DNA of 64,000 nucleotides from Nakazawaea peltata (taxonomy: Eukaryota; Ascomycota; Pichiomycetes; Alaninales; Pachysolenaceae): the NCBI GenBank assembly GCA_001599355.1, contig BCGQ01000008.1, positions 124,001 to 188,000 of the forward strand, given 5' to 3'. A model generated the notes under the pieces. That model was not told the DNA's origin and did no database searches. It saw nothing but the letters and a program-made list of their open reading frames with translations. Position numbers and translations under genes: made by a program. The stretch's first letter is position 1; every line of letters starts with the position of its first letter. This document shows positions 1-64,000 of this stretch, piece after piece.

Positions 1-1
1 T

Positions 2-1861
2 GAAGATTTCTTGAATACCGCCGAGTTAGCTGACAAAGACTTCACCGCAGAGAAGAGGTCCACAGTCAAGATTATCTCGTTAAACCTGAACAACAATGCA
101 AGCGGAAGTTCAGGACTGGGTGGTGTCAATGCCTCGTTAATTTCGCAAGCTGAAGAGTGGAAAAGACATCGTCTGCAAGCAAGTAATATTGCCTCATTGA
201 CCGTCCCTCGTAGACCTGCTTGGGACCAAACCACCACTAAATTCCAATTGGAAAGACTGGAAAAAGAACTGTTTTTGGAATGGAGACGTGGATTACTGCA
301 ATTGCAACAGAACAATGACTTGTTATTGACTCCATTCGAAAGAAATTTGGAAGTTTGGAAACAGTTATGGAGAGTCATCGAAAGAAGTGATTTGGTCGTT
401 CAAATTGTCGATGCCAGATCGCCTCTTTTATTCAGATCGGTCGATTTGGAGTTGTATGTGAAGGAGCTTGATGAGAGAAAGCTGAATTTATTGTTGGTTA
501 ACAAAGCTGACTTGTTGTCGGCCCAACAAAGAAGAGCTTGGGCTGATTATTTCATCGAACATGGAATCAAATATACATTTTTCAGTGCACGTGACCTGAA
601 TGAAGAGTTAGAGAGGGAACTGGAGTTAGAGAGACAGCAATTGGAGGAGGAAGATGAAGAGGAAGAGGAAGAGGAGGAAGATTATTATAAAGATTCGGAA
701 GAGGAAGATTATTCAAATGAGTATTCTGATGAAGAGTCTGAAGTTGAGGCTGAGCATGAGGCTGATGAGAAGGCTAAGGAGGCTGATGAACCTGAGGCTG
801 AAACTGAGGCTGATGAGAAGACCGAGACCGCGGCCGAGACCGCGGATCACATCGAAGACGACGAAGAAATCAGAATCTTATCCATCAACGAACTTGAAGA
901 GTTATTCCTCTCCCTGGCCCCAAGCCAACCCCTCACCCCATCCCCAAACCCAAGTGAAGCTGCCAAATTACAAATCGGTTTAGTAGGATATCCTAACGTC
1001 GGTAAATCTTCGACTATTAATGCCCTTGTGGGATCTAAAAAAGTGAGTGTGTCGAGTACTCCAGGTAAAACTAAGCATTTCCAAACCATCCTGTTATCAT
1101 CTAAAGTAATTTTATGTGATTGTCCAGGTTTGGTCTTCCCTAATTTCGCATACACCAACGGAGAATTGGTCTGTTGTGGTGTCTTACCTATTGATCAAAT
1201 GCGTGAGTATATAAGTCCATGTCAATTGGTGCTGCAACGTATTCCAAAGTTCTTCTTAGAGCTGTTATATGGTATTGCCATTCCAACTAAGCCTATCTCC
1301 GAAGGAGGTTCAGGAATCCCAACTCTGCAAGAATTATTAAATCTGTACCTGCGTGCTAGAGGTTATATGACCCAGGGTTTCGGTAGTGCCGATGAACCAA
1401 GAGCCTCTCGTTACATTTTGAAGGACTACGTCAATGGTAAATTGTTATTTGTACATCCTCCTCCTAAGAAAGATGATACCCCAGTCACATATGAAGAACA
1501 GCTCGAATTCAATAAAGAAAACTACACTTTAGAGCATTTACCATCTCAAAGACAAGAACAAATCAGACAGCTGCTGAAAGATAAAGGTATTGATGAGTTA
1601 GATTTGCTGCGTGATTTATCTAAATTGACCTTCTCTGCTCATAGTGGAGCCCAAACTGGTCAAGGAAAGACTTCTTCTACTTATGGTGGTAAACAGCTGG
1701 CTCTTATTGATGCTGGAGGAGATTTGGACCGTGAATTCTTCAAGATGAATGGTGTTCGTGGAATCGGATCTACTCCCTTCCATAAGGTATCGAATGCAAG
1801 TGCTGGAAAGCATCATAAAAAGAAGAAGAAGGTCAAGACTAGAACTCTTAATAGGGATTAA
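2..1861 (+). CDS. LSG1: Large-subunit GTPase Lsg1 (5' end outside window)
   Basis: Cytoplasmic circularly permuted GTPase that releases the export adaptor Nmd3 from pre-60S ribosomes. The reading frame is open from base 2, so the N-terminus lies outside the window. G motifs come in permuted order: NKAD near base 500, then GYPNVGKSS near base 990 and DCPGL near base 1125. Between G4 and G1 lies a long Glu/Asp-rich insert (bases 640-870). The C-terminus is Lys-rich. CTG codons fall at family alanines (KEAFLEWRR, TAQELL, NAYARARGY, GGKQAAL), so this gene is strong evidence for CUG-Ala decoding. Identification is secure from near-continuous similarity to yeast Lsg1. Confidence 0.96.
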   Translation, partial: EDFLNTAELADKDFTAEKRSTVKIISLNLNNNASGSSGLGGVNASLISQAEEWKRHRLQASNIASLTVPRRPAWDQTTTKFQLERLEKELFLEWRRGLLQLQQNNDLLLTPFERNLEVWKQLWRVIERSDLVVQIVDARSPLLFRSVDLELYVKELDERKLNLLLVNKADLLSAQQRRAWADYFIEHGIKYTFFSARDLNEELERELELERQQLEEEDEEEEEEEEDYYKDSEEEDYSNEYSDEESEVEAEHEADEKAKEADEPEAETEADEKTETAAETADHIEDDEEIRILSINELEELFLSLAPSQPLTPSPNPSEAAKLQIGLVGYPNVGKSSTINALVGSKKVSVSSTPGKTKHFQTILLSSKVILCDCPGLVFPNFAYTNGELVCCGVLPIDQMREYISPCQLVLQRIPKFFLELLYGIAIPTKPISEGGSGIPTLQELLNLYLRARGYMTQGFGSADEPRASRYILKDYVNGKLLFVHPPPKKDDTPVTYEEQLEFNKENYTLEHLPSQRQEQIRQLLKDKGIDELDLLRDLSKLTFSAHSGAQTGQGKTSSTYGGKQLALIDAGGDLDREFFKMNGVRGIGSTPFHKVSNASAGKHHKKKKKVKTRTLNRD

Positions 1862-2121
1862 TGCTGAAAATTTATAGTATTAACTTATAGTATTAAATAT
1901 TAATGAGTAGTTAGATGATTAGATGTAGAAATAATACTGTTTGTAGCCTCTGCTTCTCGTTGTACTTACCGTAGTTCTTCTATCCCCCCTTCTGGCCCTC
2001 TTCCACCACCTTCCATCACTCTTTCCGGCCCCTACCTACCCCTTCTGGCCCTGCTAGCCCCTGTACCCCCAATTAAGGTCGTGTGCGCCCAAAAAACTTT
2101 TCAAGGAAAATTTACCTCAAG

Positions 2122-2193
2122 ATGAGCTTCAAGCTGAGCTTGTTCGCAAGGAGATCAGTTGGTCAAACTTCAAGCAGAGATCAAGTTAGTTAA
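2122..2193 (+). promoter_or_regulatory. Possible upstream ORF of RPR2
   Basis: An ATG at 2122 opens a 23-codon frame that ends with TAA at 2191-2193, four bases before the RPR2 ATG at 2198. If it lies in the mRNA leader it would lower translation of RPR2 or force reinitiation. The frame differs from RPR2 and I see no convincing splice signal joining the two. Whether it is transcribed is unknown. Confidence 0.3.
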
Positions 2194-2197
2194 GATC

Positions 2198-2641
2198 ATG
2201 GTGGAAATCATAAAGACAAAGCCTCCTAAACAGGTAGGACAAAAAGAAAGTTATGCTAGACTTTCATATTTATATCAACTGCTGACGGTGACGGCCCTTG
2301 GCTCTGCTGGGGCTGTCCGACCTTCTGGGGCTGTCGATAAAAGCGCATCGAGTATACTCAGCAGGATGTACACAAGGAATTTCGGTCGTGTGCTGAAGAA
2401 AGGAGTTTTAAAAGCGTCCCCGCATATCAAAAGAACCATTTGTAAAAAATGTGATAGATTATTGGTGGATGGTATTAATGTTGGAACTAAGATGGAATTG
2501 GTAGGAGAAGGAAGGGGTGAAATATTACAAATTAAGTGCGAGTGTGGATATATTAAGAGGTTTCCTGTGGGGAAGAACCGGGAGTATGAGTTATTTGTTG
2601 ACAAATCAAGTATTCTGTTGGGTGCTAAGGGCGATAAATGA
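2198..2641 (+). CDS. RPR2: RNase P subunit Rpr2
   Basis: Protein subunit of nuclear RNase P, which removes 5' leaders from precursor tRNAs. The 147-residue product has the Rpr2/Rpp21/Snm1 zinc ribbon: a first cysteine pair in KRTICKKCDRLL and a second in KCECGYIKRF, followed by the conserved KRF segment. The N-terminal ARLSYLYQ segment matches the helix before the zinc domain in yeast Rpr2. The frame stays open upstream to a TTG at 2159, but 2198 is the first in-frame ATG. Snm1 of RNase MRP is related, but the TICKKC motif and size fit Rpr2 better. Confidence 0.88.
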   Translation: MVEIIKTKPPKQVGQKESYARLSYLYQLLTVTALGSAGAVRPSGAVDKSASSILSRMYTRNFGRVLKKGVLKASPHIKRTICKKCDRLLVDGINVGTKMELVGEGRGEILQIKCECGYIKRFPVGKNREYELFVDKSSILLGAKGDK

Positions 2642-2725
2642 TGTGATGAGGTTGGATGAGATGGTCGTGTATTTAGTATTAATTGTATAGTAAGGCATTG
2701 CATATTGAGCATAGTTAAGAAAAGT

Positions 2726-2830
2726 AAGAAACACATACTTAAGAAACACATACTTAAGGAACACATACTTAAGAAATACATACTTAAGAAATACATAGTT
2801 GAGAAACACATAGTTAAAAGATACATACTT
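2726..2830. repeat. Minisatellite, seven 15-bp units
   Basis: Seven head-to-tail copies of a 15-bp unit close to aagaaacacatactt, with one to five changes each, followed by a partial copy. It lies about 85 bp after the RPR2 stop, in the 770-bp RPR2-CPA2 intergenic region. Apart from this array and the CPA2 promoter I see no gene there. The array creates a repetitive spurious ORF on the minus strand. Confidence 0.9.
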
Positions 2831-3321
2831 AAGCATAGTTAAGAATTCTCATCTAGACAATGTAGAAAATATGACTAATGCTAAATACAGATCTAGTGAC
2901 TAAAACCACTCATCTGTAATATGCAGCTGAAAATTTCATTCTCTTTTCAAAATACCACCACTATAGAACCGAACTCAACTTTTCACCCCCAACTTTACCC
3001 AAACTTCGCATAACTTTCCTAACTTAACCCCAGCCAAATAAAAAATCAGTAAAAAATTTCCACCCTCAAACTAAGTAAAAATAAAATGACCCAATAACCG
3101 GAAACCCCATTCAATACTCATCTTCAATGCTAATTCACTCACAAATCCACACCTTCATAACCAATGCCCTCCCCTCCAACACTTCTCCACCGCATCCTCC
3201 AACTCTTCCCTCTCCTATGACTAATCGTGACCTCACTTCTCCTGCATTGGTTCGTACACGACCTTTCCATTATCTTAGCGCGGTTGAACAAGAATTACCC
3301 GATTAGGAAGCGTGCATGATG

Positions 3322-3348
3322 TGAAAAATTTTTCATCCACTATAAAAG
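3322..3348 (+). promoter_or_regulatory. CPA2 promoter: A/T palindrome and TATA box
   Basis: The perfect palindrome TGAAAAATTTTTCA (3322-3335) contains an RRPE-type core. A TATAAAAG box follows at 3341-3348, about 70 bp before the CPA2 ATG. A Gcn4-like TGACTAA at 3218-3224 is only a weak candidate. The function of these elements is inferred from motif and position. Confidence 0.6.
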
Positions 3349-3410
3349 CGATGACAAGTCCGGAAGTTGAATCGAAGAATTGAAGAAAATTGAGAAAGAA
3401 GGTGTTGAAG

Positions 3411-6400
3411 ATGATTGCTATCAGTCAGCTTGTACACGGTGTCGCTAAGAGAGCTGTCTCAAGACAGTCGATGGCCTCCACCACCCGGTTGATGGCCACC
3501 GCTGCCTTCGATAAGCCTCCTCTGTATGCTGGAGCCGGTATTTTATCGTCGCTTTCCAAAGAGAATAACCATTCACAACAATTGGTCGATGTATCCAAGG
3601 TGTTGGTCATTGGATCTGGAGGTTTGTCCATTGGACAAGCCGGAGAATTCGATTACTCCGGTTCTCAAGCTATCAAGGCTTTGAAAGAAGCCAACAAGAA
3701 GTCCATCTTGATCAACCCCAACATTGCTACTAATCAAACCTCTCACGCTTTGGCCGATGAGATCTACTACTTACCTGTTACTCCTGAGTACATTACTTAT
3801 ATCATTGAGAGAGAAAAACCAGATGGAATCTTGTTGACTTTCGGTGGTCAAACCGGTTTGAACGTTGGTGTCCTGTTGGACAAAATGGGTGTCTTTGACA
3901 GATACAATGTCAAGGTTTTGGGTACTCCAATTAAGACTTTGGAAACTTCTGAGGATCGTGATTTGTTTGCTCAAGCTTTGAATGAGATTAATATCCCAAT
4001 TGCCGAATCCATTGCCGTTGATACCGTTGATGATGCTTTGAAGGCTGCCGAATCTGTCGGTTACCCAATCATTGTCAGATCTGCTTATGCTTTAGGTGGT
4101 TTGGGATCTGGTTTTGCCAACAATGAAGAGGAATTGAGAAACTTGGCCTCTCAATCTTTATCCTTAGCTCCTCAAATCCTTGTCGAGAAATCTTTGAAGG
4201 GCTGGAAAGAAGTTGAGTACGAAGTCGTCCGTGACAGAGTAGGAAACTGTATCACTGTTTGTAACATGGAGAATTTCGACCCATTGGGTATCCATACCGG
4301 TGATTCGATCGTTGTCGCTCCTTCTCAAACCTTATCAGATGAAGAATATCACATGTTAAGATCTGCTGCTATCAAGATTATCAGACATTTGGGTGTCGTT
4401 GGTGAATGTAACGTCCAATACGCTTTACAACCAGACGGATTAGACTACAGAGTCATCGAAGTTAATGCTCGTTTGTCGAGATCTTCTGCCTTGGCTTCTA
4501 AAGCTACTGGTTATCCATTGGCTTACACTGCTCTGAAAATCGCTTTGGGTCACACTTTACCAGAATTACCAAACCCTGTCACCAAGACCACCTCTGCTAA
4601 TTTCGAACCTTCTCTTGACTACATGGTCACCAAGATCCCAAGATGGGACTTGTCCAAATTCCAACATGTCAAGAGAGACATTGGATCCTCAATGAAGAGT
4701 GTCGGTGAAGTTATGGCCATTGGTAGAAATTTCGAAGAATCGTTCCAAAAACTGATCAGACAGGTCGATCCATCTTTAGTCGGATTCCAAGGTGCCGAAT
4801 TCGAGGACTTGGACTTTGAATTGCAAAACCCTACCGACCGTAGATGGTTGGCTGTTGGACAAGCTTTGTTACACGAGAATTATTCTGTCGACAAGGTCCA
4901 CGATTTGACTAAAATCGATAAGTGGTTCTTGTACAAATTGATGAACATTGTTGAAATGCAAAAAGAATTGGAAAAAATCGGCTCCTTGTTCGGATTAACT
5001 CAAGACGTGTTGACCAGAGCCAAGAAGTTGGGTTTTTCCGACAAGCAGATCGCCCTTGCTACCGGATCTAAGGAGATGGAGGTGCGCGCGCGCAGAAAAA
5101 ACTTCGGTATCATTCCATTTGTTAAGAAAATCGACACTTTGGCTGCTGAATTCCCTGCTAACACCAACTATTTGTACACCACTTACAATGCGTCGGAAAA
5201 TGACGTCACTTTTGACGAATACGGAACTATGGTCTTGGGATCTGGTGTGTACAGGATCGGATCTTCTGTGGAGTTCGATTGGTGCGCGGTTTCTACTGCT
5301 CGTGCTTTAAGAGATTCGGGTAAGAAGACCATTATGATCAACTATAACCCGGAGACTGTTTCTACCGATTTCGATGAGGTTGACAGATTGTACTTTGAGG
5401 AGCTTTCTTTCGAGAGAGTTATGGATATTTATGAATTGGAGAATGCCAAGGGTGTAGTTGTTTCTGTTGGAGGTCAATTGCCTCAAAATATCGCCTTGAC
5501 TTTACAGCAAGAGGGTGCTAAGGTTCTTGGTACTAATCCTGAGGATATTGACAAGGCCGAAGATAGACATAAATTCAGTAGTATTTTAGATTCTATTGGA
5601 GTTGACCAACCTCAATGGAAGGAGTTGACTTCTATTGAAGAAGCCGAGTCTTTTGCTCAACAAGTCGGTTATCCTGTTCTTGTTAGACCTTCTTATGTTT
5701 TATCTGGTGCTGCTATGTCTGTCATTCGTGATGAGAGTGAGTTGGCTGCTAAGTTGGGTAATGCTGCTAAGGTTTCTTCTGATTATCCAGTTGTTATTTC
5801 TAAATTCATTCAAGGAGCTGAAGAAATCGATATCGATGCTGTTCTGAGTCAAGGTAAGGTTGTCGTTCATGCTGTTTCTGAACATGTCGAAAATGCTGGT
5901 ATTCATTCTGGTGATGCTACTTTGGTCTTACCACCTCAAAACCTTAGTGAAGACATTATGGCTAGATTAAAGACCATTGCTGATAAGGTTGCTGCTGCTT
6001 GGAACATTACTGGTCCATTCAACATGCAAATCATCAAATCTGTTAACCCAGAGACCAACGAGGTTGAATTGAAGGTCATCGAATGTAACATCAGAGCTTC
6101 TAGATCTTTCCCATTCGTTTCTAAGGTTCTCGGTGTCAACTTCATCGATGTTGCCGTTAAGGCTTTATTGAACAAAGACGTTCCAGCTGCTGTCGATCTT
6201 ATGAAGAAGGATTACCCATACGTTGCTACCAAGGTTCCTCAATTCTCGTTCACCCGTTTGGCTGGAGCTGATCCATTCTTGGGTGTCGAAATGGCTTCCA
6301 CTGGTGAAGTTGCTTGTTTCGGTAAGAACACCGTAGAGCTGTACTGGACCTCTATGCAATCTACTATGAACTTCCATGTTCCAAAACCACCAAGTGGTAT

Positions 6401-6845
6401 TTTGTTCGGAGGTGATTTGACCAACGACAACTTAGGTACCGTTGCTAAGACCATTTCTGGTTTGGGTTACAAATTCTACACTGCTTCTACAGAAGTTGAA
6501 GCCTACTTAAAGAAATACGTCGATATTGAAGTCGAGACCATCGAGTTCCCAACCACTGACAAGCGTCTGTTGAGAGAGGTATTCCAAAAGTACGATATCA
6601 AATCTGTATTCAACTTGGCTCTGAGCCGTGCCGAATCGTTACTTGATCAAGATTACGTCATGAGAAGAAACGCCATTGACTTTGCTATTCCTTTATTCAA
6701 TGAGCCAAATACTTCTTTGTTGTTTGCTCAAGCTTTGAAGGAGAAATTGCCAGCTAAATTGGAACTGGAGAAATCTGAGGGTGAGGTTGTCATTCCAGAG
6801 GAGGTTAGAAGATGGAGTGAATTTATTGGTGGAAAGCCGGTATAA
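3411..6845 (+). CDS. CPA2: Carbamoyl-phosphate synthase, arginine-specific large subunit
   Basis: Makes carbamoyl phosphate for arginine from ammonia (delivered by the Cpa1 glutaminase subunit), bicarbonate and two ATP. The 1144 residues show the duplicated CPSase layout: first ATP-grasp half starting at GSGGLSIGQ (about residue 69), second half from GSGVYRIGSS (about 610), and a C-terminal regulatory MGS-like domain from about residue 1000. It is a stand-alone CPS-L, not the CPS-ATCase fusion Ura2. The first about 40 residues are Arg/Ser/Ala-rich with no acidic residue until about position 33, which resembles a mitochondrial presequence. The start at 3411 is the first in-frame ATG; a TTG lies at 3390. 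CTG aligns with Ala (YTAAKIALG, FQKAIRQ). Confidence 0.96.
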   Translation: MIAISQLVHGVAKRAVSRQSMASTTRLMATAAFDKPPLYAGAGILSSLSKENNHSQQLVDVSKVLVIGSGGLSIGQAGEFDYSGSQAIKALKEANKKSILINPNIATNQTSHALADEIYYLPVTPEYITYIIEREKPDGILLTFGGQTGLNVGVLLDKMGVFDRYNVKVLGTPIKTLETSEDRDLFAQALNEINIPIAESIAVDTVDDALKAAESVGYPIIVRSAYALGGLGSGFANNEEELRNLASQSLSLAPQILVEKSLKGWKEVEYEVVRDRVGNCITVCNMENFDPLGIHTGDSIVVAPSQTLSDEEYHMLRSAAIKIIRHLGVVGECNVQYALQPDGLDYRVIEVNARLSRSSALASKATGYPLAYTALKIALGHTLPELPNPVTKTTSANFEPSLDYMVTKIPRWDLSKFQHVKRDIGSSMKSVGEVMAIGRNFEESFQKLIRQVDPSLVGFQGAEFEDLDFELQNPTDRRWLAVGQALLHENYSVDKVHDLTKIDKWFLYKLMNIVEMQKELEKIGSLFGLTQDVLTRAKKLGFSDKQIALATGSKEMEVRARRKNFGIIPFVKKIDTLAAEFPANTNYLYTTYNASENDVTFDEYGTMVLGSGVYRIGSSVEFDWCAVSTARALRDSGKKTIMINYNPETVSTDFDEVDRLYFEELSFERVMDIYELENAKGVVVSVGGQLPQNIALTLQQEGAKVLGTNPEDIDKAEDRHKFSSILDSIGVDQPQWKELTSIEEAESFAQQVGYPVLVRPSYVLSGAAMSVIRDESELAAKLGNAAKVSSDYPVVISKFIQGAEEIDIDAVLSQGKVVVHAVSEHVENAGIHSGDATLVLPPQNLSEDIMARLKTIADKVAAAWNITGPFNMQIIKSVNPETNEVELKVIECNIRASRSFPFVSKVLGVNFIDVAVKALLNKDVPAAVDLMKKDYPYVATKVPQFSFTRLAGADPFLGVEMASTGEVACFGKNTVELYWTSMQSTMNFHVPKPPSGILFGGDLTNDNLGTVAKTISGLGYKFYTASTEVEAYLKKYVDIEVETIEFPTTDKRLLREVFQKYDIKSVFNLALSRAESLLDQDYVMRRNAIDFAIPLFNEPNTSLLFAQALKEKLPAKLELEKSEGEVVIPEEVRRWSEFIGGKPV

Positions 6846-7209
6846 TATGTAAGAGATGAATATAATGTTAAGAAGTGTAAGATGTAGGTGTTTTGGCACG
6901 GATACTAGGGATAGCAGGGATAGCAGTATGCTACCATCATACCGTAGAACAGAATATTAGTACTGTGGTAGTTGTATGGTATGATATCAGCCCATATTTA
7001 TAAAGGATCTGAATGAAATTGATAATTGAAGACAGAATCCAATCTAAAGGGGTGCGAAATAGCGCCATAAATCTAAGGGTGATGAATGACCTTTAAAGAA
7101 ATGTTCACAAGATTTGTCTAAACGAAACTTAAAACTTTATTTGAGCTCGGTTTGGCTATCGTTTCGTTCCCTTATCATTCCATCTTAAGCGCTGAGCTAT
7201 TCGGTTCAA

Positions 7210-8022
7210 ATGGAACAACGGACTAGTATGAATGATTCAGTCCAGTCCACACAACCTCAACCTATTGATATTGATGCTAATGTGTATAGTGAAGGGGGTT
7301 CATCTGTGGGGTCTGTCTCTCCCACAACAGCTTCACTTTGCTCCTCTTCGGATACTGATCGTCCCGAAATTCACCCCTTTAATGGCGCTAATCCTAATAT
7401 GGAAACAGGGGCTGAAACAGGATTGACTTCATTCCATTCCTCCGGTTTCAGATACGACGCAGTCGGCTCTGGCGATATTCCTAGTGGGGATCTAGAATCC
7501 AGTGATTTACCATCTCAGATTGGTGATCAAGAAATTGCCCAAACAAGCCCATCTCAAATCACCTCTTCATTCTTCGTCTTCCCACTTTTGAGAGCATACT
7601 TAAAAAGGATCTTTCGAAGGACACGGTCACGCCCTGATGAAGAATCTCAAATTCCCACATTTCCTCATCGACCTTCTTCTCCATCTCCTTCTATTCCATC
7701 GCCCTCCATTCCATCCCCCTCTCTTCCTCACACCCCCTTTTCACACTACCCATCGCCCCTTTTTGACCCCCTTTATTCTGCTCATCCTTTATGCTGTAAC
7801 TTGGTACTACTGGGTCTCAGTCTGACTTTGACAATCATTTTAATATCCACAAACAACACATGTCTGCTTCTTCATGCTGCTGCTGCTATCCTATGTTACT
7901 TCAGACCAGATATTTGCCAGCCATATGCCCTCGCCCATCCCCTTCCTCCCTCATTACCCCCTTCACCTCTTAGTTATCCAGACAACTATAAATTACCACA
8001 TTGGGAAATATGGGGGTGCTGA
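7210..8022 (+). CDS. Orphan Ser/Pro-rich protein with C-terminal hydrophobic segment
   Basis: I do not recognise this 270-residue protein. Residues 1-115 are polar and rich in Ser, Thr, Gln and acidic residues. A basic patch (RIFRRTRSRP) follows, then short proline repeats of the PSPSIPSPS type (about 150-175). A hydrophobic stretch of about 20 residues near 196-215 and a second, shorter one could form one or two membrane passes. The ATG at 7210 has no in-frame upstream competitor. The frame is long, but low complexity makes conservation hard to judge by eye. It shares an AAATAGCGC-type upstream motif with the transporter gene at 9159. Confidence 0.5.
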   Translation: MEQRTSMNDSVQSTQPQPIDIDANVYSEGGSSVGSVSPTTASLCSSSDTDRPEIHPFNGANPNMETGAETGLTSFHSSGFRYDAVGSGDIPSGDLESSDLPSQIGDQEIAQTSPSQITSSFFVFPLLRAYLKRIFRRTRSRPDEESQIPTFPHRPSSPSPSIPSPSIPSPSLPHTPFSHYPSPLFDPLYSAHPLCCNLVLLGLSLTLTIILISTNNTCLLLHAAAAILCYFRPDICQPYALAHPLPPSLPPSPLSYPDNYKLPHWEIWGC

Positions 8023-8082
8023 ACATATTTACCAAAATTTCCCCATATGGAAATATTGGGGCGCTCCCGCGAGATGACCCTT

Positions 8083-8109
8083 AAAATTTTTCAGCTCTAA
8101 AAAATTTTC
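8083..8109 (+). promoter_or_regulatory. RRPE-type A/T elements upstream of BUD21
   Basis: AAAATTTTTC (8083-8092) and AAAAAATTTTC (8099-8109) lie 57-83 bp before the BUD21 ATG. RRPE elements of this kind mark ribosome-biogenesis promoters in yeasts and are bound by Stb3. This fits the downstream gene. An imperfect PAC-like sequence (GCGAGATGAC) sits just before them. Confidence 0.5.
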
Positions 8110-8165
8110 AGATTTGACTAGAGAAGAGCTGAGAAGAGCTGAGAAGAGAATCAATAAACCTGAGA

Positions 8166-8858
8166 ATGCTGATTAAGAAGAAGTTTGACGACGATGAGCC
8201 TGTTCTGGTTCATCTGAAGCATGAAGAAGATGAGTTTGCTGAAGATTCTGAAGAGGAGAATGTCTCTGATTCCGGATCCGAATCTGAGGAAGACAGCGAT
8301 GATGAGGCTCCAGAAGAAGAAGGAGTCCTGGATGGTCAACGTGAAATTGAAAGATTAGAGAAAGAGAGACTGGCCCTTGAAAGAGAACTGAAACTTCTGG
8401 AGAAACTCAAGAGAAGAGAACAGAATCTGAAGTTGCAACAACAACTGAAAGAGAAGAAACTGAGACAAGAACTGCTGCTGATAAAGGCTATGGATCAAGA
8501 GTCGGAATCTGAAGATGAAGAACTTCCTGATATGTTACCAGATGATTTACTTCTGAGTGTAGAACACAAACAAGCCGAAGCCAGCATGGAACAACCACAG
8601 CATATTAATTTTGATGACGTCGAAATGGATCCAAAAGAAATCAGAAAGCAGTTGAAGAAAGAAAGATTGCTGCAATTGAAGCAGCTTCAGAAGTTGACTA
8701 ATAAGAACCTCAAGAAGGGTCCAGTAACGGTAGCAGTAGTTAAGAGCAATTCCAAGTTGGTGAATAACCGGAAAGTGGTAGCTGCTCCTGTTGCTGAGAG
8801 CAAAGTTGTTGGTAAGAGAGATAAATGGCTCAAACGTAAAAGGTTGGGTAAGGCTTGA
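8166..8858 (+). CDS. BUD21: SSU processome component Bud21/Utp16
   Basis: Small nucleolar protein of the U3-containing SSU processome, which acts in 18S rRNA maturation. The 230 residues comprise an acidic Ser/Glu/Asp-rich N-terminus with a DDEAPEEEG segment, a charged coiled coil (about 58-105), an acidic patch, and a basic C-terminus ending DKWLKRKR. The APxEEG segment and the terminal K-D-K/R-W-L-x-R-K signature match yeast Bud21/Utp16, which is of similar length (about 214). Overall similarity is low because most of the chain is low complexity, so the call rests on these two landmarks and the RRPE-type promoter. Confidence 0.78.
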   Translation: MLIKKKFDDDEPVLVHLKHEEDEFAEDSEEENVSDSGSESEEDSDDEAPEEEGVLDGQREIERLEKERLALERELKLLEKLKRREQNLKLQQQLKEKKLRQELLLIKAMDQESESEDEELPDMLPDDLLLSVEHKQAEASMEQPQHINFDDVEMDPKEIRKQLKKERLLQLKQLQKLTNKNLKKGPVTVAVVKSNSKLVNNRKVVAAPVAESKVVGKRDKWLKRKRLGKA

Positions 8859-9158
8859 GCCAAGGCTTATTTAAATTAATGAAATATTGCATGATGGATG
8901 ATTGTAGGTTAGTAGTAGGGCTGGTGATCAGCCACATTTTGTAGATGTTACTGAGCCTTTGCTCAGCCTATACTTAGCCAATACTTAGCCGAATCTCAGC
9001 CGCGCGCAAGCCAAAAAAAAATAACCCCCAATTTCAATCGTGACTCACATTGAAGTTATCAAAGGTGGTGAAATAGCGCTATAAGTTGTTACCGATCGCT
9101 TCAGGTGTGTTTATTTTCGGCTCTATACATTCTAAATACACATTGAGTCAGCTTCCCA

Positions 9159-10645
9159 ATGAATATCTCAAATAGTAGTCGCTTGAACACAAGCAGCTCT
9201 TATGAGATAGGGGGTAATATGACAGTTGAAATGGGAGGAATTGGTGCTGGCACCGCTGAAATTCCCGGAGGATCTCGGAGTAATCCTGATCCCCAGTTTG
9301 CTCCAGAAACATCCAATTCTTCCTCTATATCATATCCTGATGGAGGTCTACAAGCATGGACTGTAGTTTTCGGCTCTTTACTTGGAGTAATGGTGTCATT
9401 GGGACTCCCAAATTCCATTGGAGCCATAGAGCTGTATATCTCTACTAACCAACTTGAACATTTCTCCACAATGTCCATCAGTTGGATCTTCTCGATATTT
9501 CTTGGACTCGGGTGTATTGGAACTGTGTTCAGTGGTCTTATTTTTGATGAGATTGGAAGTCTCATTCCAATGTTAGTTGGGAATCTGCTTACCTTCACCG
9601 GAGTCTTTATAGCTGGTAATTGTAATAAACCATGGCAGTTCATTCTGTCTTTCGGGTTTATATCAGGAATGGGAGTTTCACTCTGTCTCAGCCCATTAAT
9701 AGGTGTCATATCTCATTGGTTTATAAATAGAAGGCTGACTCTGATGGGAGTTGCATCAATTGGGGCCTCTTTAGGAGGTGCAGTATTCCCATTAATGTTG
9801 AATTCACTTTATGAACACATAGGCTTCCAATGGGGGATGCGGATTTTGCTGTTAATATGTCTGGTACTCTTAGGAATAGCCACCTTATTAATTAAAGAGC
9901 GTCCTGAATTTCGTCAAGCTTTGAAGAGAAGAGAACTTCTTGATCTGGGACTCGATCCTGACCTGGAAGACACACCTCGTAAACCTTTATCATTCTACAT
10001 CAAAAACAGCTTCGATTTCGATCTGTTTAGAGATCGTAAATACCTTCTTTGTGTGATCCTGGCAACTTCTCTTGAGGTGGGTTTAATGTCAGCAACTACT
10101 TTCTTCTCTTCCTATGCTTTAGATGTCGCCCATTCCTCTAACTCTGTCCTGTATCACTTGTTATCAATTATGAATGCCTCCAGTTGTCTTGGAAGGTTTT
10201 TGCCTGCCTTTTTTGCCGACAAATTCGGTCCTTTCAATGTCGCTATCGTCATGAATTTCTTCTGTGTCTTATGCCAGTTGATCTTATGGCTAGCATTCGG
10301 ATCTTATGGCTAGCATTCGGATCTCATATCCCAGTATTGTACAGTTTTGCTATTATCTATGGCTTCTTCTCTCTGTCAATCTTGCTGTTGGTCCCAGTGA
10401 CCTGCTCTGTTGTTTCTCCAGTCAAGAAATTCGGTCGTAGATACGCTACAATGTACGTGATGGTCGGTTTGGGGATTATCTTTGCTCTTCCTGTAGCTGG
10501 ATCTATAATTGGTCCTGGAGGAAAGACTCGGTATGATCATCTTATTATATTTGCGGCTTGTTTCCTGCTGTTAGGTCTACTGTCTCTTATTTGTGCTCGA
10601 ATTTCGATCCAAGGACCCAAATTTGTTCTCATGCTGAGGGTTTAG
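9159..10645 (+). pseudogene. MCH-family (monocarboxylate-type) MFS transporter, frameshifted
   Basis: Major facilitator of the fungal Mch group (Mch4/Mch5-like), with the signature PDGG near residue 60 followed by the first membrane helices, and about 12 helices in all. The frame from 9159 stops at 10313 after 384 residues. The remaining helices continue in another frame from about 10301 to 10645. The break coincides with a perfect 20-bp tandem duplication at 10281-10320; one copy alone would keep a single frame. Everything else looks intact, so the lesion is recent, polymorphic, or a sequencing/assembly error. Substrate is unknown; Mch5 carries riboflavin and other members are uncharacterised. 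Confidence 0.85.
10281..10320. repeat. Perfect 20-bp tandem duplication inside transporter gene
   Basis: Two identical adjacent copies of a 20-bp unit beginning atcttatggctagc (10281-10300 and 10301-10320). Twenty is not a multiple of three, so the duplication shifts the MCH-type transporter frame. Typical origin: replication slippage. Confidence 0.97.
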
Positions 10646-10776
10646 GGGGATACTTGAGTCACTTTATATGTTTATAAGTAACACTACAGTAGAACTTCAC
10701 TAATAGTCACATTAGATTTGATATAGACATGTATAGGACCATAATCCCATAGCTATTATACATTAAAAATGGTCGA

Positions 10777-11775
10777 TCACTCGTCAATAAGTAATACAAA
10801 TGTAGGTACAATGAACCCCAGTAAAGCGATTCCAAACTCTTGAGGTGTCAATTCAGAAGCAATCAGTACGTCCATCATTGTATGTACTCCAATATAGAGG
10901 AAAGAACCACCACTCATTGTCATCAGAATGGCAATTGGTTTCCCGGTCTTGGTGACGTCCAAGAATAATTGGAATACCACAAATGACAAGATGGCACCAA
11001 CAAGTAAAGAGACACTAAATACAAATAAATGCAATTTTACTTTGGTTTTGGCCAACCCTTGGCCCATTAATATGGATACTAAACTAAAACTTGTGGGGAG
11101 TTTGTGAATAAGAATAGCGAGGAAAACTACGATATTAAGAGACTGTTTCTTGGCGAATATAGAGCTGGTGAGAAGCACTCCATCGGTTGCAGAGTGGAAT
11201 ATAAGTCCAATAGTAAGAGGAGATTCAAGAAGTGGTTTCAATCGAGCTAAAATTGAGTGATATGAACCCGATGAGTCCAGCCTTTGAATATCAGTAGTAG
11301 AAGTACTAGTAGGTAAGATATCTGAGGGATTTTGAGATACGGGAATGGACCCATTTGAACCCTCATTCGAGTCTCGAGTCCATTTATCAAACATATCAAC
11401 GACTTGTGTCGCATTAGCAGCCCTTGAGCCCAATGAAAGTACCAATTGGAAATGATCCACAATGTACATCAGAACAAACCCCAGAAGTAAGGCTATACCA
11501 ATGATTTTTGAGTTCAATTCCTCGGAATTTTCTTCCCCAGATGTCTTATCAGTAGCCTCATATACACATGAGATCCCTTCAGGGATAATTACCACCATCA
11601 GTGTACTCATTAACACCCCCATACTCAATACTGACAAGTATCGAAGATGGTCTCTAGAGAATTTAATGCTGAAAGGTATCAAACCACACCCAAATGACGC
11701 CAGAGACAGCAGTGTCGCAAGTATTAACATCTTAATGAAGTCCATAAGGAGCTCCTGGATCGATAGCCCCGTCAT
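10777..11775 (-). CDS. ATX2: ZIP-family metal transporter, Atx2/ZIP9-like
   Basis: Multi-pass ZIP transporter of the Golgi-type branch (yeast Atx2, animal SLC39A9), expected to move Mn or Zn across a Golgi membrane. The 332 residues hold about eight hydrophobic helices. The metal-site helices read HSATDGVLL and AILIHKLP, the branch forms of the ZIP HxxxDG and HKxP motifs. The loop between helices 3 and 4 is Ser/Thr/Asn-rich. The frame extends 9 bases upstream only from a GTG; the first ATG is at 11773-11775. It converges on the broken transporter gene with 131 bp between them and diverges from DAD4. Atx2 orthology is likely but not proven. Confidence 0.8.
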   Translation of the reverse strand: MTGLSIQELLMDFIKMLILATLLSLASFGCGLIPFSIKFSRDHLRYLSVLSMGVLMSTLMVVIIPEGISCVYEATDKTSGEENSEELNSKIIGIALLLGFVLMYIVDHFQLVLSLGSRAANATQVVDMFDKWTRDSNEGSNGSIPVSQNPSDILPTSTSTTDIQRLDSSGSYHSILARLKPLLESPLTIGLIFHSATDGVLLTSSIFAKKQSLNIVVFLAILIHKLPTSFSLVSILMGQGLAKTKVKLHLFVFSVSLLVGAILSFVVFQLFLDVTKTGKPIAILMTMSGGSFLYIGVHTMMDVLIASELTPQEFGIALLGFIVPTFVLLIDE

Positions 11776-11978
11776 TTCTGTCACTGCAACTACCTTGAAC
11801 CTCTCTAGTCAGCCTCTTGACAGTAGTCAGACAGTCTGGTCAGCCCTAAAATTTCCTTAATAGGCGATGTGGCTAGTGCGACCGTTGGAGTTGATTATTC
11901 GTACTTTGCTCAACTCTCAAAGTATTTATTCCGTCCGGATCGTAAACAAACAAGTGATGAGAAGAGCAGTAACTCAGG

Positions 11979-12248
11979 ATGGAGAACCCACATGAAGAAG
12001 CCCAGAATGCGCTTTTGGAGCGTATCATTAACAATATGGTGAGTATACAAGATATTTTAGATATTTGAAGTTGTCACTAACCCCCATAGCAATCCTTAAA
12101 TGACTCGGTCAGTATCATGAACAATGCGTTATCTGGAGTCAATTATGAGAACGTGAATATGGAGTTGTTATTGATTATGTGGGAACAATATATGCGTAAT
12201 CTGGACTTCCATCTCGAGGCTACAGGTGACTTGAAAGAGCCGTTATGA
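11979..12248 (+). CDS. DAD4: DASH complex subunit Dad4 (one intron)
   Basis: Small subunit of the DASH/Dam1 ring that couples kinetochores to spindle microtubules. Exon 1 is 11979-12038 (20 codons, starting MENPHEEAQNALLERI), the intron 12039-12089 (51 nt), and exon 2 12090-12248. The intron has GTGAGT at its 5' end, CACTAAC at 12075-12081 and ATAG at its 3' end, and is in phase 0. The spliced product is 72 residues, the length of S. cerevisiae Dad4, and keeps the diagnostic MENPHE start, LNDSVSIMN heptads and LEAT near the C-terminus. No single unspliced frame shows this gene. It diverges from ATX2 across about 200 bp. Confidence 0.93.
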
Positions 12249-12665
12249 ATACAAATACTTGGACTGATTATTCACAATTGAAACTGGCGTCTGTCGCCAA
12301 CTGAGCCGCCTACAGCTGATCCACGCGTTTGGTGTAATGATGTTTCTTCTCAAATTTCTATAATCTTCGATGAGATGGGAACCATAGTGAAGGGCTGGGA
12401 CCTGTAGCTATCGGGAAGTATGGGAATACATGACAAAATGAACCAAGAAATCTGTCTGATCCAGGTATACTACATCCAGATCTCATCTGCTCATCTGTTC
12501 GTTCACCTATCCCATTTCCCATCCTCATCCCTAACATCATTACACCAACCTCCCTACATCTACGCACTACACCTACTCTGTACACTACATACCAATCTAA
12601 TTTCTCAATATTATCCATTAAAACATATTCCGTACGCTTGTAATTCCGGTCCATCCGGATATCAT
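12249..12665. other. Intergenic region, DAD4-NOP10 convergent
   Basis: About 417 bp between two converging genes. It has short open frames on both strands, all pyrimidine-rich and without recognisable protein features. I see no RNA gene or repeat here. Confidence 0.6.
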
Positions 12666-12860
12666 CTAATATTTAAGTGGGGTTTGTTGGGTTGGCAACA
12701 TACCATGTCTCTTCTTCAACAAAACTCTTTGTCTGGAGTACTTGTCATCTGGGGAGAATCTGGCTGGGTGAGCGCTCTTGGTGATTTCTCCCTCCTCAGT
12801 AAGCTTCTTCAAAGTGTAGATTCTCTTCCCGTCAGGGCCCAAAGTGTACATCAAATGCAT
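12666..12860 (-). CDS. NOP10: H/ACA snoRNP protein Nop10
   Basis: Core protein of box H/ACA snoRNPs, which guide pseudouridylation of rRNA; binds the pseudouridine synthase Cbf5. The 64-residue product begins [17 protein letters not shown] and contains [16 protein letters not shown], almost identical to the 58-residue yeast protein. The C-terminus is six residues longer (ending TPLKY). Like other eukaryotic Nop10, it lacks the archaeal zinc-binding cysteines. Two RRPE elements and a PAC-like sequence lie 62-97 bp upstream. Confidence 0.97.
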
Positions 12861-12921
12861 CTTGCTGTCTTTCTTATATGTCCTTAACTGTTAACTACTG
12901 GGTTTAGAAATAAATTTGGTG

Positions 12922-12957
12922 TGAAAAATTTTATATGAGAAAAATTTTTAGCGATGG
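12922..12957 (-). promoter_or_regulatory. RRPE and PAC-like elements upstream of NOP10
   Basis: TGAAAAATTTT (12922-12932) and AAAAATTTTT (12940-12949) are followed at once by GCGATGG (12951-12957), close to the PAC consensus GCGATGAG. The RRPE plus PAC pair is the usual signature of ribosome-biogenesis promoters and lies just upstream of NOP10, read on the minus strand. Confidence 0.65.
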
Positions 12958-13256
12958 ATGATTTCCTAACTGGGAAATACTTTATATGGAAAAAAGGATC
13001 TGGGTGATTGGGGGTGATCACAGAGGGGGGTTATGCTATGAGATAAGGACCTCCGTTCGAGTTCGGAGTTCTGTACGAAGTATATTCTACTCGTAATACT
13101 ACACTGTCAATCATATATTGTGTATACTTTTTGAATATCATATAAATTCATATTTTGTATTTGCCATATCACAGATATGGCCAGGCCAATATGGGACAAT
13201 CTCTTAGGCCCGGTATCCTCATGTGAATAGATTCACAGAATTGAGACTCACTTCGT

Positions 13257-14189
13257 TTAGATTAAGTTATGAATACTAAGAAAGTCGAAAACAGTCTCGG
13301 AAATCTTGGTGAGGGTCGATTTGTGACCTTTGCATGGTCTTTCAGAGCCATTCAGTTCGAAGAAATCAGGAGAATGGTGGATTGAGTCATGGAACTTGGA
13401 GTCATGGAACTTGGAGTCATGATACTTGGAGTCGTGGAATTTTGAGCCATGCAACTTTGAATCATGGTACTCAGAGTCATGATACTTCAATTCATGGTGC
13501 TTTCCACGATGATACTCAGCCATCATCTCCCTCAACTTTTCATCATAAGCAGACAGACCCAACAATTCCGCCTTTTGGTACTCCTCAAGAGGAATCTCTC
13601 CAATATAAGCCCTGTCACCGAACCCACCAATGAAGAAAACCCCCTCGACCTCGAACTGCCACCAATGAGATGCATGGATAGGAGATCCCGGTAACCACCA
13701 AGCAGCATCATGGTGTCTGTGGATAAAGCACTTGGAAATCTCCAGCAACTCTACTTTCGAGTACTTCTCAGCGGCATCGACCAAACGACCACTCAACATA
13801 AGTCTTGGAGATCCCATTGTCGACGTCTCGATTGATCCAGGGTAATGAGGATTAGAAGAGTCCTTCACTTGATGATCACCTACCTTAATAGACAAGGTTA
13901 CCGGAGACCCAGCAGCATAGTTCCCATAGTCAGTCGACATATCAACCAACAACAAAAATGGGTTCCCATCCCTGTTGCAATCACTGTAATACTCAACAAA
14001 TGAGACTGGCAAATCCTTAAAACTGCCCTTCTGTTGGACAGTATTGAACTGGGTCAACGACTCGCGAGTGACCAATGTTCTGGCAATCGAAGCAGCCTCA
14101 GAAACCGAATATGGGCCCGATGGCTGTACAGGGAAGCTCACAGCACTCCCAACTACACCTGCAATCAGTACTAACTTACTAAATAACAT
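13257..14189 (-). CDS. Secreted CREG-like FMN-binding-fold protein with His-rich repeat tail
   Basis: Predicted secreted or vacuolar protein of the CREG / pyridoxamine-phosphate-oxidase-like split-barrel family. Residues 1-18 are a signal peptide (hydrophobic core, cleavage near AVS/FPV). About residues 28-215 match the CREG fold, with PVSFVEYYSD, PFLLLVDMSTD, a PRLMLSGRLV strand and HWWQFEVEGVFFIGGFGD. From about residue 229 the chain is eight pentapeptides of the (F/Y)HDSK type, encoded by a 15-bp DNA repeat, followed by a short basic end. The His/Asp tail may bind metal. Orthologues with this tail are unknown to me. Activity is unassigned; many CREG proteins are non-enzymatic. Confidence 0.75.
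   Translation of the reverse strand: MLFSKLVLIAGVVGSAVSFPVQPSGPYSVSEAASIARTLVTRESLTQFNTVQQKGSFKDLPVSFVEYYSDCNRDGNPFLLLVDMSTDYGNYAAGSPVTLSIKVGDHQVKDSSNPHYPGSIETSTMGSPRLMLSGRLVDAAEKYSKVELLEISKCFIHRHHDAAWWLPGSPIHASHWWQFEVEGVFFIGGFGDRAYIGEIPLEEYQKAELLGLSAYDEKLREMMAEYHRGKHHELKYHDSEYHDSKLHGSKFHDSKYHDSKFHDSKFHDSIHHSPDFFELNGSERPCKGHKSTLTKISETVFDFLSIHNLI
13384..13503. repeat. Coding 15-bp minisatellite, eight units
   Basis: Eight 15-bp units close to gagtcatggaacttg, read on the minus strand as (F/Y/L)HDSK pentapeptides in the tail of the CREG-like protein. The unit length is a multiple of three, so copy number can change without frameshift. The three units at the 13384 end are the most alike, which suggests recent expansion there. 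Confidence 0.92.
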
Positions 14190-14289
14190 CTTTAATCGAA
14201 TCTTATCTGTGGTAATACAAGTAGAAGTGGAATGGGAGTCAATTTATTTTAAAACGGAGCGAAAATTTGCTACAGGGTCCAGCTAATCC

Positions 14290-14510
14290 GTCTGAAGAGG
14301 GTGTCAGGTCAGACCACACAAATTCACCCCGATCGGCCCACCGGTCCTCAGCCGTGTCCAGAGCAAATCCGGCCGTGGGTGAATCGGCGGAGAGGAAGCG
14401 CGGGTCGTGCACCAGATAGAGTGGGCTGTTATCGCGCAGACCGAGCTGCGCAGACACACCGAGGTGCGCAGAGGCCGATGAGCTACGATAACGTGGGTAT
14501 GACAGACATA
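14290..14510. other. GC-rich intergenic island upstream of the CREG-like gene
   Basis: About 220 bp clearly richer in G+C than its surroundings, between the CREG-like gene start and the TFC3 stop. It contains a 14-bp near-direct repeat, ccgag(c/g)tgcgcaga, at 14441-14454 and 14459-14472. An open frame on the minus strand lacks an ATG. It may be a promoter element of the CREG-like gene; no RNA gene was recognised. Confidence 0.5.
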
Positions 14511-14541
14511 TAACGTGGGGAGATATTAAAAATACATTTAT

Positions 14542-17500
14542 TCAAGAACCTATCACGGTATAGAAATATGGAGCTACATAGTAACGGGAATGCAGATCAT
14601 CAGTAGTGACAGCTCCAGAGTGAAGGAGCCATTCCAACAGCTCTTGCAGTTCAAATAACAGAAGCAATGGCTTCACTTTCTCGAAAAGTGAGCCCATATC
14701 GATTCCCGGCCGGAAATATATATGGAATAGGAGTGTTGACACTACTTTTTTCCATAACTCCAGCTTCAATTGGCCGCTCATATCGATCCAGACACGTGAG
14801 CACGGCAGTCCGAGTGGGACGTGGATAAATGGGAGCTCATGTAGAATCTCATGATGGCCCTTCTTCGAACGTGAAACCACAAGATCCAGCTCGAGCATCA
14901 GTTTATTGAAGCTCCTAGTAAAGTATCCACTGAAATCTTTTTTAACTTGTCTATCTACAAGAGTGATCTTGATCTTTTCCTCTACCAATAAATGAAGAAG
15001 AGGGAGCATGGAATGGTCAGGAGTCATCAGAGAAAGCACCAATCCCTTTCCAACCTCACACACATCCTGAACAAGACGTAGGAAAGCTGTAGCCCCTTCT
15101 AAAAATCCCTCCAGGAACCTGTGCTGGAATAATAACCATGTCTTCTCCGATAATACGAATTTACGATCACTCTGTTCACCTAAATAAGCAATTTCACGGG
15201 CCATTTCCAATTCCTTCAACAGAGAGAAATAGTTGCCCAATTTAACCAAGACTTCTCTCAGTTTACGAGTATCGAACTGGTCATCTTCTGTAGAGAAAAT
15301 GGACTTCAATACCGCCTTCTGTTCATCGTAAACCCCAGGGCTTATATTAGTACTTACTACAGGTCTAGTGAACGCGAAACTACGAAGATATCTCATTTTC
15401 TCCAACAGAGATGGTAACTGAGCAAATGAAACTTTCTCTTCATGGCTCACTTTAACTCCACTGCTCTTTCCAGGCCCGAAATTGTCTTCATACCTCATGT
15501 ATAAGGTCAAAGAGTCGTCGTCATCAAACTCGTCTACATTACATTTCTCCACCCATAAATCGTACATCTGTTTATAATCCAACAGCTTCAACATATCAAA
15601 TGTTATGGTCCCATTTTTAATAGAATTGGTCAAGAAACGCTCCCATGACTGTTTCATTCGAGGCAATGTTGCAAATCTAAGCTGTCTACGAATATGAGGC
15701 CACCTCTTGCGAATCAACTCGTGCTGTGTCTCATCACCTAAAACTCGAGCCACCAGGCTCCAATCAAGATTAGCACGGTTCAACAGCAATGAGTTGACAA
15801 TAGTATGGGCTCTCAGAACAGCTACAATATACTCGGAATTATAGTAATCTCTGCGTCTATCCCTGATGGAGCCACTGAGCGATGAACCACCGCGAGACTC
15901 GTTAATACGGTTCCTCTTCTTGGAAGCCTTTCTCTTCACATTGCTACGGGATAAATAAGCCAACATTGGGTCATCTGTATCCGGATCCAGTCCTTCAGTT
16001 TCTGGCTCCTGTTTGACTTTCGATCTCCGCGTCTTCTTGGCCTCTACTGGGTCAATCTTTCGGGTCAGAGTCACCGGGGTAGCACCCGACATTATCGCAC
16101 TAGATCTTCCAGCAGGAGTCTCGCGTCTTGGCTTGAACAGTTTAGGAATAGAGATATTCTTGAACTCCATATTGGCTACATGAATGACTTCTCTCTCAGA
16201 TACCAGCTCCAGCATTTTCTTCAATTTCTGCTCATGCTGAGACTGTTTACTCAAAGAGAGCAGTGATTCCACAAATGCTTCCAAATCCGCATCATTTTTG
16301 TGCCCATCAACTAAGACTATCTTCCCGCCGACTTCTTTTAATTGACAGAGCTTTTGATCTGCCAACAGACGAGCGTCTTTGTGAATAGTGTGCTTATCTA
16401 CGAGCGTATTTAAGTGCAAGGTAGTACCAATTGACCTAGCAAGCGATGCATCTACAATAATCATACCTTGGTTGTCCTTCATAGCCTTTAAGATGGCCAG
16501 ACGACGCTTGTTGGCTCTAATTGAGCCACCAAGAGCTTCAAAATCGATATTTGGAGGCGGTGAGTCGGTCTCGGCTGAAGGAATAGCTTGTTCTTCCTCT
16601 GTTTTCAATACAGAATCGTCCATTTCAGCGCCAAATGGTACTCTTTTGGAAGGCAATGTTTCTATGACTCCGAAAGGCAGTGGGGAAACGGGATCTGGCT
16701 TGAAATTCTTCAAATCATTGTCAATTTTACCTTGAACCACCACCAGATTACTTTTAAGAGCAGCAGCTCTTGGCAGCAGTCCCTTTTTAGGCCGGCCACG
16801 TCTCTCTCCGGTTGAATTCTCGGCCAGTGGTTGATTCATCAACTTGAGCTGCTGAGCAGTTAACTTATTAGTCAATTCAAACAAAAGATCGCCGGTAATT
16901 TCACTCATAAAATCGGTTCCGAGCTCAATTGGAGCCATTTTGGCTTGCATTTGAGCCTCTTTCCTTAATAATGGATCAGGGTTCCCCATCCAGGTCATTC
17001 TATCAACCCCATCAGAGCATTTCACAACATCTACGCTGGCTGTTGAGATCCCTTGTGAATACTCGATACTGAATCGTAATAATAAGTCAAATTCTGGCTT
17101 CTCATCAGCCGATTTATCCCTGAAATCGCCTGCAATTTCAGGTAAAATGGCTTTAGGATTGATCTTAGCATAGTCTTCCAGTGTAAAATACCTATAGAAC
17201 TTCAATTTTCCCTCTGAATCGAGTAATTTCTTGATATTGTAGTTAGCCAAATGCAGTTCTTTCTCAGATACAGAAGCCTTCAATTCTGGTAAGTATCTAC
17301 CGAACCATTTGGCATGAGACCCTGTAAGTTTCTTAACTATATGCATCGCTGTGACTCCACTGGTTTTATTGGCCTTTACTAAGGCATAAACTTGACAAAG
17401 AAGAGGAATATGAGCGCTCAAGATCGGTTCAGAGCTCTTACGTTCGAATATTTTGAGCTCCGATCCCGGTGAAACAAGAGTATCAGCAATTTCATCGTCA

Positions 17501-18540
17501 TCTTCATCATCTTCTACATCGTTTGCATCATCTCCGTCGGCCTCTTGCTCCTCTTCATCGTCTTCATCAACAAAACTCTCATCTCCAATCTCAAAATCTT
17601 TAATATACATCAACAGTCTGGTCGTAGCGACCCTTTTCTTGGGTTCTTCATCCTCATCTTCAACAGTAGACTCCTTCTGATTCACCTGCGGTGCCACCAA
17701 GACCGGTTTCAAGTACCCATTGGAACAAAGAGACAGAATTATACGTCTAAATTTACGCCCCAACTTCTTCGATCCATAATAACCCACTTCCTCGGCAACA
17801 TCACGCTGAGATCTGATCTTATTCTTGGACTCCTTCACGAAGTCTACAATCCTCAGTTGAAGCAGCTGCTTATCCACCGTGGAAGAACTGAATTTGGACG
17901 GTCCTCTCACATAAAATTTAGTATGAATGACCAAACTCGTAGTAATCCCAGGAATATCCGCCGCTAACTTCCGTATAAGACCTTCTCTCTCCAACAATTG
18001 AAGTCTCCCAGTCAAACTACGAGGATCCTGGCCCAGTAAACGCGAGAGTTCATTCCCTGAGATCCCTTTATCTCTATGAGAAATGATATGTTTCAAGAGC
18101 TCAAAGGGAAGAGCTCCAATTGGGTTACCTTCTTTTGGTCTATTAGTGAGATAAAGGTACTGTTTGTTCTCTTCTATGCGTATTCTTATGCTGGATGAGT
18201 TATATGTGGCTAGAAGTTCCCCCAAATTGGCACATTCCTTGATCAATTCAGCCCCTTTATCGTCTTCAATAGTAGGCGCCACCGAATACACCTCAATTTC
18301 AGGCTTCGATACAAGCCAGTACCATACAATCAGCTTATATTGATCTGAAACTGCATCCTTATCGGTCTTACGGCGCTTTTTCGCGTGTCCTCCCTCATTA
18401 TTATCATCCGCTGTGGTCTTCTTTCCTGGTACTACGGCGCTAACGATGACCCACAACTGATCCATCGTGGCGTCAGAGAGACAATCGATGATTATCTGCT
18501 CTACAATGTATTCCAGTAGCTGATCGGGCGACATAGGCAT
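14542..18540 (-). CDS. TFC3: TFIIIC subunit tau138 (B-block binding)
   Basis: Largest subunit of RNA polymerase III factor TFIIIC; contacts the B box of tRNA genes. The 1332 residues start MPMSPDQLLEYIVEQ. The landmark winged-helix segment GNPIGALPFELLKHI followed by GQDPRSLTGRL (about residues 135-175) matches yeast Tfc3. Further features are an acidic stretch (about 325-350), a Lys/Arg-rich region with SRSNVKRKASKK, and a long helical C-terminus. Yeast Tfc3 is about 1160 residues, so this protein is longer, mainly in linkers. It is divergently transcribed from EFM5 across about 254 bp. Confidence 0.9.
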   Translation of the reverse strand: MPMSPDQLLEYIVEQIIIDCLSDATMDQLWVIVSAVVPGKKTTADDNNEGGHAKKRRKTDKDAVSDQYKLIVWYWLVSKPEIEVYSVAPTIEDDKGAELIKECANLGELLATYNSSSIRIRIEENKQYLYLTNRPKEGNPIGALPFELLKHIISHRDKGISGNELSRLLGQDPRSLTGRLQLLEREGLIRKLAADIPGITTSLVIHTKFYVRGPSKFSSSTVDKQLLQLRIVDFVKESKNKIRSQRDVAEEVGYYGSKKLGRKFRRIILSLCSNGYLKPVLVAPQVNQKESTVEDEDEEPKKRVATTRLLMYIKDFEIGDESFVDEDDEEEQEADGDDANDVEDDEDDDEIADTLVSPGSELKIFERKSSEPILSAHIPLLCQVYALVKANKTSGVTAMHIVKKLTGSHAKWFGRYLPELKASVSEKELHLANYNIKKLLDSEGKLKFYRYFTLEDYAKINPKAILPEIAGDFRDKSADEKPEFDLLLRFSIEYSQGISTASVDVVKCSDGVDRMTWMGNPDPLLRKEAQMQAKMAPIELGTDFMSEITGDLLFELTNKLTAQQLKLMNQPLAENSTGERRGRPKKGLLPRAAALKSNLVVVQGKIDNDLKNFKPDPVSPLPFGVIETLPSKRVPFGAEMDDSVLKTEEEQAIPSAETDSPPPNIDFEALGGSIRANKRRLAILKAMKDNQGMIIVDASLARSIGTTLHLNTLVDKHTIHKDARLLADQKLCQLKEVGGKIVLVDGHKNDADLEAFVESLLSLSKQSQHEQKLKKMLELVSEREVIHVANMEFKNISIPKLFKPRRETPAGRSSAIMSGATPVTLTRKIDPVEAKKTRRSKVKQEPETEGLDPDTDDPMLAYLSRSNVKRKASKKRNRINESRGGSSLSGSIRDRRRDYYNSEYIVAVLRAHTIVNSLLLNRANLDWSLVARVLGDETQHELIRKRWPHIRRQLRFATLPRMKQSWERFLTNSIKNGTITFDMLKLLDYKQMYDLWVEKCNVDEFDDDDSLTLYMRYEDNFGPGKSSGVKVSHEEKVSFAQLPSLLEKMRYLRSFAFTRPVVSTNISPGVYDEQKAVLKSIFSTEDDQFDTRKLREVLVKLGNYFSLLKELEMAREIAYLGEQSDRKFVLSEKTWLLFQHRFLEGFLEGATAFLRLVQDVCEVGKGLVLSLMTPDHSMLPLLHLLVEEKIKITLVDRQVKKDFSGYFTRSFNKLMLELDLVVSRSKKGHHEILHELPFIHVPLGLPCSRVWIDMSGQLKLELWKKVVSTLLFHIYFRPGIDMGSLFEKVKPLLLLFELQELLEWLLHSGAVTTDDLHSRYYVAPYFYTVIGS

Positions 18541-18794
18541 TGAATATCGCGAGAAGACGAACTTATTAGGGCGCGATCACCTCTTTGCCCCTTATTTATC
18601 CCTTTAAATCATCCCTTAAAGGAGTTTTTTTTGTTTATTTAGAATGAGATAATTCGTAAATTGCTAAAGTTGTATATTTAGTATTTTGCTGATATTTATA
18701 TTCGTAATCTGCTGAGTTCAAATTTTTCAGGTCTTCTCGATGGGCTGAAGTTCATTGGATTGCACTATTCAACTGGTCAAGTATACAGATTAAT

Positions 18795-19535
18795 ATGAGT
18801 GACGACGAAGAAATTACCTTATCAAGACATGCTCTTGCTCTGTTAGCGGCTTTCAGACAAGAAGAAGAAGCCAACCGCCAGAAATTCGAGGCCTTATACC
18901 AACAAGCAGAGGAAGATTTCGAACTGCAGCCTCGAGTTCAGTCGATCGATGAGTTCAAAGAAGACTGGCAACTTTCCCAATTCTGGTACAGTGATGAGAC
19001 ATCTGATATTTTTGCTCGTGAGTTGATGAAGGGCGCTGATGAGGACACGGTCATCTGTATTGCTTCTGCTCCTGCTGTTTATGCTGCCGTTAACCGTATT
19101 CCAAGAGAGGAATGGCCAACTAAACACATATATTTGTTAGAATATGACACCAGATTCAAGTTATTAGCTGGAGCCCAGCATTTCTCCTTCTATGACTACA
19201 ATGAGCCAGACAAGATTCCTGAACATTTACGTAATAAGGTACACAGATTATTGATCGACCCTCCATTCCTTGAGGAGGAATGTCAACGTAAGTCATCGAT
19301 CCTGCTGAACAATTTATTGGTTCCTGTACTGGAGAGAGAGACTCTGAAGACCAAGAGTGGTGATAAGAAATACAAATTGATCTCATCTACCGGAGAGAGA
19401 ATGCAACAAGTGATCCAAAAGATCTATCCGGATACCAAGATGACTACGTTCTATCCGGAACACAAGAATGGGTTGAGTAACGAGTTTAGATGTTATGCTA
19501 GTTTCGAGTGTTCTCATTGGGAATTCCAGAAATGA
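18795..19535 (+). CDS. EFM5: Protein-lysine methyltransferase Efm5 (eEF1A)
   Basis: SAM-dependent methyltransferase of the N6-adenine-methylase-like class; the yeast enzyme trimethylates Lys79 of eEF1A. The 246 residues show an N-terminal helical region, the conserved QLSQFWYSDET segment, a SAM-fold strand, and the class motif DPPF at residues 155-158. The C-terminus (ECSHWEF) also fits. The S. cerevisiae orthologue contains an intron, as I recall; here the frame is uninterrupted. Confidence 0.92.
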   Translation: MSDDEEITLSRHALALLAAFRQEEEANRQKFEALYQQAEEDFELQPRVQSIDEFKEDWQLSQFWYSDETSDIFARELMKGADEDTVICIASAPAVYAAVNRIPREEWPTKHIYLLEYDTRFKLLAGAQHFSFYDYNEPDKIPEHLRNKVHRLLIDPPFLEEECQRKSSILLNNLLVPVLERETLKTKSGDKKYKLISSTGERMQQVIQKIYPDTKMTTFYPEHKNGLSNEFRCYASFECSHWEFQK

Positions 19536-20080
19536 TATTATGACAAGCTCGAGTGATCAATACCGCTCCTAATTGCTGATAAGAAATTGACGAGCCGAAT
19601 AGATGGGATTATCTTTTTCACTTCGAATTCTTGTGTGGTGGTTCTCTAATTGGATTTCACTTCTTCTCCTGCTCAATCTAGTTGATTCTTTATAAACTCT
19701 ATAGTAAATAGTTGAATATATTACCGATTAAATGGTGATAAATTAAATAAGAGTAGGTGGGACTGTAGCTATGGTTCTAGGGGGTGAATACTGCTCCGTG
19801 AGAGAGCTTGGAATTGATGTGGGAGGATCTTCCTCACCTCATATTTGACCCAACTATCTCAATGACCCTCTTGATATTGAGTCTTCCCGTCTTAACTTCA
19901 GTCCTCCCGCCCATCTTCATCACCTCTCCTTCCGTTCTCCGCCTGTTATCCGCCCATCCCACCGCGCACCCGCCCCAATCCCGCCTTATTGAAAAAAAAA
20001 TCACCCAAATCGCTCCGCTGTCAAATTTCGATCTGATTTAACTTCACCACAACCGCCTGAAGACCTTGAATTGGATCAAA
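19536..20080. other. Intergenic region EFM5-SWA2
   Basis: About 545 bp between two genes on the same strand. It has A/T-rich stretches and a pyrimidine-rich segment close to SWA2. A short open frame at 19808-20041 shows no protein-like features. No RNA gene or repeat was seen. Confidence 0.6.
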
Positions 20081-22525
20081 ATGGCTCAAAAAGATCAGTT
20101 TGCCGACTTATTGAGTTCGTTTGGTGGTGCTAAGAAGCCCTCAAACCTCAATAAAATGTCATTGGCCGAACGTCAGAGACTGAATTTGGTCTCGCCTTCG
20201 TCCTCCGGAGGAACGACGCCGACAATGATGGGAAATCAGCAGAATAGTTGGTCGGGATTGGATTTATTGGGATCCCTGGCACCTTCTAAAGGTCTGGGAA
20301 ATGGTCCTGCATCATCGGTGACGCAAAATTCGGACTCTTTTGACATCTTCAGCTCATCATCATCCTCAAGTGTCAATTTATCACAATCAAAAGTAGCACA
20401 ACCGTCATCTAAACCACTGAAAAGTACGCAATTGGGGACTTCTGATGATTTAGATGACTTCTTTGGTAGTATCAGCACCCCTGCACTGAGTCTGACACCG
20501 GCAGCACCACAATTTAGCCAACAATCACTGCCATCTCACGGCCAAAACCAGAATTTATTCGATGACGATGAGTTTACCGATGCATTTCATACACCAGCAA
20601 GTGTCCCAGAACCTGAAACCATCTCCCATTCACACCCACAGCCCAAGACAGTGCCTGCTCCAAGCGAGAGTGAGATGTATAAACGAGACCAACTGATCTC
20701 GGAGTTGATGGAGATGGGTTTCGAGTTTGATGTGGCCAAAAGAGCCGTAAATAAGACCGAAGACTACGATATCAACCTGCTGATATCGATCATAATGACG
20801 GAGCTGCATCAGAAGAGCCATAAAAAGGCGTCTTCTGGTCCATCTCGGTCTCATAATTCTCGTCATGACCATGAAATTTACTCTGAGAGTCCAAATGTGG
20901 ATGATTTGACTCTGCTGATGCAGGATTTCACCGTCGACTTGAAATCCAAACTGTTTGGATTGCTTTCAAAGGGCCGTAAGACCTTACAAAAGGGTTTGGA
21001 AATGTACAAAGACCAACAATTCGCCAGTAATGACAATCAACCGGCTTGGATGAAGAACCAAGCCACCTATAAAAAGCAGTCTGTCGTCTTAGATGACGAT
21101 GGGGATGAAGAATTGGATAGAGAGACCATGAGACAAATCGTAGAGCAGCAGAGACTCGCGGATAAACGTTTGAGAGAGCAAAAACTGCGTGAAAAGAAGG
21201 CTGCTGCCGCTGCTGCTGCCTCCGTAGAGACTAATCCTCGGATTTCCAGACTGAGTTCGTCTAAATTTGACGCACCAATTCGTAGAAGAACCGATGTGGG
21301 GTCTAAATTTGATGATCCAAGTAGTAGAATGGGATCTAGAGGGTCTCTTAGAGATGATTTTGTCCCAGAAAGACCATCTAGAAACTCTGTAAGAGCTGAA
21401 TCTTCTACTTCAAATCGGATTCCTGTTGCTAATAGTCCATCACCAGTTCAAAAACTGGCACCTAAGCCATCTTTAACTCCTCTGTCTGCTCCACTGCCAG
21501 CTCCACTGCCTGTAGATCTTCTTATCGACACCTCGAGTGCCCCAAAATCCCAAATTCCTTCGGTTTCCATCTCAACTTTCCAACTCGAATCCTTCCAGGA
21601 CTCTCGTTCTAGAGGAAATGACTTGTTTAAGAATGGAGACTACTCTGGAGCATTACAAAAATACCAAGACTCTCTTATGTCATTACCTCCAGATCATAAA
21701 TTCCGAGTTATCTGCCTCTCGAATATCTCCAATGTTCAATTGAAGTTGGGAAGTCCAAAAGAATGTCTTGGATCCATTGAAGAACTGATGGGATTGTTAA
21801 AGAAATGGGGTCTCGAGCAGTCCCAATATCTGGATGTAGAGGTCGATGAAGGTAAGAAATTGAAACCTATATGGTTGAAGATGGTATCTAGAAAGCTGGA
21901 ACTGTTAGAGCATATGGAGAAGTATAAAGAAGCATTAGAGAGTTATAATGTGTGTGTTGCGAATGGGGGTGCTACAAAGGTTGTTTTAGATGGAAAGAAC
22001 AGATGTTTGAAGGTTCTTCAACCGAAGGTAGTTAAGCCACCTCTGAAGCCAGCTGCAAGGCCAGCTGCAAATCCAAGTACAAAGCAGAATAGTTCTGGAG
22101 GCTCCGGAGCCTCTGGAGCTTCAGCTCCTACAGGTCCTGGTCCTGCAGCCTCATCATCCGCTGCGCACTCCCTCAAACTGAGAAATCGTAAACTGCTGCA
22201 AGAAGAACTGCAACTGTTCGCCCTCCACGACTCCATCGACCTGAAAATCTCACTGTGGAAATCTGGTAAAGAACTGGATCTCCGTGGTTTGTTGTCTACT
22301 CTTCATACAGTCATGTGGCCAGAGCTGGGATGGAAACCCGTTACTGTCACAGATTTAGTTTTGGATAAAAAAGTCAAGCTCTGCTATTTAAAGCTGGTAC
22401 TGAAAACTCATCCTGACAAAATCTCTGGAGATGCTCCTGTTGAGCAAAAAATGATTGCCCAGAACGTTTTCCTGGTGTTAAATCAGAGCTGGGAGAAATT
22501 CAAGGAGCAGAATAATATTAGTTGA
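20081..22525 (+). CDS. SWA2: Auxilin-like clathrin uncoating factor Swa2
   Basis: Cofactor that recruits Hsp70 to disassemble clathrin coats. The 814 residues show a long disordered N-terminus with DDLDDFF and NLFDDDEF clusters of the kind that bind clathrin or adaptors, a UBA domain (about 203-245, from LISELMEMGFEF), a Lys/Arg/Glu helix, a TPR region (about 504-640), a Pro/Ala/Ser linker, and a C-terminal J domain with HPD at about 777-779. The order UBA-TPR-J is that of yeast Swa2 (668 residues). The frame opens upstream only from a TTG at 20066; the ATG at 20081 is preferred. Confidence 0.92.
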   Translation: MAQKDQFADLLSSFGGAKKPSNLNKMSLAERQRLNLVSPSSSGGTTPTMMGNQQNSWSGLDLLGSLAPSKGLGNGPASSVTQNSDSFDIFSSSSSSSVNLSQSKVAQPSSKPLKSTQLGTSDDLDDFFGSISTPALSLTPAAPQFSQQSLPSHGQNQNLFDDDEFTDAFHTPASVPEPETISHSHPQPKTVPAPSESEMYKRDQLISELMEMGFEFDVAKRAVNKTEDYDINLLISIIMTELHQKSHKKASSGPSRSHNSRHDHEIYSESPNVDDLTLLMQDFTVDLKSKLFGLLSKGRKTLQKGLEMYKDQQFASNDNQPAWMKNQATYKKQSVVLDDDGDEELDRETMRQIVEQQRLADKRLREQKLREKKAAAAAAASVETNPRISRLSSSKFDAPIRRRTDVGSKFDDPSSRMGSRGSLRDDFVPERPSRNSVRAESSTSNRIPVANSPSPVQKLAPKPSLTPLSAPLPAPLPVDLLIDTSSAPKSQIPSVSISTFQLESFQDSRSRGNDLFKNGDYSGALQKYQDSLMSLPPDHKFRVICLSNISNVQLKLGSPKECLGSIEELMGLLKKWGLEQSQYLDVEVDEGKKLKPIWLKMVSRKLELLEHMEKYKEALESYNVCVANGGATKVVLDGKNRCLKVLQPKVVKPPLKPAARPAANPSTKQNSSGGSGASGASAPTGPGPAASSSAAHSLKLRNRKLLQEELQLFALHDSIDLKISLWKSGKELDLRGLLSTLHTVMWPELGWKPVTVTDLVLDKKVKLCYLKLVLKTHPDKISGDAPVEQKMIAQNVFLVLNQSWEKFKEQNNIS

Positions 22526-22682
22526 GGGGTGATGGCATTTATAGATAGCGTATAATGCATTGATGTATATACAGCGGTAGTAGATAAGTAGAACAACGTA
22601 TGGTAGAACAGTGTGTGGTAGACAGCGTAAGGCACAGAAGTGAATACAATGTGAGGTGTAGTAGAGCTGTAGGATCTGTGTG

Positions 22683-22747
22683 GATGAGCTATGCGGATAA
22701 GCTATGCGGATGAGCTATGCGGATGAGCTATGCGGAGGAACTGTGTG
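22683..22747. repeat. 13-bp tandem repeat, about five units
   Basis: Four near-perfect copies of gatgagctatgcg plus a degenerate fifth. It lies in the 300-bp gap between the converging SWA2 and TFB1 stops, probably in overlapping 3' regions. Confidence 0.9.
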
Positions 22748-22824
22748 GATGTGTGCCGCAGAAGTGCCGTGGTGCGCTACCGAGCAATTCTGACACATCA
22801 TAACACCAAACTACCACTTTTTGT

Positions 22825-24777
22825 TCATGCACTACCTAATGGAGAACTAGCAGCTGGTTTATGTTTCAACTCCCTGGAATCGACTACAAGTGATTGATAA
22901 TGGTCAACCAGATGTTGAAGTGAATCCTGTAAAGGTTGAACAACAGTACGAACTACAGCAGCTGTCTCTGTGTCCTTTTGTCCGGCAACAAGAGTCTCCA
23001 ATCTTAAGAGAGAATTCTGTACCCCCTTGAATAATCCTCTGAGTTGTTTCTCGGTCAGTGAAGAGTCTTGGAGATTCAACCAGAAATGACGAAGAAATTC
23101 TACAGACGTGGTATGACAAAGACGTAGGTTCTCAATCACATCTTCAGGGATTGCGACATCCCCTTCATCGTCTACTTTCAGTATACTTCCCAGAGGTTCT
23201 GTAGAGGTGGTGTTTGAACCCAGTACAGCAGCAGTTTCGTGCTTCTCACTTCCGGCCGATAATCCTTGATAATGTTGCCAACTCTGTTTCGACTGCTTGG
23301 CATTTGTACGTACTAATAAAGAGATTTCTCTATTCAGTTCCACGACCAGCTTCTTCAGCTCTGGGTTCAGAATAAGTGTGTCCAATTGGACAGTCTCTCC
23401 AGGAGCAAAACGTGATTCTTCGATAAATTCACTAAGAACCTCGGGCAGAATTTTCAGTTGCTGTTGTTGTTGAAGCAGCAAATCCGTTTGACGCATCCCC
23501 TTTCCTTGTTTATTCAAATGCAATTCGTTATACTCGGGAGCTTCTTTATCTTCTAAATCACTCAACTCCAACTCTTGTTCCAACATCTTCAGTTCATCCT
23601 CTTGATTAGAACTGAGATGTTCATTCAGATTCTCCACCATCTTCTTACTCAATCTGTTCATGCTTCGGAGAATCGATACCATATCATGATTATCTACATT
23701 ATCTTCGAATCTCATTGTATAATCTGGACGGTTACCCATTCTTTCAGATACATCTTTCTCGTTCAATGTCAAGTCGATGAATTTACTCACTTTTGGTTTA
23801 CCTGACTCGTCAATATTCTCGATAGACCCATCAAAATCAGGATCAACAAACAAATACTTGTCGAAGATAGCGTCTATCTTGGCATTATTGTAATTCTTCT
23901 CACCCCTCAACTTACGGAAAAGTTTAGAGCTGAAAAAACGGGACCAAAACGCTCCTTCTCCAAACTTCTTAGGGACCGTATCATTGTAGATCTTCCTCAC
24001 AATAGGATACTGTTCGAAAATCGAATGAATTTTCTCACGAGTCACCGAAACATTGACCTGATTATCGGACGTCAGCACCGGTTTGATAGTACTCAACACG
24101 TTATAAGAACCACGTTTCTGATTATGTTGGATCAGATAAGATCTCAAGAGATGGATTCTTGTATTCCAGAACTCTTGAGGGTCCAACCCGTTGTTCATGA
24201 CAGCCTCTCGGAATGTGTTCATGAGTGACTTATTTTCCTTGAGTAATCGTTGTTGCAATTGGTGATTCTTTAAGAGCTTTTTCAGATCGAGCAAATTGAG
24301 AAGAAACTCGTCATTGACGACCTCAATTGGTCTTGGAGTGGCTGATTTGGGTCCTGTCTTCGAGGCTGACGATCCAGCAGGTGATGAAGTCCCACTTGCA
24401 ACTCCATTCCCACCATTCCCAGGTCCAGGTGTCCCATTGGCTTCCCTTGCCAGTTCTTCTTCTTCCTGTCTCTTTCTAAGAATACTCTGTTGAAGGACAT
24501 GTTTCACCTCTTCCATAGTCTCTCTGGTATTGAACATGAACACCAACTTCCTGTCATCACTTGTGATCAACTTCAACAGCAATTTAGGTGAGCTCAGAGG
24601 TGTCAGTTGTAAATTGGTGATCTCATCCAACGCCACAACCACCTCTCGCACTTCGACATTTTCGTTATCGTCGATAACTTTCCAGTAGAGACGTGGTTTG
24701 TTGCCATTTTCGTCGGATTCTTCATACACGGTGACAAGACCTTGCTTCTTCTTGAAAGAACATGCACCACTCACCAT
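22825..24777 (-). CDS. TFB1: TFIIH core subunit Tfb1
   Basis: Core TFIIH subunit (human p62) acting in RNA polymerase II initiation and nucleotide-excision repair. The 650 residues show an N-terminal PH-like domain (about 1-110), then BSD-type domains with EFWNTRIHLLRSY and the hallmark FWSRFFSSKLFRKLRGEK, then NRPDYTMRFEDN and helical C-terminal repeats. The length equals that of yeast Tfb1 (about 642). The frame is open upstream to a TTG at 24834, but the ATG at 24775-24777 begins the conserved region. The motif AAATAGCGC lies about 54 bp upstream of that ATG. Confidence 0.95.
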   Translation of the reverse strand: MVSGACSFKKKQGLVTVYEESDENGNKPRLYWKVIDDNENVEVREVVVALDEITNLQLTPLSSPKLLLKLITSDDRKLVFMFNTRETMEEVKHVLQQSILRKRQEEEELAREANGTPGPGNGGNGVASGTSSPAGSSASKTGPKSATPRPIEVVNDEFLLNLLDLKKLLKNHQLQQRLLKENKSLMNTFREAVMNNGLDPQEFWNTRIHLLRSYLIQHNQKRGSYNVLSTIKPVLTSDNQVNVSVTREKIHSIFEQYPIVRKIYNDTVPKKFGEGAFWSRFFSSKLFRKLRGEKNYNNAKIDAIFDKYLFVDPDFDGSIENIDESGKPKVSKFIDLTLNEKDVSERMGNRPDYTMRFEDNVDNHDMVSILRSMNRLSKKMVENLNEHLSSNQEDELKMLEQELELSDLEDKEAPEYNELHLNKQGKGMRQTDLLLQQQQQLKILPEVLSEFIEESRFAPGETVQLDTLILNPELKKLVVELNREISLLVRTNAKQSKQSWQHYQGLSAGSEKHETAAVLGSNTTSTEPLGSILKVDDEGDVAIPEDVIENLRLCHTTSVEFLRHFWLNLQDSSLTEKQLRGLFKGVQNSLLRLETLVAGQKDTETAAVVRTVVQPLQDSLQHLVDHYQSLVVDSRELKHKPAASSPLGSA

Positions 24778-25095
24778 GTTTGGCCCACTTTGATTCGTTC
24801 CAAGATCCCTCTTCGACCTCAAATGAAAGGTCAAATAGCGCCGTTAAGATTTGAGAGATAATTGTAAATTGCTCAGATTTTGATTTGTCCTTGTGATATT
24901 TGCCCTTTCCAAACCAGGAAATTATGACTATTTTAGGAATATTTGTATTTTCAAATTTTCTGCCCCTGCCCCGAAAATTTTGCTCCAATTATCTTCCAGC
25001 GTCTCATTAGCATTCCCCGGTTTGAAGGCAGTTGATTGATAGAGCAAGACAAAGGAATTCGTGGGTCTTGAATCGATTGCATCACTTATATTAGC

Positions 25096-25683
25096 ATGTT
25101 CGTAGGATTAGGAGCCAAAAAAGTAGCATTTTCCCCACTTTCAAGGGGCTTCTGCTCCTTCGGCCCTCAGATGAGTCTTTGGATCAGAGCAAATAGCACA
25201 GTAAGTGCTGGTATTGCCAATGGAAGAGTGCAGCCAACAGCCGGATCAAAGAAAAGAATGACAGTTGACCATGAATTGCCAGATCCAATGCGTGAGAAAC
25301 GTCGTAATAAAGCTGTTTTCTTCACCTTTGTCCTGATCATGTCCCTGTCGCTCTTTGGTATCTTTAACTATGAGAAGGTATCGTCACCGGTCATGAATGC
25401 CACTATGTACTTCTTGAGAAGATCTGAGATGCTGAGATCTCGTCTTGGGAAGGAGATCACTTTTGCCGGTTTGTTCCCTTGGATTCACGGTGAGTTGAAC
25501 ACCATGATCGGTAACGTTGACATCTCCGTCAAGGTGCTGGGGACCCGTGCTGAAGGTACGATGATTTTGAAGCTGCAAAGAGACTCCAGACACCAAGAAT
25601 TCCGTATTCTTAAATGGGACTTGGTGATGGGAGATGAAGTCATTGACCTTCTTTCAGACAAGTCGATCGAATTCAGCTTATAG
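25096..25683 (+). CDS. COA1: Cytochrome c oxidase assembly protein Coa1
   Basis: Mitochondrial inner-membrane protein that takes newly made Cox1 from Mss51 to Shy1 during cytochrome oxidase assembly. The 195 residues begin with a basic, Ser-rich presequence (about 1-45), followed by the conserved DHELPDPMREKRR segment, one transmembrane helix (about 75-92), FNYEKVSSPV, the LRRSEMLRSRLG segment and an FPWIHGELN core. These match yeast Coa1 along the whole length (197 residues). Confidence 0.95.
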   Translation: MFVGLGAKKVAFSPLSRGFCSFGPQMSLWIRANSTVSAGIANGRVQPTAGSKKRMTVDHELPDPMREKRRNKAVFFTFVLIMSLSLFGIFNYEKVSSPVMNATMYFLRRSEMLRSRLGKEITFAGLFPWIHGELNTMIGNVDISVKVLGTRAEGTMILKLQRDSRHQEFRILKWDLVMGDEVIDLLSDKSIEFSL

Positions 25684-25775
25684 AAAACATGTATATAGTG
25701 GAAATCTACGAGGTAAAAGTGCTTATATATTGGTCGTATATTCGTATAATACAACTTGGAAATGTGGATATGTAT

Positions 25776-26720
25776 TCATTGTAAGTTTAAAATATTAGCA
25801 GAACTGGAAGATTTGCGGAAATTGTTGGTTGTAGGCAGCGAAGGTGAAGACTGGTCGGGAACCGTGGTGGTTGACGAAGAGTCATAATTGTATACATTGA
25901 GACCAGAGCCGGACCTCGACGACAGTGAATATACATTGGTGTTAGTCGTGCTTGGAGGGTACCGGGAGTGAGGGATCTGATGCATTGTCTGAGGATACGA
26001 TGAGGACTCGTTCTTGTGGAGCAGTCTCACATAGTCTGAATTAACCGACGAATGAGAATCCGATTTGAAGTGCAGTGGAGCCATCTGAAGACCCGGCACC
26101 TCGAACTGTTCATCGTTTTCGTTATATTGTGTGAGTAAATTTGGATCTGATGCTTTGCGGGTCATTTTCCTTGTTGATTGTGAGATTTTTCGAAGCAATC
26201 CAGTTTGTTTATTTAGAGGAGGGGTCTGTTGATTTGAAGTGAGTGATGAAGTGGACGAGTTGTTGGTGCCAGTTCCGGCTCCACTGTGGAAACCTGATTG
26301 TGGAGGCAATACCGGGACCACAGAATCGTAATATTCCAGCATATATTCAGTGGATGAAGCAGCACCCGATCCAGCAACTCCGAATCCAGCAACTCCAGAT
26401 CCAGCAACCGTTCCCTTCAGGTATGGGCTTCTCCTGATCTCATCCGAAGACGAATTTTCCACAAAGTTATGCGCAACAGGCTCAGTTATAGGTTCAAAAG
26501 GTTCCTCTTTCTCGGTCTCACCAGATCCGGACGTCCCGGTCCCAAAACTAGTACCTTCTTTCGTCACCAGCATCAGCCCGTGCTCATAATCTTCATCAAA
26601 CGTGTCCTCCTGTTGGAGACGCTTCTTCCCGCGGTACCAAAAGTAGACCAGTACACATATAATCACGACCGCCGGGACTCCAATAGCTAAACCGACCGCA
26701 AGGCCAGTGTAATCAGTCAT
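25776..26720 (-). CDS. SKG1: Skg1/Aim20-like single-pass membrane protein
   Basis: Bud-site/plasma-membrane associated protein family linked genetically to cell-wall integrity in yeast. The 314 residues start MTDYTGLAVGLAIGVP, run into one transmembrane helix (about 7-28) ending FWYRGKKRLQQED, and continue as a polar Ser/Thr/Gly-rich tail. The start, the helix and a YDSVVPVLP segment parallel yeast Skg1 and its paralogue Aim20. The rest is too diverged to align by eye, so choosing between the two paralogues is not possible. The GSGVAGFGVAG stretch reflects a short imperfect DNA repeat. Confidence 0.62.
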   Translation of the reverse strand: MTDYTGLAVGLAIGVPAVVIICVLVYFWYRGKKRLQQEDTFDEDYEHGLMLVTKEGTSFGTGTSGSGETEKEEPFEPITEPVAHNFVENSSSDEIRRSPYLKGTVAGSGVAGFGVAGSGAASSTEYMLEYYDSVVPVLPPQSGFHSGAGTGTNNSSTSSLTSNQQTPPLNKQTGLLRKISQSTRKMTRKASDPNLLTQYNENDEQFEVPGLQMAPLHFKSDSHSSVNSDYVRLLHKNESSSYPQTMHQIPHSRYPPSTTNTNVYSLSSRSGSGLNVYNYDSSSTTTVPDQSSPSLPTTNNFRKSSSSANILNLQ

Positions 26721-27965
26721 CTTTGTTACGATCTAATCTTAAAACTTAGCCCCTTTACAGAAAGAGATTTAAATGTGCTATTAATATTTTTGGAATTTTT
26801 TCGCTGGATTTAGGTGTTGCTGGGGGGGGAGGGAGAGGGAGAGGGGCAGAGGACAGCGCGTAGGGCAGGTTGTGACAGGGACAAGGGGAGGGAGAAAGGA
26901 AAGGAGAGGGAAGGATAAGAAGCGAGGTAGCAAAGGGTAGGTCGAATGGTGGAGATAGGAAATATTAGATAGTGAGTCCTGGTGGAGAGTAGTAACTACT
27001 AGAGTAAATAGCAAGAATAGGTGAGAAGAGTGAAGAGTGGTAAGAGTGATAAGTAGTAAGTAGTAAGTAGTAAGAGTAGGAGGTGCACACTGGCAGCACA
27101 GTGTGTGACCGTACCTGATCTGTGGTACTCTATTGCTAATTTCAGGACAATTTCAACCACTCCTTGCTTTGCTTCACATTGACTCTCTTTATTATTCTAG
27201 TCTTTTCGTTTCTTTTTCTACTATTGTTTTCTGGTGGTGTCAGCAACACAACGCCTCTAGTTGCAGTAAACAGATCAGAGATGAGAGTGAGTGGAGTAAT
27301 GGAGTATCTGAGAGAATAGGAGCGACATTTGATAACTGTCAAGGAAACAAATAGTGTGGTTATTGTATTCCCTGCCTGTCCTCTCCATCAATCACTTTCC
27401 CCCTCTCCCCATCTGAGCTCATCCCCACTCTGTTCCGCTCACTTCCTTCAACCCCCCGTGGACTCAAGACGTGCGCACCGCGCGAATTTCATCGTTTTTC
27501 TTTCTATTTATAAAGTGCGCGTGCCTTCTTGGCTGCATTTGAATCTGCGCGCTGTGCGCGCGCAGCGCTTGCTTCGGGTGGGCAGAGGCAGAAAGGGAGA
27601 GACGAAGGGGGTGATTAACGTTGATCAGGGGGGTTCCAAAAAGGTCAAGGAAGTACCTAATTCTCGTTCCGATCACAAGACAGCTCCATGTCCATTAGCC
27701 AAATGTTCGTCCTTCAACATTTTAATTCTTTCCCCCCTTTTTTTCTGCCTCTCCTCCCTTCCTTTCTGCCCCTCTACCCTCCATCTCTCTTCGGGATATA
27801 TAAAATATATCTCCTCCTGTAAATTTTACACACTATACCTTGAGGTTACTACTTTATATGGCTTCCTTGGCAACCATCGCGGTTATCTAAGGTTCCTTAA
27901 TTGAAAAGCATTACCTACATCTTCTACTCTAATCATATTATTTTCCTATTATTCTCCTATATACA
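26721..27965. other. Long intergenic region upstream of the SKG1-like gene
   Basis: About 1.25 kb without a supported gene. Contents: G-rich/C-rich asymmetry near 26821-26960, an (agta) type repeat near 27050-27075, and a GC-rich alternating segment near 27535-27570 (cgcgctgtgcgcgcgcagcg). Open frames here (for example 27329-27904) start with non-ATG codons and have low-complexity translations. The length suggests a regulated promoter for the SKG1-like gene. Confidence 0.55.
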
Positions 27966-28946
27966 TCACCATTTGAAATCAAACCCAGCAATACTGGCCC
28001 GATCTCCTAATGCCTGTTCCCTTTGTCTTTGCAGCTCTGGCATCCATTTCTGCATATTCTCGAATCTGTGTTGTGAAGAAGGATGAGTAGAGAAGAACTC
28101 TTCGCTTACAAACCTTGACATTATACCTCCTCTCCGCAGCTTTTGCTGGTCTTCATAGGCCGCAAACCTTTGCCATACACGAGGCAGCTCTAAAGGTTGG
28201 AAACACAGCTTGCTCATTAACATCAACCCGATGTAATCCAGTTCAGTCTCCATCTCTCTGGACAGTGGCATAGTAAGAAGAAGTGACATGAGAACATCAG
28301 GCCAAGTCTTGAATACTTGATAGAATACCATGCTCAGCAAAAAAGTAAAAGGCAGTTTGGAAAGGTTTTCTCCACTATGTCTCAGTAATTGGTGCAGATA
28401 CTCATGCGATAAAATAGTCAGTAATCCATCATCATTGCCCAGAATCCCCAAAATACTGCTGAAGACAAACACTTTCCCTCCAGGGACAATGAACAGATTA
28501 GGTGGGGCCTTTGGACTATCAACTACATAAATCTCCCATTTGATACTTGGATCCTTATAAGCATTGTCAGTCAGATCGAGGATTTGTCTCATAATTCTTT
28601 TGACTCGTAAAGTAGTTGGGTGTCTTGGTGGTAAAATCGACCCTCTATATTCTCTCATCACCGACTCATAAGTCTGTTGGCCTAGACGTCTTTCATAATA
28701 TTCAGGCACACACATGAATCTCATTCTCCCACTAACAGGCAGAGGACTTAAATTGGCCGCATAAAACACTCCAAGCCCCAAAACAGAGAACCCGGCAATT
28801 CTCACAAACATGGGGTCTCTATAGAGAGGGACATAGTTGGAGAAACGCTTGTAAGTGGCATAATGGCGGGCACCATGATGGGAGCCAGACCCTTTTGCAA
28901 AGTTTGAAGCTCCCTTATACCCATTTCTGAACAAATTTCTGAACAT
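27966..28946 (-). CDS. OMA1: Mitochondrial metalloendopeptidase Oma1
   Basis: Inner-membrane M48-family zinc protease for quality control and stress response. The 326 residues carry a basic presequence, one transmembrane helix near 47-63, and the zinc site HEYAHQLARH with H181, E182 and H185. The third ligand region reads ETEADYIGL. Both motifs become canonical only if CTG is read as Ala; the standard code would give HEYLHQLLRH and ETELDYIGL. Length fits yeast Oma1 (345). The C-terminal FFSTHPSSQHRFENM segment is also conserved in the family. Confidence 0.95.
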   Translation of the reverse strand: MFRNLFRNGYKGASNFAKGSGSHHGARHYATYKRFSNYVPLYRDPMFVRIAGFSVLGLGVFYAANLSPLPVSGRMRFMCVPEYYERRLGQQTYESVMREYRGSILPPRHPTTLRVKRIMRQILDLTDNAYKDPSIKWEIYVVDSPKAPPNLFIVPGGKVFVFSSILGILGNDDGLLTILSHEYLHQLLRHSGENLSKLPFTFLLSMVFYQVFKTWPDVLMSLLLTMPLSREMETELDYIGLMLMSKLCFQPLELPRVWQRFAAYEDQQKLRRGGIMSRFVSEEFFSTHPSSQHRFENMQKWMPELQRQREQALGDRASIAGFDFKW

Positions 28947-29211
28947 CTTCCGTCACAACTGGTATACCTGTGTCGCCATTGAAATGAACCCTCTTCTAAA
29001 TCGGAGACGTCGCCTTCGCTTTCGGTTTTGGCGGGTAACTGAGCAAATTACTAATTGTCATCAGACCCGACACTCATCTTGAGCAATTTACGATTTATGA
29101 CCAATTTTTACCTGCTCAGCGCTAAGAGGCAAAAGGCGCCTCGGAGAGCACTGAAGGGGCAGTGAACAGGCATTGAAACAACACCTAATAGTCTACTAAC
29201 CAGGTGAAAGT

Positions 29212-30024
29212 ATGGGAAAAGCAGAGGTAGGATCAGCTAAGTTCATTTCCAACAAACTCAAAGCAAAAGGATTATCAAAATTGAAATTCTACTGTCAACT
29301 GTGTGAGAAACAGTGTAGAGATGAGAACGGATTCAAGTGTCATATTATGTCGAAGTCTCATAATGATAAGATAGGACAGCTTTCCAAAGGATCTATTGAT
29401 GATTATAGTACGAAGTTTAGTCACCTGTTTTTGAAGTTGCTCCGGTTGAACCATGGTAACAAGTATGTGAATCTGAACAAATTTTATCAGGAATACATTC
29501 AGGACCGGGAGCATGTGCATTTGAATTCTACCAAATGGAAGAGTTTAACTCTGTTTTGTTTGTTCCATCAGCAACAGGGATCACTTCAGATCAAACAGCC
29601 ACCTGAAGAGGGTGAGGAAGAGGAAGATCTGCTACTGCAAATGGGAGCTCTGCTGTTGGAGATCAGATACATTGATAAGTATAAAGAGAGTTTGTTACTG
29701 GATGCCAAAAAGTCAAGTATGGGCTCAGAAGATATCTCAGAGAGGTATATGGCTTTACAGATCCAGAAAAATAGAGAACAACTGCAACTGGAAGAGCCTA
29801 AAGTGATACGGAAATTAGAAGAACTGACTACAATCAAACCTATTTCTCTCCAGATCAATAGCAAGGTATACCAGAAGCCTATTAAAAAATGTGGAGTTAT
29901 TTGTAAGCCTGTGGAACCTGGATCAGCTCCAGTTGACGGAGTAGCTCCAAAGCCAACTCTGCTGTTCAGTCTCAAGAAGAAACCTGGACTCAAGCCAAGG
30001 AAGGGTAATGTATTTAAAAGCTGA
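29212..30024 (+). CDS. RTS2: KIN17-family nucleic-acid-binding protein Rts2
   Basis: Homologue of the mammalian DNA/RNA-binding protein Kin17; basic nuclear protein. The 270 residues start MGKAEVGSAKFISNKLK and carry a C2H2-type zinc finger, YCQLCEKQCRDENGFKCHIM with a later His (about 28-50). The Kin17 winged-helix core (KFYQEYIQDREHVHLNSTKW) follows. The C-terminus is Lys/Pro-rich. A TACTAAC immediately followed by CAG lies 10 bp upstream of the ATG and may be chance. Confidence 0.92.
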   Translation: MGKAEVGSAKFISNKLKAKGLSKLKFYCQLCEKQCRDENGFKCHIMSKSHNDKIGQLSKGSIDDYSTKFSHLFLKLLRLNHGNKYVNLNKFYQEYIQDREHVHLNSTKWKSLTLFCLFHQQQGSLQIKQPPEEGEEEEDLLLQMGALLLEIRYIDKYKESLLLDAKKSSMGSEDISERYMALQIQKNREQLQLEEPKVIRKLEELTTIKPISLQINSKVYQKPIKKCGVICKPVEPGSAPVDGVAPKPTLLFSLKKKPGLKPRKGNVFKS

Positions 30025-30227
30025 GATTTGGAGTACTGTACTCAGCCTCCTGTATAAACATCCAGAACCTGGCAACACCATATAATTTATCTGTACTATA
30101 TTAAACATCCATCTTCGTTATCCATCTCATCGCTGTAGCTCCATTTTACATCGTTACACCAAATCAATTCGCCTTAGCAATTTACGAAATTAAAATCAAG
30201 CCCCCCCAGAAGGGCACATCGAGGGCA

Positions 30228-30248
30228 GAAGAGCATGTGATGCTCTTC
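30228..30248. repeat. Perfect inverted repeat (9-bp arms, 3-bp loop)
   Basis: GAAGAGCAT, a GTG loop, then ATGCTCTTC. It lies in the 350-bp gap between RTS2 and the TGL4/5-like gene, about 126-146 bp before the latter's ATG. No T run follows. A related gaagag/ctcttc sequence continues beside it. Function unknown. Confidence 0.85.
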
Positions 30249-30373
30249 ACCTCGAAGAGGAGACCGACGACAACGGCGGTATAGTAATTAGAGGCCGGTC
30301 AAAGGGTAGCAGTTTCCTTGATAGGTTCATAATTCAAGGCTGGGCCAACCATTTCGGACTATAGTTGGTGACC

Positions 30374-32923
30374 ATGAACCAAAATCCATTTGAAAGTATC
30401 ACCGAGTCTTTCTTTGTGAAGAGGACGAGTGAATTCAGTCGGTCGGGGCTGTCACAGTATGGAGAGGAGCTCATTTGGGGAGGCGAACACCTGTATTTGA
30501 AGAAAGTGGTGGATATTCTGGCTAGTTTACTGAGGAAAGTGCCCGTTTTACAATACTGGGTGGGTCCGCCATTTGAACATCAAGAGCAGCTTAACAAGTT
30601 GCTTCTGCAACAGAAACTGGCTACTTCATATAGGGAATGGGAAGAAATCTCGATGAAATTGGACAAATTCTTGCAGAACGATGAATGGAAGGAAGAAGAG
30701 GAGAGTCAATTATATGATTATAAGCTCATTCGTCAGGCTCTCAGGCGGTTACAAAAACTGCGTCTGGAGAAAGACTATGAGACTTTGATTTATCTTGTGA
30801 GGACGACTTGGACCCGGAACCTCGGGAATATGGGTAATGTAAATTTGTATAGACATTCTCATGTAGGAACTAAACGGCTTATTGAGGAATATATCGAGGA
30901 ATGCGAGCTGGTCTTGCTTGAATTGACGACTCAATCGCTGAAGCAATTGGATGATAAATATGTACTTTCGATGTTGCTCCAGACGAGGAAACTGATTGGC
31001 CGTACTCTGTTAGTGCTTTCGGGAGGAGGCTGTTTCGGATTGTTTCACATTGGAGTGCTTCTGAACTTACTTGAGCTGAATTTGATGCCGAAGATCATCT
31101 CTGGCTCTTCAGCTGGCGCCATCATCGCTAGTATATTGTGTGTCCAATCGCAAGAAGAGACCTTGCTGTTGATCTCTGATATTGAGACTCGGAGATTCGA
31201 TATATTTTCGTCAAATTCGAACCCTGAAGCATGGCATCATCAATTGCTGCGTTTCCTCAAGCATGGTACTTGGTTCGATAATAAATATTTACAACTGACC
31301 ATGCAAGATTTCTTGGGGGATTTGACTTTCCGTGAAAGTTACAATAGAAGTGGACGAATTTTGAATATCACGGTATCACCTCTGTCGATTCATGAGCAAC
31401 CAACGTTACTCAACTATTTGACGGCTCCAAATGTATTGATATGGTCGGCAGTTTGTGCCTCATGCTCTTTACCAGGAGTCTTCCCCTCGTCTACTATCTA
31501 CGAGAAGTCGGTCTCGGGCATTGTAGAATGGAATCATGCTTCTGTAAAATTCGTAGATGGTAGTGTGGATAATGATTTACCGATTACACGGTTATCGGAG
31601 ATGTTTAATGTCGATCATATTATCCTGTGCCAATGTAATCCACATGTAGTTCCATTTTTGAAGATGTCAGTGCTGGGAGTTGGTGGGGATGTCGAGCATG
31701 AATACAGTGCTCGGTTCAAGCGGGCCTTGAACAAGTGTTACGAGCTTCTGTCATGCGAAGTGATGCATTATTTGGAAGTAATGAGTGAGTTAGGTATATG
31801 TAAGAATATTGCTACTAAATTGCGTTCTGTTCTTCTGCAACAATATAGCGGAGACATCACAATCTTGCCTGATACAAGGTTGACAGAGATTGGGAGATTA
31901 TTGCTGAATCCTACCCCTAAATTCTTACTCGATGCCACGGTACGTGGTGCCCGTCTGACATGGCCTAAGATGACGTTGATCAAAAACCATTGTTCAATTG
32001 AGTTTGCACTCGATAAGGCGATTTCTGAGATTCGGTCCAGACTCATTGCAGGGTCTAATATGTACCAAAATGGCCGCATAGCTTCTGGATCAATGCTGAG
32101 TCTTGTGCAAGCTCTGAGACCAAGAAAATCTTCTCAGAGTTCTGTATCTGCAGATAGTGAGAATAGGACTGGAAATGAGATAATCAATGGGTCAAAGAAT
32201 GGCAATTCTGCTGTGAATGGGGCAATGAGGTCGATATCGATGAATGTTGGACCTGTCTCGCAACTGAATCCAATTTTAAAATCGAAGAAATCACTTCCTC
32301 TTATCTCTACAGCTTCTCCAAAAAATGGAATTTCCAAACTGATGCCAACCAGACATCGCAGACGGACTTTATCATCGTCTGTTTCACATACTGATATTTA
32401 TGGGAATTATTATTTGGGGTCCAAGAGTCCGGGTGGTCCGTTACCCCAACAGCAGCAGTCGATGCATTATAGAAGCAGATACAATTCATTACCTCTGTCA
32501 AATGCAAACACTGAACCTTCTTCGCCTACTCAGCAACGGAGAGAATTCGCTCCACGGCCAACCCCAATTGACCCTGATGATGATGATACGATTATTCGCC
32601 TGATAACTAGGCAAAGACATCACCAAAGGTCTTCTTCTGCGACGGAGTCATATAATTTTATGCAACTGAGAAGAGCATCTGATAGTGCAGCCAGTGGTGG
32701 ATCGAAGCAGGTGGGTCCTGAGTATTCGTCTACACCAAGAAGCACCAAGACTACACCGTCTAGGAATAATAGTGTTAGTGGAGATAGTGGAGATGGATCA
32801 TCGGCACTTCAAATGGCACTCCGTGCGGCTGCATCGAATGAGCTGGGATCTAGGGAGGATGGAGAGGAATCTCAACAAGATGATCCATTTACTGATGGAT
32901 ATGACATTGAGGGGGATTATTAG
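30374..32923 (+). CDS. Patatin-domain triacylglycerol lipase, Tgl4/Tgl5-like
   Basis: Lipid-droplet triacylglycerol lipase or lysophospholipid acyltransferase of the Tgl3/4/5 group. The 849 residues show the oxyanion motif SGGGCFGLFHIG (about 215-226), the nucleophile motif GSSAG (about 243-247) and the catalytic Asp in VDGSVDND (about 395). The preceding segment reads TALVLSGGG and the following LANLLEANLMP with CTG as Ala, which suits the family. The C-terminal 250 residues are Ser/Arg-rich and disordered, with many potential phosphosites, as in Tgl4. The first in-frame ATG is 30374; TTG and GTG precede it. Tgl4 versus Tgl5 cannot be decided. Confidence 0.88.
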   Translation: MNQNPFESITESFFVKRTSEFSRSGLSQYGEELIWGGEHLYLKKVVDILASLLRKVPVLQYWVGPPFEHQEQLNKLLLQQKLATSYREWEEISMKLDKFLQNDEWKEEEESQLYDYKLIRQALRRLQKLRLEKDYETLIYLVRTTWTRNLGNMGNVNLYRHSHVGTKRLIEEYIEECELVLLELTTQSLKQLDDKYVLSMLLQTRKLIGRTLLVLSGGGCFGLFHIGVLLNLLELNLMPKIISGSSAGAIIASILCVQSQEETLLLISDIETRRFDIFSSNSNPEAWHHQLLRFLKHGTWFDNKYLQLTMQDFLGDLTFRESYNRSGRILNITVSPLSIHEQPTLLNYLTAPNVLIWSAVCASCSLPGVFPSSTIYEKSVSGIVEWNHASVKFVDGSVDNDLPITRLSEMFNVDHIILCQCNPHVVPFLKMSVLGVGGDVEHEYSARFKRALNKCYELLSCEVMHYLEVMSELGICKNIATKLRSVLLQQYSGDITILPDTRLTEIGRLLLNPTPKFLLDATVRGARLTWPKMTLIKNHCSIEFALDKAISEIRSRLIAGSNMYQNGRIASGSMLSLVQALRPRKSSQSSVSADSENRTGNEIINGSKNGNSAVNGAMRSISMNVGPVSQLNPILKSKKSLPLISTASPKNGISKLMPTRHRRRTLSSSVSHTDIYGNYYLGSKSPGGPLPQQQQSMHYRSRYNSLPLSNANTEPSSPTQQRREFAPRPTPIDPDDDDTIIRLITRQRHHQRSSSATESYNFMQLRRASDSAASGGSKQVGPEYSSTPRSTKTTPSRNNSVSGDSGDGSSALQMALRAAASNELGSREDGEESQQDDPFTDGYDIEGDY

Positions 32924-32934
32924 GGAGGATACAC

Positions 32935-32977
32935 TATAGGAATATATAGGAATATATAGGCATATAGGAATATATTT
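32935..32977. repeat. Short A/T-rich tandem repeat
   Basis: Three to four imperfect copies of a 12-bp unit close to ataggaatatat, just after the TGL4/5 stop and probably in its 3' untranslated region. Confidence 0.75.
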
Positions 32978-33094
32978 TAGGGGGAATATGATATAGTGAC
33001 AGAGTATTGTAGTGGTGAGAGGGAGGGGAGAATATGTAGAGAGGATAGTAGGTGGGAATAGATACTGTGGGTGGTGGTGGTGGAAGTGAGGGTA

Positions 33095-33135
33095 GAAGTG
33101 GTGGTGAAGTGGTGGTGAAGTGGTGGTGAAGTGGT
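33095..33135. repeat. 11-bp tandem repeat upstream of SSZ1
   Basis: Three perfect units of gaagtggtggt and a partial fourth, preceded by a (gtg) run at about 33068-33083. Lies 210-250 bp before SSZ1. Confidence 0.9.
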
Positions 33136-33245
33136 AAAAAGGGATACATATTACCCCATTAAGTAATACCCCATCAGGGAATCATCCAAATCATCTCATC
33201 CCCCTATCCCTTCCTAAAATAGCACCTTCCCAATAAAGTAATCTC

Positions 33246-33276
33246 GAAAAATTTTTCTCATTTAAAAAAATTTTCA
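33246..33276 (+). promoter_or_regulatory. RRPE-type palindromes upstream of SSZ1
   Basis: The perfect palindrome GAAAAATTTTTC (33246-33257) and AAAAAAATTTTC (about 33265-33276) lie 70-100 bp before the SSZ1 ATG. They resemble the RRPE elements at NOP10 and BUD21 and would tie this ribosome-associated chaperone to the ribosome-biogenesis regulon. Confidence 0.55.
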
Positions 33277-33346
33277 ACCCTTTGGCGCTAAATCACTTCA
33301 CCTCAAAGTCAACCACAGCTATTCAAATCGGTATTTACACCACATC

Positions 33347-34936
33347 ATGTCAGTCATTGGTATCTCTTTTGGTAACAGTACCACCTCTATTGCAACCGCC
33401 AAGGAAGACGGCAAGGTTGACGTCATTGCCAACTTGGATGGTGAGAGATTCATCTCCTCCACCTTGGCTTACATTGGAGACGACGAGTACCACGGAAACC
33501 AGCTGTTACAGCAGATCATTAGACACCCACAAAGCACTGTAACGAACTTCAGAGACTTCATTGGGTTGGAATTCAGTCAGATCAACACCAAGGTCGCCGA
33601 GCTGTCGGCTACTCCAAAGAAGGCTGCCGACTCCGACGCCATCGTCTACGAGATCAACGGTAAGATCGTGTCTAACGATGAGATTGTCAAGAGACATTTG
33701 AAGCAAATCAAAGATGCTGCCGAGGATTACCTTGGTAACGAGATTGAGAGCGCTGTAGTCACCGTTCCAACCAACTTTTCCGAGCTGCAAAAGACCCTGT
33801 TGGTCGAGTTGAGTAGTCAAATCGGATTGAAGATTTCTCAATTGATCAACGAGCCAAGTGCTGCTTTGTTGGCTCATTTGACCACTTTCCCAGAGAAGCA
33901 ACAACAAGACAAGATCTACGTTGTCGCCGACTTTGGTGGTATCAGATCTGACGCTGCTGTCATTGCCTTGAGAGGTGGTATTATGACCATCTTGGCTACT
34001 GCTCATGACTTGAGTTTGGGTGGTGATAATTTGGACCTGGAATTGATGGAGTTCTTCGCTAAGGAGTTCCAAAAGAAGACCCAGTCTAACCCTCGTAACA
34101 ACCAAAGATCCATTGCTAAGTTGAAGCAAGCCTGTGATATCACTAAGAAGACTTTATCTAACGTTACTTCTGCCACTATCTCTGTCGATTCGCTTGCCGA
34201 TGGTTTCGATTTCCATTCTACTATCAACAGATTACGTTTCGAGTTGGTCAGTAGAGCTGTTTTCCTGAAGATGGCCCTGTTTGTCGAGTCTGTTGTCTCC
34301 AAGGCTGGTTTGGAAACCTTGGATGTCGATGAGGTTTTGCTTTGTGGTGGTGTTGCTCATACTCCAAAGTTGTCTTCTAGTGTAGCTGCTTTGTTCCCAG
34401 AGACTACCGTTGTTGTTTCTCCATCTACTGAGACCAAGGCTGTTAACCCTAACGAATTGGTTGCTCGTGGTGCTGCTTTACAAGCTGCTCTTGTCGACAC
34501 TTTCACTCCAGAGGAGATCGAAGAGTCTTTACAACCAGTTATCATTAACACTCAACATATTTCTAAGTCAATTGGATTGAAATTGGCTGACGACGAGTAT
34601 TTGGAAGTCTTTGCCCGTGAGACTTCCTTCCCAATCAGAAAGAGTATCGTTGAAGAAGCTTCTGGAGATGTTTTGATCGAGGTCGTTGAAGGTGAGAGAA
34701 CCGTCAAGGAGACTGTCATTGAGGCTGAGAAATTCAGTGATGAAGAGGACGAAGATTTGTCCGATGAAGAACCAGAAATCGTCAGAGAAGTAGTCTACAA
34801 ACCAGGAGAAGTCTTGGCCCAATTGGCCTTGAAGGGAGCTTCCGGAAAGGTTGAGATCATCTTCGATATCAACAAGGATGGTAAATTGACTGTCACTGCC
34901 AGATCAGGTGATGCTATTGTCAAGGGAGTTGCTTAA
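33347..34936 (+). CDS. SSZ1: Ribosome-associated Hsp70-like protein Ssz1
   Basis: Atypical Hsp70 that pairs with the J protein Zuo1 in the ribosome-associated complex and stimulates Ssb on nascent chains. The 529 residues show the Hsp70 ATPase fold (IGISFGNSTTSIA, EPSAALLAH, VVADFGGIRSDAAV, LSLGGDNLD) and the short peptide-binding-like end typical of Ssz1 (538 in yeast). The lid domain is absent, as expected. CTG aligns with Ala at YHGNQALQQ, EAQKTAL and FAKMAAF. It is tail-to-tail with the first oxidoreductase gene with 52 bp between stops. Confidence 0.97.
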   Translation: MSVIGISFGNSTTSIATAKEDGKVDVIANLDGERFISSTLAYIGDDEYHGNQLLQQIIRHPQSTVTNFRDFIGLEFSQINTKVAELSATPKKAADSDAIVYEINGKIVSNDEIVKRHLKQIKDAAEDYLGNEIESAVVTVPTNFSELQKTLLVELSSQIGLKISQLINEPSAALLAHLTTFPEKQQQDKIYVVADFGGIRSDAAVIALRGGIMTILATAHDLSLGGDNLDLELMEFFAKEFQKKTQSNPRNNQRSIAKLKQACDITKKTLSNVTSATISVDSLADGFDFHSTINRLRFELVSRAVFLKMALFVESVVSKAGLETLDVDEVLLCGGVAHTPKLSSSVAALFPETTVVVSPSTETKAVNPNELVARGAALQAALVDTFTPEEIEESLQPVIINTQHISKSIGLKLADDEYLEVFARETSFPIRKSIVEEASGDVLIEVVEGERTVKETVIEAEKFSDEEDEDLSDEEPEIVREVVYKPGEVLAQLALKGASGKVEIIFDINKDGKLTVTARSGDAIVKGVA

Positions 34937-34988
34937 ACTACGTTTGCTGACTCACTTTAAACTATATAGATAATGTTTATTCACGTAT

Positions 34989-36374
34989 TTAAATCTTTAA
35001 CTCCTCCATTTTGTAGAAGGTGTGTCTATCTTCGAACTCTTGCTTGGTTTGGTGAGGCTTGGTCATTCTCTTGGTGGAGAACTTGAAACATTCTGGGATG
35101 TCGTCCAATGGTTCACCGGAGACGATCGACTTCAGAAGCAGCTTTCCACTCAAGAAGACACGAGGCATACCATGACCGGAGAAACCGGCGATGATGTAGC
35201 AGTTTTTGTGGCCGATCTCGGCCAAACTACCGACGTATGGGAACTCGTCGTTGGCATATCCCATGATACCCGACCAAGTGTAGTCGTTGACGGCTTTGAC
35301 GTCTTTCCAGCTGGCGAAAGTCTTGTTGGCATAGTCTTTCAAGTACTCAGCAGCTTCTGGCAAGGTGTAAGAGTCATCTGGGTTGTCGAGAGTCTCGGAG
35401 GTGTCTTTCTTACCTCTGAGGAAGACCTCCATTCCTCCTCCGATAACAATGGTTCCGTCTGGTCTGTTGATCAAGTAGTCGGATTCGTTTCTGTTGGTGA
35501 AGAGGACGGAATTGAAGTTCAAGTGAGGAGCTTCACCGGTTGGTTTGATGTGGGTGACAGATCCCTTACATGGCAAGATGATGCTCTTGAACTCGTCCAA
35601 CAACAGCTTGGTGTAACCATTGGTAGCGAAGACCACCTTCTTGGCGGTGACGGTACCTCTTGGAGTGGTGACGATGACGAGATCGTCCTTCTCTTCGAAG
35701 GTGGTGACTGGGGTGTTGGTTTGCAAGTTGAAGCCTGGCAATTTGATCAACTTCTTCATCATTCCAGTGATGAATTTCCATGGCCAGATACTGGCGGTTG
35801 GAGCAGTGTACAGAGCCAAAGCCTTTGGATTGTGAGAGATCACCTTCAGGTTTTCTCCAGTGTACACTTGGTAGACGTCTTTGATATGTTGAGGGACGTG
35901 AGGGTTGGCGTAGAAACTTTCGAGTTCTTTGCTGACCTCGTCCAATCTCTCTTGGTCGTAGAAGACGTCACACATTCTGGTCAACATGTAGTCACATTCG
36001 ATGCCTTCTTCTTCGGTGAACTTCTTGATAACGTCAAGATGACGGTATTCGAATTCGACATTTTTGGCCAGTTCTTCCAAACCGTAATCGGCCAGGACTT
36101 GGTCGTGTTGGTAGAAGTAGAAAGGCTTAAGATGACCACCATTTCTACCGGTGGCTCCGGAACAGGTGTTTCTCAGCTCAAGACATGTGATCTTCAAGTC
36201 TGGTTGTTCCTTCTTTAAGAAGAAAGAGGTGGAAGTACCGGCGTAACCAGATCCAATGACGACGATATCTTGGATTTCGGTTGGCAATTCCTCGGTGGAT
36301 CTGTAGGTACCGATGAAATCTTCTTCACTTAACCAGAATGGCTTGGTGTAGTTGTCGACTGGGAAGAAAGACAT
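34989..36374 (-). CDS. FAD-dependent oxidoreductase (DAO family), array copy 1
   Basis: Flavoenzyme of the DAO/glycine oxidase superfamily (461 residues) that would oxidise an amine or amino acid. The ADP-binding motif GSGYAGTSTSFFL lies near residue 42; the family signature SGATGRNGGHLKP follows near 88. Conserved NGYTKALLDEF, RPDGTIVIGGG and a C-terminal GFSGHGMPR loop are present. There is no signal peptide, transmembrane helix or peroxisomal tripeptide (ends EELKI), so the protein is probably cytosolic. Substrate unknown; the fold resembles gamma-glutamylputrescine and sarcosine oxidases. Closest neighbours are copies 2 and 3. Confidence 0.85.
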   Translation of the reverse strand: MSFFPVDNYTKPFWLSEEDFIGTYRSTEELPTEIQDIVVIGSGYAGTSTSFFLKKEQPDLKITCLELRNTCSGATGRNGGHLKPFYFYQHDQVLADYGLEELAKNVEFEYRHLDVIKKFTEEEGIECDYMLTRMCDVFYDQERLDEVSKELESFYANPHVPQHIKDVYQVYTGENLKVISHNPKALALYTAPTASIWPWKFITGMMKKLIKLPGFNLQTNTPVTTFEEKDDLVIVTTPRGTVTAKKVVFATNGYTKLLLDEFKSIILPCKGSVTHIKPTGEAPHLNFNSVLFTNRNESDYLINRPDGTIVIGGGMEVFLRGKKDTSETLDNPDDSYTLPEAAEYLKDYANKTFASWKDVKAVNDYTWSGIMGYANDEFPYVGSLAEIGHKNCYIIAGFSGHGMPRVFLSGKLLLKSIVSGEPLDDIPECFKFSTKRMTKPHQTKQEFEDRHTFYKMEELKI

Positions 36375-36585
36375 ATTAAAAAAGCTTAATTAAGACCGTG
36401 CGTTAGGTGTAGATTGGCAATTGATCTGATTATTGGGAAGAAATCGAAACTAACAAGGACCCTAGCTGGATTTTTATAAAGAGAAAACTATATTCCATTG
36501 AAACTTTGCCGCCAATCGCGGCTTTACCTTTCTAGTTCTTCCCAAATGCTATCGTGCAGTTCTGGAGCATCTGCCGCAAAAACGG

Positions 36586-36591
36586 CTTATC
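36586..36591 (-). promoter_or_regulatory. GATA-factor site upstream of oxidoreductase copy 1
   Basis: CTTATC on the plus strand (GATAAG on the minus strand) about 212 bp before the ATG, in the context CGATAAGCCG. Just beside it CCG-N6-CGG (36573-36584) resembles a zinc-cluster site. GATAAG is the Gln3/Gat1 core. Copies 2 and 3 have the same core at similar distances. Confidence 0.45.
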
Positions 36592-36638
36592 GGTGCGCGC
36601 TAATTTGGCCGATCTGAACTTTAAAGTATGCGCTGCAG

Positions 36639-36648
36639 CCCCTTTGGG
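36639..36648. promoter_or_regulatory. CCC-TTT-GGG element upstream of copy 1
   Basis: CCCCTTTGGG followed by attt, about 265 bp before the ATG. Related elements precede copies 3 and 4. Function inferred only from recurrence. Confidence 0.4.
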
Positions 36649-36880
36649 ATTTACTTTTTCGGTATTTTAAGCGCGGGGTAGAGGGGGTAGGGGGGATAGG
36701 GGGAGATGAAGACGAGGAGGAGATGCGCTGCAGGAGTTCAGATGGAGATGGAGATGCGGTGCAGGAGAGAAAATAGAGATGCAATAGGAATGGAAAAAAC
36801 TACACTCGGCTCAGTATATCAATTATCGTCTATACAGGATCTTAAATCATCGGCTAATCTTCTCATTATGATAAGCCAAT

Positions 36881-38257
36881 CTACTCATTATGGTAAGCCA
36901 ATCTAAAGTTCATAGTCTCAACAGTCAGATGAGGAGTCTTCTCCATTCTCTTAGCCGAGAACTTGAAACATTCTGGAATATCATCCAATGGCTCACCGGA
37001 AATCATCGATTTCAGAAGCAGTTGACCAGCCAATAAAATACGTGGCATACCGTGGCCAGAAAATCCGGCAATCATGTAACAGTTCTTGTAACCGATCTCG
37101 CTCATACTTCCAATGTAAGGTAATTCATCGTTGGAGTAACCCATGATACCGGTCCAGGTGTAATCGTTCTCGGTCTCGACGTTCTTCCAGCTGGTGAAGG
37201 TCTTCTTGGCGTAGTCTTTCAAGTATTCAGAGGCTTCTGGAACATTGGTAGAGTCATCGACGGTGTCAATGGCAGCAGAGATGTCCTTGTGACCCTTGAG
37301 GTACATTGGGATACCACCACCGACGACGATACTTCCGTCTGGTCTGTTGATCAAGTAATCGGAGTCGTAAATGGTCTTATATACACCGGCACTGAAGTTC
37401 AAGTGAGGTGGGAATGATTTAGGCTTGATATGGGTGACAGATCCCTTGAATGGCAAGATGATATCTTTGAATTCTGGGACCAACAGCTTGGTGTAGGCAT
37501 TGGTAGCGAAGACGACCTTCTTGGCAGTGACGGTACCTCTTGGGGTAGTGACAATGACGACATCATCCTTCTCCTCGAACTTGGTGACTGGAGTGTTGGT
37601 TTGTAAGTTGAAGTTTGGCAACTTGACCATCTTCTTCAACAAACCAGTGATGAATTTCCATGGCCAGATAGTACCGGTTGGGGAAGTGAACACACCTTCA
37701 GCTTCTGGGTCATTGGACATCGTCTTCAGTTCTTGGCCCTCGAAGATTTGGAATCTGTCCTTGATCTCTTGAGGAACGTATGGGTTCGACAAGAAAGACA
37801 AGGCTTCCTTCTTGTTCTTCAAGAATCTGTCTTTACTGTGGAAGATATCACAAGCTCTAGTCAAGACAAAGTCACAGTCGATCTTTTCTTCTCTAACCAA
37901 TTTGCTGAAGATGTCAAGGTGACGGTACTCGTAGACAGCGTTCTTGGCCAGCTCTTCCAATCCGAATTTCTCCAGGATCTTGTCATGGTAAATGTAGTAG
38001 TAAGGCTTAAGATGTCCACCGTTTCTACCGGTAGCACCGGAGCAAGTGGTTCTCAGTTCGAGACAGGTGACCTTCCAATCTGGGTTCTCCTTGGTCAAGA
38101 AGTACGAAGTGGATGTTCCAGCGTATCCGGATCCGATGACCACAACATCTTGGACCTCGGTTGGCAACTCCTCAGTGGATCTGTAGGTGGAAATGTAATC
38201 TTCCTCGCTTAACCAGAAAGGTTTGGTCGAGTTGGCGACTGGGAGAAAGTCTGACAT
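36881..38257 (-). CDS. FAD-dependent oxidoreductase (DAO family), array copy 2
   Basis: 458-residue paralogue of copy 1 with the same landmarks: GSGYAGTSTSYFL near residue 42, SGATGRNGGHLKP, TTPRGTVTAKKVVFATNAYT, RPDGSIVVGGG and AGFSGHGMPRIL. No key flavin-binding residue appears lost. The N-terminal 48 residues are almost identical to copy 3, including a shared stretch of about 55 identical bases, while the middle is more diverged. It ends AYHNE with no targeting signal. The intergenic gap to copy 1 is about 506 bp, which allows its own promoter. Confidence 0.85.
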   Translation of the reverse strand: MSDFLPVANSTKPFWLSEEDYISTYRSTEELPTEVQDVVVIGSGYAGTSTSYFLTKENPDWKVTCLELRTTCSGATGRNGGHLKPYYYIYHDKILEKFGLEELAKNAVYEYRHLDIFSKLVREEKIDCDFVLTRACDIFHSKDRFLKNKKEALSFLSNPYVPQEIKDRFQIFEGQELKTMSNDPEAEGVFTSPTGTIWPWKFITGLLKKMVKLPNFNLQTNTPVTKFEEKDDVVIVTTPRGTVTAKKVVFATNAYTKLLVPEFKDIILPFKGSVTHIKPKSFPPHLNFSAGVYKTIYDSDYLINRPDGSIVVGGGIPMYLKGHKDISAAIDTVDDSTNVPEASEYLKDYAKKTFTSWKNVETENDYTWTGIMGYSNDELPYIGSMSEIGYKNCYMIAGFSGHGMPRILLAGQLLLKSMISGEPLDDIPECFKFSAKRMEKTPHLTVETMNFRLAYHNE

Positions 38258-38407
38258 AATGAATATGAATATATTTGTGGGTGGTGTTTGTTGCTAGTAG
38301 AGCGACTGGCTATTCATCGTCTTCAACTCGCGACTTTTTTTCACTTTTATATCTCCCTCCCATCGAACCATCTCTTGGCCGATAGCGCACGCGGTTTCCT
38401 TTTTCGG

Positions 38408-38413
38408 CTTATC
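38408..38413 (-). promoter_or_regulatory. GATA-factor site upstream of oxidoreductase copy 2
   Basis: CTTATC (GATAAG on the minus strand), about 151 bp before the ATG, in the context TTCGGCTTATCGCTGCGC, which closely matches the copy 1 context. A TTGGCCGAT sequence at 38375-38383 recurs upstream of copies 1 and 3. Confidence 0.45.
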
Positions 38414-38517
38414 GCTGCGCTTAAATGACTCGATATGCACAGTTTAAAGCTTAATTAGTGTGTGAAAAAAATAGATCGAGGACTGTAGAGGTTATGAGGG
38501 GCTAGTGAGCTGATTTT

Positions 38518-39891
38518 TTATTGATTATGGTAGGCTAATCTAGTTTGGAGATCTGGGGTGGTGATGTGAGGTTTGGTCATACGATTAGTTGAGAATTTGA
38601 AACATTCTGGGATGTCGTCTAAAGGTTGGCCGGAGACCATCGATTTCAGAAGCAGCTTACCGCATAAGAAGACACGGGGCATTCCGTGCCCGGAGAAACC
38701 GGCGATGATGTAGCAGTTTTTATGACCAATCTCGCTCAAATTGCCGACGTAAGGTAATTCGTCGTTACTGAATCCCATAATACCCGACCAAGTGTAATCG
38801 TTTTCTGTTTCGACATTTTTCCAGCTGGTGAACATTTTCTTACCGTAGTCTTTCAAGTAGTCTGCAGCCTCTGGTAAGACGTAGGAGTCATCGACGGTGT
38901 CGAGCATTTCTGAGATGTCTTTTTTACCGATGAGGTAAGTCTGGATACCTCCACCGGCGATGAGGGAGCCGTCTGGTCTGTTGACCAAATAATCAGCATC
39001 GTGGTCATTTGTGTAGAGATTAGAGTTGAAATTCAAGTGAGGGAATGATCCCTTTGGTTTGATATGGGACACAGATCCTTTGAAAGGTAAGATGATGTCT
39101 TTGAATTCACTCAATAACAGCTTGGTGTAACCGTTGGTAGCGAAGACCAATTTCTTGGCGGCGACAGTACCTCTTGGAGTAGTGACAGTAACAAGATCAT
39201 CTTTTTCTTCGAATTTGGTCACTGGAGTGTTGGCTTGTAAATTAAAGTTTGGCGATTTGACCAATTTCTTCAATAAAGCAGTAATAAATTTCCATGGCCA
39301 GATACTGGCTGTGGCACCAGTGTAAACAGCCAAAGCTTCAGGGACATTGGAGATCGCCTTCAGATACTCTCCCTCGTATACTTGGTACACATCTTTGATA
39401 TACTGTGGGATGTGAGGATTGGCGTAGAAAGAGTCGAGATCTTTCTGGTTCTTTTTCTTCTTATCCTCGGAGTAGCAAATGTCACAGGTTCTCGATAACA
39501 TGAAGTCACAGTCGATTTTCTCGTCCTCTACCAATTTCTTGATCACACCAAGATGACGGTATTCGAACTCGACGTTCTTGGCCAGCACTTCCAATCCATA
39601 TTCAGCCAGAATACGACTGTGATGTCTGTAATAGTATGGTTTGACATGACCACCATTTCTTCCGGTAGCTCCAGAGCAAATATTTCTCAGCTCGAGACAG
39701 GTGATTTTCAAGTCGGGGTTTTCTTTGTTCAAGAAGTACGAGGTGGACGTTCCTGCGTATCCAGATCCGATGACCACGACATCTTGGACCTCGGTTGGTA
39801 ATTCCTCAGTGGATCTGTAGGTGGAAATGTAATCTTCCTCGCTTAACCAGAAAGGTTTTGTTGAGTTGGCGACTGGAAGGAATTCAGACAT
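38518..39891 (-). CDS. FAD-dependent oxidoreductase (DAO family), array copy 3
   Basis: 457-residue paralogue with the complete motif set (GSGYAGTSTSYFL, SGATGRNGGHVKP, RPDGSLIAGGG, AGFSGHGMPRVF). Its N-terminus is nearly identical to copy 2, while parts of the interior (DVYQVYEGE, IPQYIKD) are closer to copy 1. Such mosaic similarity suggests gene conversion in the array. It ends AYHNQ. Only about 260 bp separate it from copy 2. Confidence 0.85.
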   Translation of the reverse strand: MSEFLPVANSTKPFWLSEEDYISTYRSTEELPTEVQDVVVIGSGYAGTSTSYFLNKENPDLKITCLELRNICSGATGRNGGHVKPYYYRHHSRILAEYGLEVLAKNVEFEYRHLGVIKKLVEDEKIDCDFMLSRTCDICYSEDKKKKNQKDLDSFYANPHIPQYIKDVYQVYEGEYLKAISNVPEALAVYTGATASIWPWKFITALLKKLVKSPNFNLQANTPVTKFEEKDDLVTVTTPRGTVAAKKLVFATNGYTKLLLSEFKDIILPFKGSVSHIKPKGSFPHLNFNSNLYTNDHDADYLVNRPDGSLIAGGGIQTYLIGKKDISEMLDTVDDSYVLPEAADYLKDYGKKMFTSWKNVETENDYTWSGIMGFSNDELPYVGNLSEIGHKNCYIIAGFSGHGMPRVFLCGKLLLKSMVSGQPLDDIPECFKFSTNRMTKPHITTPDLQTRLAYHNQ

Positions 39892-40043
39892 TTCAAGTTA
39901 AGTATTCTCCTATTACTATCTTTGATCTATTATAATCGTCTATTAATACTCTTCTACCTGATCCATCTGCTGAATCCATCTATTTATACATCGATTATAT
40001 AAGCCTCTCTCTTGGCCGAAAGCATCTGCATGCGCTCCCAAAG

Positions 40044-40049
40044 CTTATC
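40044..40049 (-). promoter_or_regulatory. GATA-factor site upstream of oxidoreductase copy 3
   Basis: CTTATC (GATAAG on the minus strand), about 153 bp before the ATG, close to the spacing seen at copy 2. TTGGCCGAA at 40012-40020 is the counterpart of the copy 2 sequence. Confidence 0.45.
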
Positions 40050-40100
40050 GGGGGGATTTTTTTTGCCGAATATGCAGGCTCAAAGTTTATTTTCGGTGCA

Positions 40101-40109
40101 CCCCTTGGG
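40101..40109. promoter_or_regulatory. CCC-TT-GGG element upstream of copy 3
   Basis: CCCCTTGGG followed by tatt, about 210 bp before the ATG of copy 3, related to elements before copies 1 and 4. Confidence 0.4.
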
Positions 40110-40142
40110 TATTATGATGAGGGGGGGGGACCCTTGAGAATT

Positions 40143-41549
40143 TTATTTGGAGAGGGGGGTCCATGGAGTGGCTAATCTTTCTTTGGCTGGAAATTTAGGA
40201 ATCAACTTGGAGCTCAATCTTTCTTTGGAAAATTTGAAACATTCTGGAATATCGGTGACTGGCTTGTCGGTGAGAATTGATTTCAGAAGCAGTTTACTAC
40301 TTAATAAAATACGGGGCATTCCATGTCCACCAAATCCGGCATTAATGTAGCAATTGGAGTATCCGAGCTCATTGAGTGATCCAATGTATGGAAACCCATC
40401 GTTTACATTGGAGAAAATTCCAGACCACATGTAATCGTTCTCGGTTTCTAGGTTCACCCAAGTAGCATATCTTTTGTTGGCATAGTTAGTGAAGTATTCT
40501 TTTGTAGGTTCTAAAACGGTGGAGTCATCGACTGTTTCGTAGATTTGGTCGGTAGTTCCGTCTTCGTAATATGTGTGTTCCCCTCCTCCAACAATTATAG
40601 AGCCATCCCATCTATTAACCAAATAATCAAAGTATCCATTGTTTAAGATGATCAGAGAGCTGTAGTTCAAGTTATGGATTGGAGTCCGCTTCTGTACGAT
40701 ATGGGTGACGGTTCCTTTTTTAGGAACAATTACACCATCGAATTCTTTCAATAACAGTTTGGTATAAGCATTTGTAGCAAACACCACTTTCTTAGCTACA
40801 GTCTCCCCTCTTGAAGTGAACACTTTAACAGAACCATCCTTGGAATTGGTTTCGAAATTCTCAACCAAAGTATTTGCCTGTAAGTTGAAATTCGGATACT
40901 TGATGCAAGCCTTCAAAACACCTGCTATCATCTTCCAAGGCCAAAGATGTACAGCTGGTGAAGACATGGCTACCTTTGTCCGAGGATCATTGGAGTAAAT
41001 TTTGGCGGCCTCACCTTTCATAATCTGAACAGAGTCTTTAATTTCTTGACGGATATGAGGATTGGACATGAAACTCTCATAATCCTTTTCATAATTGGAA
41101 AAGGTGGCATCGTCATCCACAGTGTCACAAGAACGAGTCAAAGTAAAGTCACAATCGATTTTTTCCTCTCTGATCAAATGTAATATCAGATTGATATGAT
41201 CAACCTCGAATTCCACATTTTTGGCCAGAACCTCAAGACCATATTTCAGCAGCACATTTGTATGGCCGAAGAAATAGTACGGCTTGACATGACCCCCATT
41301 TCTGCCAGTGGCTCCAGAACCGATTTCTCTCAGTTCCAAAATGGTAATTTTCAAATCTGGATTTTCTTTTAAAAGATAATAGGCAGTAGTGGCCCCGGCA
41401 TACCCAGATCCAATTATTAAAATATCTTGCTCAAGGGGGATACTTTCAGTCGATCTATAAGTGTTGATCGGGTCTTCCTCGCTAAGCCAAAATGACTTGG
41501 AGGGGTTTTTCACAGGGAAGAATTTGGGATTGGTTTCCGGCATTGGCAT
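40143..41549 (-). CDS. FAD-dependent oxidoreductase (DAO family), array copy 4 (diverged)
   Basis: 468 residues; the most diverged member. It keeps GSGYAGATTAYYL, GSGATGRNGGHVKPYYFF, FATNAYTKALL, RWDGSIIVGGGE and AGFGGHGMPR. Where the others have GFSGHG and RPDG it has GFGGHG and RWDG, so substrate specificity may differ. The start MPMPETN adds a few residues; a second in-frame ATG lies two codons in. It ends TPLSK. It is divergently placed from DIA2 with about 500 bp between. Confidence 0.83.
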   Translation of the reverse strand: MPMPETNPKFFPVKNPSKSFWLSEEDPINTYRSTESIPLEQDILIIGSGYAGATTAYYLLKENPDLKITILELREIGSGATGRNGGHVKPYYFFGHTNVLLKYGLEVLAKNVEFEVDHINLILHLIREEKIDCDFTLTRSCDTVDDDATFSNYEKDYESFMSNPHIRQEIKDSVQIMKGEAAKIYSNDPRTKVAMSSPAVHLWPWKMIAGVLKACIKYPNFNLQANTLVENFETNSKDGSVKVFTSRGETVAKKVVFATNAYTKLLLKEFDGVIVPKKGTVTHIVQKRTPIHNLNYSSLIILNNGYFDYLVNRWDGSIIVGGGEHTYYEDGTTDQIYETVDDSTVLEPTKEYFTNYANKRYATWVNLETENDYMWSGIFSNVNDGFPYIGSLNELGYSNCYINAGFGGHGMPRILLSSKLLLKSILTDKPVTDIPECFKFSKERLSSKLIPKFPAKERLATPWTPLSK

Positions 41550-41680
41550 TTCAACTACCGACTATTATAAGAGGATAGTCTCGGGGAGCAAATAGGCCTA
41601 CTTTTATATAATTTCAGAAATTCGATGCTTTCTGGTCTTTTAAGTAAAAATAAATGTGCGAACCCTTTGCTTTTCGTAGG

Positions 41681-41694
41681 ATCCCTTTTGGGAT
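41681..41694. promoter_or_regulatory. Perfect ATCCC-TTTT-GGGAT palindrome upstream of copy 4
   Basis: Inverted repeat of 5-bp arms around four T, about 132 bp before the copy 4 ATG and 355 bp before DIA2. It is the clearest form of the CCC(T)nGGG element found before copies 1 and 3. Confidence 0.5.
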
Positions 41695-42039
41695 TTATAG
41701 GTGAAAAATACTGCATAAAAAATCTGTCGGGGAAGGAGATGAATTTTCGTCCTGACTGCGAGATTTGGGAAATTTTATAGGATCAGATTTGATATTGGAT
41801 AGTGAAAAGAGGCGATTTGTGTTGATGAGTCACAAGAGATTGAAATGCTCCGCTTACCAGAGAGGCGTCTAAGGGGTCATAGTAGGATCAGCTTCCCCGT
41901 AGTCAGTTTCGAGTCACTGCGGTGAGCGAGTCAGTTCGTTTTTCGCTCATGCACTGACACGACGCTGAGCGGTAAGCTCATCGCGGAGATCTAGCAGAAA
42001 TGCACGACCTTATTTCCCAAGGTAGTGTCGTGAAATTTT

Positions 42040-42045
42040 ACGCGT
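42040..42045 (+). promoter_or_regulatory. MluI cell-cycle box before DIA2
   Basis: ACGCGT immediately 5' of the DIA2 ATG at 42049. ACGCGT is the MBF site for G1/S genes; a position this close to the start codon would be unusual, so it may be non-functional or mark a downstream transcription start. Confidence 0.35.
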
Positions 42046-42048
42046 AAG

Positions 42049-44175
42049 ATGGGTTCTTCAATCGGTTCCTCAGTGACCATTGAACCAAGAATGGCGAGAA
42101 CACAAGAGCCCGATGTAGTGGCCAGTGCCTATCAATTGGGGGTCAAGCATTTCCAGGCAGGAAACCCCGAGAAACTGCTCAAAATATTCACCAAAGCCAT
42201 CGAGCTTCTGAGAGGCTATGACAGTGAAGAGCTTGAATTGAAGTTCGGCCCAGGGTCCCAGGTGCACCCAAAAATAGGCTCTCTTCTAGACAGTCGAGCT
42301 CTGGCATATCAGAAATTGGGTCAACTCCGTTTAGCCGGCCGGGACGGCGAGGATCTTATAGAAGCTGACCCCTTGAATTGCAAAGGTTATCTCCGTGTCA
42401 GCAGGGTCCTTCTAGCAATGGATCAGAAAATAGAAGCTTATAAAGTGATAGTTAAGGGACACCGAAGGATTGGTAAAGCCATTGAAGAGAAGAAGATACG
42501 AGAGAGCCCATTATTTGCACAGTTAGCGGCGCAACGGAAACAGCTAGCCCAAGAATTAAAACAATCAAAAAGTGAAAAATCTCAGACAAAAATTGGAGTT
42601 TCTGATGGGTCACAATTCACTCAAGAGACACCCCAAGAATCGAAGAGACGTAAACTTAATATCAATACTGAGGATCAGGGCTCTCTAATACCCCGGGCCT
42701 CCCTCGATATTGCCCTCAGATTTCCCCTCGAAGTATTCATAAAAATCCTCCTCCGGATTCCCTTCAAGAGCCGATTTCCAAATCTTCTACTCGTTCTGAA
42801 GCACTGGACCTCCATTATAATGGCGGCTCCTGAACTCTGGACTGATATCGAGATCGGCAGGCCGGTCTCGCTGGCTCTGTTCAAGAAATTATACAACAAC
42901 GTGATCGCTCTGAATCAAAATCGATTCCATCGGAAATTGAATTCTTTAAGTATAGTTCCTCGGAGAAATGAAGAGAAACAAATCACTAATATCGTCTTAA
43001 ATATGCTGCAATTGCACTTAAATAACCTCCAGATCAAGTACCAAGATTTCAGCCTCAAAAGTATCGTGGGAATGATCGAAAGCTCGAAACTTCTGAGACT
43101 GAATTGGAGTGGACTCAAGTCTCTTCAAATCAGTTGTAATTTATATGTAGGATTTGAACAGTTCATCTTTGAGGTAGCTCCAAAACTTGAGACCTTTGAA
43201 ATTATTGTCAACCAAGTGATAGGTCACCAAAATATCGTAGAACTCGAACAAGACCAAGAACTCCGGGCCCAGTTGGATCTGAAATATCCAAAGAAAAGCT
43301 ATAGCTCATTAAGAGAGATCTCGATTATTTGTGGTAGTAATTGTTCGGGATCAACTGCCTTCCAGAACCTTCTAGCTGACCAGGATCTCGACAGGTTCCC
43401 AAACTTAGAGAAATTATGCATTGTCGGGTGTAGAGTAGATAATTATAGTATTCTTGGACATCGTAAACTTCGTCATGTAATTCTTGAACGAAACCTCGAG
43501 CTAACATTGCCGGATTTTGTCGAAGGAATGCCCAATGACTTAAAATTGGAGACTTTGTACCTCCGAGAACATAAACGGAACGAATTAAGCTCAAATACAA
43601 TTCCTCAACTGGTAAATCTAACCCCCAATTTCTCAAATTTGAAAATATTGGATTTAACTGGAAGTAATATTCATTTCAGTGATCTTTTGAGGATTTTAAA
43701 AGCTACAGGTGAATGTATAGAGCAATTATGGATTGGAGGATGTACTAATTTGGTATGGCCTGGATCTCAATTGGATCTTCGCACTAGAAATCCAGCTAAA
43801 TTTGTAAATTTCACTCAAATTCTAACCTTATGTCCTAATTTAGAGCGATTTTCAGCTAATGAACTGACCAATTTGACCGATTTCACTCTCAAATTGATGG
43901 GAAATCTGATCTGTGATCAATTTCAACATTATAAACTCATCCAGCTTGATCTTTCGTTCAATAATATCTCGGGTCATGGTTTAGTTGAACTTTTCCAATT
44001 TCATAAACCAGGAAGAATTAAAGTGGATGTTTTGGTGGTCGATGGGAATCCAGAGATCAGCAGGGAGACTGCTACAATGCTACAGCAAAGAGGTTATGTA
44101 GGTGAGATGAGATGTGATTACACTAGACGTCGTTGGAGACAATTTGGAGTGAACAGCTTCCTGCCCATGATTTAA
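42049..44175 (+). CDS. DIA2: TPR/F-box/LRR protein Dia2
   Basis: F-box subunit of an SCF ubiquitin ligase that acts at replication forks; in yeast it ubiquitylates Mcm7 to unload the CMG helicase. The 708 residues show TPR repeats (about 25-170, with SRAAAYQKLG once CTG is Ala), a basic linker, an F-box (about 220-265, FPLEVFIKIL), and leucine-rich repeats to the C-terminus. The TPR-F-box-LRR order and length match Dia2 (732 residues). Two later ATGs exist, but the first gives the full TPR region. Confidence 0.85.
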   Translation: MGSSIGSSVTIEPRMARTQEPDVVASAYQLGVKHFQAGNPEKLLKIFTKAIELLRGYDSEELELKFGPGSQVHPKIGSLLDSRALAYQKLGQLRLAGRDGEDLIEADPLNCKGYLRVSRVLLAMDQKIEAYKVIVKGHRRIGKAIEEKKIRESPLFAQLAAQRKQLAQELKQSKSEKSQTKIGVSDGSQFTQETPQESKRRKLNINTEDQGSLIPRASLDIALRFPLEVFIKILLRIPFKSRFPNLLLVLKHWTSIIMAAPELWTDIEIGRPVSLALFKKLYNNVIALNQNRFHRKLNSLSIVPRRNEEKQITNIVLNMLQLHLNNLQIKYQDFSLKSIVGMIESSKLLRLNWSGLKSLQISCNLYVGFEQFIFEVAPKLETFEIIVNQVIGHQNIVELEQDQELRAQLDLKYPKKSYSSLREISIICGSNCSGSTAFQNLLADQDLDRFPNLEKLCIVGCRVDNYSILGHRKLRHVILERNLELTLPDFVEGMPNDLKLETLYLREHKRNELSSNTIPQLVNLTPNFSNLKILDLTGSNIHFSDLLRILKATGECIEQLWIGGCTNLVWPGSQLDLRTRNPAKFVNFTQILTLCPNLERFSANELTNLTDFTLKLMGNLICDQFQHYKLIQLDLSFNNISGHGLVELFQFHKPGRIKVDVLVVDGNPEISRETATMLQQRGYVGEMRCDYTRRRWRQFGVNSFLPMI

Positions 44176-44693
44176 ACTAAATAACTGCATAATATATGAT
44201 ATAGAGATGTTTGAGGTTCTGTAGGTACAGCAAGAGGTGCTGTGGGAGGTACTCTCAGAAACACCATCTGAGGACCTGTCCAAGACACTATGGCGAGTAA
44301 ATGGAGGTATTTTGACCAGTAGATGAAGAATATGATGGGATCATGTTTGGTACTGGGTCATTGGATTAATGCTCTGATGTTGTTGTATGGTGATTGTGAG
44401 AGAGTGAAATGAGAACAAGATGAGGGTATTGTGCGGCTGAGGCTGGGACGAGTGGCTGATGGTATTGGTCAATATGTGGCCAAAAGTGGGCTGAATGCGG
44501 CTGACCCAAAAATGCGGCTGGATCCCCGATAACAAATATGTGGCTGACCCACTACCCCCCAATCCTCAAATTACCCCCAGTCTACCCCATTCATTCAATC
44601 CCATAGTACATAAATACACCTCCTATTCATGTAGACTAAGCAAATCATACACCTATACCCATCCACCTCAAATCAGCTGATTATTCCAACTAT
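44176..44693. other. Intergenic region between converging DIA2 and bZIP genes
   Basis: About 518 bp. It contains three near-direct copies of a gcggctga/gtggctgac type sequence at about 44430-44550 and otherwise nothing recognisable. No RNA gene was seen. Confidence 0.55.
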
Positions 44694-45800
44694 TTACTGA
44701 CTATTCACCAGCTCCAGAATGGTATCATCAACCAACAGTAATGGATATCCAGGTCCATATCCATGACAAATCTCATTCCCACTTAACCTATCCATAATCC
44801 AAGTAATATCCAATTCCCAATCCTCATGCTTTAACGATACATCGTATAAATAGTCCCACACAGCTCCTAAAGTCAAGACTTGTTTGCCTTCTTTCGAATA
44901 GACAAGTGAAGGATAATCGTCAACGGTTTTTCCGGTATCGTGCTCGGAACCAAAGATGATATTCTCAAGGAATTTGTTCTTATCCACTGGGAAAGTCAGC
45001 CTGACATTTCTGGCAGCAGCAAGAGCAGCATCATCAGCAGTAGAAGCGATTTCCAGTCCATCAACACCATCTGAGGAATGCATCACAGTACCATTCTTCA
45101 TCAAAACCAGATTCTCAGTACTTAACATGACATTCTGTTGACGAAGCAGAGCTAATTCCAGTTCAAGCCGCAGTTTCTCGGTCTCTGTTTGACTCAATTT
45201 AGTAGAAAGTTCCTTTAATTTGGTCTCTTTACGTTCACGGAACAGTCTCTGCAGCAGTCTGTTCTGAGCTTTCTTCTTCAGCATGATTTCTGACTCAGAA
45301 AGAGGCAGCTGTTGGACCAGTGGAGTCTGCAGTTGGGTCTGCAGACCCAGCTGCTGTCCATCCCCACCTTTACTACCTCTCTGAGATGCACCAGGAGGCG
45401 AATACTCGGTATGACGAGTAGATACCGACCCCCCAATAACACTACTAGAATCACTAGTACTCATGACATCCTGACTAACAGCCGGAGAAGCAAATTCGGC
45501 ACCTCCAAGGGCGGCAAACCCTGCTGGTGACCCCATAGGTTGAGCTCCAGAAACCCGTTCAGAGCCCCCAACTTGTAACTGTGGCATATTCTGCGCAATG
45601 TATTGACTATTCCAAAATATCGAATCCAGCAGTGGACTCACAACCCCACTACTGCCACCGCCATGGATCGTATCGTTGGCAATAAAAGGCTGTTGATGAT
45701 CCAAATCTTGAGAACGAAGGAAATCATCACGGAAAGGCTCCGCGTTGAGAGCATTCAACTGCTCCAATTGCATCAGAGTGAGAGGTGTCAAATTACTCAT
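44694..45800 (-). CDS. AP-1-like (Yap family) bZIP transcription factor
   Basis: DNA-binding regulator of the fungal Yap/AP-1 family (368 residues). With CTG as Ala the basic region is NRAAQRAFRERK, the Yap hallmark; the standard code would give an impossible NRLLQRLFRERK. A leucine zipper with long coiled coil follows. The C-terminus holds a conserved fungal AP-1 segment (WIMDRLSGNEICHGYGPGYP) with one cysteine. The N-terminal half is Gln/Ser/Gly-rich. Start choice: the frame is open to 46307 on a GTG, but that extension is lysine-rich and low-complexity, so I take the ATG at 45798-45800. Which Yap paralogue is unclear. Confidence 0.86.
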   Translation of the reverse strand: MSNLTPLTLMQLEQLNALNAEPFRDDFLRSQDLDHQQPFIANDTIHGGGSSGVVSPLLDSIFWNSQYIAQNMPQLQVGGSERVSGAQPMGSPAGFAALGGAEFASPAVSQDVMSTSDSSSVIGGSVSTRHTEYSPPGASQRGSKGGDGQQLGLQTQLQTPLVQQLPLSESEIMLKKKAQNRLLQRLFRERKETKLKELSTKLSQTETEKLRLELELALLRQQNVMLSTENLVLMKNGTVMHSSDGVDGLEIASTADDAALAAARNVRLTFPVDKNKFLENIIFGSEHDTGKTVDDYPSLVYSKEGKQVLTLGAVWDYLYDVSLKHEDWELDITWIMDRLSGNEICHGYGPGYPLLLVDDTILELVNSQ

Positions 45801-48095
45801 TCTCAATATCACTTTTGTACGTCCAATAATCCAACTGTCCACAAGCGGATTTCGTCTTATTAATAACCCAAGGGCAGAAATTGTGCCCGTTATTTTTTTC
45901 TTTTTTTTTTCTTTTATTCTTAGTAATATTGAAGGCGGAAATAGGGTTGTTTTTTGCGCGGGTACGGCAAGACAGGAAGGGCTGTAAAGGGCTAGAATGG
46001 GGAAGGCTGAAGGGATTGCGCGGAGAGGTTGAGTGAAGGGAATGAGCGGAAGAAGATCGCCGTAAGTTGCGTTGGACTCTGCATGAGGGGTTTTTAGACG
46101 GAAATTGAGGGAGGGGTAAGTGGCAAAAGGATGATGAAGTGGAACGTAAGAGGTGGTATAGTTTAAGGTTTGCGCAATGCATGTCGCATGATACTGAGTA
46201 GAGAGTGTGGAAATGTACATGCGGACAGCGTACAGACGGACAACGTACAAACTTGGTACATGGAAGAACATAAATACCAAAAGCATACCATTTATCATTC
46301 TATACACTGGGTAATATATGATTCACTATACTTTGTGCTATACCATTTACTAAGCTGTGTGCTAAGCCCTGGCTCTTCCCTTCTACCTCACACTATTACC
46401 CGTTTCACTAATCAACTTCAATAGTCCCTGCCAAGTTATTTCAACTCCCCCCACCCTATCGCACTAACAACTAAATAATAAAATACCACATTTGAGCGCA
46501 TGTATGTTAATCATAGCGCATATATGTTTATGAGATAATGCAACTACCAATTAGATAATATTGATCAAGCTAGGATGGTAATAAGGGTGCATATACGATT
46601 TGGATAATAAGATACAATAAGATACCAGAAATTCTCAGGCACTACAATACTATTAGTTCAATTGCATCGATTACTCACCTTTCAACTCTTCAGATCCTGT
46701 AATTCCTCGACTTTCCAGTCTCCAATTCCTGCAATTCCCTACCTTCCGATTCTTCAGTTCTCTGCGATCTCCCGACTTCTCCCACTTTACCAGCCGTGCC
46801 GACTTTCAGCCTCCGACTTCCGTTTGCAACCACATGGAAACCCGTGCATGCAGCCTTGTATCTCTGTGAAATTCACATTTCTATTTTCAGACAATTGCCG
46901 TTCTTTCCTTCCTGACGCTTCCTGTCAATCCTTGCTCAAATTTCCCCTGGTATTGCAACCGTATTCAAACGACCACATCTCCTGATTAAACCGGATTCAA
47001 TACTGATCTTGATCTTAATTTGACTAGTCTGTACTTACTCACTCAAACCTTGTCTAATTACCCCTCTTCTCAGCCCAATTCGGCCAACTAACTTTACTAA
47101 GGTTCTTTATTCACTTCAAGTGAAATCCGCAAATCTCTATTTTAGTCATGCAGCCTGCTACCCTGCAACGTGATAAAAATGTTCGGGACCAGTTTGACTC
47201 GACTTCCATACTGGGCTGTAACCTTACTGTTTCTAGTGAATTTGAGAATTTTATTTGCTCGTGTCGATCATTTGAGGGGTGATCTGTGAACATGGCCATA
47301 GATAGCAAGAGCTATCACCGCATGGACGAACATTTAGTAAATTTAAGAGAAATTGTAACCGCGATATGCAGCAAGCACAACAAGCACAACATGCACAGTT
47401 TCACAGCTGCACAACTGCACAGTCCAGCCAGCTCTTTGTACTGTTCCTTCAGTTCTTTCCTTCAGTTCTTTCTTCAGTTCTCCACAGCTCTAGAACTTCA
47501 TCTAAAGTTCATGCACCATGTCTTCTTCTGGCTCCAATTTACAGCCTCAACTAAAACTCCCGTCGAATCCCGTAGAATCCCGTAATTAAGTTTCTGGACC
47601 GGCGATCGGACCTGATATGAACTGAAATTGGGTCAGTGCCCAACCCAACCGAGATTCATATTAAAGTTTCATTTTGGTTATTTGGTGTGGTGATGTTATG
47701 CATTTGGGGGTTAGTTGTGGTGGTGATAAGCGATTAGACATGAGAATTTGGCTACAACTGGTCACACTTACACTCTCAAACGGCTCCAAAACAACTCCCC
47801 AGAACACTGTCCAACACACAATTTAATCGCCCCATGACCACCCCCATAGTCACACCAGCACTACTCACCTCCCCAGTTCTCTCCTAAGGCTACGGATATG
47901 CGGGGAAGAGGGGTGGGGGCTTAGTAAAAATTAACTATGAGAAAGTTTAATTGGGGATAATAAAGCTTAATTAAGGCTTAGGAATGCATAGACGGATAAC
48001 TTGGCATTTACTTTAACACTACCCTACTACCCTACTACCCTACTACCCTACTACCATAATAACCTACTAACCTACCATCTTAATCACTCATCTAT
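45801..48095. other. 2.3-kb intergenic region upstream of the bZIP gene
   Basis: No supported gene. Pyrimidine-rich and repetitive stretches occur near 46680-46800 and 47370-47500. Five exact matches to the Yap site TTACTAA/TTAGTAA lie at 45920-45926, 46347-46353, 47094-47100, 47334-47340 and 47921-47927. The nearest is about 120 bp before the bZIP ATG. Short ORFs (for example 46662-46985, 47286-47585) look random. Most of the region is probably a long promoter and leader of the bZIP gene. Confidence 0.6.
48021..48055. repeat. 8-bp tandem repeat
   Basis: Four perfect copies of accctact and a partial fifth, about 40 bp beyond the VPS1 stop on its downstream side. Too short and out of place to be telomeric. 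Confidence 0.9.
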
Positions 48096-50171
48096 TCAAA
48101 CACTAGATACTATATCATTTGCATGTCTCAATACTTCAACCATCTTAACACATTCCTTTCTTCTGGCAACTGTAAGCTCATTCTCCTTAATCAAAGAATC
48201 CAATTGATTATTTCCATATAATTTCTCCAATAAAACTTTCTGAATATCTTGTTTAGATCTGTTGATCAACTTCAATACCACCAGCTTTGGAATCACATCT
48301 GAAATAGTTCTCTTGACAATATCAAAGTATGATTGGATCAACAATTTGATCACTTCAGTCTCGGTGGTTTCTCTTTCAGACATAGTACCACTGGCACGTA
48401 AGACTGGAGGTGGAGCCTCCATAGCAACGAGTCTCTTCTTGTTCTTGGAACTGAAGAACCCAGAGAAGAATGAGGAACCTCCTTCTTCAGCTCCAGAAGG
48501 AGCTGGTGATACAGCAGGAGCTGGTGCTGCCTTTGGTTTACCAGTCTTTGGATCAATTTGAGCCTGTGGAGTAGGGTGCAATTTCTCTTGGATCATCAGC
48601 ATCAGTTGTGGTCCCTTCAACAAGTCAGGATGAGCTGTATTGATATAGTTTTCCTCCAGCAGGACAATATCTGTCACAAAAGTGTTGGTAGGAATCAAAG
48701 CCTCACGCATATATTGGATGAAAATTTGAGAAATTTGGTCTTTCAATTGAGGATATCTCAGATATTGAGGTTGAGAAAGAATTTGAGAAAGAATCCTTAC
48801 CAATTCATCGAAAATTAAAGTGACACATCTCAAACTTGGGTCTTCAAAACGATGAATTTGTTGTTTAACTAACACTTCAAACAGCTGAGTACCTACAAAC
48901 AATGAAGGGGAAGATCCACTCGAGTTGTACATGATAGTACGGATATCGGCATCTTTGATTTGATCGAAAGGATCCAAAGCATTAACACCATTCTTGAAAA
49001 TTTCATGGAAAACAAAGCTAATACGAGCTCCTCCACTCAACTCCAACGATGAAATCTCCTTCGCCTCACCTTCCAAGATACCAATATAATCCTTACAGAA
49101 GTCTGTGATTACACTCAAGACGATACTGTTTGGAGAGTCGACCATTTCTGGGCCTAAAGCACTCAATTCGTTACGGTACTTCTTCAAAGCAGTCTCAATC
49201 TTCATCTTAATATCAGGTAAAGTCTGTTTGATATGGTGTAAAAGAATCGAATTCAATTTCATGGCCAAATATGGAGTACCACAATAATGCAGCTTAGATC
49301 TATAAGCAGGATGGTTCTCAAAGAACAGCTTCTCATCTTGTAAAGCATCTCTGATAGTTTTACCAGTCTCAATATCCTTTTGACCTCTATTAATAACTGG
49401 AACGTAACCAAGACGTAATGGAATGATACGTCCAGCAAGAATATCGATAACATCAGTACCTTGGTCCATCAAATCAACTTTAGTCAACACACCAATAGTT
49501 CTAGTTCCCTCAGGGTCGACTTCTCTTGCCAATTTTAATCCATCACTGTTGGCCAAATCGGTATTGGCAGCATTAACACTTAAAATAATAGCATTAGGTT
49601 TGGAAATAAACTTCATCAACATATCTTTGATCTGCTTCTCAATATCTTTTGGTTGATCACCAACTGGAACCTTAGTTAAACCTGGCAAATCCACCAAAGT
49701 TAAGGTCAAAACATGAGGCGAATAAATACGCAAATTAATAGGAACTGGACTGATACCTTTATCACCGGTCTTTGCATCGGTCTCACGAATGATCTCCTGT
49801 CTAATCTCGTCAAAGTTAAAGAACTTCTTACTTGGTAAATGCAAGAATTCACCCCATTCTTCGGCATTGTTTTCATTCTTAGTTCCATCGGCGTCAGTGG
49901 TCTTGATATCGATCAAATCCGCCTTGGAAGCGCCGTTAGCACTGGCTCTTCTATTGATCAATTGTAATACCAATGGTCTACGAGTGACAATACCAGTACC
50001 ACGAGGCAAGAAATCACGTCCGACAATGTTCTCCAACACAGATGACTTACCTGAAGACTGAGAACCCACGACCGTGATCTGTGGCAAATCCACAGGAGAG
50101 GTCGAACCACCTCCTAATGGAGCAAGCGCGTCCTGAAGCTTGTTAATGGTTGAGATTAACGTTTCATCCAT
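48096..50171 (-). CDS. VPS1: Dynamin-like GTPase Vps1
   Basis: Membrane-remodelling GTPase for vacuolar sorting, endocytosis and peroxisome fission. The 691 residues start [18 protein letters not shown] and contain the P-loop [10 protein letters not shown] (about 36-45), [23 protein letters not shown], the dynamin middle domain, a proline/alanine insert replacing the PH domain (about 535-560) and a C-terminal GED. Nearly collinear with the 704-residue yeast protein. CTG equals Ala at SKAHYCGT, TQAFEVLV, IVAAEENYI and KGPQAMAM. Confidence 0.97.
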
Positions 50172-51078
50172 CTTGATATTTGTCTAATTTGATGCTCAAT
50201 GGCTTGTCTATGATTGATTCCAATTACTTGTACCGCCGTTGTAATAAATAAACAAGTGTTAAATAGAAATGGGGGGAGGTACAGCCATTTTTTGGGAGAG
50301 ATGATTTCCGAATATGGTAAGTACTGAAAGGGGTATATTGTTTCGCGCACTACTGGGCTGAGCGGATTTGGGGAATTTGGGGAATTTACACGACTATTTG
50401 ACTCACACTAATTGGATACAGTTAGAAATACAGATCATCTGGACAGAAGATTTCCAGATGAGATTACGGTTGATAGTGTTAGGTTTAGCAATCTTCGATC
50501 AATTTACTCACTATTCCTTATCATTAGATCATCTCATTTCTACTCATTATCTCCTCATTTACAAACTTTGCGCCCAACTTTAAAGACAAAACTTTAAATC
50601 TGTCCAAGCCAGGCCCCCGGGTCGGACCCGTCACGGGTGACTCGTCACTCAGCCACAAAACAACGAAATTACCACAATTCATTACAAATCAATCCTAACA
50701 TTTCACCAACTTCCAACCCTTATCTCAATCTCTCCTTATCTAAAATATCTCTCACAATCTACAGAGCAATCTATACATCACCACCCCTTTCATACCTACC
50801 TCTATCCTCCGCAAATCTACCCTTCAAACCTAACAATTAGTGACGCAATCCCAAGATAACGATAAGCCACACCAAAAACAAAAATCTCTTCCCGCCCAAA
50901 CAGCCACTCAAAAGGGAAAAAAGATAAGCAACTGATAACACCAAAAGCAGGAAAAAATTTTTCCCTTATCTTATCTATGGAGAATCAGAAGGTTGACAGA
51001 TTTTTTTTCTACTTCGACATATATATAAATATATATATATTAGTAAGTTGCATGACTGAGTAATTAGGTGGAACCACA
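50172..51078. other. Divergent intergenic region VPS1 / orphan membrane protein
   Basis: About 907 bp. It contains a cluster of nested inverted repeats at 50619-50648, the A/T palindrome GGAAAAAATTTTTCCC at about 50953-50968, and a TATA-type run (atatatataaatatatatat) at about 51020-51045 just before the orphan gene. No RNA gene or convincing ORF was seen. Confidence 0.55.
50619..50648. promoter_or_regulatory. Cluster of three perfect short palindromes
   Basis: GGGTC-G-GACCC (50619-50629), CCCGT-C-ACGGG (50627-50637) and GTGAC-TC-GTCAC (50637-50648) overlap or abut. Such closely packed inverted repeats suggest binding sites for dimeric factors, for instance zinc-cluster or bZIP proteins. They are about 430 bp from the orphan ORF and 450 bp from VPS1. 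Confidence 0.5.
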
Positions 51079-51963
51079 ATGTACGTCCAGGTCTTGGTGC
51101 ATATCATCAATGTGGTGCTCTTTGTGCTCCCCATTCACTCCACTCTCCGGGACGAGTCTCCAATAGACTCGCTACTGCTGCGACTATTCCACAGTCTGCT
51201 ACTATTCATTGCCAGTTGCCTTTACTTGGCCAGCTGTATAGTCCAACTCAACTACTACAAAATTGTGTATTTCATATTATTTTCGGTACTGCTTGTGATT
51301 CCACTTCTGCGCGCCCTTCGAAGATACTTGGTTTATAGTCATTCCAGCAATCCTAGTGAGCGTGGGGTTCTTTATATTCATGATGAGAACAGTAGGATTG
51401 GGTCTCCAAATTATGGCTCCAGTTCTCAAAATGATGAGTCAGGAAGTTCAAAACGTGACCTGAATGTCGAATTTTTCATTAACGAACCCGACGACGATAA
51501 TGATGACATAGATACTCTGGAATCTGGAGAAAACAGAGCCCGTTTCAAATTACATCTGCCTGTACTAGCCACATTACTTCTGTTATCCCCTGTACAAACA
51601 GAGCTGGCTCCAATTCATGATACCAAGACTGCTGCAGGCAGTGGTCTTTTCATTCTGGCTTTATCTTTCAAGATGCACTTTGAAGTGCTTGAAACCCTCG
51701 CTATTTCCGCTCTTTTGCTCTCAAGATGTATCGCATACTTCTCTTTTGATAAGAGCCGCTTGAGCCTAGCCTATTTCTACCGTTCGGTCCTGGAATTAGC
51801 ACTGTTATCAACTGCAGGTATTCTTTGTTGCTGCTTTTCAAAAATTCCAGCTGTTTCCTCGACTTTTGTATTACAGACTGGTGGTCATAACTTTTTATTA
51901 TACATCTTAGTACTACAGTCTTTGATCATGTCTGTTTCGGCTTATCTGTGGATTCCTAAATAG
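51079..51963 (+). CDS. Orphan multi-pass membrane protein
   Basis: I do not recognise this 294-residue protein. It has hydrophobic helices near 1-20, 36-60 and 64-82, then a polar, acidic loop of about 80 residues (NEPDDDNDDIDTLESGE), then four or five further hydrophobic helices (about 158-290), giving seven or eight passes. No conserved motif was seen. The start ATG at 51079 lies 34 bp after a long TATA-like run. The well-balanced ORF and strong promoter-like sequence argue that it is a real gene. Confidence 0.7.
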   Translation: MYVQVLVHIINVVLFVLPIHSTLRDESPIDSLLLRLFHSLLLFIASCLYLASCIVQLNYYKIVYFILFSVLLVIPLLRALRRYLVYSHSSNPSERGVLYIHDENSRIGSPNYGSSSQNDESGSSKRDLNVEFFINEPDDDNDDIDTLESGENRARFKLHLPVLATLLLLSPVQTELAPIHDTKTAAGSGLFILALSFKMHFEVLETLAISALLLSRCIAYFSFDKSRLSLAYFYRSVLELALLSTAGILCCCFSKIPAVSSTFVLQTGGHNFLLYILVLQSLIMSVSAYLWIPK

Positions 51964-52567
51964 TTTTGGCATATATATCACAATTGCATTTATTCATTTT
52001 ATTGATTACTACGCCTCGAGTAGGGTTATCACCTTCTACCCCAATAAACGTCTTCCCAACTTCATGTCAAGCTAGCGTTAGCTATATCCTATCAATTTAA
52101 CGGACCATTTTAACTAATCATTTTAACTAACCCCTCGGCAAATAGTTATGTACCGTCGGCACTTATCATTTGGTAGTGTACTACCAATATTCCATTTTAG
52201 GCATCCACTTTATTAGCCTACATTTAGCCGCTAATATTTCGTAGTTTGCTCATTCATGTTTCTTAGTACCGTCTGATCATTAAGTATACTAAAAAAGGTG
52301 CCAATCATAAATGTCGATCTTTGAGTTTTCATTCCATAGCTCAGCATACTGCCCAGTATTGTCAAGTCTCTTCCTGTCCCAGTCTCCTCGTCTTCCCTCT
52401 CATCCTCCTCTCATCCTCTCCCTTCCCTCCCTCCTCTCCATCCTCTCCCTTTCATAATCTGCTCAGTAGTGCACCGAATTCAAACGCCCTGACTAAAAAA
52501 ATCAACAATCTCTTCATTTAGTCTCTTTTATACTCCAAATAACCATCCCATTCATACACCTCACAAG
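51964..52567. other. Intergenic region upstream of PAP1
   Basis: About 604 bp, with C/T-rich tracts (52370-52450) close to PAP1, and a repeated ccattttaacta(a/c) sequence near 52107-52130. No gene or RNA was recognised. Confidence 0.55.
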
Positions 52568-54424
52568 ATGTCAACAGTACAGCGGCAATATGGTATCACG
52601 CCTCCTGTATCCGTGGCAAGTGCAACTCCGGAAGAAAACGCCTTGAATGAGAAATTGATTGACGAATTAAAAAGACAAGGCACTTTCGAAAGCGCCTCCC
52701 TGACTGAAAAGCGTGAAGTCCTGTTGAAAACTTTGCAAACTTTACTGCAAGAGTTCGTTTATAGGGTGAGTATTTCAAAGAATATGACTGAGGGAATGGC
52801 TCGTGACGCGGGCGGTAAGGTGTATACCTTTGGATCCTATAAATTGGGTGTCCACGACCCAGGTTCCGATATCGATACTTTACTTGTCGTGCCAAAGCAT
52901 GTAACAAAGCAGGATTTCTTCACTGTATTTGACGAGATTTTGCGTACTAGACCTGAATTGGATGATATTGTGCCTGTTCCGGACCTGTATGTTCCAATTA
53001 TCAAGATCAAATTCTCCGGTATTGATGTGGATTTGATCTGTGCTCGTCTTGATATTCCTCAAGTTCCTTTGAATCTCAATTTGAATGACAATACTTTATT
53101 AAGAAACATCGATGAGCCAAGTGCTAGACTGTTAAATGGTACCAGAGTTGCAGATCAGATCTTAGACTTAGTCCCAAGACCAATTGTATTCAAACATGCC
53201 TTGAGATGTATCAAATTATGGGCTCGTAGAAAACTGGTGTATGGAAATATCTTTGGTTTCCCAGGTGGTGTTGCATGGGCTTTATTGGTAGCTCGTATCT
53301 GTCAATTATACCCTAACCTGGTTAGTTCCACTATTATTGCCAGATTCTTCTTCATTTTAAGACAATGGCACTGGCCAGAACCAGTTTTACTCAAAAAAAT
53401 TGAAGATGGTCCACTTCGATTAAACATCTGGAACCCACAAAGAAACCCAAAGGATAGAAAACATATCATGCCAGTTATCACCCCTCTGTATCCTTCAATG
53501 TGTGCTACTCATAACATCACCAAATCCTCTCAAAAAGTTATCATGGATGAATTTGCCAAAGCTTCAGAAGTCATGAACGATATCGCCAAGGGAACCAAAC
53601 AATGGAGTGATCTTTTCAAGAAACATGACTTCTTTTATAAGTATAGATTCTACCTTACCATTGTCGTAGCCACCAAGAACTCATATGAAGACCATTCCAA
53701 ATGTAAAGGTATGGTGGAAAGTAAAGTGCGGTTGTTGATTCAACGTTTGGAAAATGTAGAAGGAGTGGATTTGCTGCATCCTTTTGTAGAGCCATTTGAA
53801 AAATCATACAAATTACAAGAAGCCAACATCAGAAAGTTCATTGACGGTTATGGAACCTTGAAATCAGAGCAAGAATGTAAGGAAATAGCCGAGGAATTGA
53901 GTGAAGAAGAATTGGAGCTGTTAAAAACTAAAGAAGAAGCTAAAAAGGAAGAAGAATCCAAAGAAGATTCTAAAGAGGACACCAAGAAGGAAGATTCAGC
54001 TGACTCTTCATCTCAGCTGGCATTACATACTATGAGATTATACATCGGCCTTGTAATCAACTTGAGAGACAACCAAGATAAGACCTTGAATTTACAAGAA
54101 CCTTGTCAAGATTTCTATAAAATAATCAAGGAGAACAGTGATTATAATGAACAAATCAACTCGGTCAGTGTTAAGCATGTGAAACTTTATGATTTACCAA
54201 ATGATGTCTACGATGAGGGAGAATTGAGACCTGTCAGAGAGAAGAAACGCAAGACTGATAAGAAAGCATCAGGGAAGAAGAAACCTAAGAGTGACAGTAA
54301 GGCAGCTACTTCTGAAGCAACTACATCAGCTGTTGCTCCTGCTGATGCCTCCACTTCTGCCCCTGCTGATGTTTCAGCTGCTCCGGCACCAGCTACGGCT
54401 ACTGCCACCGCCTCAACTTCCTAA
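52568..54424 (+). CDS. PAP1: Nuclear poly(A) polymerase Pap1
   Basis: Template-independent polymerase that adds poly(A) tails in the cleavage and polyadenylation factor. The 618 residues hold the nucleotidyltransferase motif GSYKLGVHDPGSDIDT (about 90-105, with the catalytic aspartates), the third Asp in IDVDLICARL, the central domain (FPGGVAWALLVAR) and the RNA-binding domain. CTG as Ala gives DLAHPFVEPFE, which fits the family. The last about 80 residues are unusual: a basic Lys stretch and then an Ala/Ser/Thr/Pro low-complexity tail. A Lys/Glu insert interrupts the RNA-binding domain near 455-475. Converges with the sugar-porter gene, 61 bp apart. Confidence 0.96.
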   Translation: MSTVQRQYGITPPVSVASATPEENALNEKLIDELKRQGTFESASLTEKREVLLKTLQTLLQEFVYRVSISKNMTEGMARDAGGKVYTFGSYKLGVHDPGSDIDTLLVVPKHVTKQDFFTVFDEILRTRPELDDIVPVPDLYVPIIKIKFSGIDVDLICARLDIPQVPLNLNLNDNTLLRNIDEPSARLLNGTRVADQILDLVPRPIVFKHALRCIKLWARRKLVYGNIFGFPGGVAWALLVARICQLYPNLVSSTIIARFFFILRQWHWPEPVLLKKIEDGPLRLNIWNPQRNPKDRKHIMPVITPLYPSMCATHNITKSSQKVIMDEFAKASEVMNDIAKGTKQWSDLFKKHDFFYKYRFYLTIVVATKNSYEDHSKCKGMVESKVRLLIQRLENVEGVDLLHPFVEPFEKSYKLQEANIRKFIDGYGTLKSEQECKEIAEELSEEELELLKTKEEAKKEEESKEDSKEDTKKEDSADSSSQLALHTMRLYIGLVINLRDNQDKTLNLQEPCQDFYKIIKENSDYNEQINSVSVKHVKLYDLPNDVYDEGELRPVREKKRKTDKKASGKKKPKSDSKAATSEATTSAVAPADASTSAPADVSAAPAPATATATASTS

Positions 54425-54485
54425 AACCTACAATCTAAATCTAGTACATAATTAAATTAGAAATCAATTTTATTCATTAACTAAT

Positions 54486-56219
54486 TCATTTAGGCTTAAT
54501 CAACTCCTTGAAACGGAAGTGTGCCAAATGTCCCAAATCTTCCTTGAAGATCAGTAAATTGTGTTGAACCAACTTACGAGTTGGCATCTCAAATACCTCA
54601 TCAATTTCTTCCAAAGTCTTACCCTTCAATTCTGGCATGAACAAGATTTGGTAAATAAGACCAATAACACCGAAACCTCCGTAGAATCCCAAAGTGACAC
54701 CGGTCAAAGTCATTGCATCCTTCATCTTGGTGAAATTGTAAGTAACGATAAAAGCACAAAGGAACAACAACAGAGAAGAACTGGTCATTCCACGAGATCT
54801 CATCTTCATGGAGTAACTTTCCAGAGGAACAACCCAGGTAAGGCAAGCATACGATCCGAAGAAAATCCAGTACAAAATCATACCAGTAAGATAAGTACCT
54901 AACAGAGCAGGTCTGTTTGATTCGATTGGAATCAAGTACCCAATACCAACCAAAATCAAACCTACAAAGAAACAAGGGATCATCAAATTGGCCCAGAAAC
55001 GACGACCAAACTTGTCCATGTACAAAACTGCTGGAGTCGTACCAAGTAATAACAGTCCCGAACCCACTAATGACATGAACACCGATTTCTTGTCATCAAA
55101 TCCGATACTAGCCATCAAAGTCGAAAGGTAATAAAGCATACCATTAGCACCGGTGAATTGACCTAAAATGATCATAATATTAGCAAATACAAATGATCTT
55201 CTGTCTCTTGGGTTTTTAATGAAATTGAACCACACCATCCATGAATCTGAGGCCAGCTCTTTAGAATCTGGATCATTAACTGTCTCGTCATGGACCATCT
55301 TGTTATGACAGATTTCTACAAATTCTAACTTGTTCTTTGGAAGAGAAAGATCTCTCAATCTTCTCCAAATACCAAACAGATGGCCCTGTTGACCTTTATG
55401 GACCAAATATCTTGGAGATTCAGGTAACAAGAACATTCCGAAGAAAAGCAGAGTAGAGAATACCAAGGAAGATCCCAACATATATCTCCAGTTACCTTCA
55501 ACATTAACAAAGATAGCCAGGATCACAAAACCACAAACCTCACCAAAGGCGATATTCCATTGGTACAAACTGACAATAGAACCTCTGGTCTCCAGGGGAA
55601 TACATTCACTCACATATGTTGGAACGGTACTTCCCTCCAAACCGACACCGACACCCAAGATAAAACGGCCCGGATACATTTCCAGAGTGTTGTGCAGCAG
55701 CAGCTCCAAAATGGCCCCAATTGTGTAGAAACCACAGGCAATGATAATTGCCATTCTACGACCACACCATTCATTAATTGGAGACATCATCAAAGAACCA
55801 AGGGTAGCACCAAGAGGCATCAAGGCATTTACCAATGAACTCTCAGCGTCGGTCAAATGTAAATCAGAAGGTAAGTAAAGGTTTGCACCACTAATCAAAG
55901 ATTGGTCAAGACCAGAAAGGAAACCACCACAAGAAGCAAATACCAGAAGCATCAACAAAACGTGAGACTGCTTCTTCAATTTAAGCTCCCATTCTAGGAA
56001 TTGAAACCGGTGCCAAAAACCTTTTGGTTGGGCCTGGTATTCCAGGTACATTGCCTCATACTTTTTCATCTCTTCGTCGATATCATAGCCGGTTTCCTGA
56101 AGAAAGTTAATGTTTTCTTCGGTCAATCCCTCAGTATCATACTTGATCTGGAGTTTTTCCGAAGACGTGATCTTGTGCTCGATAGAGTGAACTGAGTTCA
56201 CTGATCCGCTGTCACTCAT
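54486..56219 (-). CDS. Sugar-porter family MFS transporter
   Basis: Plasma-membrane transporter of the MFS sugar-porter family (577 residues, about 12 helices). The signatures LVNALMPLGATLGS, NEWCGRRMAIII, PGRFILGVGVGLEGSTVPTY, PESPRYLVHKGQ and ELKGKTLEEIDEVFE are typical of the family. It has a longer acidic N-terminus and a long central loop. Substrate is not predictable by eye; the sequence is not of the close Hxt type and may carry a polyol, inositol or another sugar. The frame continues upstream to a TTG at 56327; the ATG at 56217-56219 is preferred. Confidence 0.85.
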   Translation of the reverse strand: MSDSGSVNSVHSIEHKITSSEKLQIKYDTEGLTEENINFLQETGYDIDEEMKKYEAMYLEYQAQPKGFWHRFQFLEWELKLKKQSHVLLMLLVFASCGGFLSGLDQSLISGANLYLPSDLHLTDAESSLVNALMPLGATLGSLMMSPINEWCGRRMAIIIACGFYTIGAILELLLHNTLEMYPGRFILGVGVGLEGSTVPTYVSECIPLETRGSIVSLYQWNIAFGEVCGFVILAIFVNVEGNWRYMLGSSLVFSTLLFFGMFLLPESPRYLVHKGQQGHLFGIWRRLRDLSLPKNKLEFVEICHNKMVHDETVNDPDSKELASDSWMVWFNFIKNPRDRRSFVFANIMIILGQFTGANGMLYYLSTLMASIGFDDKKSVFMSLVGSGLLLLGTTPAVLYMDKFGRRFWANLMIPCFFVGLILVGIGYLIPIESNRPALLGTYLTGMILYWIFFGSYACLTWVVPLESYSMKMRSRGMTSSSLLLFLCAFIVTYNFTKMKDAMTLTGVTLGFYGGFGVIGLIYQILFMPELKGKTLEEIDEVFEMPTRKLVQHNLLIFKEDLGHLAHFRFKELIKPK

Positions 56220-57109
56220 TTTGCAGTATTTGTTAATTGGTGAAACTAGTAGAAAAGATGTGGGGGGAACCCATGTATAAATAAGGGTCCTTGGTCCCTG
56301 TCCCACCGCAATGCAGCAACGCAACAACCAATGATCATTCTATTTTCCATTTTAAATGACCATCCATGACGTTACCGCACCCAATTTTATTATATACAAT
56401 AGTCTCGGAACAATAATAGCCTCTTTTGCACATTATAATTTTAATTTTTGGTATGCTTAGTCTAAAGATGAAAACTTCGCAGGACAATAACGAAACGGCT
56501 TTGCCCAGCACTCAGGTAATCTGACCTGCGGGAAGCCCCACCACTCGCATCATTTCAGGCCATCCCTCCGATATCCCCTCCCCATCACCCCCAATTAATT
56601 ATGACGTTATGCGGAGGAACTAGGCATTTATTTCCTAATCCGGTAATCTATGGTGCAGAACCCCTCTTTGCTCCTCAGTGGAGAACTAGCGAAGCAAGAT
56701 CTTGAGGAGGGGGGAACCAAGTGGGTTGGGGGAATGATCACGGAGAAATCACTTTTAAACACACGAGGGAACTAGTCGGATACGATTTCTACAAACAGAT
56801 TGAAATTTGGATGGGTTCAAGACCCTGAATTTGAGAAATCTCGGCTTTTCAAATAGTCGTGTATGAATGACTAATTCGCCTAAATTGGTTTGCCGAGCCC
56901 CTCTCCCCTCCAAAACCGAGTATTCCCGGTTTTCTGGGGGAATTACCCCCTTCTTCAATTAATACCTCTTAAATTCGTAAATTTAACATAAAATACCTAA
57001 AAAATTCTATTCAAATACTATAAAAGATTGAAATGGGAACAATTTGGACTCCCAAACGAAATAACGAAAGAACTTGCGACGAAAACAAAAAGGGGGTAAC
57101 ATACATAAC
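56220..57109. other. Intergenic region between two minus-strand genes
   Basis: About 890 bp holding the sugar-porter promoter and the wall-protein 3' end. An inverted repeat ctcctca/tgaggag lies around 56670-56710. TATAAAAG at about 57018-57025 on the plus strand has no gene after it. Nothing else recognised. Confidence 0.5.
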
Positions 57110-59842
57110 TTAGATGAGCATCAAGGTCAAGAAGGATAAGACAGAAACCAATCCAGAGACTAAAGTCTTGGCACCAGCACCTTCGAATTCACTAACACTT
57201 ACGGTTGTGGATTCCGACTCAGATCCTGATTCAGATCCTGATTCAGATCCGGTACCGGTGGTGCCTGTGACATATTGAGTCAGGTAGACAGTAGAAGTAG
57301 AATCAGTAGTTCCCTCGGCAGCTTCAGTGGTGCCAGCAGCAGCTTCTGTAGTTCCCTCAGTAGTGGCCCCTTCCAGAGCAGTTGCGGTAGTACATGGAAC
57401 AGTAGTAGTGTAAGTGACAGTTCCAGAAGTTACGACACTTGTAGTGTAACCTACTCCCTCAGTTCCCTCAGTTCCCTCAGAGGTTGTGGTACAAGGAACA
57501 GTGGTGGTGTAAGTAACAGTTCCGGAGGTTACAACGGTAGTGGTGTATCCAACACCGGACTCAGAAGAGGTGGTACAAGGAACAGTAACGGTAGAAGTAA
57601 CAGTACCTGAAACAATTACAGAGGTGGTGTAAACGGCTTCGGTGTCGAGGGAAGAAGTAGCACAGGTGTTCTCTGAGCAAGCAACAGTGACAGTGGTCGA
57701 TTTGTTGTCGATCTCGGTAACGACAGTGGTGTATGAAGTGGATTCTGAGCTTGAAGAGGAATCAGAGGCTGAGCTAGAGTTGGAGCTGTAAACTGTAACA
57801 GTAGCAGATAACTCGTAGGTCTCAACATCTCTCTTGACCTGGGCGAAATCACTTCCAGAGTAAACTTCAACAGTTACATTCTCAGTGAAAGAACCGGCCT
57901 CTTCAATGGCACCAAAGATGGAAACTTCAAGGACAGAACTGCTGCTGATAGAACTACTGAAAGTAATATCGTAAGAAGATTCTCCACAAGTGATAGAATA
58001 CTCGTCAGATGAAACGGCTACACCATCGACGCTAACGACAAAGTCAGAGCAGTCATAGTCAAAGTTGGCTCCGGAGGTAGCAGTGAATGCGACGTTGTTC
58101 CAAGAGGTGAGAGCACCTGGGACAAAGACGTTCCAAGCTGGCAGACCATTAGATTCGTAACCAACAATGTAAGGTGTGGCAGTAGCAGATGAAGAGGCAG
58201 TAGCAGAGGAAGAGGCAGCAGCTGAAGAAGAGATTGGAGCAGAGGTAGTTGGAGCAGAAGAAGCTGGAGCAGAAGATTCACTACTTGGGGTAGAAGATTC
58301 AACAGCACTGGATTCAACAGAAGACGAAACTGGAGTACCACTTGATGAAGCAGACGATGACTCAGGAATCTCGGAGCTCGAAGCAGAGGAAGTTTCTTCA
58401 GCAGAAGAAGAGGAGGAGGAGGACAGGGTAGTTGAAGCAGCTTCAGAGCTAGAAGTGGCCTCGGAGGAAGAAGAACTAGAAGTGGCTTCAGAGGAAGAGG
58501 AGCTGGAAGCTACTTCAGATGAAGAAGAACTAGAAGCAGCCTCAGAGGAAGCAGCACTGCTGGAAGTTACCTCAGAAGAACTGGTACTGCTCGAAGTTGC
58601 TTCAGAGGAAGTAGCCGATGACTTGACTGCCGAAGAAGAACTTGAGAAAATACTAGAGTAGCTCGAAGAAGCAGCACAAGTGTTAGTCTCGTAAACTCCA
58701 GAAGCGTATGTGTCGCAACAAGAAGCAGTTGACAATGAGTCACAGTCAATTAAAGCAAATGGAACATTGTAACAAGCACCAGTCTTCTTAATGTACAAAT
58801 TAGAAGCGGCACAGTCATCAACAATGTATCTAGCCACTCCATCACTTCCAGTGATCCAGATGTAGAACTTACTCAAGTAAGTGCAGTATTGAGAAGAAGT
58901 GAGAACCAACTGACTGTGGTATAAATTATCCTCGATGGTCTCATAGGCGAGGATACTGACATAGCTGGCTCCACTACTGGCCTTCAATCTGAAGAGAGTA
59001 GCGTCAGTGTAACCATAGAAGTCAATAGTAACTTCATCGGAATCAGAGTCGTATGCAAAGTAGGTGTAAAGCTCAAAGTAAGTAATATCGGCGTAAGAAG
59101 CGACATCTTCTTCGTAGATATCGAAGGAAGCAGCCAGACAAACGTCTTCACTGCTGTAGGCATCAGCAGTAGGAACACTTGTGATGGAAGATGGGGTGAA
59201 ACTGTAGGTAGCAGCTACAGTTTGAGTATTAGATACGGTTGAGGTGGTGCTGGTGCTGGTAGTAGTGGTACTGGAACTGGAACTAGAGCTGGAACTAGAG
59301 CTAAAACTAGAACTAGAACTGGAACTGGAACTAGAACTAGAACTAGAACTAGAACTAGAACTAGAACTAGAACTAGAACTAGAACTAGATGTAGTAGTAA
59401 CACTTGATGAAGAAGACGAGGACGATGATGTAGTTGGAGTGTAACAGTATGTTCCAGTTGGAGTAGTGTTCAAATCACAAGCAGCTAAGGCAGTAGTCAA
59501 ATACTTTCCATAATCACTCCAAAGACACCATCCACAATCCAAACAATCGGTAATCTCACCCATGAAATCAGTATCATCATCACACAAACAGGTAGTGTTA
59601 TATGGTCCAGAATCAGTACTGGTGGTGTTCTCGGAACATTCTCTGGCATAGATAATACTGTAACCACAGTAAACATGACATTCGTAAGTACTGATGTCAG
59701 GATTAGCTACGGCTAAAGCAAAAGCCTCAGGCATACCTTCGGCTATGGCTTGGGCAGCAGCATCAGCGAATGCTGAGGCTTTGGCAGATGCCAATCCTAC
59801 AGAGGCAATGGCCATCAAAGCAGTCTTAACTAACGAAACCAT
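57110..59842 (-). CDS. Large Ser/Thr-rich GPI-anchored cell-wall protein (adhesin-like)
   Basis: Predicted surface mannoprotein (910 residues). It has a signal peptide (1-20), a Cys-rich N-terminal domain of ten cysteines (about 50-135) with spacing loosely like CFEM domains, and a Ser run encoded by a hexanucleotide repeat. A folded-looking region with six or more cysteines follows, then Ser/Glu/Ala repeats of the SSSSSSEAT type and a second globular region ending in a KR site. Three copies of a YTT-VVTSGTVTYTTTVPCTT module come next, followed by a hydrophobic C-terminus (LVSGLVSVLSFLTLMLI) typical of GPI signals. The start at 59842 is the ATG directly before the signal peptide. Adhesin function is inferred from architecture only. 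Confidence 0.82.
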   Translation of the reverse strand: MVSLVKTALMAIASVGLASAKASAFADAAAQAIAEGMPEAFALAVANPDISTYECHVYCGYSIIYARECSENTTSTDSGPYNTTCLCDDDTDFMGEITDCLDCGWCLWSDYGKYLTTALAACDLNTTPTGTYCYTPTTSSSSSSSSSVTTTSSSSSSSSSSSSSSSSSSSSSSSSSSSSFSSSSSSSSSSSTTTTSTSTTSTVSNTQTVAATYSFTPSSITSVPTADAYSSEDVCLAASFDIYEEDVASYADITYFELYTYFAYDSDSDEVTIDFYGYTDATLFRLKASSGASYVSILAYETIEDNLYHSQLVLTSSQYCTYLSKFYIWITGSDGVARYIVDDCAASNLYIKKTGACYNVPFALIDCDSLSTASCCDTYASGVYETNTCAASSSYSSIFSSSSSAVKSSATSSEATSSSTSSSEVTSSSAASSEAASSSSSSEVASSSSSSEATSSSSSSEATSSSEAASTTLSSSSSSSAEETSSASSSEIPESSSASSSGTPVSSSVESSAVESSTPSSESSAPASSAPTTSAPISSSAAASSSATASSSATATPYIVGYESNGLPAWNVFVPGALTSWNNVAFTATSGANFDYDCSDFVVSVDGVAVSSDEYSITCGESSYDITFSSSISSSSVLEVSIFGAIEEAGSFTENVTVEVYSGSDFAQVKRDVETYELSATVTVYSSNSSSASDSSSSSESTSYTTVVTEIDNKSTTVTVACSENTCATSSLDTEAVYTTSVIVSGTVTSTVTVPCTTSSESGVGYTTTVVTSGTVTYTTTVPCTTTSEGTEGTEGVGYTTSVVTSGTVTYTTTVPCTTATALEGATTEGTTEAAAGTTEAAEGTTDSTSTVYLTQYVTGTTGTGSESGSESGSESESTTVSVSEFEGAGAKTLVSGLVSVLSFLTLMLI
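59271..59389. repeat. Hexanucleotide microsatellite coding for polyserine
   Basis: About twenty copies of aactag/aactgg, read on the minus strand as Ser-Ser pairs (AGTTCT-type codons) in the wall-protein gene. In-frame copy-number change would lengthen or shorten the Ser stalk. Confidence 0.92.
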
Positions 59843-60789
59843 TTTGATCAAATATTTAATCAGTGAAACAATGGAGAAACAGACTAGATTAAAGAAGCCA
59901 TCGAAGAATATATATAAGCGAGGATGGAAGTTAGCGGGACTACGGTTGCCTTGTTTTACAAACACATTCGTCACCACATTGTGCAGAATTTTGCCAATTT
60001 TTCAGATCAATAAACCAATAGGAATTTGAATACCCAGACCCTCTTCGCTGCCTCGATTTCTCCATGTCAAAATCCTACAATTCACATGTCCGAAAGGGGA
60101 TACTCTCACCCTCTTTTTTTGCATACAGAGCTTGATTAGGGCAAGATCTGTCCCAATTAGGAAGGTGTTATATTTTGAAAGTGTGCGGATCAACAGAGGC
60201 AGATGGAAAAGATAATTTAGTTGTGTTCTTATAAATCTGGAGGGAATTTCAATGACCGTTAAGTTCCAGTATTTGTAACTGAGTGATTCGAGCTGGGCAA
60301 GCCGGGAGGGTTTTTCGGAATCAACTGAGATAAATCCTGATCAAATGAGGTTCATTATCTTGGCCAGAGTATTTATTTTTTCTAAGCTCTCTAAATTCGA
60401 GACTTAATTAGCGTAAGGTATCAACATAGTCATACAAATGCTCAGTTTTCAACTCTTTATAGTGATCCGTAATCTCCCTGCCCCTATTACGCCCTGCCGT
60501 GGTTGCAGTACTTGGTGATATTTGCTTTTTTGGCACGACCTTTACAATACAAACGAATTTATGTATAGTTTACACTACCTTTTCTTAGGTCAATATTCTG
60601 ACTAATATAGTCTATTATGTTTGTCGTGTATTCCATACTAAATTCCCGAAAAGAGAATTCAGAACTGTGGCTCTCAGATTCGTGTATTTTGCACGACCCA
60701 AATCCTTATCTCGTTTAGAACTCTCGTTTAGAACAGTTCATATATATTACAAAGAGCGGCCAGGTGGCGATAATTGATTCCTCAGTAAC
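59843..60789. other. Divergent intergenic region wall protein / lipid-kinase-like gene
   Basis: About 947 bp. The wall-protein side has TATATAAG near 59909-59916. The other side has TATATATT near 60740 followed by the gene start at 60790. No RNA gene, repeat array or convincing ORF was seen. Confidence 0.55.
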
Positions 60790-61998
60790 ATGGCAGACAC
60801 AACTGAACCAATTGTCGTCATTGACGGCGTATTATATGGTGCCAAGACGGCGGATCATACCTTAATCGAGACTCAGATCTCATCCGACGATGCCCAAGGG
60901 GTCCCAGAGATCGACACAAAGACAGGGGATGTGCCTGAGCAGTTCACAAGTGAATGGAAGGTTATTATCATCGATTCAGTCAAGTCAGGATCAGGCAGAC
61001 AAGATGTTGCTGATGTTTACTCAAATTTGATTGAGCCGTTGTTCAAGAAGGTTTCTAGGCCGGGTAACTCTTTATCTTATCACAAGACAGAGTCTGTTTC
61101 GAGTGTAGCAGAGATAGCAGAGGAATTGAATGGGGACGAATGGGATGGTAAGCATGTATTTGTCATTTTAATGAGTGGAGATACCTCAGTAGGTGAGTTC
61201 TTGAACCATTTTACCCCCAAACAAGGTCAAAAATTACTCATCGGAAATGTTGCCTTAGGAACTGGAAACGCAATGTTGGCCTCTTTAAAGGTAGGATCTC
61301 TCATCCGGTCAATTTCAGCATTATTTAGTAGTCACAGACGTAAATTGGGTATCCATTCGGTGTCTTTCTCGAATTGTGATGCCCATCTCACCGTACAAGA
61401 CGAAATTGTAGAAGAAATCCAGCCAGGTTCGAAATTTAAATTCGTAGCCGTCTTCTCTTGGCTGGTCCATAGTGCTTTGGTAGCTGATAGTGATACTCCT
61501 GAATTGAGGAAACTTGGAATCAAGAGATTTCTGATGCTGGCCCTGAAAAATCTCGAGAAAATCCAATCTTATGAATGTCAAATCTCAATTGGAGACTCTA
61601 AGATCGAACCTTCTTTACATTCTTACCTCGTATTCACAGTCCTCTCTAATTTCGAGAAAGAGTTCCGTATATCACCTCATCTGGATCTCCAGAATTTGTA
61701 TATGGTTGAAATCCCCGATTCGGAGCAGCATGACCTGTTAATGTCGATCATGAAAGAACTGTATCATGAGGGAAGTCACGTGAAGAATCCAATAGTTAAT
61801 TATAAAAAATGTGAGGGGGTTAGCGATAATGAAGCTCTCGTGAAGTTACAGATTCCTTTAAAATCTCTGGTGGCTGAGAAGCTCCGTTTCTGTATTGACG
61901 GTGCTACCATCAAATTGACTAGTCCTACAAAAGATATCGAAATATCAATCTACAAAGAGTCCGATATCTCGGTATGCCTGTTTGCTGATTCATTATAA
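60790..61998 (+). CDS. Diverged lipid-kinase-like protein (DAGK catalytic fold)
   Basis: 402-residue protein resembling the diacylglycerol/sphingosine-kinase catalytic domain. The nucleotide-loop motif, usually GGDGT, reads SGDTS (about 129-133) followed by EFLNHF; the second motif, usually MGTGN, is intact in VALGTGNAM (about 154-162). A segment like SWLVHSAAVADSDTPELRKLG parallels the family's SWGFHADIVxxSE. Replacement of the second Gly of GDG suggests weakened or absent ATP binding, or a distinct substrate. No membrane segment. It could be a Lcb4-related fungal paralogue; the substrate cannot be assigned. The stop is 10 bp from the MCM10 stop. Confidence 0.6.
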   Translation: MADTTEPIVVIDGVLYGAKTADHTLIETQISSDDAQGVPEIDTKTGDVPEQFTSEWKVIIIDSVKSGSGRQDVADVYSNLIEPLFKKVSRPGNSLSYHKTESVSSVAEIAEELNGDEWDGKHVFVILMSGDTSVGEFLNHFTPKQGQKLLIGNVALGTGNAMLASLKVGSLIRSISALFSSHRRKLGIHSVSFSNCDAHLTVQDEIVEEIQPGSKFKFVAVFSWLVHSALVADSDTPELRKLGIKRFLMLALKNLEKIQSYECQISIGDSKIEPSLHSYLVFTVLSNFEKEFRISPHLDLQNLYMVEIPDSEQHDLLMSIMKELYHEGSHVKNPIVNYKKCEGVSDNEALVKLQIPLKSLVAEKLRFCIDGATIKLTSPTKDIEISIYKESDISVCLFADSL

Positions 61999-62008
61999 AG
62001 TATATAAG

Positions 62009-63690
62009 TTAGAAAATAATCTCTAAGTCATCATCTGAGTCATCATTCGTAGCAGAAGCTCTGTTTGGAGCCTTCTCTTCCTTCACCTTTAAATTCTCCT
62101 TGATAATTGCCAGTTTCAACTTCCTTCTTAATGTGATTTGCTTCTCTCTGGAAGTCATCTGTACAGCTGGATCCTCTTTGATCTCCAGCTCCAGCAATTT
62201 ACGTTTCTTATCTAATACCGCACGATACAGTTTATCGGAGCCCTCTAATAACCCCATTTTATATGCTCTACGAACATCATCGAGGTCATCATTGAAGAAC
62301 AGTTTCAGCAGATTAGTCGATGAGAATTTCTTACTAAGTTGAGAGTACCTGTCTCTCTTCTCGGCAAGAGGATCATTGTATAAGGCCCCGGAGACATTAT
62401 TGGAGTTGCTATTCATTAAAATCTGCTGTTTGACTCCCTGCTCATTCACCGGTTCATACATCCGGAAACTTCCATTGAACTCCATTCTTTTAGCAGTTGT
62501 TTTCTTGAACAGAAGCTCTTGGTGGAAATGACAATGAGATTGGGAAGGATCAATAATTACTCCACAGCTGTTCCCGGTTGCATTGGTTCGTGCTGGACAA
62601 GTCCGATATGCCAGTTTGCCAATCTCCAACACAGAATCATAGTCATATTTCAATGATAAGTTGAAAGCATTTACGTTGCTACTGTATTTTTTAGAGGTTC
62701 TATTTACGAAAACTTGGGGATTGAGCACCAGAATGACGTCTCCCACCTTCAATTTCCAATACTTGGTGAACAGTTTATCAAATAGGTTGATATCCACTGT
62801 CAATTTGAAATCACTAATTGTGATTTTCATATATTTCGAAGGGCCATTTCTTCGGTTGTAATTATTGTTGCCTTTGCTTGATATTCCTTGGTTTATCTGA
62901 CTTGCAGCAGTAAACATCGGTTCGGATTTCTTCGTTATCACCCCAATTACACACCAGTTGAAGTAATCTGGCTCTTTGAAGTCCGGAGGAGCAACTTTAG
63001 CAAAAAGCTTATCCAATCTTAAAATCTTCTTATCCGCGAGACATTCATCTACTCGTTTGGATGATATGTACCGTTGAGTGAGTCTCTTTCCTGAGAATTT
63101 CTCAACCTCGTCACATACCACCACTTCCAGATCACCTTCATTTACTTGACTTCCTGCTCCAAACGTGAACACCCGGCTCTTTTTGAGCTGGAGTTGGTAC
63201 AGATCTTGCTGTTGAAGCGTCTGCTTGCTCTTATTTAATGATTCTAAGATGCTATTTGAGTACTCATGTTGACTCTTAGTTGATAAAGATGCAGTTCTGG
63301 CTCCAAAAGTAGGCTTTTTAACAGGTCTTTGACTCAAAGTCTCGGCCAGTTTAGCTTTCTTCTCATTTTCCTCCGCCTCTTTAGCAGCTTTCTCGCTGAA
63401 GTACTTGGGCAGTTCTTGCTCAGACAACTTCCCATGCTGTCTCTTAGCTACTTTTCTCATCTTCAATCGGTTTTCCAATTCTCGCTTCTTCTGCTCGATC
63501 AGCTCCAACTCTTTCTGTAACTCTGCCTCCACTTCAAGCCGCTGTTAGTACTTAAGATCTTAAAATACGTGATGATTCAATTCCACTCACCATCACTTCC
63601 GCTTTCTTCATCGGTAAGTGTCGAAGCATAAGGGTCTCTAGATCCCTTAGGGAGCTCTCGGGGATCAATATCATGTCTATCCACGTTCAT
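62009..63690 (-). CDS. MCM10: DNA replication initiation factor Mcm10 (one intron)
   Basis: Activates the CMG helicase and links it to polymerase alpha. Exon 1 is 63591-63690 (start MNVDRHDIDPRELPKG); exon 2 is 62009-63531; the intron is 63532-63590 (59 nt) with GTGAGT and TACTAAC (63544-63550). The first AG follows the TACTAAC directly and would lead to a stop; the second (GAAG at 63532-63535) keeps frame, joining ESGSD to VEAELQ. The product is 540 residues. Exon 1 matches the yeast start (DPRE, DPY, DEE). Exon 2 carries the OB-fold (ILRLDKLFAKVAPPDFKEPDY) and the CCCH zinc finger (CPARTNATGNSCG, then HCHFH). Confidence 0.9.
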
Positions 63691-63749
63691 AGCTGCACTT
63701 TCATTCACCCCATCCTCATCTCATCAGTCGTGTTTAAGTGAAAAATAGT

Positions 63750-63768
63750 CGCGTATCCCGCGCGTCTG
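63750..63768 (-). promoter_or_regulatory. MCB-like CG-rich elements before MCM10
   Basis: On the minus strand, ACGCGCGGG and ACGCGA lie 60-80 bp before the MCM10 ATG. They contain the ACGCG core of the MBF site, which fits G1/S expression, but neither is a full ACGCGT. They may equally serve the divergent gene at 63824. Confidence 0.35.
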
Positions 63769-63823
63769 CGCCAGACTTTTCCATATTTTGCTAATATTTT
63801 CCCCACTCAAAAAGCTTAATAAT

Positions 63824-64000
63824 ATGCTCTCGCTTCCAGTTACCTTGACTCCTGTCAGTGATCTGCGCATCACCACTAAGAAAGGTAAGAAGCAGATCAT
63901 TTCGCTGCGAGTTAGTGAAAATCCCCGATAGAGTTTAGGTAAGCTGAGTTCGGATATATTTGAGATATTAATTGATTGCTATCGAATAATGTCAACGTAC
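63824..64000 (+). CDS. Start of an unidentified, probably spliced gene (truncated by window end)
   Basis: An ATG at 63824 opens 36 codons (MLSLPVTLTPVSDLRITTKK and onward) to TAG near 63937. Possible 5' splice sites are GTAAGA directly after AAGAAAG (about 63884), GTTAGT (about 63912) and GTAAGC (63939, after the stop). No branch site is visible before the window ends, so the exon structure and product are unresolved. It is divergent from MCM10 with about 133 bp between. Confidence 0.3.

Follow-up and report, generated by a model that had tools for sequence, protein, structure and literature searches.

Genes of the window

The window, a stretch of 64,000 nucleotides of DNA analysed as a whole, carries a budding-yeast gene set (Table 1). 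Codons were counted in 29 gene models (15,295 codons), leaving out the open frames without a recognised relative at 7210, 12420 and 51079. CTG accounts for 392 of these codons (25.6 per 1000), in agreement with the first-pass annotation of this DNA, which had described the codon as common rather than avoided and as decoded as alanine. No tRNA gene was found within the 64-kb window.

Table 1. Genes of the window, with Pfam scores (bits) for CTG read as Ala/Ser/Leu unless labelled otherwise, and the residues opposite CTG codons in homologues.
Gene	Positions	Strand	CTG codons	Scores	CTG columns
LSG1 (large-subunit GTPase), 5′ end cut	2..1861	+	20		PDB 6n8n_W (Large subunit GTPase 1, 718.6 bits): 13 of 20 Ala, 0 Leu, 1 Ser
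RNase P Rpr2/Snm1-like subunit	2198..2641	+	4	Rpr2 60.8/58.9/54.8	
CPA2 (carbamoyl-phosphate synthase large chain)	3411..6845	+	9 (8% of its Ala codons)	CPSase D3 Leu 100.2, Ala 100.1; Dala_Dala_lig_C Leu 65.9, Ala 59.7	
U3 snoRNA-associated (UTP16-like) protein	8166..8858	+	15	U3_snoRNA_assoc 61.2/61.1/61.4	
MFS transporter, frame broken at 10281-10320	9159..10645	+	12 in first part	MFS_1 (9159-10310) 100.2/91.3/94.6	
ZIP metal transporter	10777..11775	-	10	Zip 99.6/97.5/101.1 (favours Leu)	
CREG-domain protein	13257..14189	-	4	140.5/140.6/139.7	
TFC3 (TFIIIC tau138)	14542..18540	-	39	DUF6581 204.6/202.0/192.9; TFC3_eWH Leu 24.5, Ala 22.9; B-block Ser 62.2, Ala 60.1; MarR_2 listed with Leu only	PDB 8ffz_B (very diverged): 23 columns, 3 Ala, 1 Leu, 1 Ser
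EFM5-like N6-adenine methyltransferase family protein	18795..19535	+	6	187.4/185.4/186.8	
SWA2/auxilin-like	20081..22525	+	37	TPR_2 25.8/21.2/20.0; UBA_7 (24.1) listed with Ala only	
TFB1 (TFIIH p62)	22825..24777	-	21	BSD 93.7/91.7/85.9	PDB 7o4i_1: 19 columns with a residue, 5 Ala, 2 Leu, 0 Ser
COA1	25096..25683	+	5	129.7/127.7/121.8	
OMA1 (M48 peptidase)	27966..28946	-	15	M48 102.7/87.6/82.1	PDB 3c37_A: 12 columns, 6 Ala, 3 Leu
KIN17-like	29212..30024	+	14	WH_KIN17 106.9/104.7/98.6; zinc finger Leu 65.4, Ala 65.1	PDB KIN17 (by eye): 8 columns, 0 Ala, 0 Leu
TGL4/5-like lipase	30374..32923	+	32	DUF3336 133.6/132.4/128.5; Patatin 107.1/107.4/101.7	
SSZ1	33347..34936	+	7 (13% of its Ala codons)	HSP70 261.6/257.8/250.2	PDB 7x3k_B (SSZ1): 7 columns, 3 Ala, 0 Leu, 1 Ser
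Four tandem DAO-family FAD oxidoreductases	34989..41549 (34989-36374, 36881-38257, 38518-39891, 40143-41549)	-	32 in all	DAO favours Ala in 4 of 4	
F-box/TPR protein	42049..44175	+	15	TPR_2 Ala 26.4, Ser 22.4, no Leu listing; F-box (20.5) listed with Ser only	
bZIP protein, probable start inside frame	44694..46298	-	22 in frame	bZIP_1 23.2/25.8/no match	
VPS1 dynamin	48096..50171	-	9	Dynamin_M 352.2/348.5/338.9	Dynamin-1-like protein (DRP1, distant; by eye): 9 columns, 4 Ala, 2 Leu, 1 Ser, 1 Ile, 1 Asn
PAP1 poly(A) polymerase	52568..54424	+	11		PDB 2o1p_A (poly(A) polymerase): 9 of 11 Ala, 1 Glu, 1 Val
Sugar transporter	54486..56219	-	16	Sugar_tr 264.8/256.1/248.8	GlcP: 13 columns, 4 Ala, 1 Leu, 1 Ser; bacterial set: 14 columns, commonest Ala in 6, Ser in 3, Leu in 1
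Lipid-kinase-like (DAGK_cat) protein	60790..61998	+	9	29.8/29.7/29.6	
MCM10	62009..63460	-	15	MCM10_OB 53.2/49.8/45.9	

The residue encoded by CTG

We scored 37 Pfam domain matches (32 summed by computation and five added by hand) with CTG read as Ala, Ser or Leu. Ala totals 5165.0 bits, Ser 5056.4 and Leu 4979.7, a deficit of 108.6 bits for Ser and 185.3 bits for Leu; that Ser comes second is expected, since Ala and Ser are similar. The Leu reading scores slightly higher in five matches, by at most 1.6 bits, and the Ser reading in three: B-block, Patatin (by 0.3) and CREG (by 0.1). The U3_snoRNA_assoc, CREG and DAGK_cat matches hardly separate the three readings and are uninformative. The four DAO matches come from paralogues and are therefore not independent. 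The bZIP, F-box, Dala_Dala_lig_C (an overlapping match) and MarR_2 domains stand outside the 37, and the first two of these also go to Ser.

Alignment to homologues points the same way. In seven genes, 105 of the 129 CTG codons lie opposite a residue of a solved homologue, and this residue is Ala in 43 columns, against an Ala background of 7.0% in the same alignments (binomial p ~1e-22). The earlier statement that Ser and Leu fit these sites poorly holds: Leu (7/105) and Ser (4/105) occur at their background frequencies of 10.1% and 7.1%, respectively. The 41 CTG columns of these genes within conserved stretches comprise 25 Ala, one Ser and no Leu. When PAP1, LSG1, SSZ1 and conserved TFB1 were compared with yeast orthologues, 27 of 41 CTG columns were Ala, two Ser and none Leu; the best of 20 residues for these columns by BLOSUM62 is Ala (98), followed by Ser (32). 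As a control, the same column method was applied to 58 codons and recovered the standard residue for 51; the exceptions are CTG itself and six codons with n ≤ 12.

Bacterial CarB sequences provide deeper columns for CPA2. Three of its nine CTG codons (375, 812 and 977) fall where Ala is present in 79, 76 and 77 of 80 sequences; column 155 is mixed Glu/Ala, column 448 is Gly in 77 and Ala in three of the 80, and columns 1053, 1071 and two thinly covered ones are not Ala. None of the nine is mainly Leu in this set.

The tandem DAO genes allow a test that uses no database. Their 12 CTG columns give 96 ordered pairs, in which the partner codon is CTG in 78 cases, GCN in six, a Val codon in five, an Ile codon in three and another codon in four; Leu and Ser codons are absent.

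Ten of the 14 CTG codons in the motifs that the first-pass annotation spelled out are opposite Ala, namely those in LSG1 (KE[A]FLEWRR, IPT[A]QELL, N[A]Y[A]RARGY and GGKQ[A]AL), SSZ1 (NQ[A]LQQ and QKT[A]L), PAP1 (L[A]HPF), YTAAKI of CPA2 (codon 375) and, by eye against the distant DRP1, SK[A]HYCGT of VPS1. The other four face Gly (FQKAIRQ of CPA2, codon 448), Ser (TQAFEVL of VPS1), and Leu and Asn (PQAMAM of VPS1). OMA1, the TGL4/5-like lipase and the bZIP protein had been said to behave likewise: OMA1 has six Ala and three Leu among its 12 aligned columns; the patatin domain of the lipase disfavours Leu but leaves Ala and Ser unseparated; and the bZIP domain scores best with Ser, with no match under Leu.

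The Ser reading, as in the Ser1 or Ser2 clade, can claim second place in the summed scores and a handful of domains. Its overall deficit, the background-level Ser columns, the absence of TCN and AGY from all 96 paralogue pairs, and the avoidance of CTG by Serinales and Ascoideales stated in PMC11540330, set against its abundance here, make it very improbable. More remote still is the standard code with Ala sites arising by chance, in favour of which stand the five slightly higher matches and the seven Leu columns: it carries the larger deficit in bits, CUG gives no Leu in the conserved stretches, although TTG, TTA, CTT and CTC do give Leu in the same alignments, and no Leu codon appears among the paralogue pairs, although CTG would then be one synonymous step from TTG, CTT, CTC and CTA. 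CUG positions here align with Ala, as in CUG-Ala yeasts; the combination of Ser alignment and CUG avoidance typical of CUG-Ser yeasts is not seen, nor is the Leu alignment of the standard code.

Overall, the Pfam, homologue-column, bacterial CarB and paralogue tests each favour Ala as the meaning of CTG, and conserved proteins thus show that CUG encodes Ala. The CUG-Ala code (NCBI table 26) and its clade, the order Alaninales, are already known; PMC5951914 describes them together with the tRNA. We conclude, with a probability of about 0.96, that the window comes from the nuclear genome of a budding yeast that reads CUG as Ala and belongs to this clade (Pachysolen, Nakazawaea, Peterozyma). The decoder is most likely a dedicated tRNA-Ala(CAG), and the ancestral tRNA-Leu(CAG) has presumably been lost. 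A separate origin of the CUG-Ala code, in a yeast outside Alaninales, is a slim prospect: PMC5951914 reports one Leu-to-Ala change across the surveyed yeasts, Codetta fits the known code distribution in 453 of 462 species (PMC8629427), and the GC content of the window (42.6%) is compatible with Nakazawaea, a weak pointer that uses the 42.3% of Nakazawaea ambrosiae (PMC10106607, Table 2).

CTG among the alanine codons

Less expected is that CUG is now among the commonest Ala codons of this yeast: it makes up 31% of Ala codons in the 29 gene models, second after GCT. At conserved Ala sites of four genes CTG is used in 24 of 74 cases, as commonly as elsewhere. CUG therefore looks fully integrated. 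The same figure bears on ambiguous decoding, mostly Ala with a minor share of Leu or Ser, since ambiguity should select against CTG at conserved Ala sites. Low-level misreading would be invisible to sequence statistics, and de novo mass spectrometry once suggested 10% Leu in Pachysolen; PMC8645108, which reports this value, calls it mistaken and cites >99% Ala. We consider ambiguity very unlikely.

The share of CTG falls as the codon bias of the genes rises (rho -0.61), which fits a codon served by a scarce tRNA. CTA, the codon that a tRNA-Leu(UAG) would read, accounts for only 25 of 1282 Leu codons; this rarity speaks for the reassignment but is not specific to it, because CTA is generally unpreferred across the subphylum (PMC11540330).

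In practical terms, gene models of this genome must use table 26. As the first-pass annotation had warned, standard-code translation is wrong at many residues, placing Leu for Ala at 392 positions in the 29 models. The genes of N. ambrosiae were predicted by AUGUSTUS with Saccharomyces cerevisiae as the model, and the terms CUG, genetic code and translation table do not occur in the main text of PMC10106607; CUG mistranslation may therefore sit in published sets. Codon-usage studies have either removed five CUG-Ala genomes (PMC6701816) or corrected for the clade (PMC11540330). A yeast with frequent CUG-Ala at conserved sites is also well suited to studying how a captured codon spreads back.

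Comparison with known systems

The window resembles the table 26 yeasts (Pachysolen tannophilus and its relatives in Nakazawaea and Peterozyma) in its CUG-Ala code, its gene set and its GC content near that of N. ambrosiae. It differs from published statements that CUG is rare in clades with a changed code: in three GAL genes, the codon has a mean frequency of 0.005, 0.003 and 0.006 when species with reassigned CUG are pooled (PMC8084343). In the portions of the literature covered we found no CUG frequency for an Alaninales species alone, and high CUG use may therefore be usual for the order. The CUG-Ser1 (Serinales) and CUG-Ser2 (Ascoideales) yeasts share the reassignment of the same codon from Leu and the rarity of CTA (PMC6701816); here, in contrast, the residue is Ala rather than Ser and CTG is not avoided.

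A further parallel lies within the standard code, where Ser occupies two codon islands, TCN and AGY. Since two nonsynonymous steps separate CTG from GCN, Ala has two islands here as well, and CUG-Ala sites tend to stay CUG, perhaps because no one-step synonymous interchange is available: same-residue ordered pairs of the DAO paralogues keep the same codon in 78/84 cases for CTG, compared with 24/43 for GCT, 48/72 for GCC and 86/123 for TTG. We tentatively suggest, at somewhat less than even odds, that CUG has passed beyond reassignment to full integration, that Ala has become a split-box residue like Ser, and that CUG-Ala sites could serve as slow markers of the way in which each site went through the reassignment. 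Crossing between islands in same-residue pairs is similarly infrequent for Ala (6/102) and Ser (10/99), and the contrast with boxes one step apart (Leu 15/118, Arg 6/59) is modest. In both systems one residue is encoded by two islands that no single synonymous step connects; the difference is that the Ser islands belong to the standard code, whereas those of Ala were made here by codon reassignment.

CTG columns in solved and bacterial homologues

The first-pass annotation had proposed that CTG is decoded as alanine throughout the window, as in the CUG-Ala yeasts, and suggested aligning CTG codons to homologues; this comparison, run here, bears the proposal out. CTG was masked as X before comparison with solved structures, so that no reading was favoured by the alignment. 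Opposite the yeast orthologues of PAP1, LSG1, SSZ1 and the conserved portions of TFB1, 41 CTG columns hold 27 Ala, 2 Ser and no Leu, and BLOSUM62 scoring of all 20 residues at these columns places Ala on top (98) and Ser next (32). As a control, 51 of the 58 codons came out with their standard residue by the same method, the misses being CTG itself and six codons with n ≤ 12. A wider set of seven scripted genes, with TFC3, OMA1 and the sugar transporter included and extended to the remainder of PAP1 and TFB1, placed 105 of 129 CTG codons opposite a residue, which is Ala at 43, Lys at 10, Leu at 7, Ser at 4 and another at the rest, with the other 24 codons lying in gaps, beyond the alignments or in a section of the TFC3 alignment that was not covered. 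Against background shares of 7.0% Ala, 10.1% Leu and 7.1% Ser in the same alignments, Ala is enriched at CTG columns (p ~1e-22), and Leu (p 0.33) and Ser (p 0.25) are indistinguishable from background, in agreement with the earlier judgement that both residues fit these sites poorly. Within conserved stretches, defined by identity at half or more of the flanking positions (five per side), 41 CTG columns show 25 Ala, 0 Leu and 1 Ser; control codons in such stretches give 57/77 Leu for TTG, 31/43 Ala for GCT and 15/24 Ser for TCC. Of the structures used, we take PDB 2o1p, 6n8n, 7x3k, 7o4i and 8ffz to be from S. cerevisiae, 8v8t and 7abh to be human, and 3c37 and 4lds to be bacterial.

Diverged homologues are poor witnesses of the meaning of CTG: TFC3 has Ala at 3 of 23 CTG columns, KIN17 has neither Ala nor Leu at any of 8, and the first DAO gene, which has weak PDB relatives only (best E 2.8e-6), shows one Ala, one Thr and one Lys at three CTG columns against sarcosine oxidase. 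VPS1 compared with dynamin-1-like protein gives 4 Ala, 2 Leu, 1 Ser, 1 Ile and 1 Asn at nine. The counts for VPS1, KIN17 and the first DAO gene were made by eye and kept out of the script totals.

For CPA2, a query with CTG read as Ala retrieved 594 bacterial CarB loci, of which the best 80 were aligned again after masking CTG. Three of the nine CTG columns are near-pure Ala (79, 76 and 77 of 80); the remainder comprise one Gly (77/80), one split between Glu (30) and Ala (27), one Lys (72/80), one variable and two thin columns (5 and 11 sequences), and in none of the nine is Leu the commonest residue among these best 80 loci. The standard residue was recovered for 51 of 55 codons. When the sugar transporter was set against 28 bacterial loci, the commonest residue was Ala in 6 of 14 CTG columns, Ser in 3 and Leu in 1, a set to which we give little weight since only 32 of 52 control codons were recovered.

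Domain scores and the tandem DAO paralogues

The same gene models were scanned against Pfam in three translations: NCBI table 26 for Ala, table 12 for Ser and table 1 for Leu. Taking one match per domain and only domains scored under all three readings (n = 37; 32 summed by script and five added by hand), the total is 5165.0 bits for Ala, 5056.4 for Ser and 4979.7 for Leu. Ala beats Leu in 31 domains, ties in 1 and falls short in 5, by no more than 1.6 bits each; against Ser it has 31 wins, 3 losses and 3 ties. The biggest single effect is in the M48 domain of OMA1 (Ala 102.7, Ser 87.6, Leu 82.1), and four of the 37 matches are DAO paralogues, hence non-independent. Overlapping or minor families (e.g. 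ATP-grasp, Pyr_redox, Thi4, NTP_transf_2) were omitted from the sum, and among these are families with a preference for Leu or Ser; Dala_Dala_lig_C of CPA2, for instance, scores 65.9 with Leu, 60.4 with Ser and 59.7 with Ala. Also omitted were matches listed under one or two readings only: two weak matches, TPR_2 of the F-box gene and bZIP, are listed with Ala and Ser and lack a Leu listing, with Ser scoring above Ala for bZIP; UBA_7 of SWA2 and Cwf_Cwc_15 of TFC3 appear with Ala only, MarR_2 of TFC3 with Leu only and F-box with Ser only.

The four tandem FAD-dependent oxidoreductase genes of the DAO family offer a comparison that is independent of any database. They carry 32 CTG codons across 12 columns, which are few: CTG stands in all four genes at six, in three genes at one and in a single gene at five. 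In the 96 ordered pairs CTG faces another CTG 78 times, GCC/GCT 6 times, Val 5 times, Ile 3 times, and Glu, Gly, Asn and Gln once each; in none of the 96 does it face a Leu or Ser codon. Because CTG is one silent step away from TTG, CTT, CTC and CTA, the absence of Leu codons is hard to explain under the standard code. Taken together, the Pfam totals, homologue columns, CarB columns and DAO paralogues make Ala the best overall reading throughout this protein-dense nuclear DNA of a budding yeast (LSG1, CPA2, TFC3, TFB1, OMA1, SSZ1, VPS1, PAP1, MCM10 and others). The first-pass annotation is correct on the genetic code of the window, and probably also on the clade.

Several loci drew attention in their own right (see table). 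The open frame on the strand opposite the first DAO gene is in all likelihood a by-product of codon bias, and the frame break in the MFS transporter gene marks a pseudogene or else stems from an error in assembly or sequencing. No Pfam match was found for the Ser/Thr-rich protein.

Features of the window noted during the analysis
Feature	Position	Strand	Observation
MFS transporter gene	9159-10645		each half matches MFS_1 separately
Tandem duplication in MFS gene	10281-10320		20-base unit, perfect; causes frameshift
CREG-domain protein	13257-14189	-	C-terminal HDSK-type repeat array
Repeats in CREG-domain gene	13384-13481		45/15-base repeats
Four tandem DAO-family genes	34989-41549	-	52-73% identical to one another
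Open frame antisense to first DAO gene	35172-36218	+	348 aa, no CTG codons
F-box/TPR gene	42049-44175	+	odd leucine codon use: CTA 10/87 Leu codons vs 19/1217 in other models
Ser/Thr-rich protein	57110-59842	-	long, secreted-looking, many internal repeats; CTG 5% of Ala codons

Use and integration of CUG

CTG had been described as common and not avoided, and the counts agree: read as alanine, it accounts for 392 of 1274 alanine codons (31%) in 29 gene models, second to GCT with 447. At conserved-stretch columns with Ala in the yeast orthologue (four genes), CTG supplies 24 of 74 alanine codons (32%), and is therefore not restricted to loose sites. Its share per gene runs from 5% in the Ser-rich wall-like protein, 8% in CPA2 and 13% in SSZ1 up to 58% in the UTP16-like gene and 64% in KIN17, and drops with a rising codon-bias index, our own choice, taken as the mean of the TTG, GGT and TTC shares (Spearman -0.61, p 0.0004, 29 genes). 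By component, rho is -0.62 for TTC (p 0.0003), -0.42 for GGT (p 0.02) and -0.28 for TTG (p 0.15, not significant). A falling share in codon-biased genes is the pattern that would be expected for a codon read by a minor tRNA.

Among same-residue ordered DAO pairs, the same codon is retained in 78/84 for CTG, 24/43 for GCT, 48/72 for GCC and 86/123 for TTG; Arg codons are likewise retained in 53/59 unordered pairs. Crossing between codon islands (CTG versus GCN for Ala) occurs in 6/102 for Ala, 10/99 for Ser, 15/118 for Leu and 6/59 for Arg. These counts suggest that CTG sites may be frozen between paralogues, on 12 columns and with a modest contrast to the Leu and Arg control boxes. We put the joint reading, in which CUG is a fully integrated Ala codon, alanine has become a split-box and CUG-Ala sites tend to stay CUG, at slightly below even odds (about 0.45), the figure being held down by the freezing, which the control boxes leave on those few columns.

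Decoding machinery and comparison with other yeasts

Neither ARAGORN (bacterial mode) nor Rfam at gathering scores detected a tRNA gene, including tRNA-Ala(CAG), in the window. According to the available text of PMC5951914, a novel tRNA-Ala with a CAG anticodon arose when an existing tRNA-Ala gene mutated in its anticodon, and tRNA-Leu(CAG) was lost; since AlaRS does not require particular anticodon bases, such capture of the CAG anticodon by tRNA-Ala is easy. By analogy, the same gain and loss would underlie CUG-Ala decoding here.

CTA accounts for 25 of 1282 leucine codons in the gene models, 10 of those in the F-box gene. This scarcity is in line with the reduced CTA use in CUG-Ser clades described in the accessible part of PMC6701816, but PMC11540330, as far as its available text goes, calls CTA generally unpreferred across the subphylum. 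A different meaning of CTG in the CTA-rich F-box/TPR gene was considered and shows no sign: its TPR match scores 26.4 with Ala and 22.4 with Ser and lacks a Leu listing.

Our searches of main-text literature turned up no CUG figure specific to a species of Alaninales, an order for which the set of PMC12322030 includes 17 genomes. In the available portion of PMC8084343, where reassigned species are pooled, CUG frequencies for three GAL genes average 0.005, 0.003 and 0.006, and that of PMC11540330 names CUG avoidance for Serinales and Ascoideales only. For Nakazawaea ambrosiae, genes were annotated by AUGUSTUS with the Saccharomyces cerevisiae model, and the terms CUG, genetic code and translation table are absent from the main text (PMC10106607); the proteins of this species may therefore have Leu in place of Ala. 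The order Alaninales is present in the taxonomy, and the CUG-Ala code is named as NCBI table 26. Interest in the code itself is modest because it is already published, for Pachysolen in 2016 and with the clade delimited in 2018 (both as recounted in the available text of PMC5951914); what merits a genome-wide look is the degree of CUG integration.
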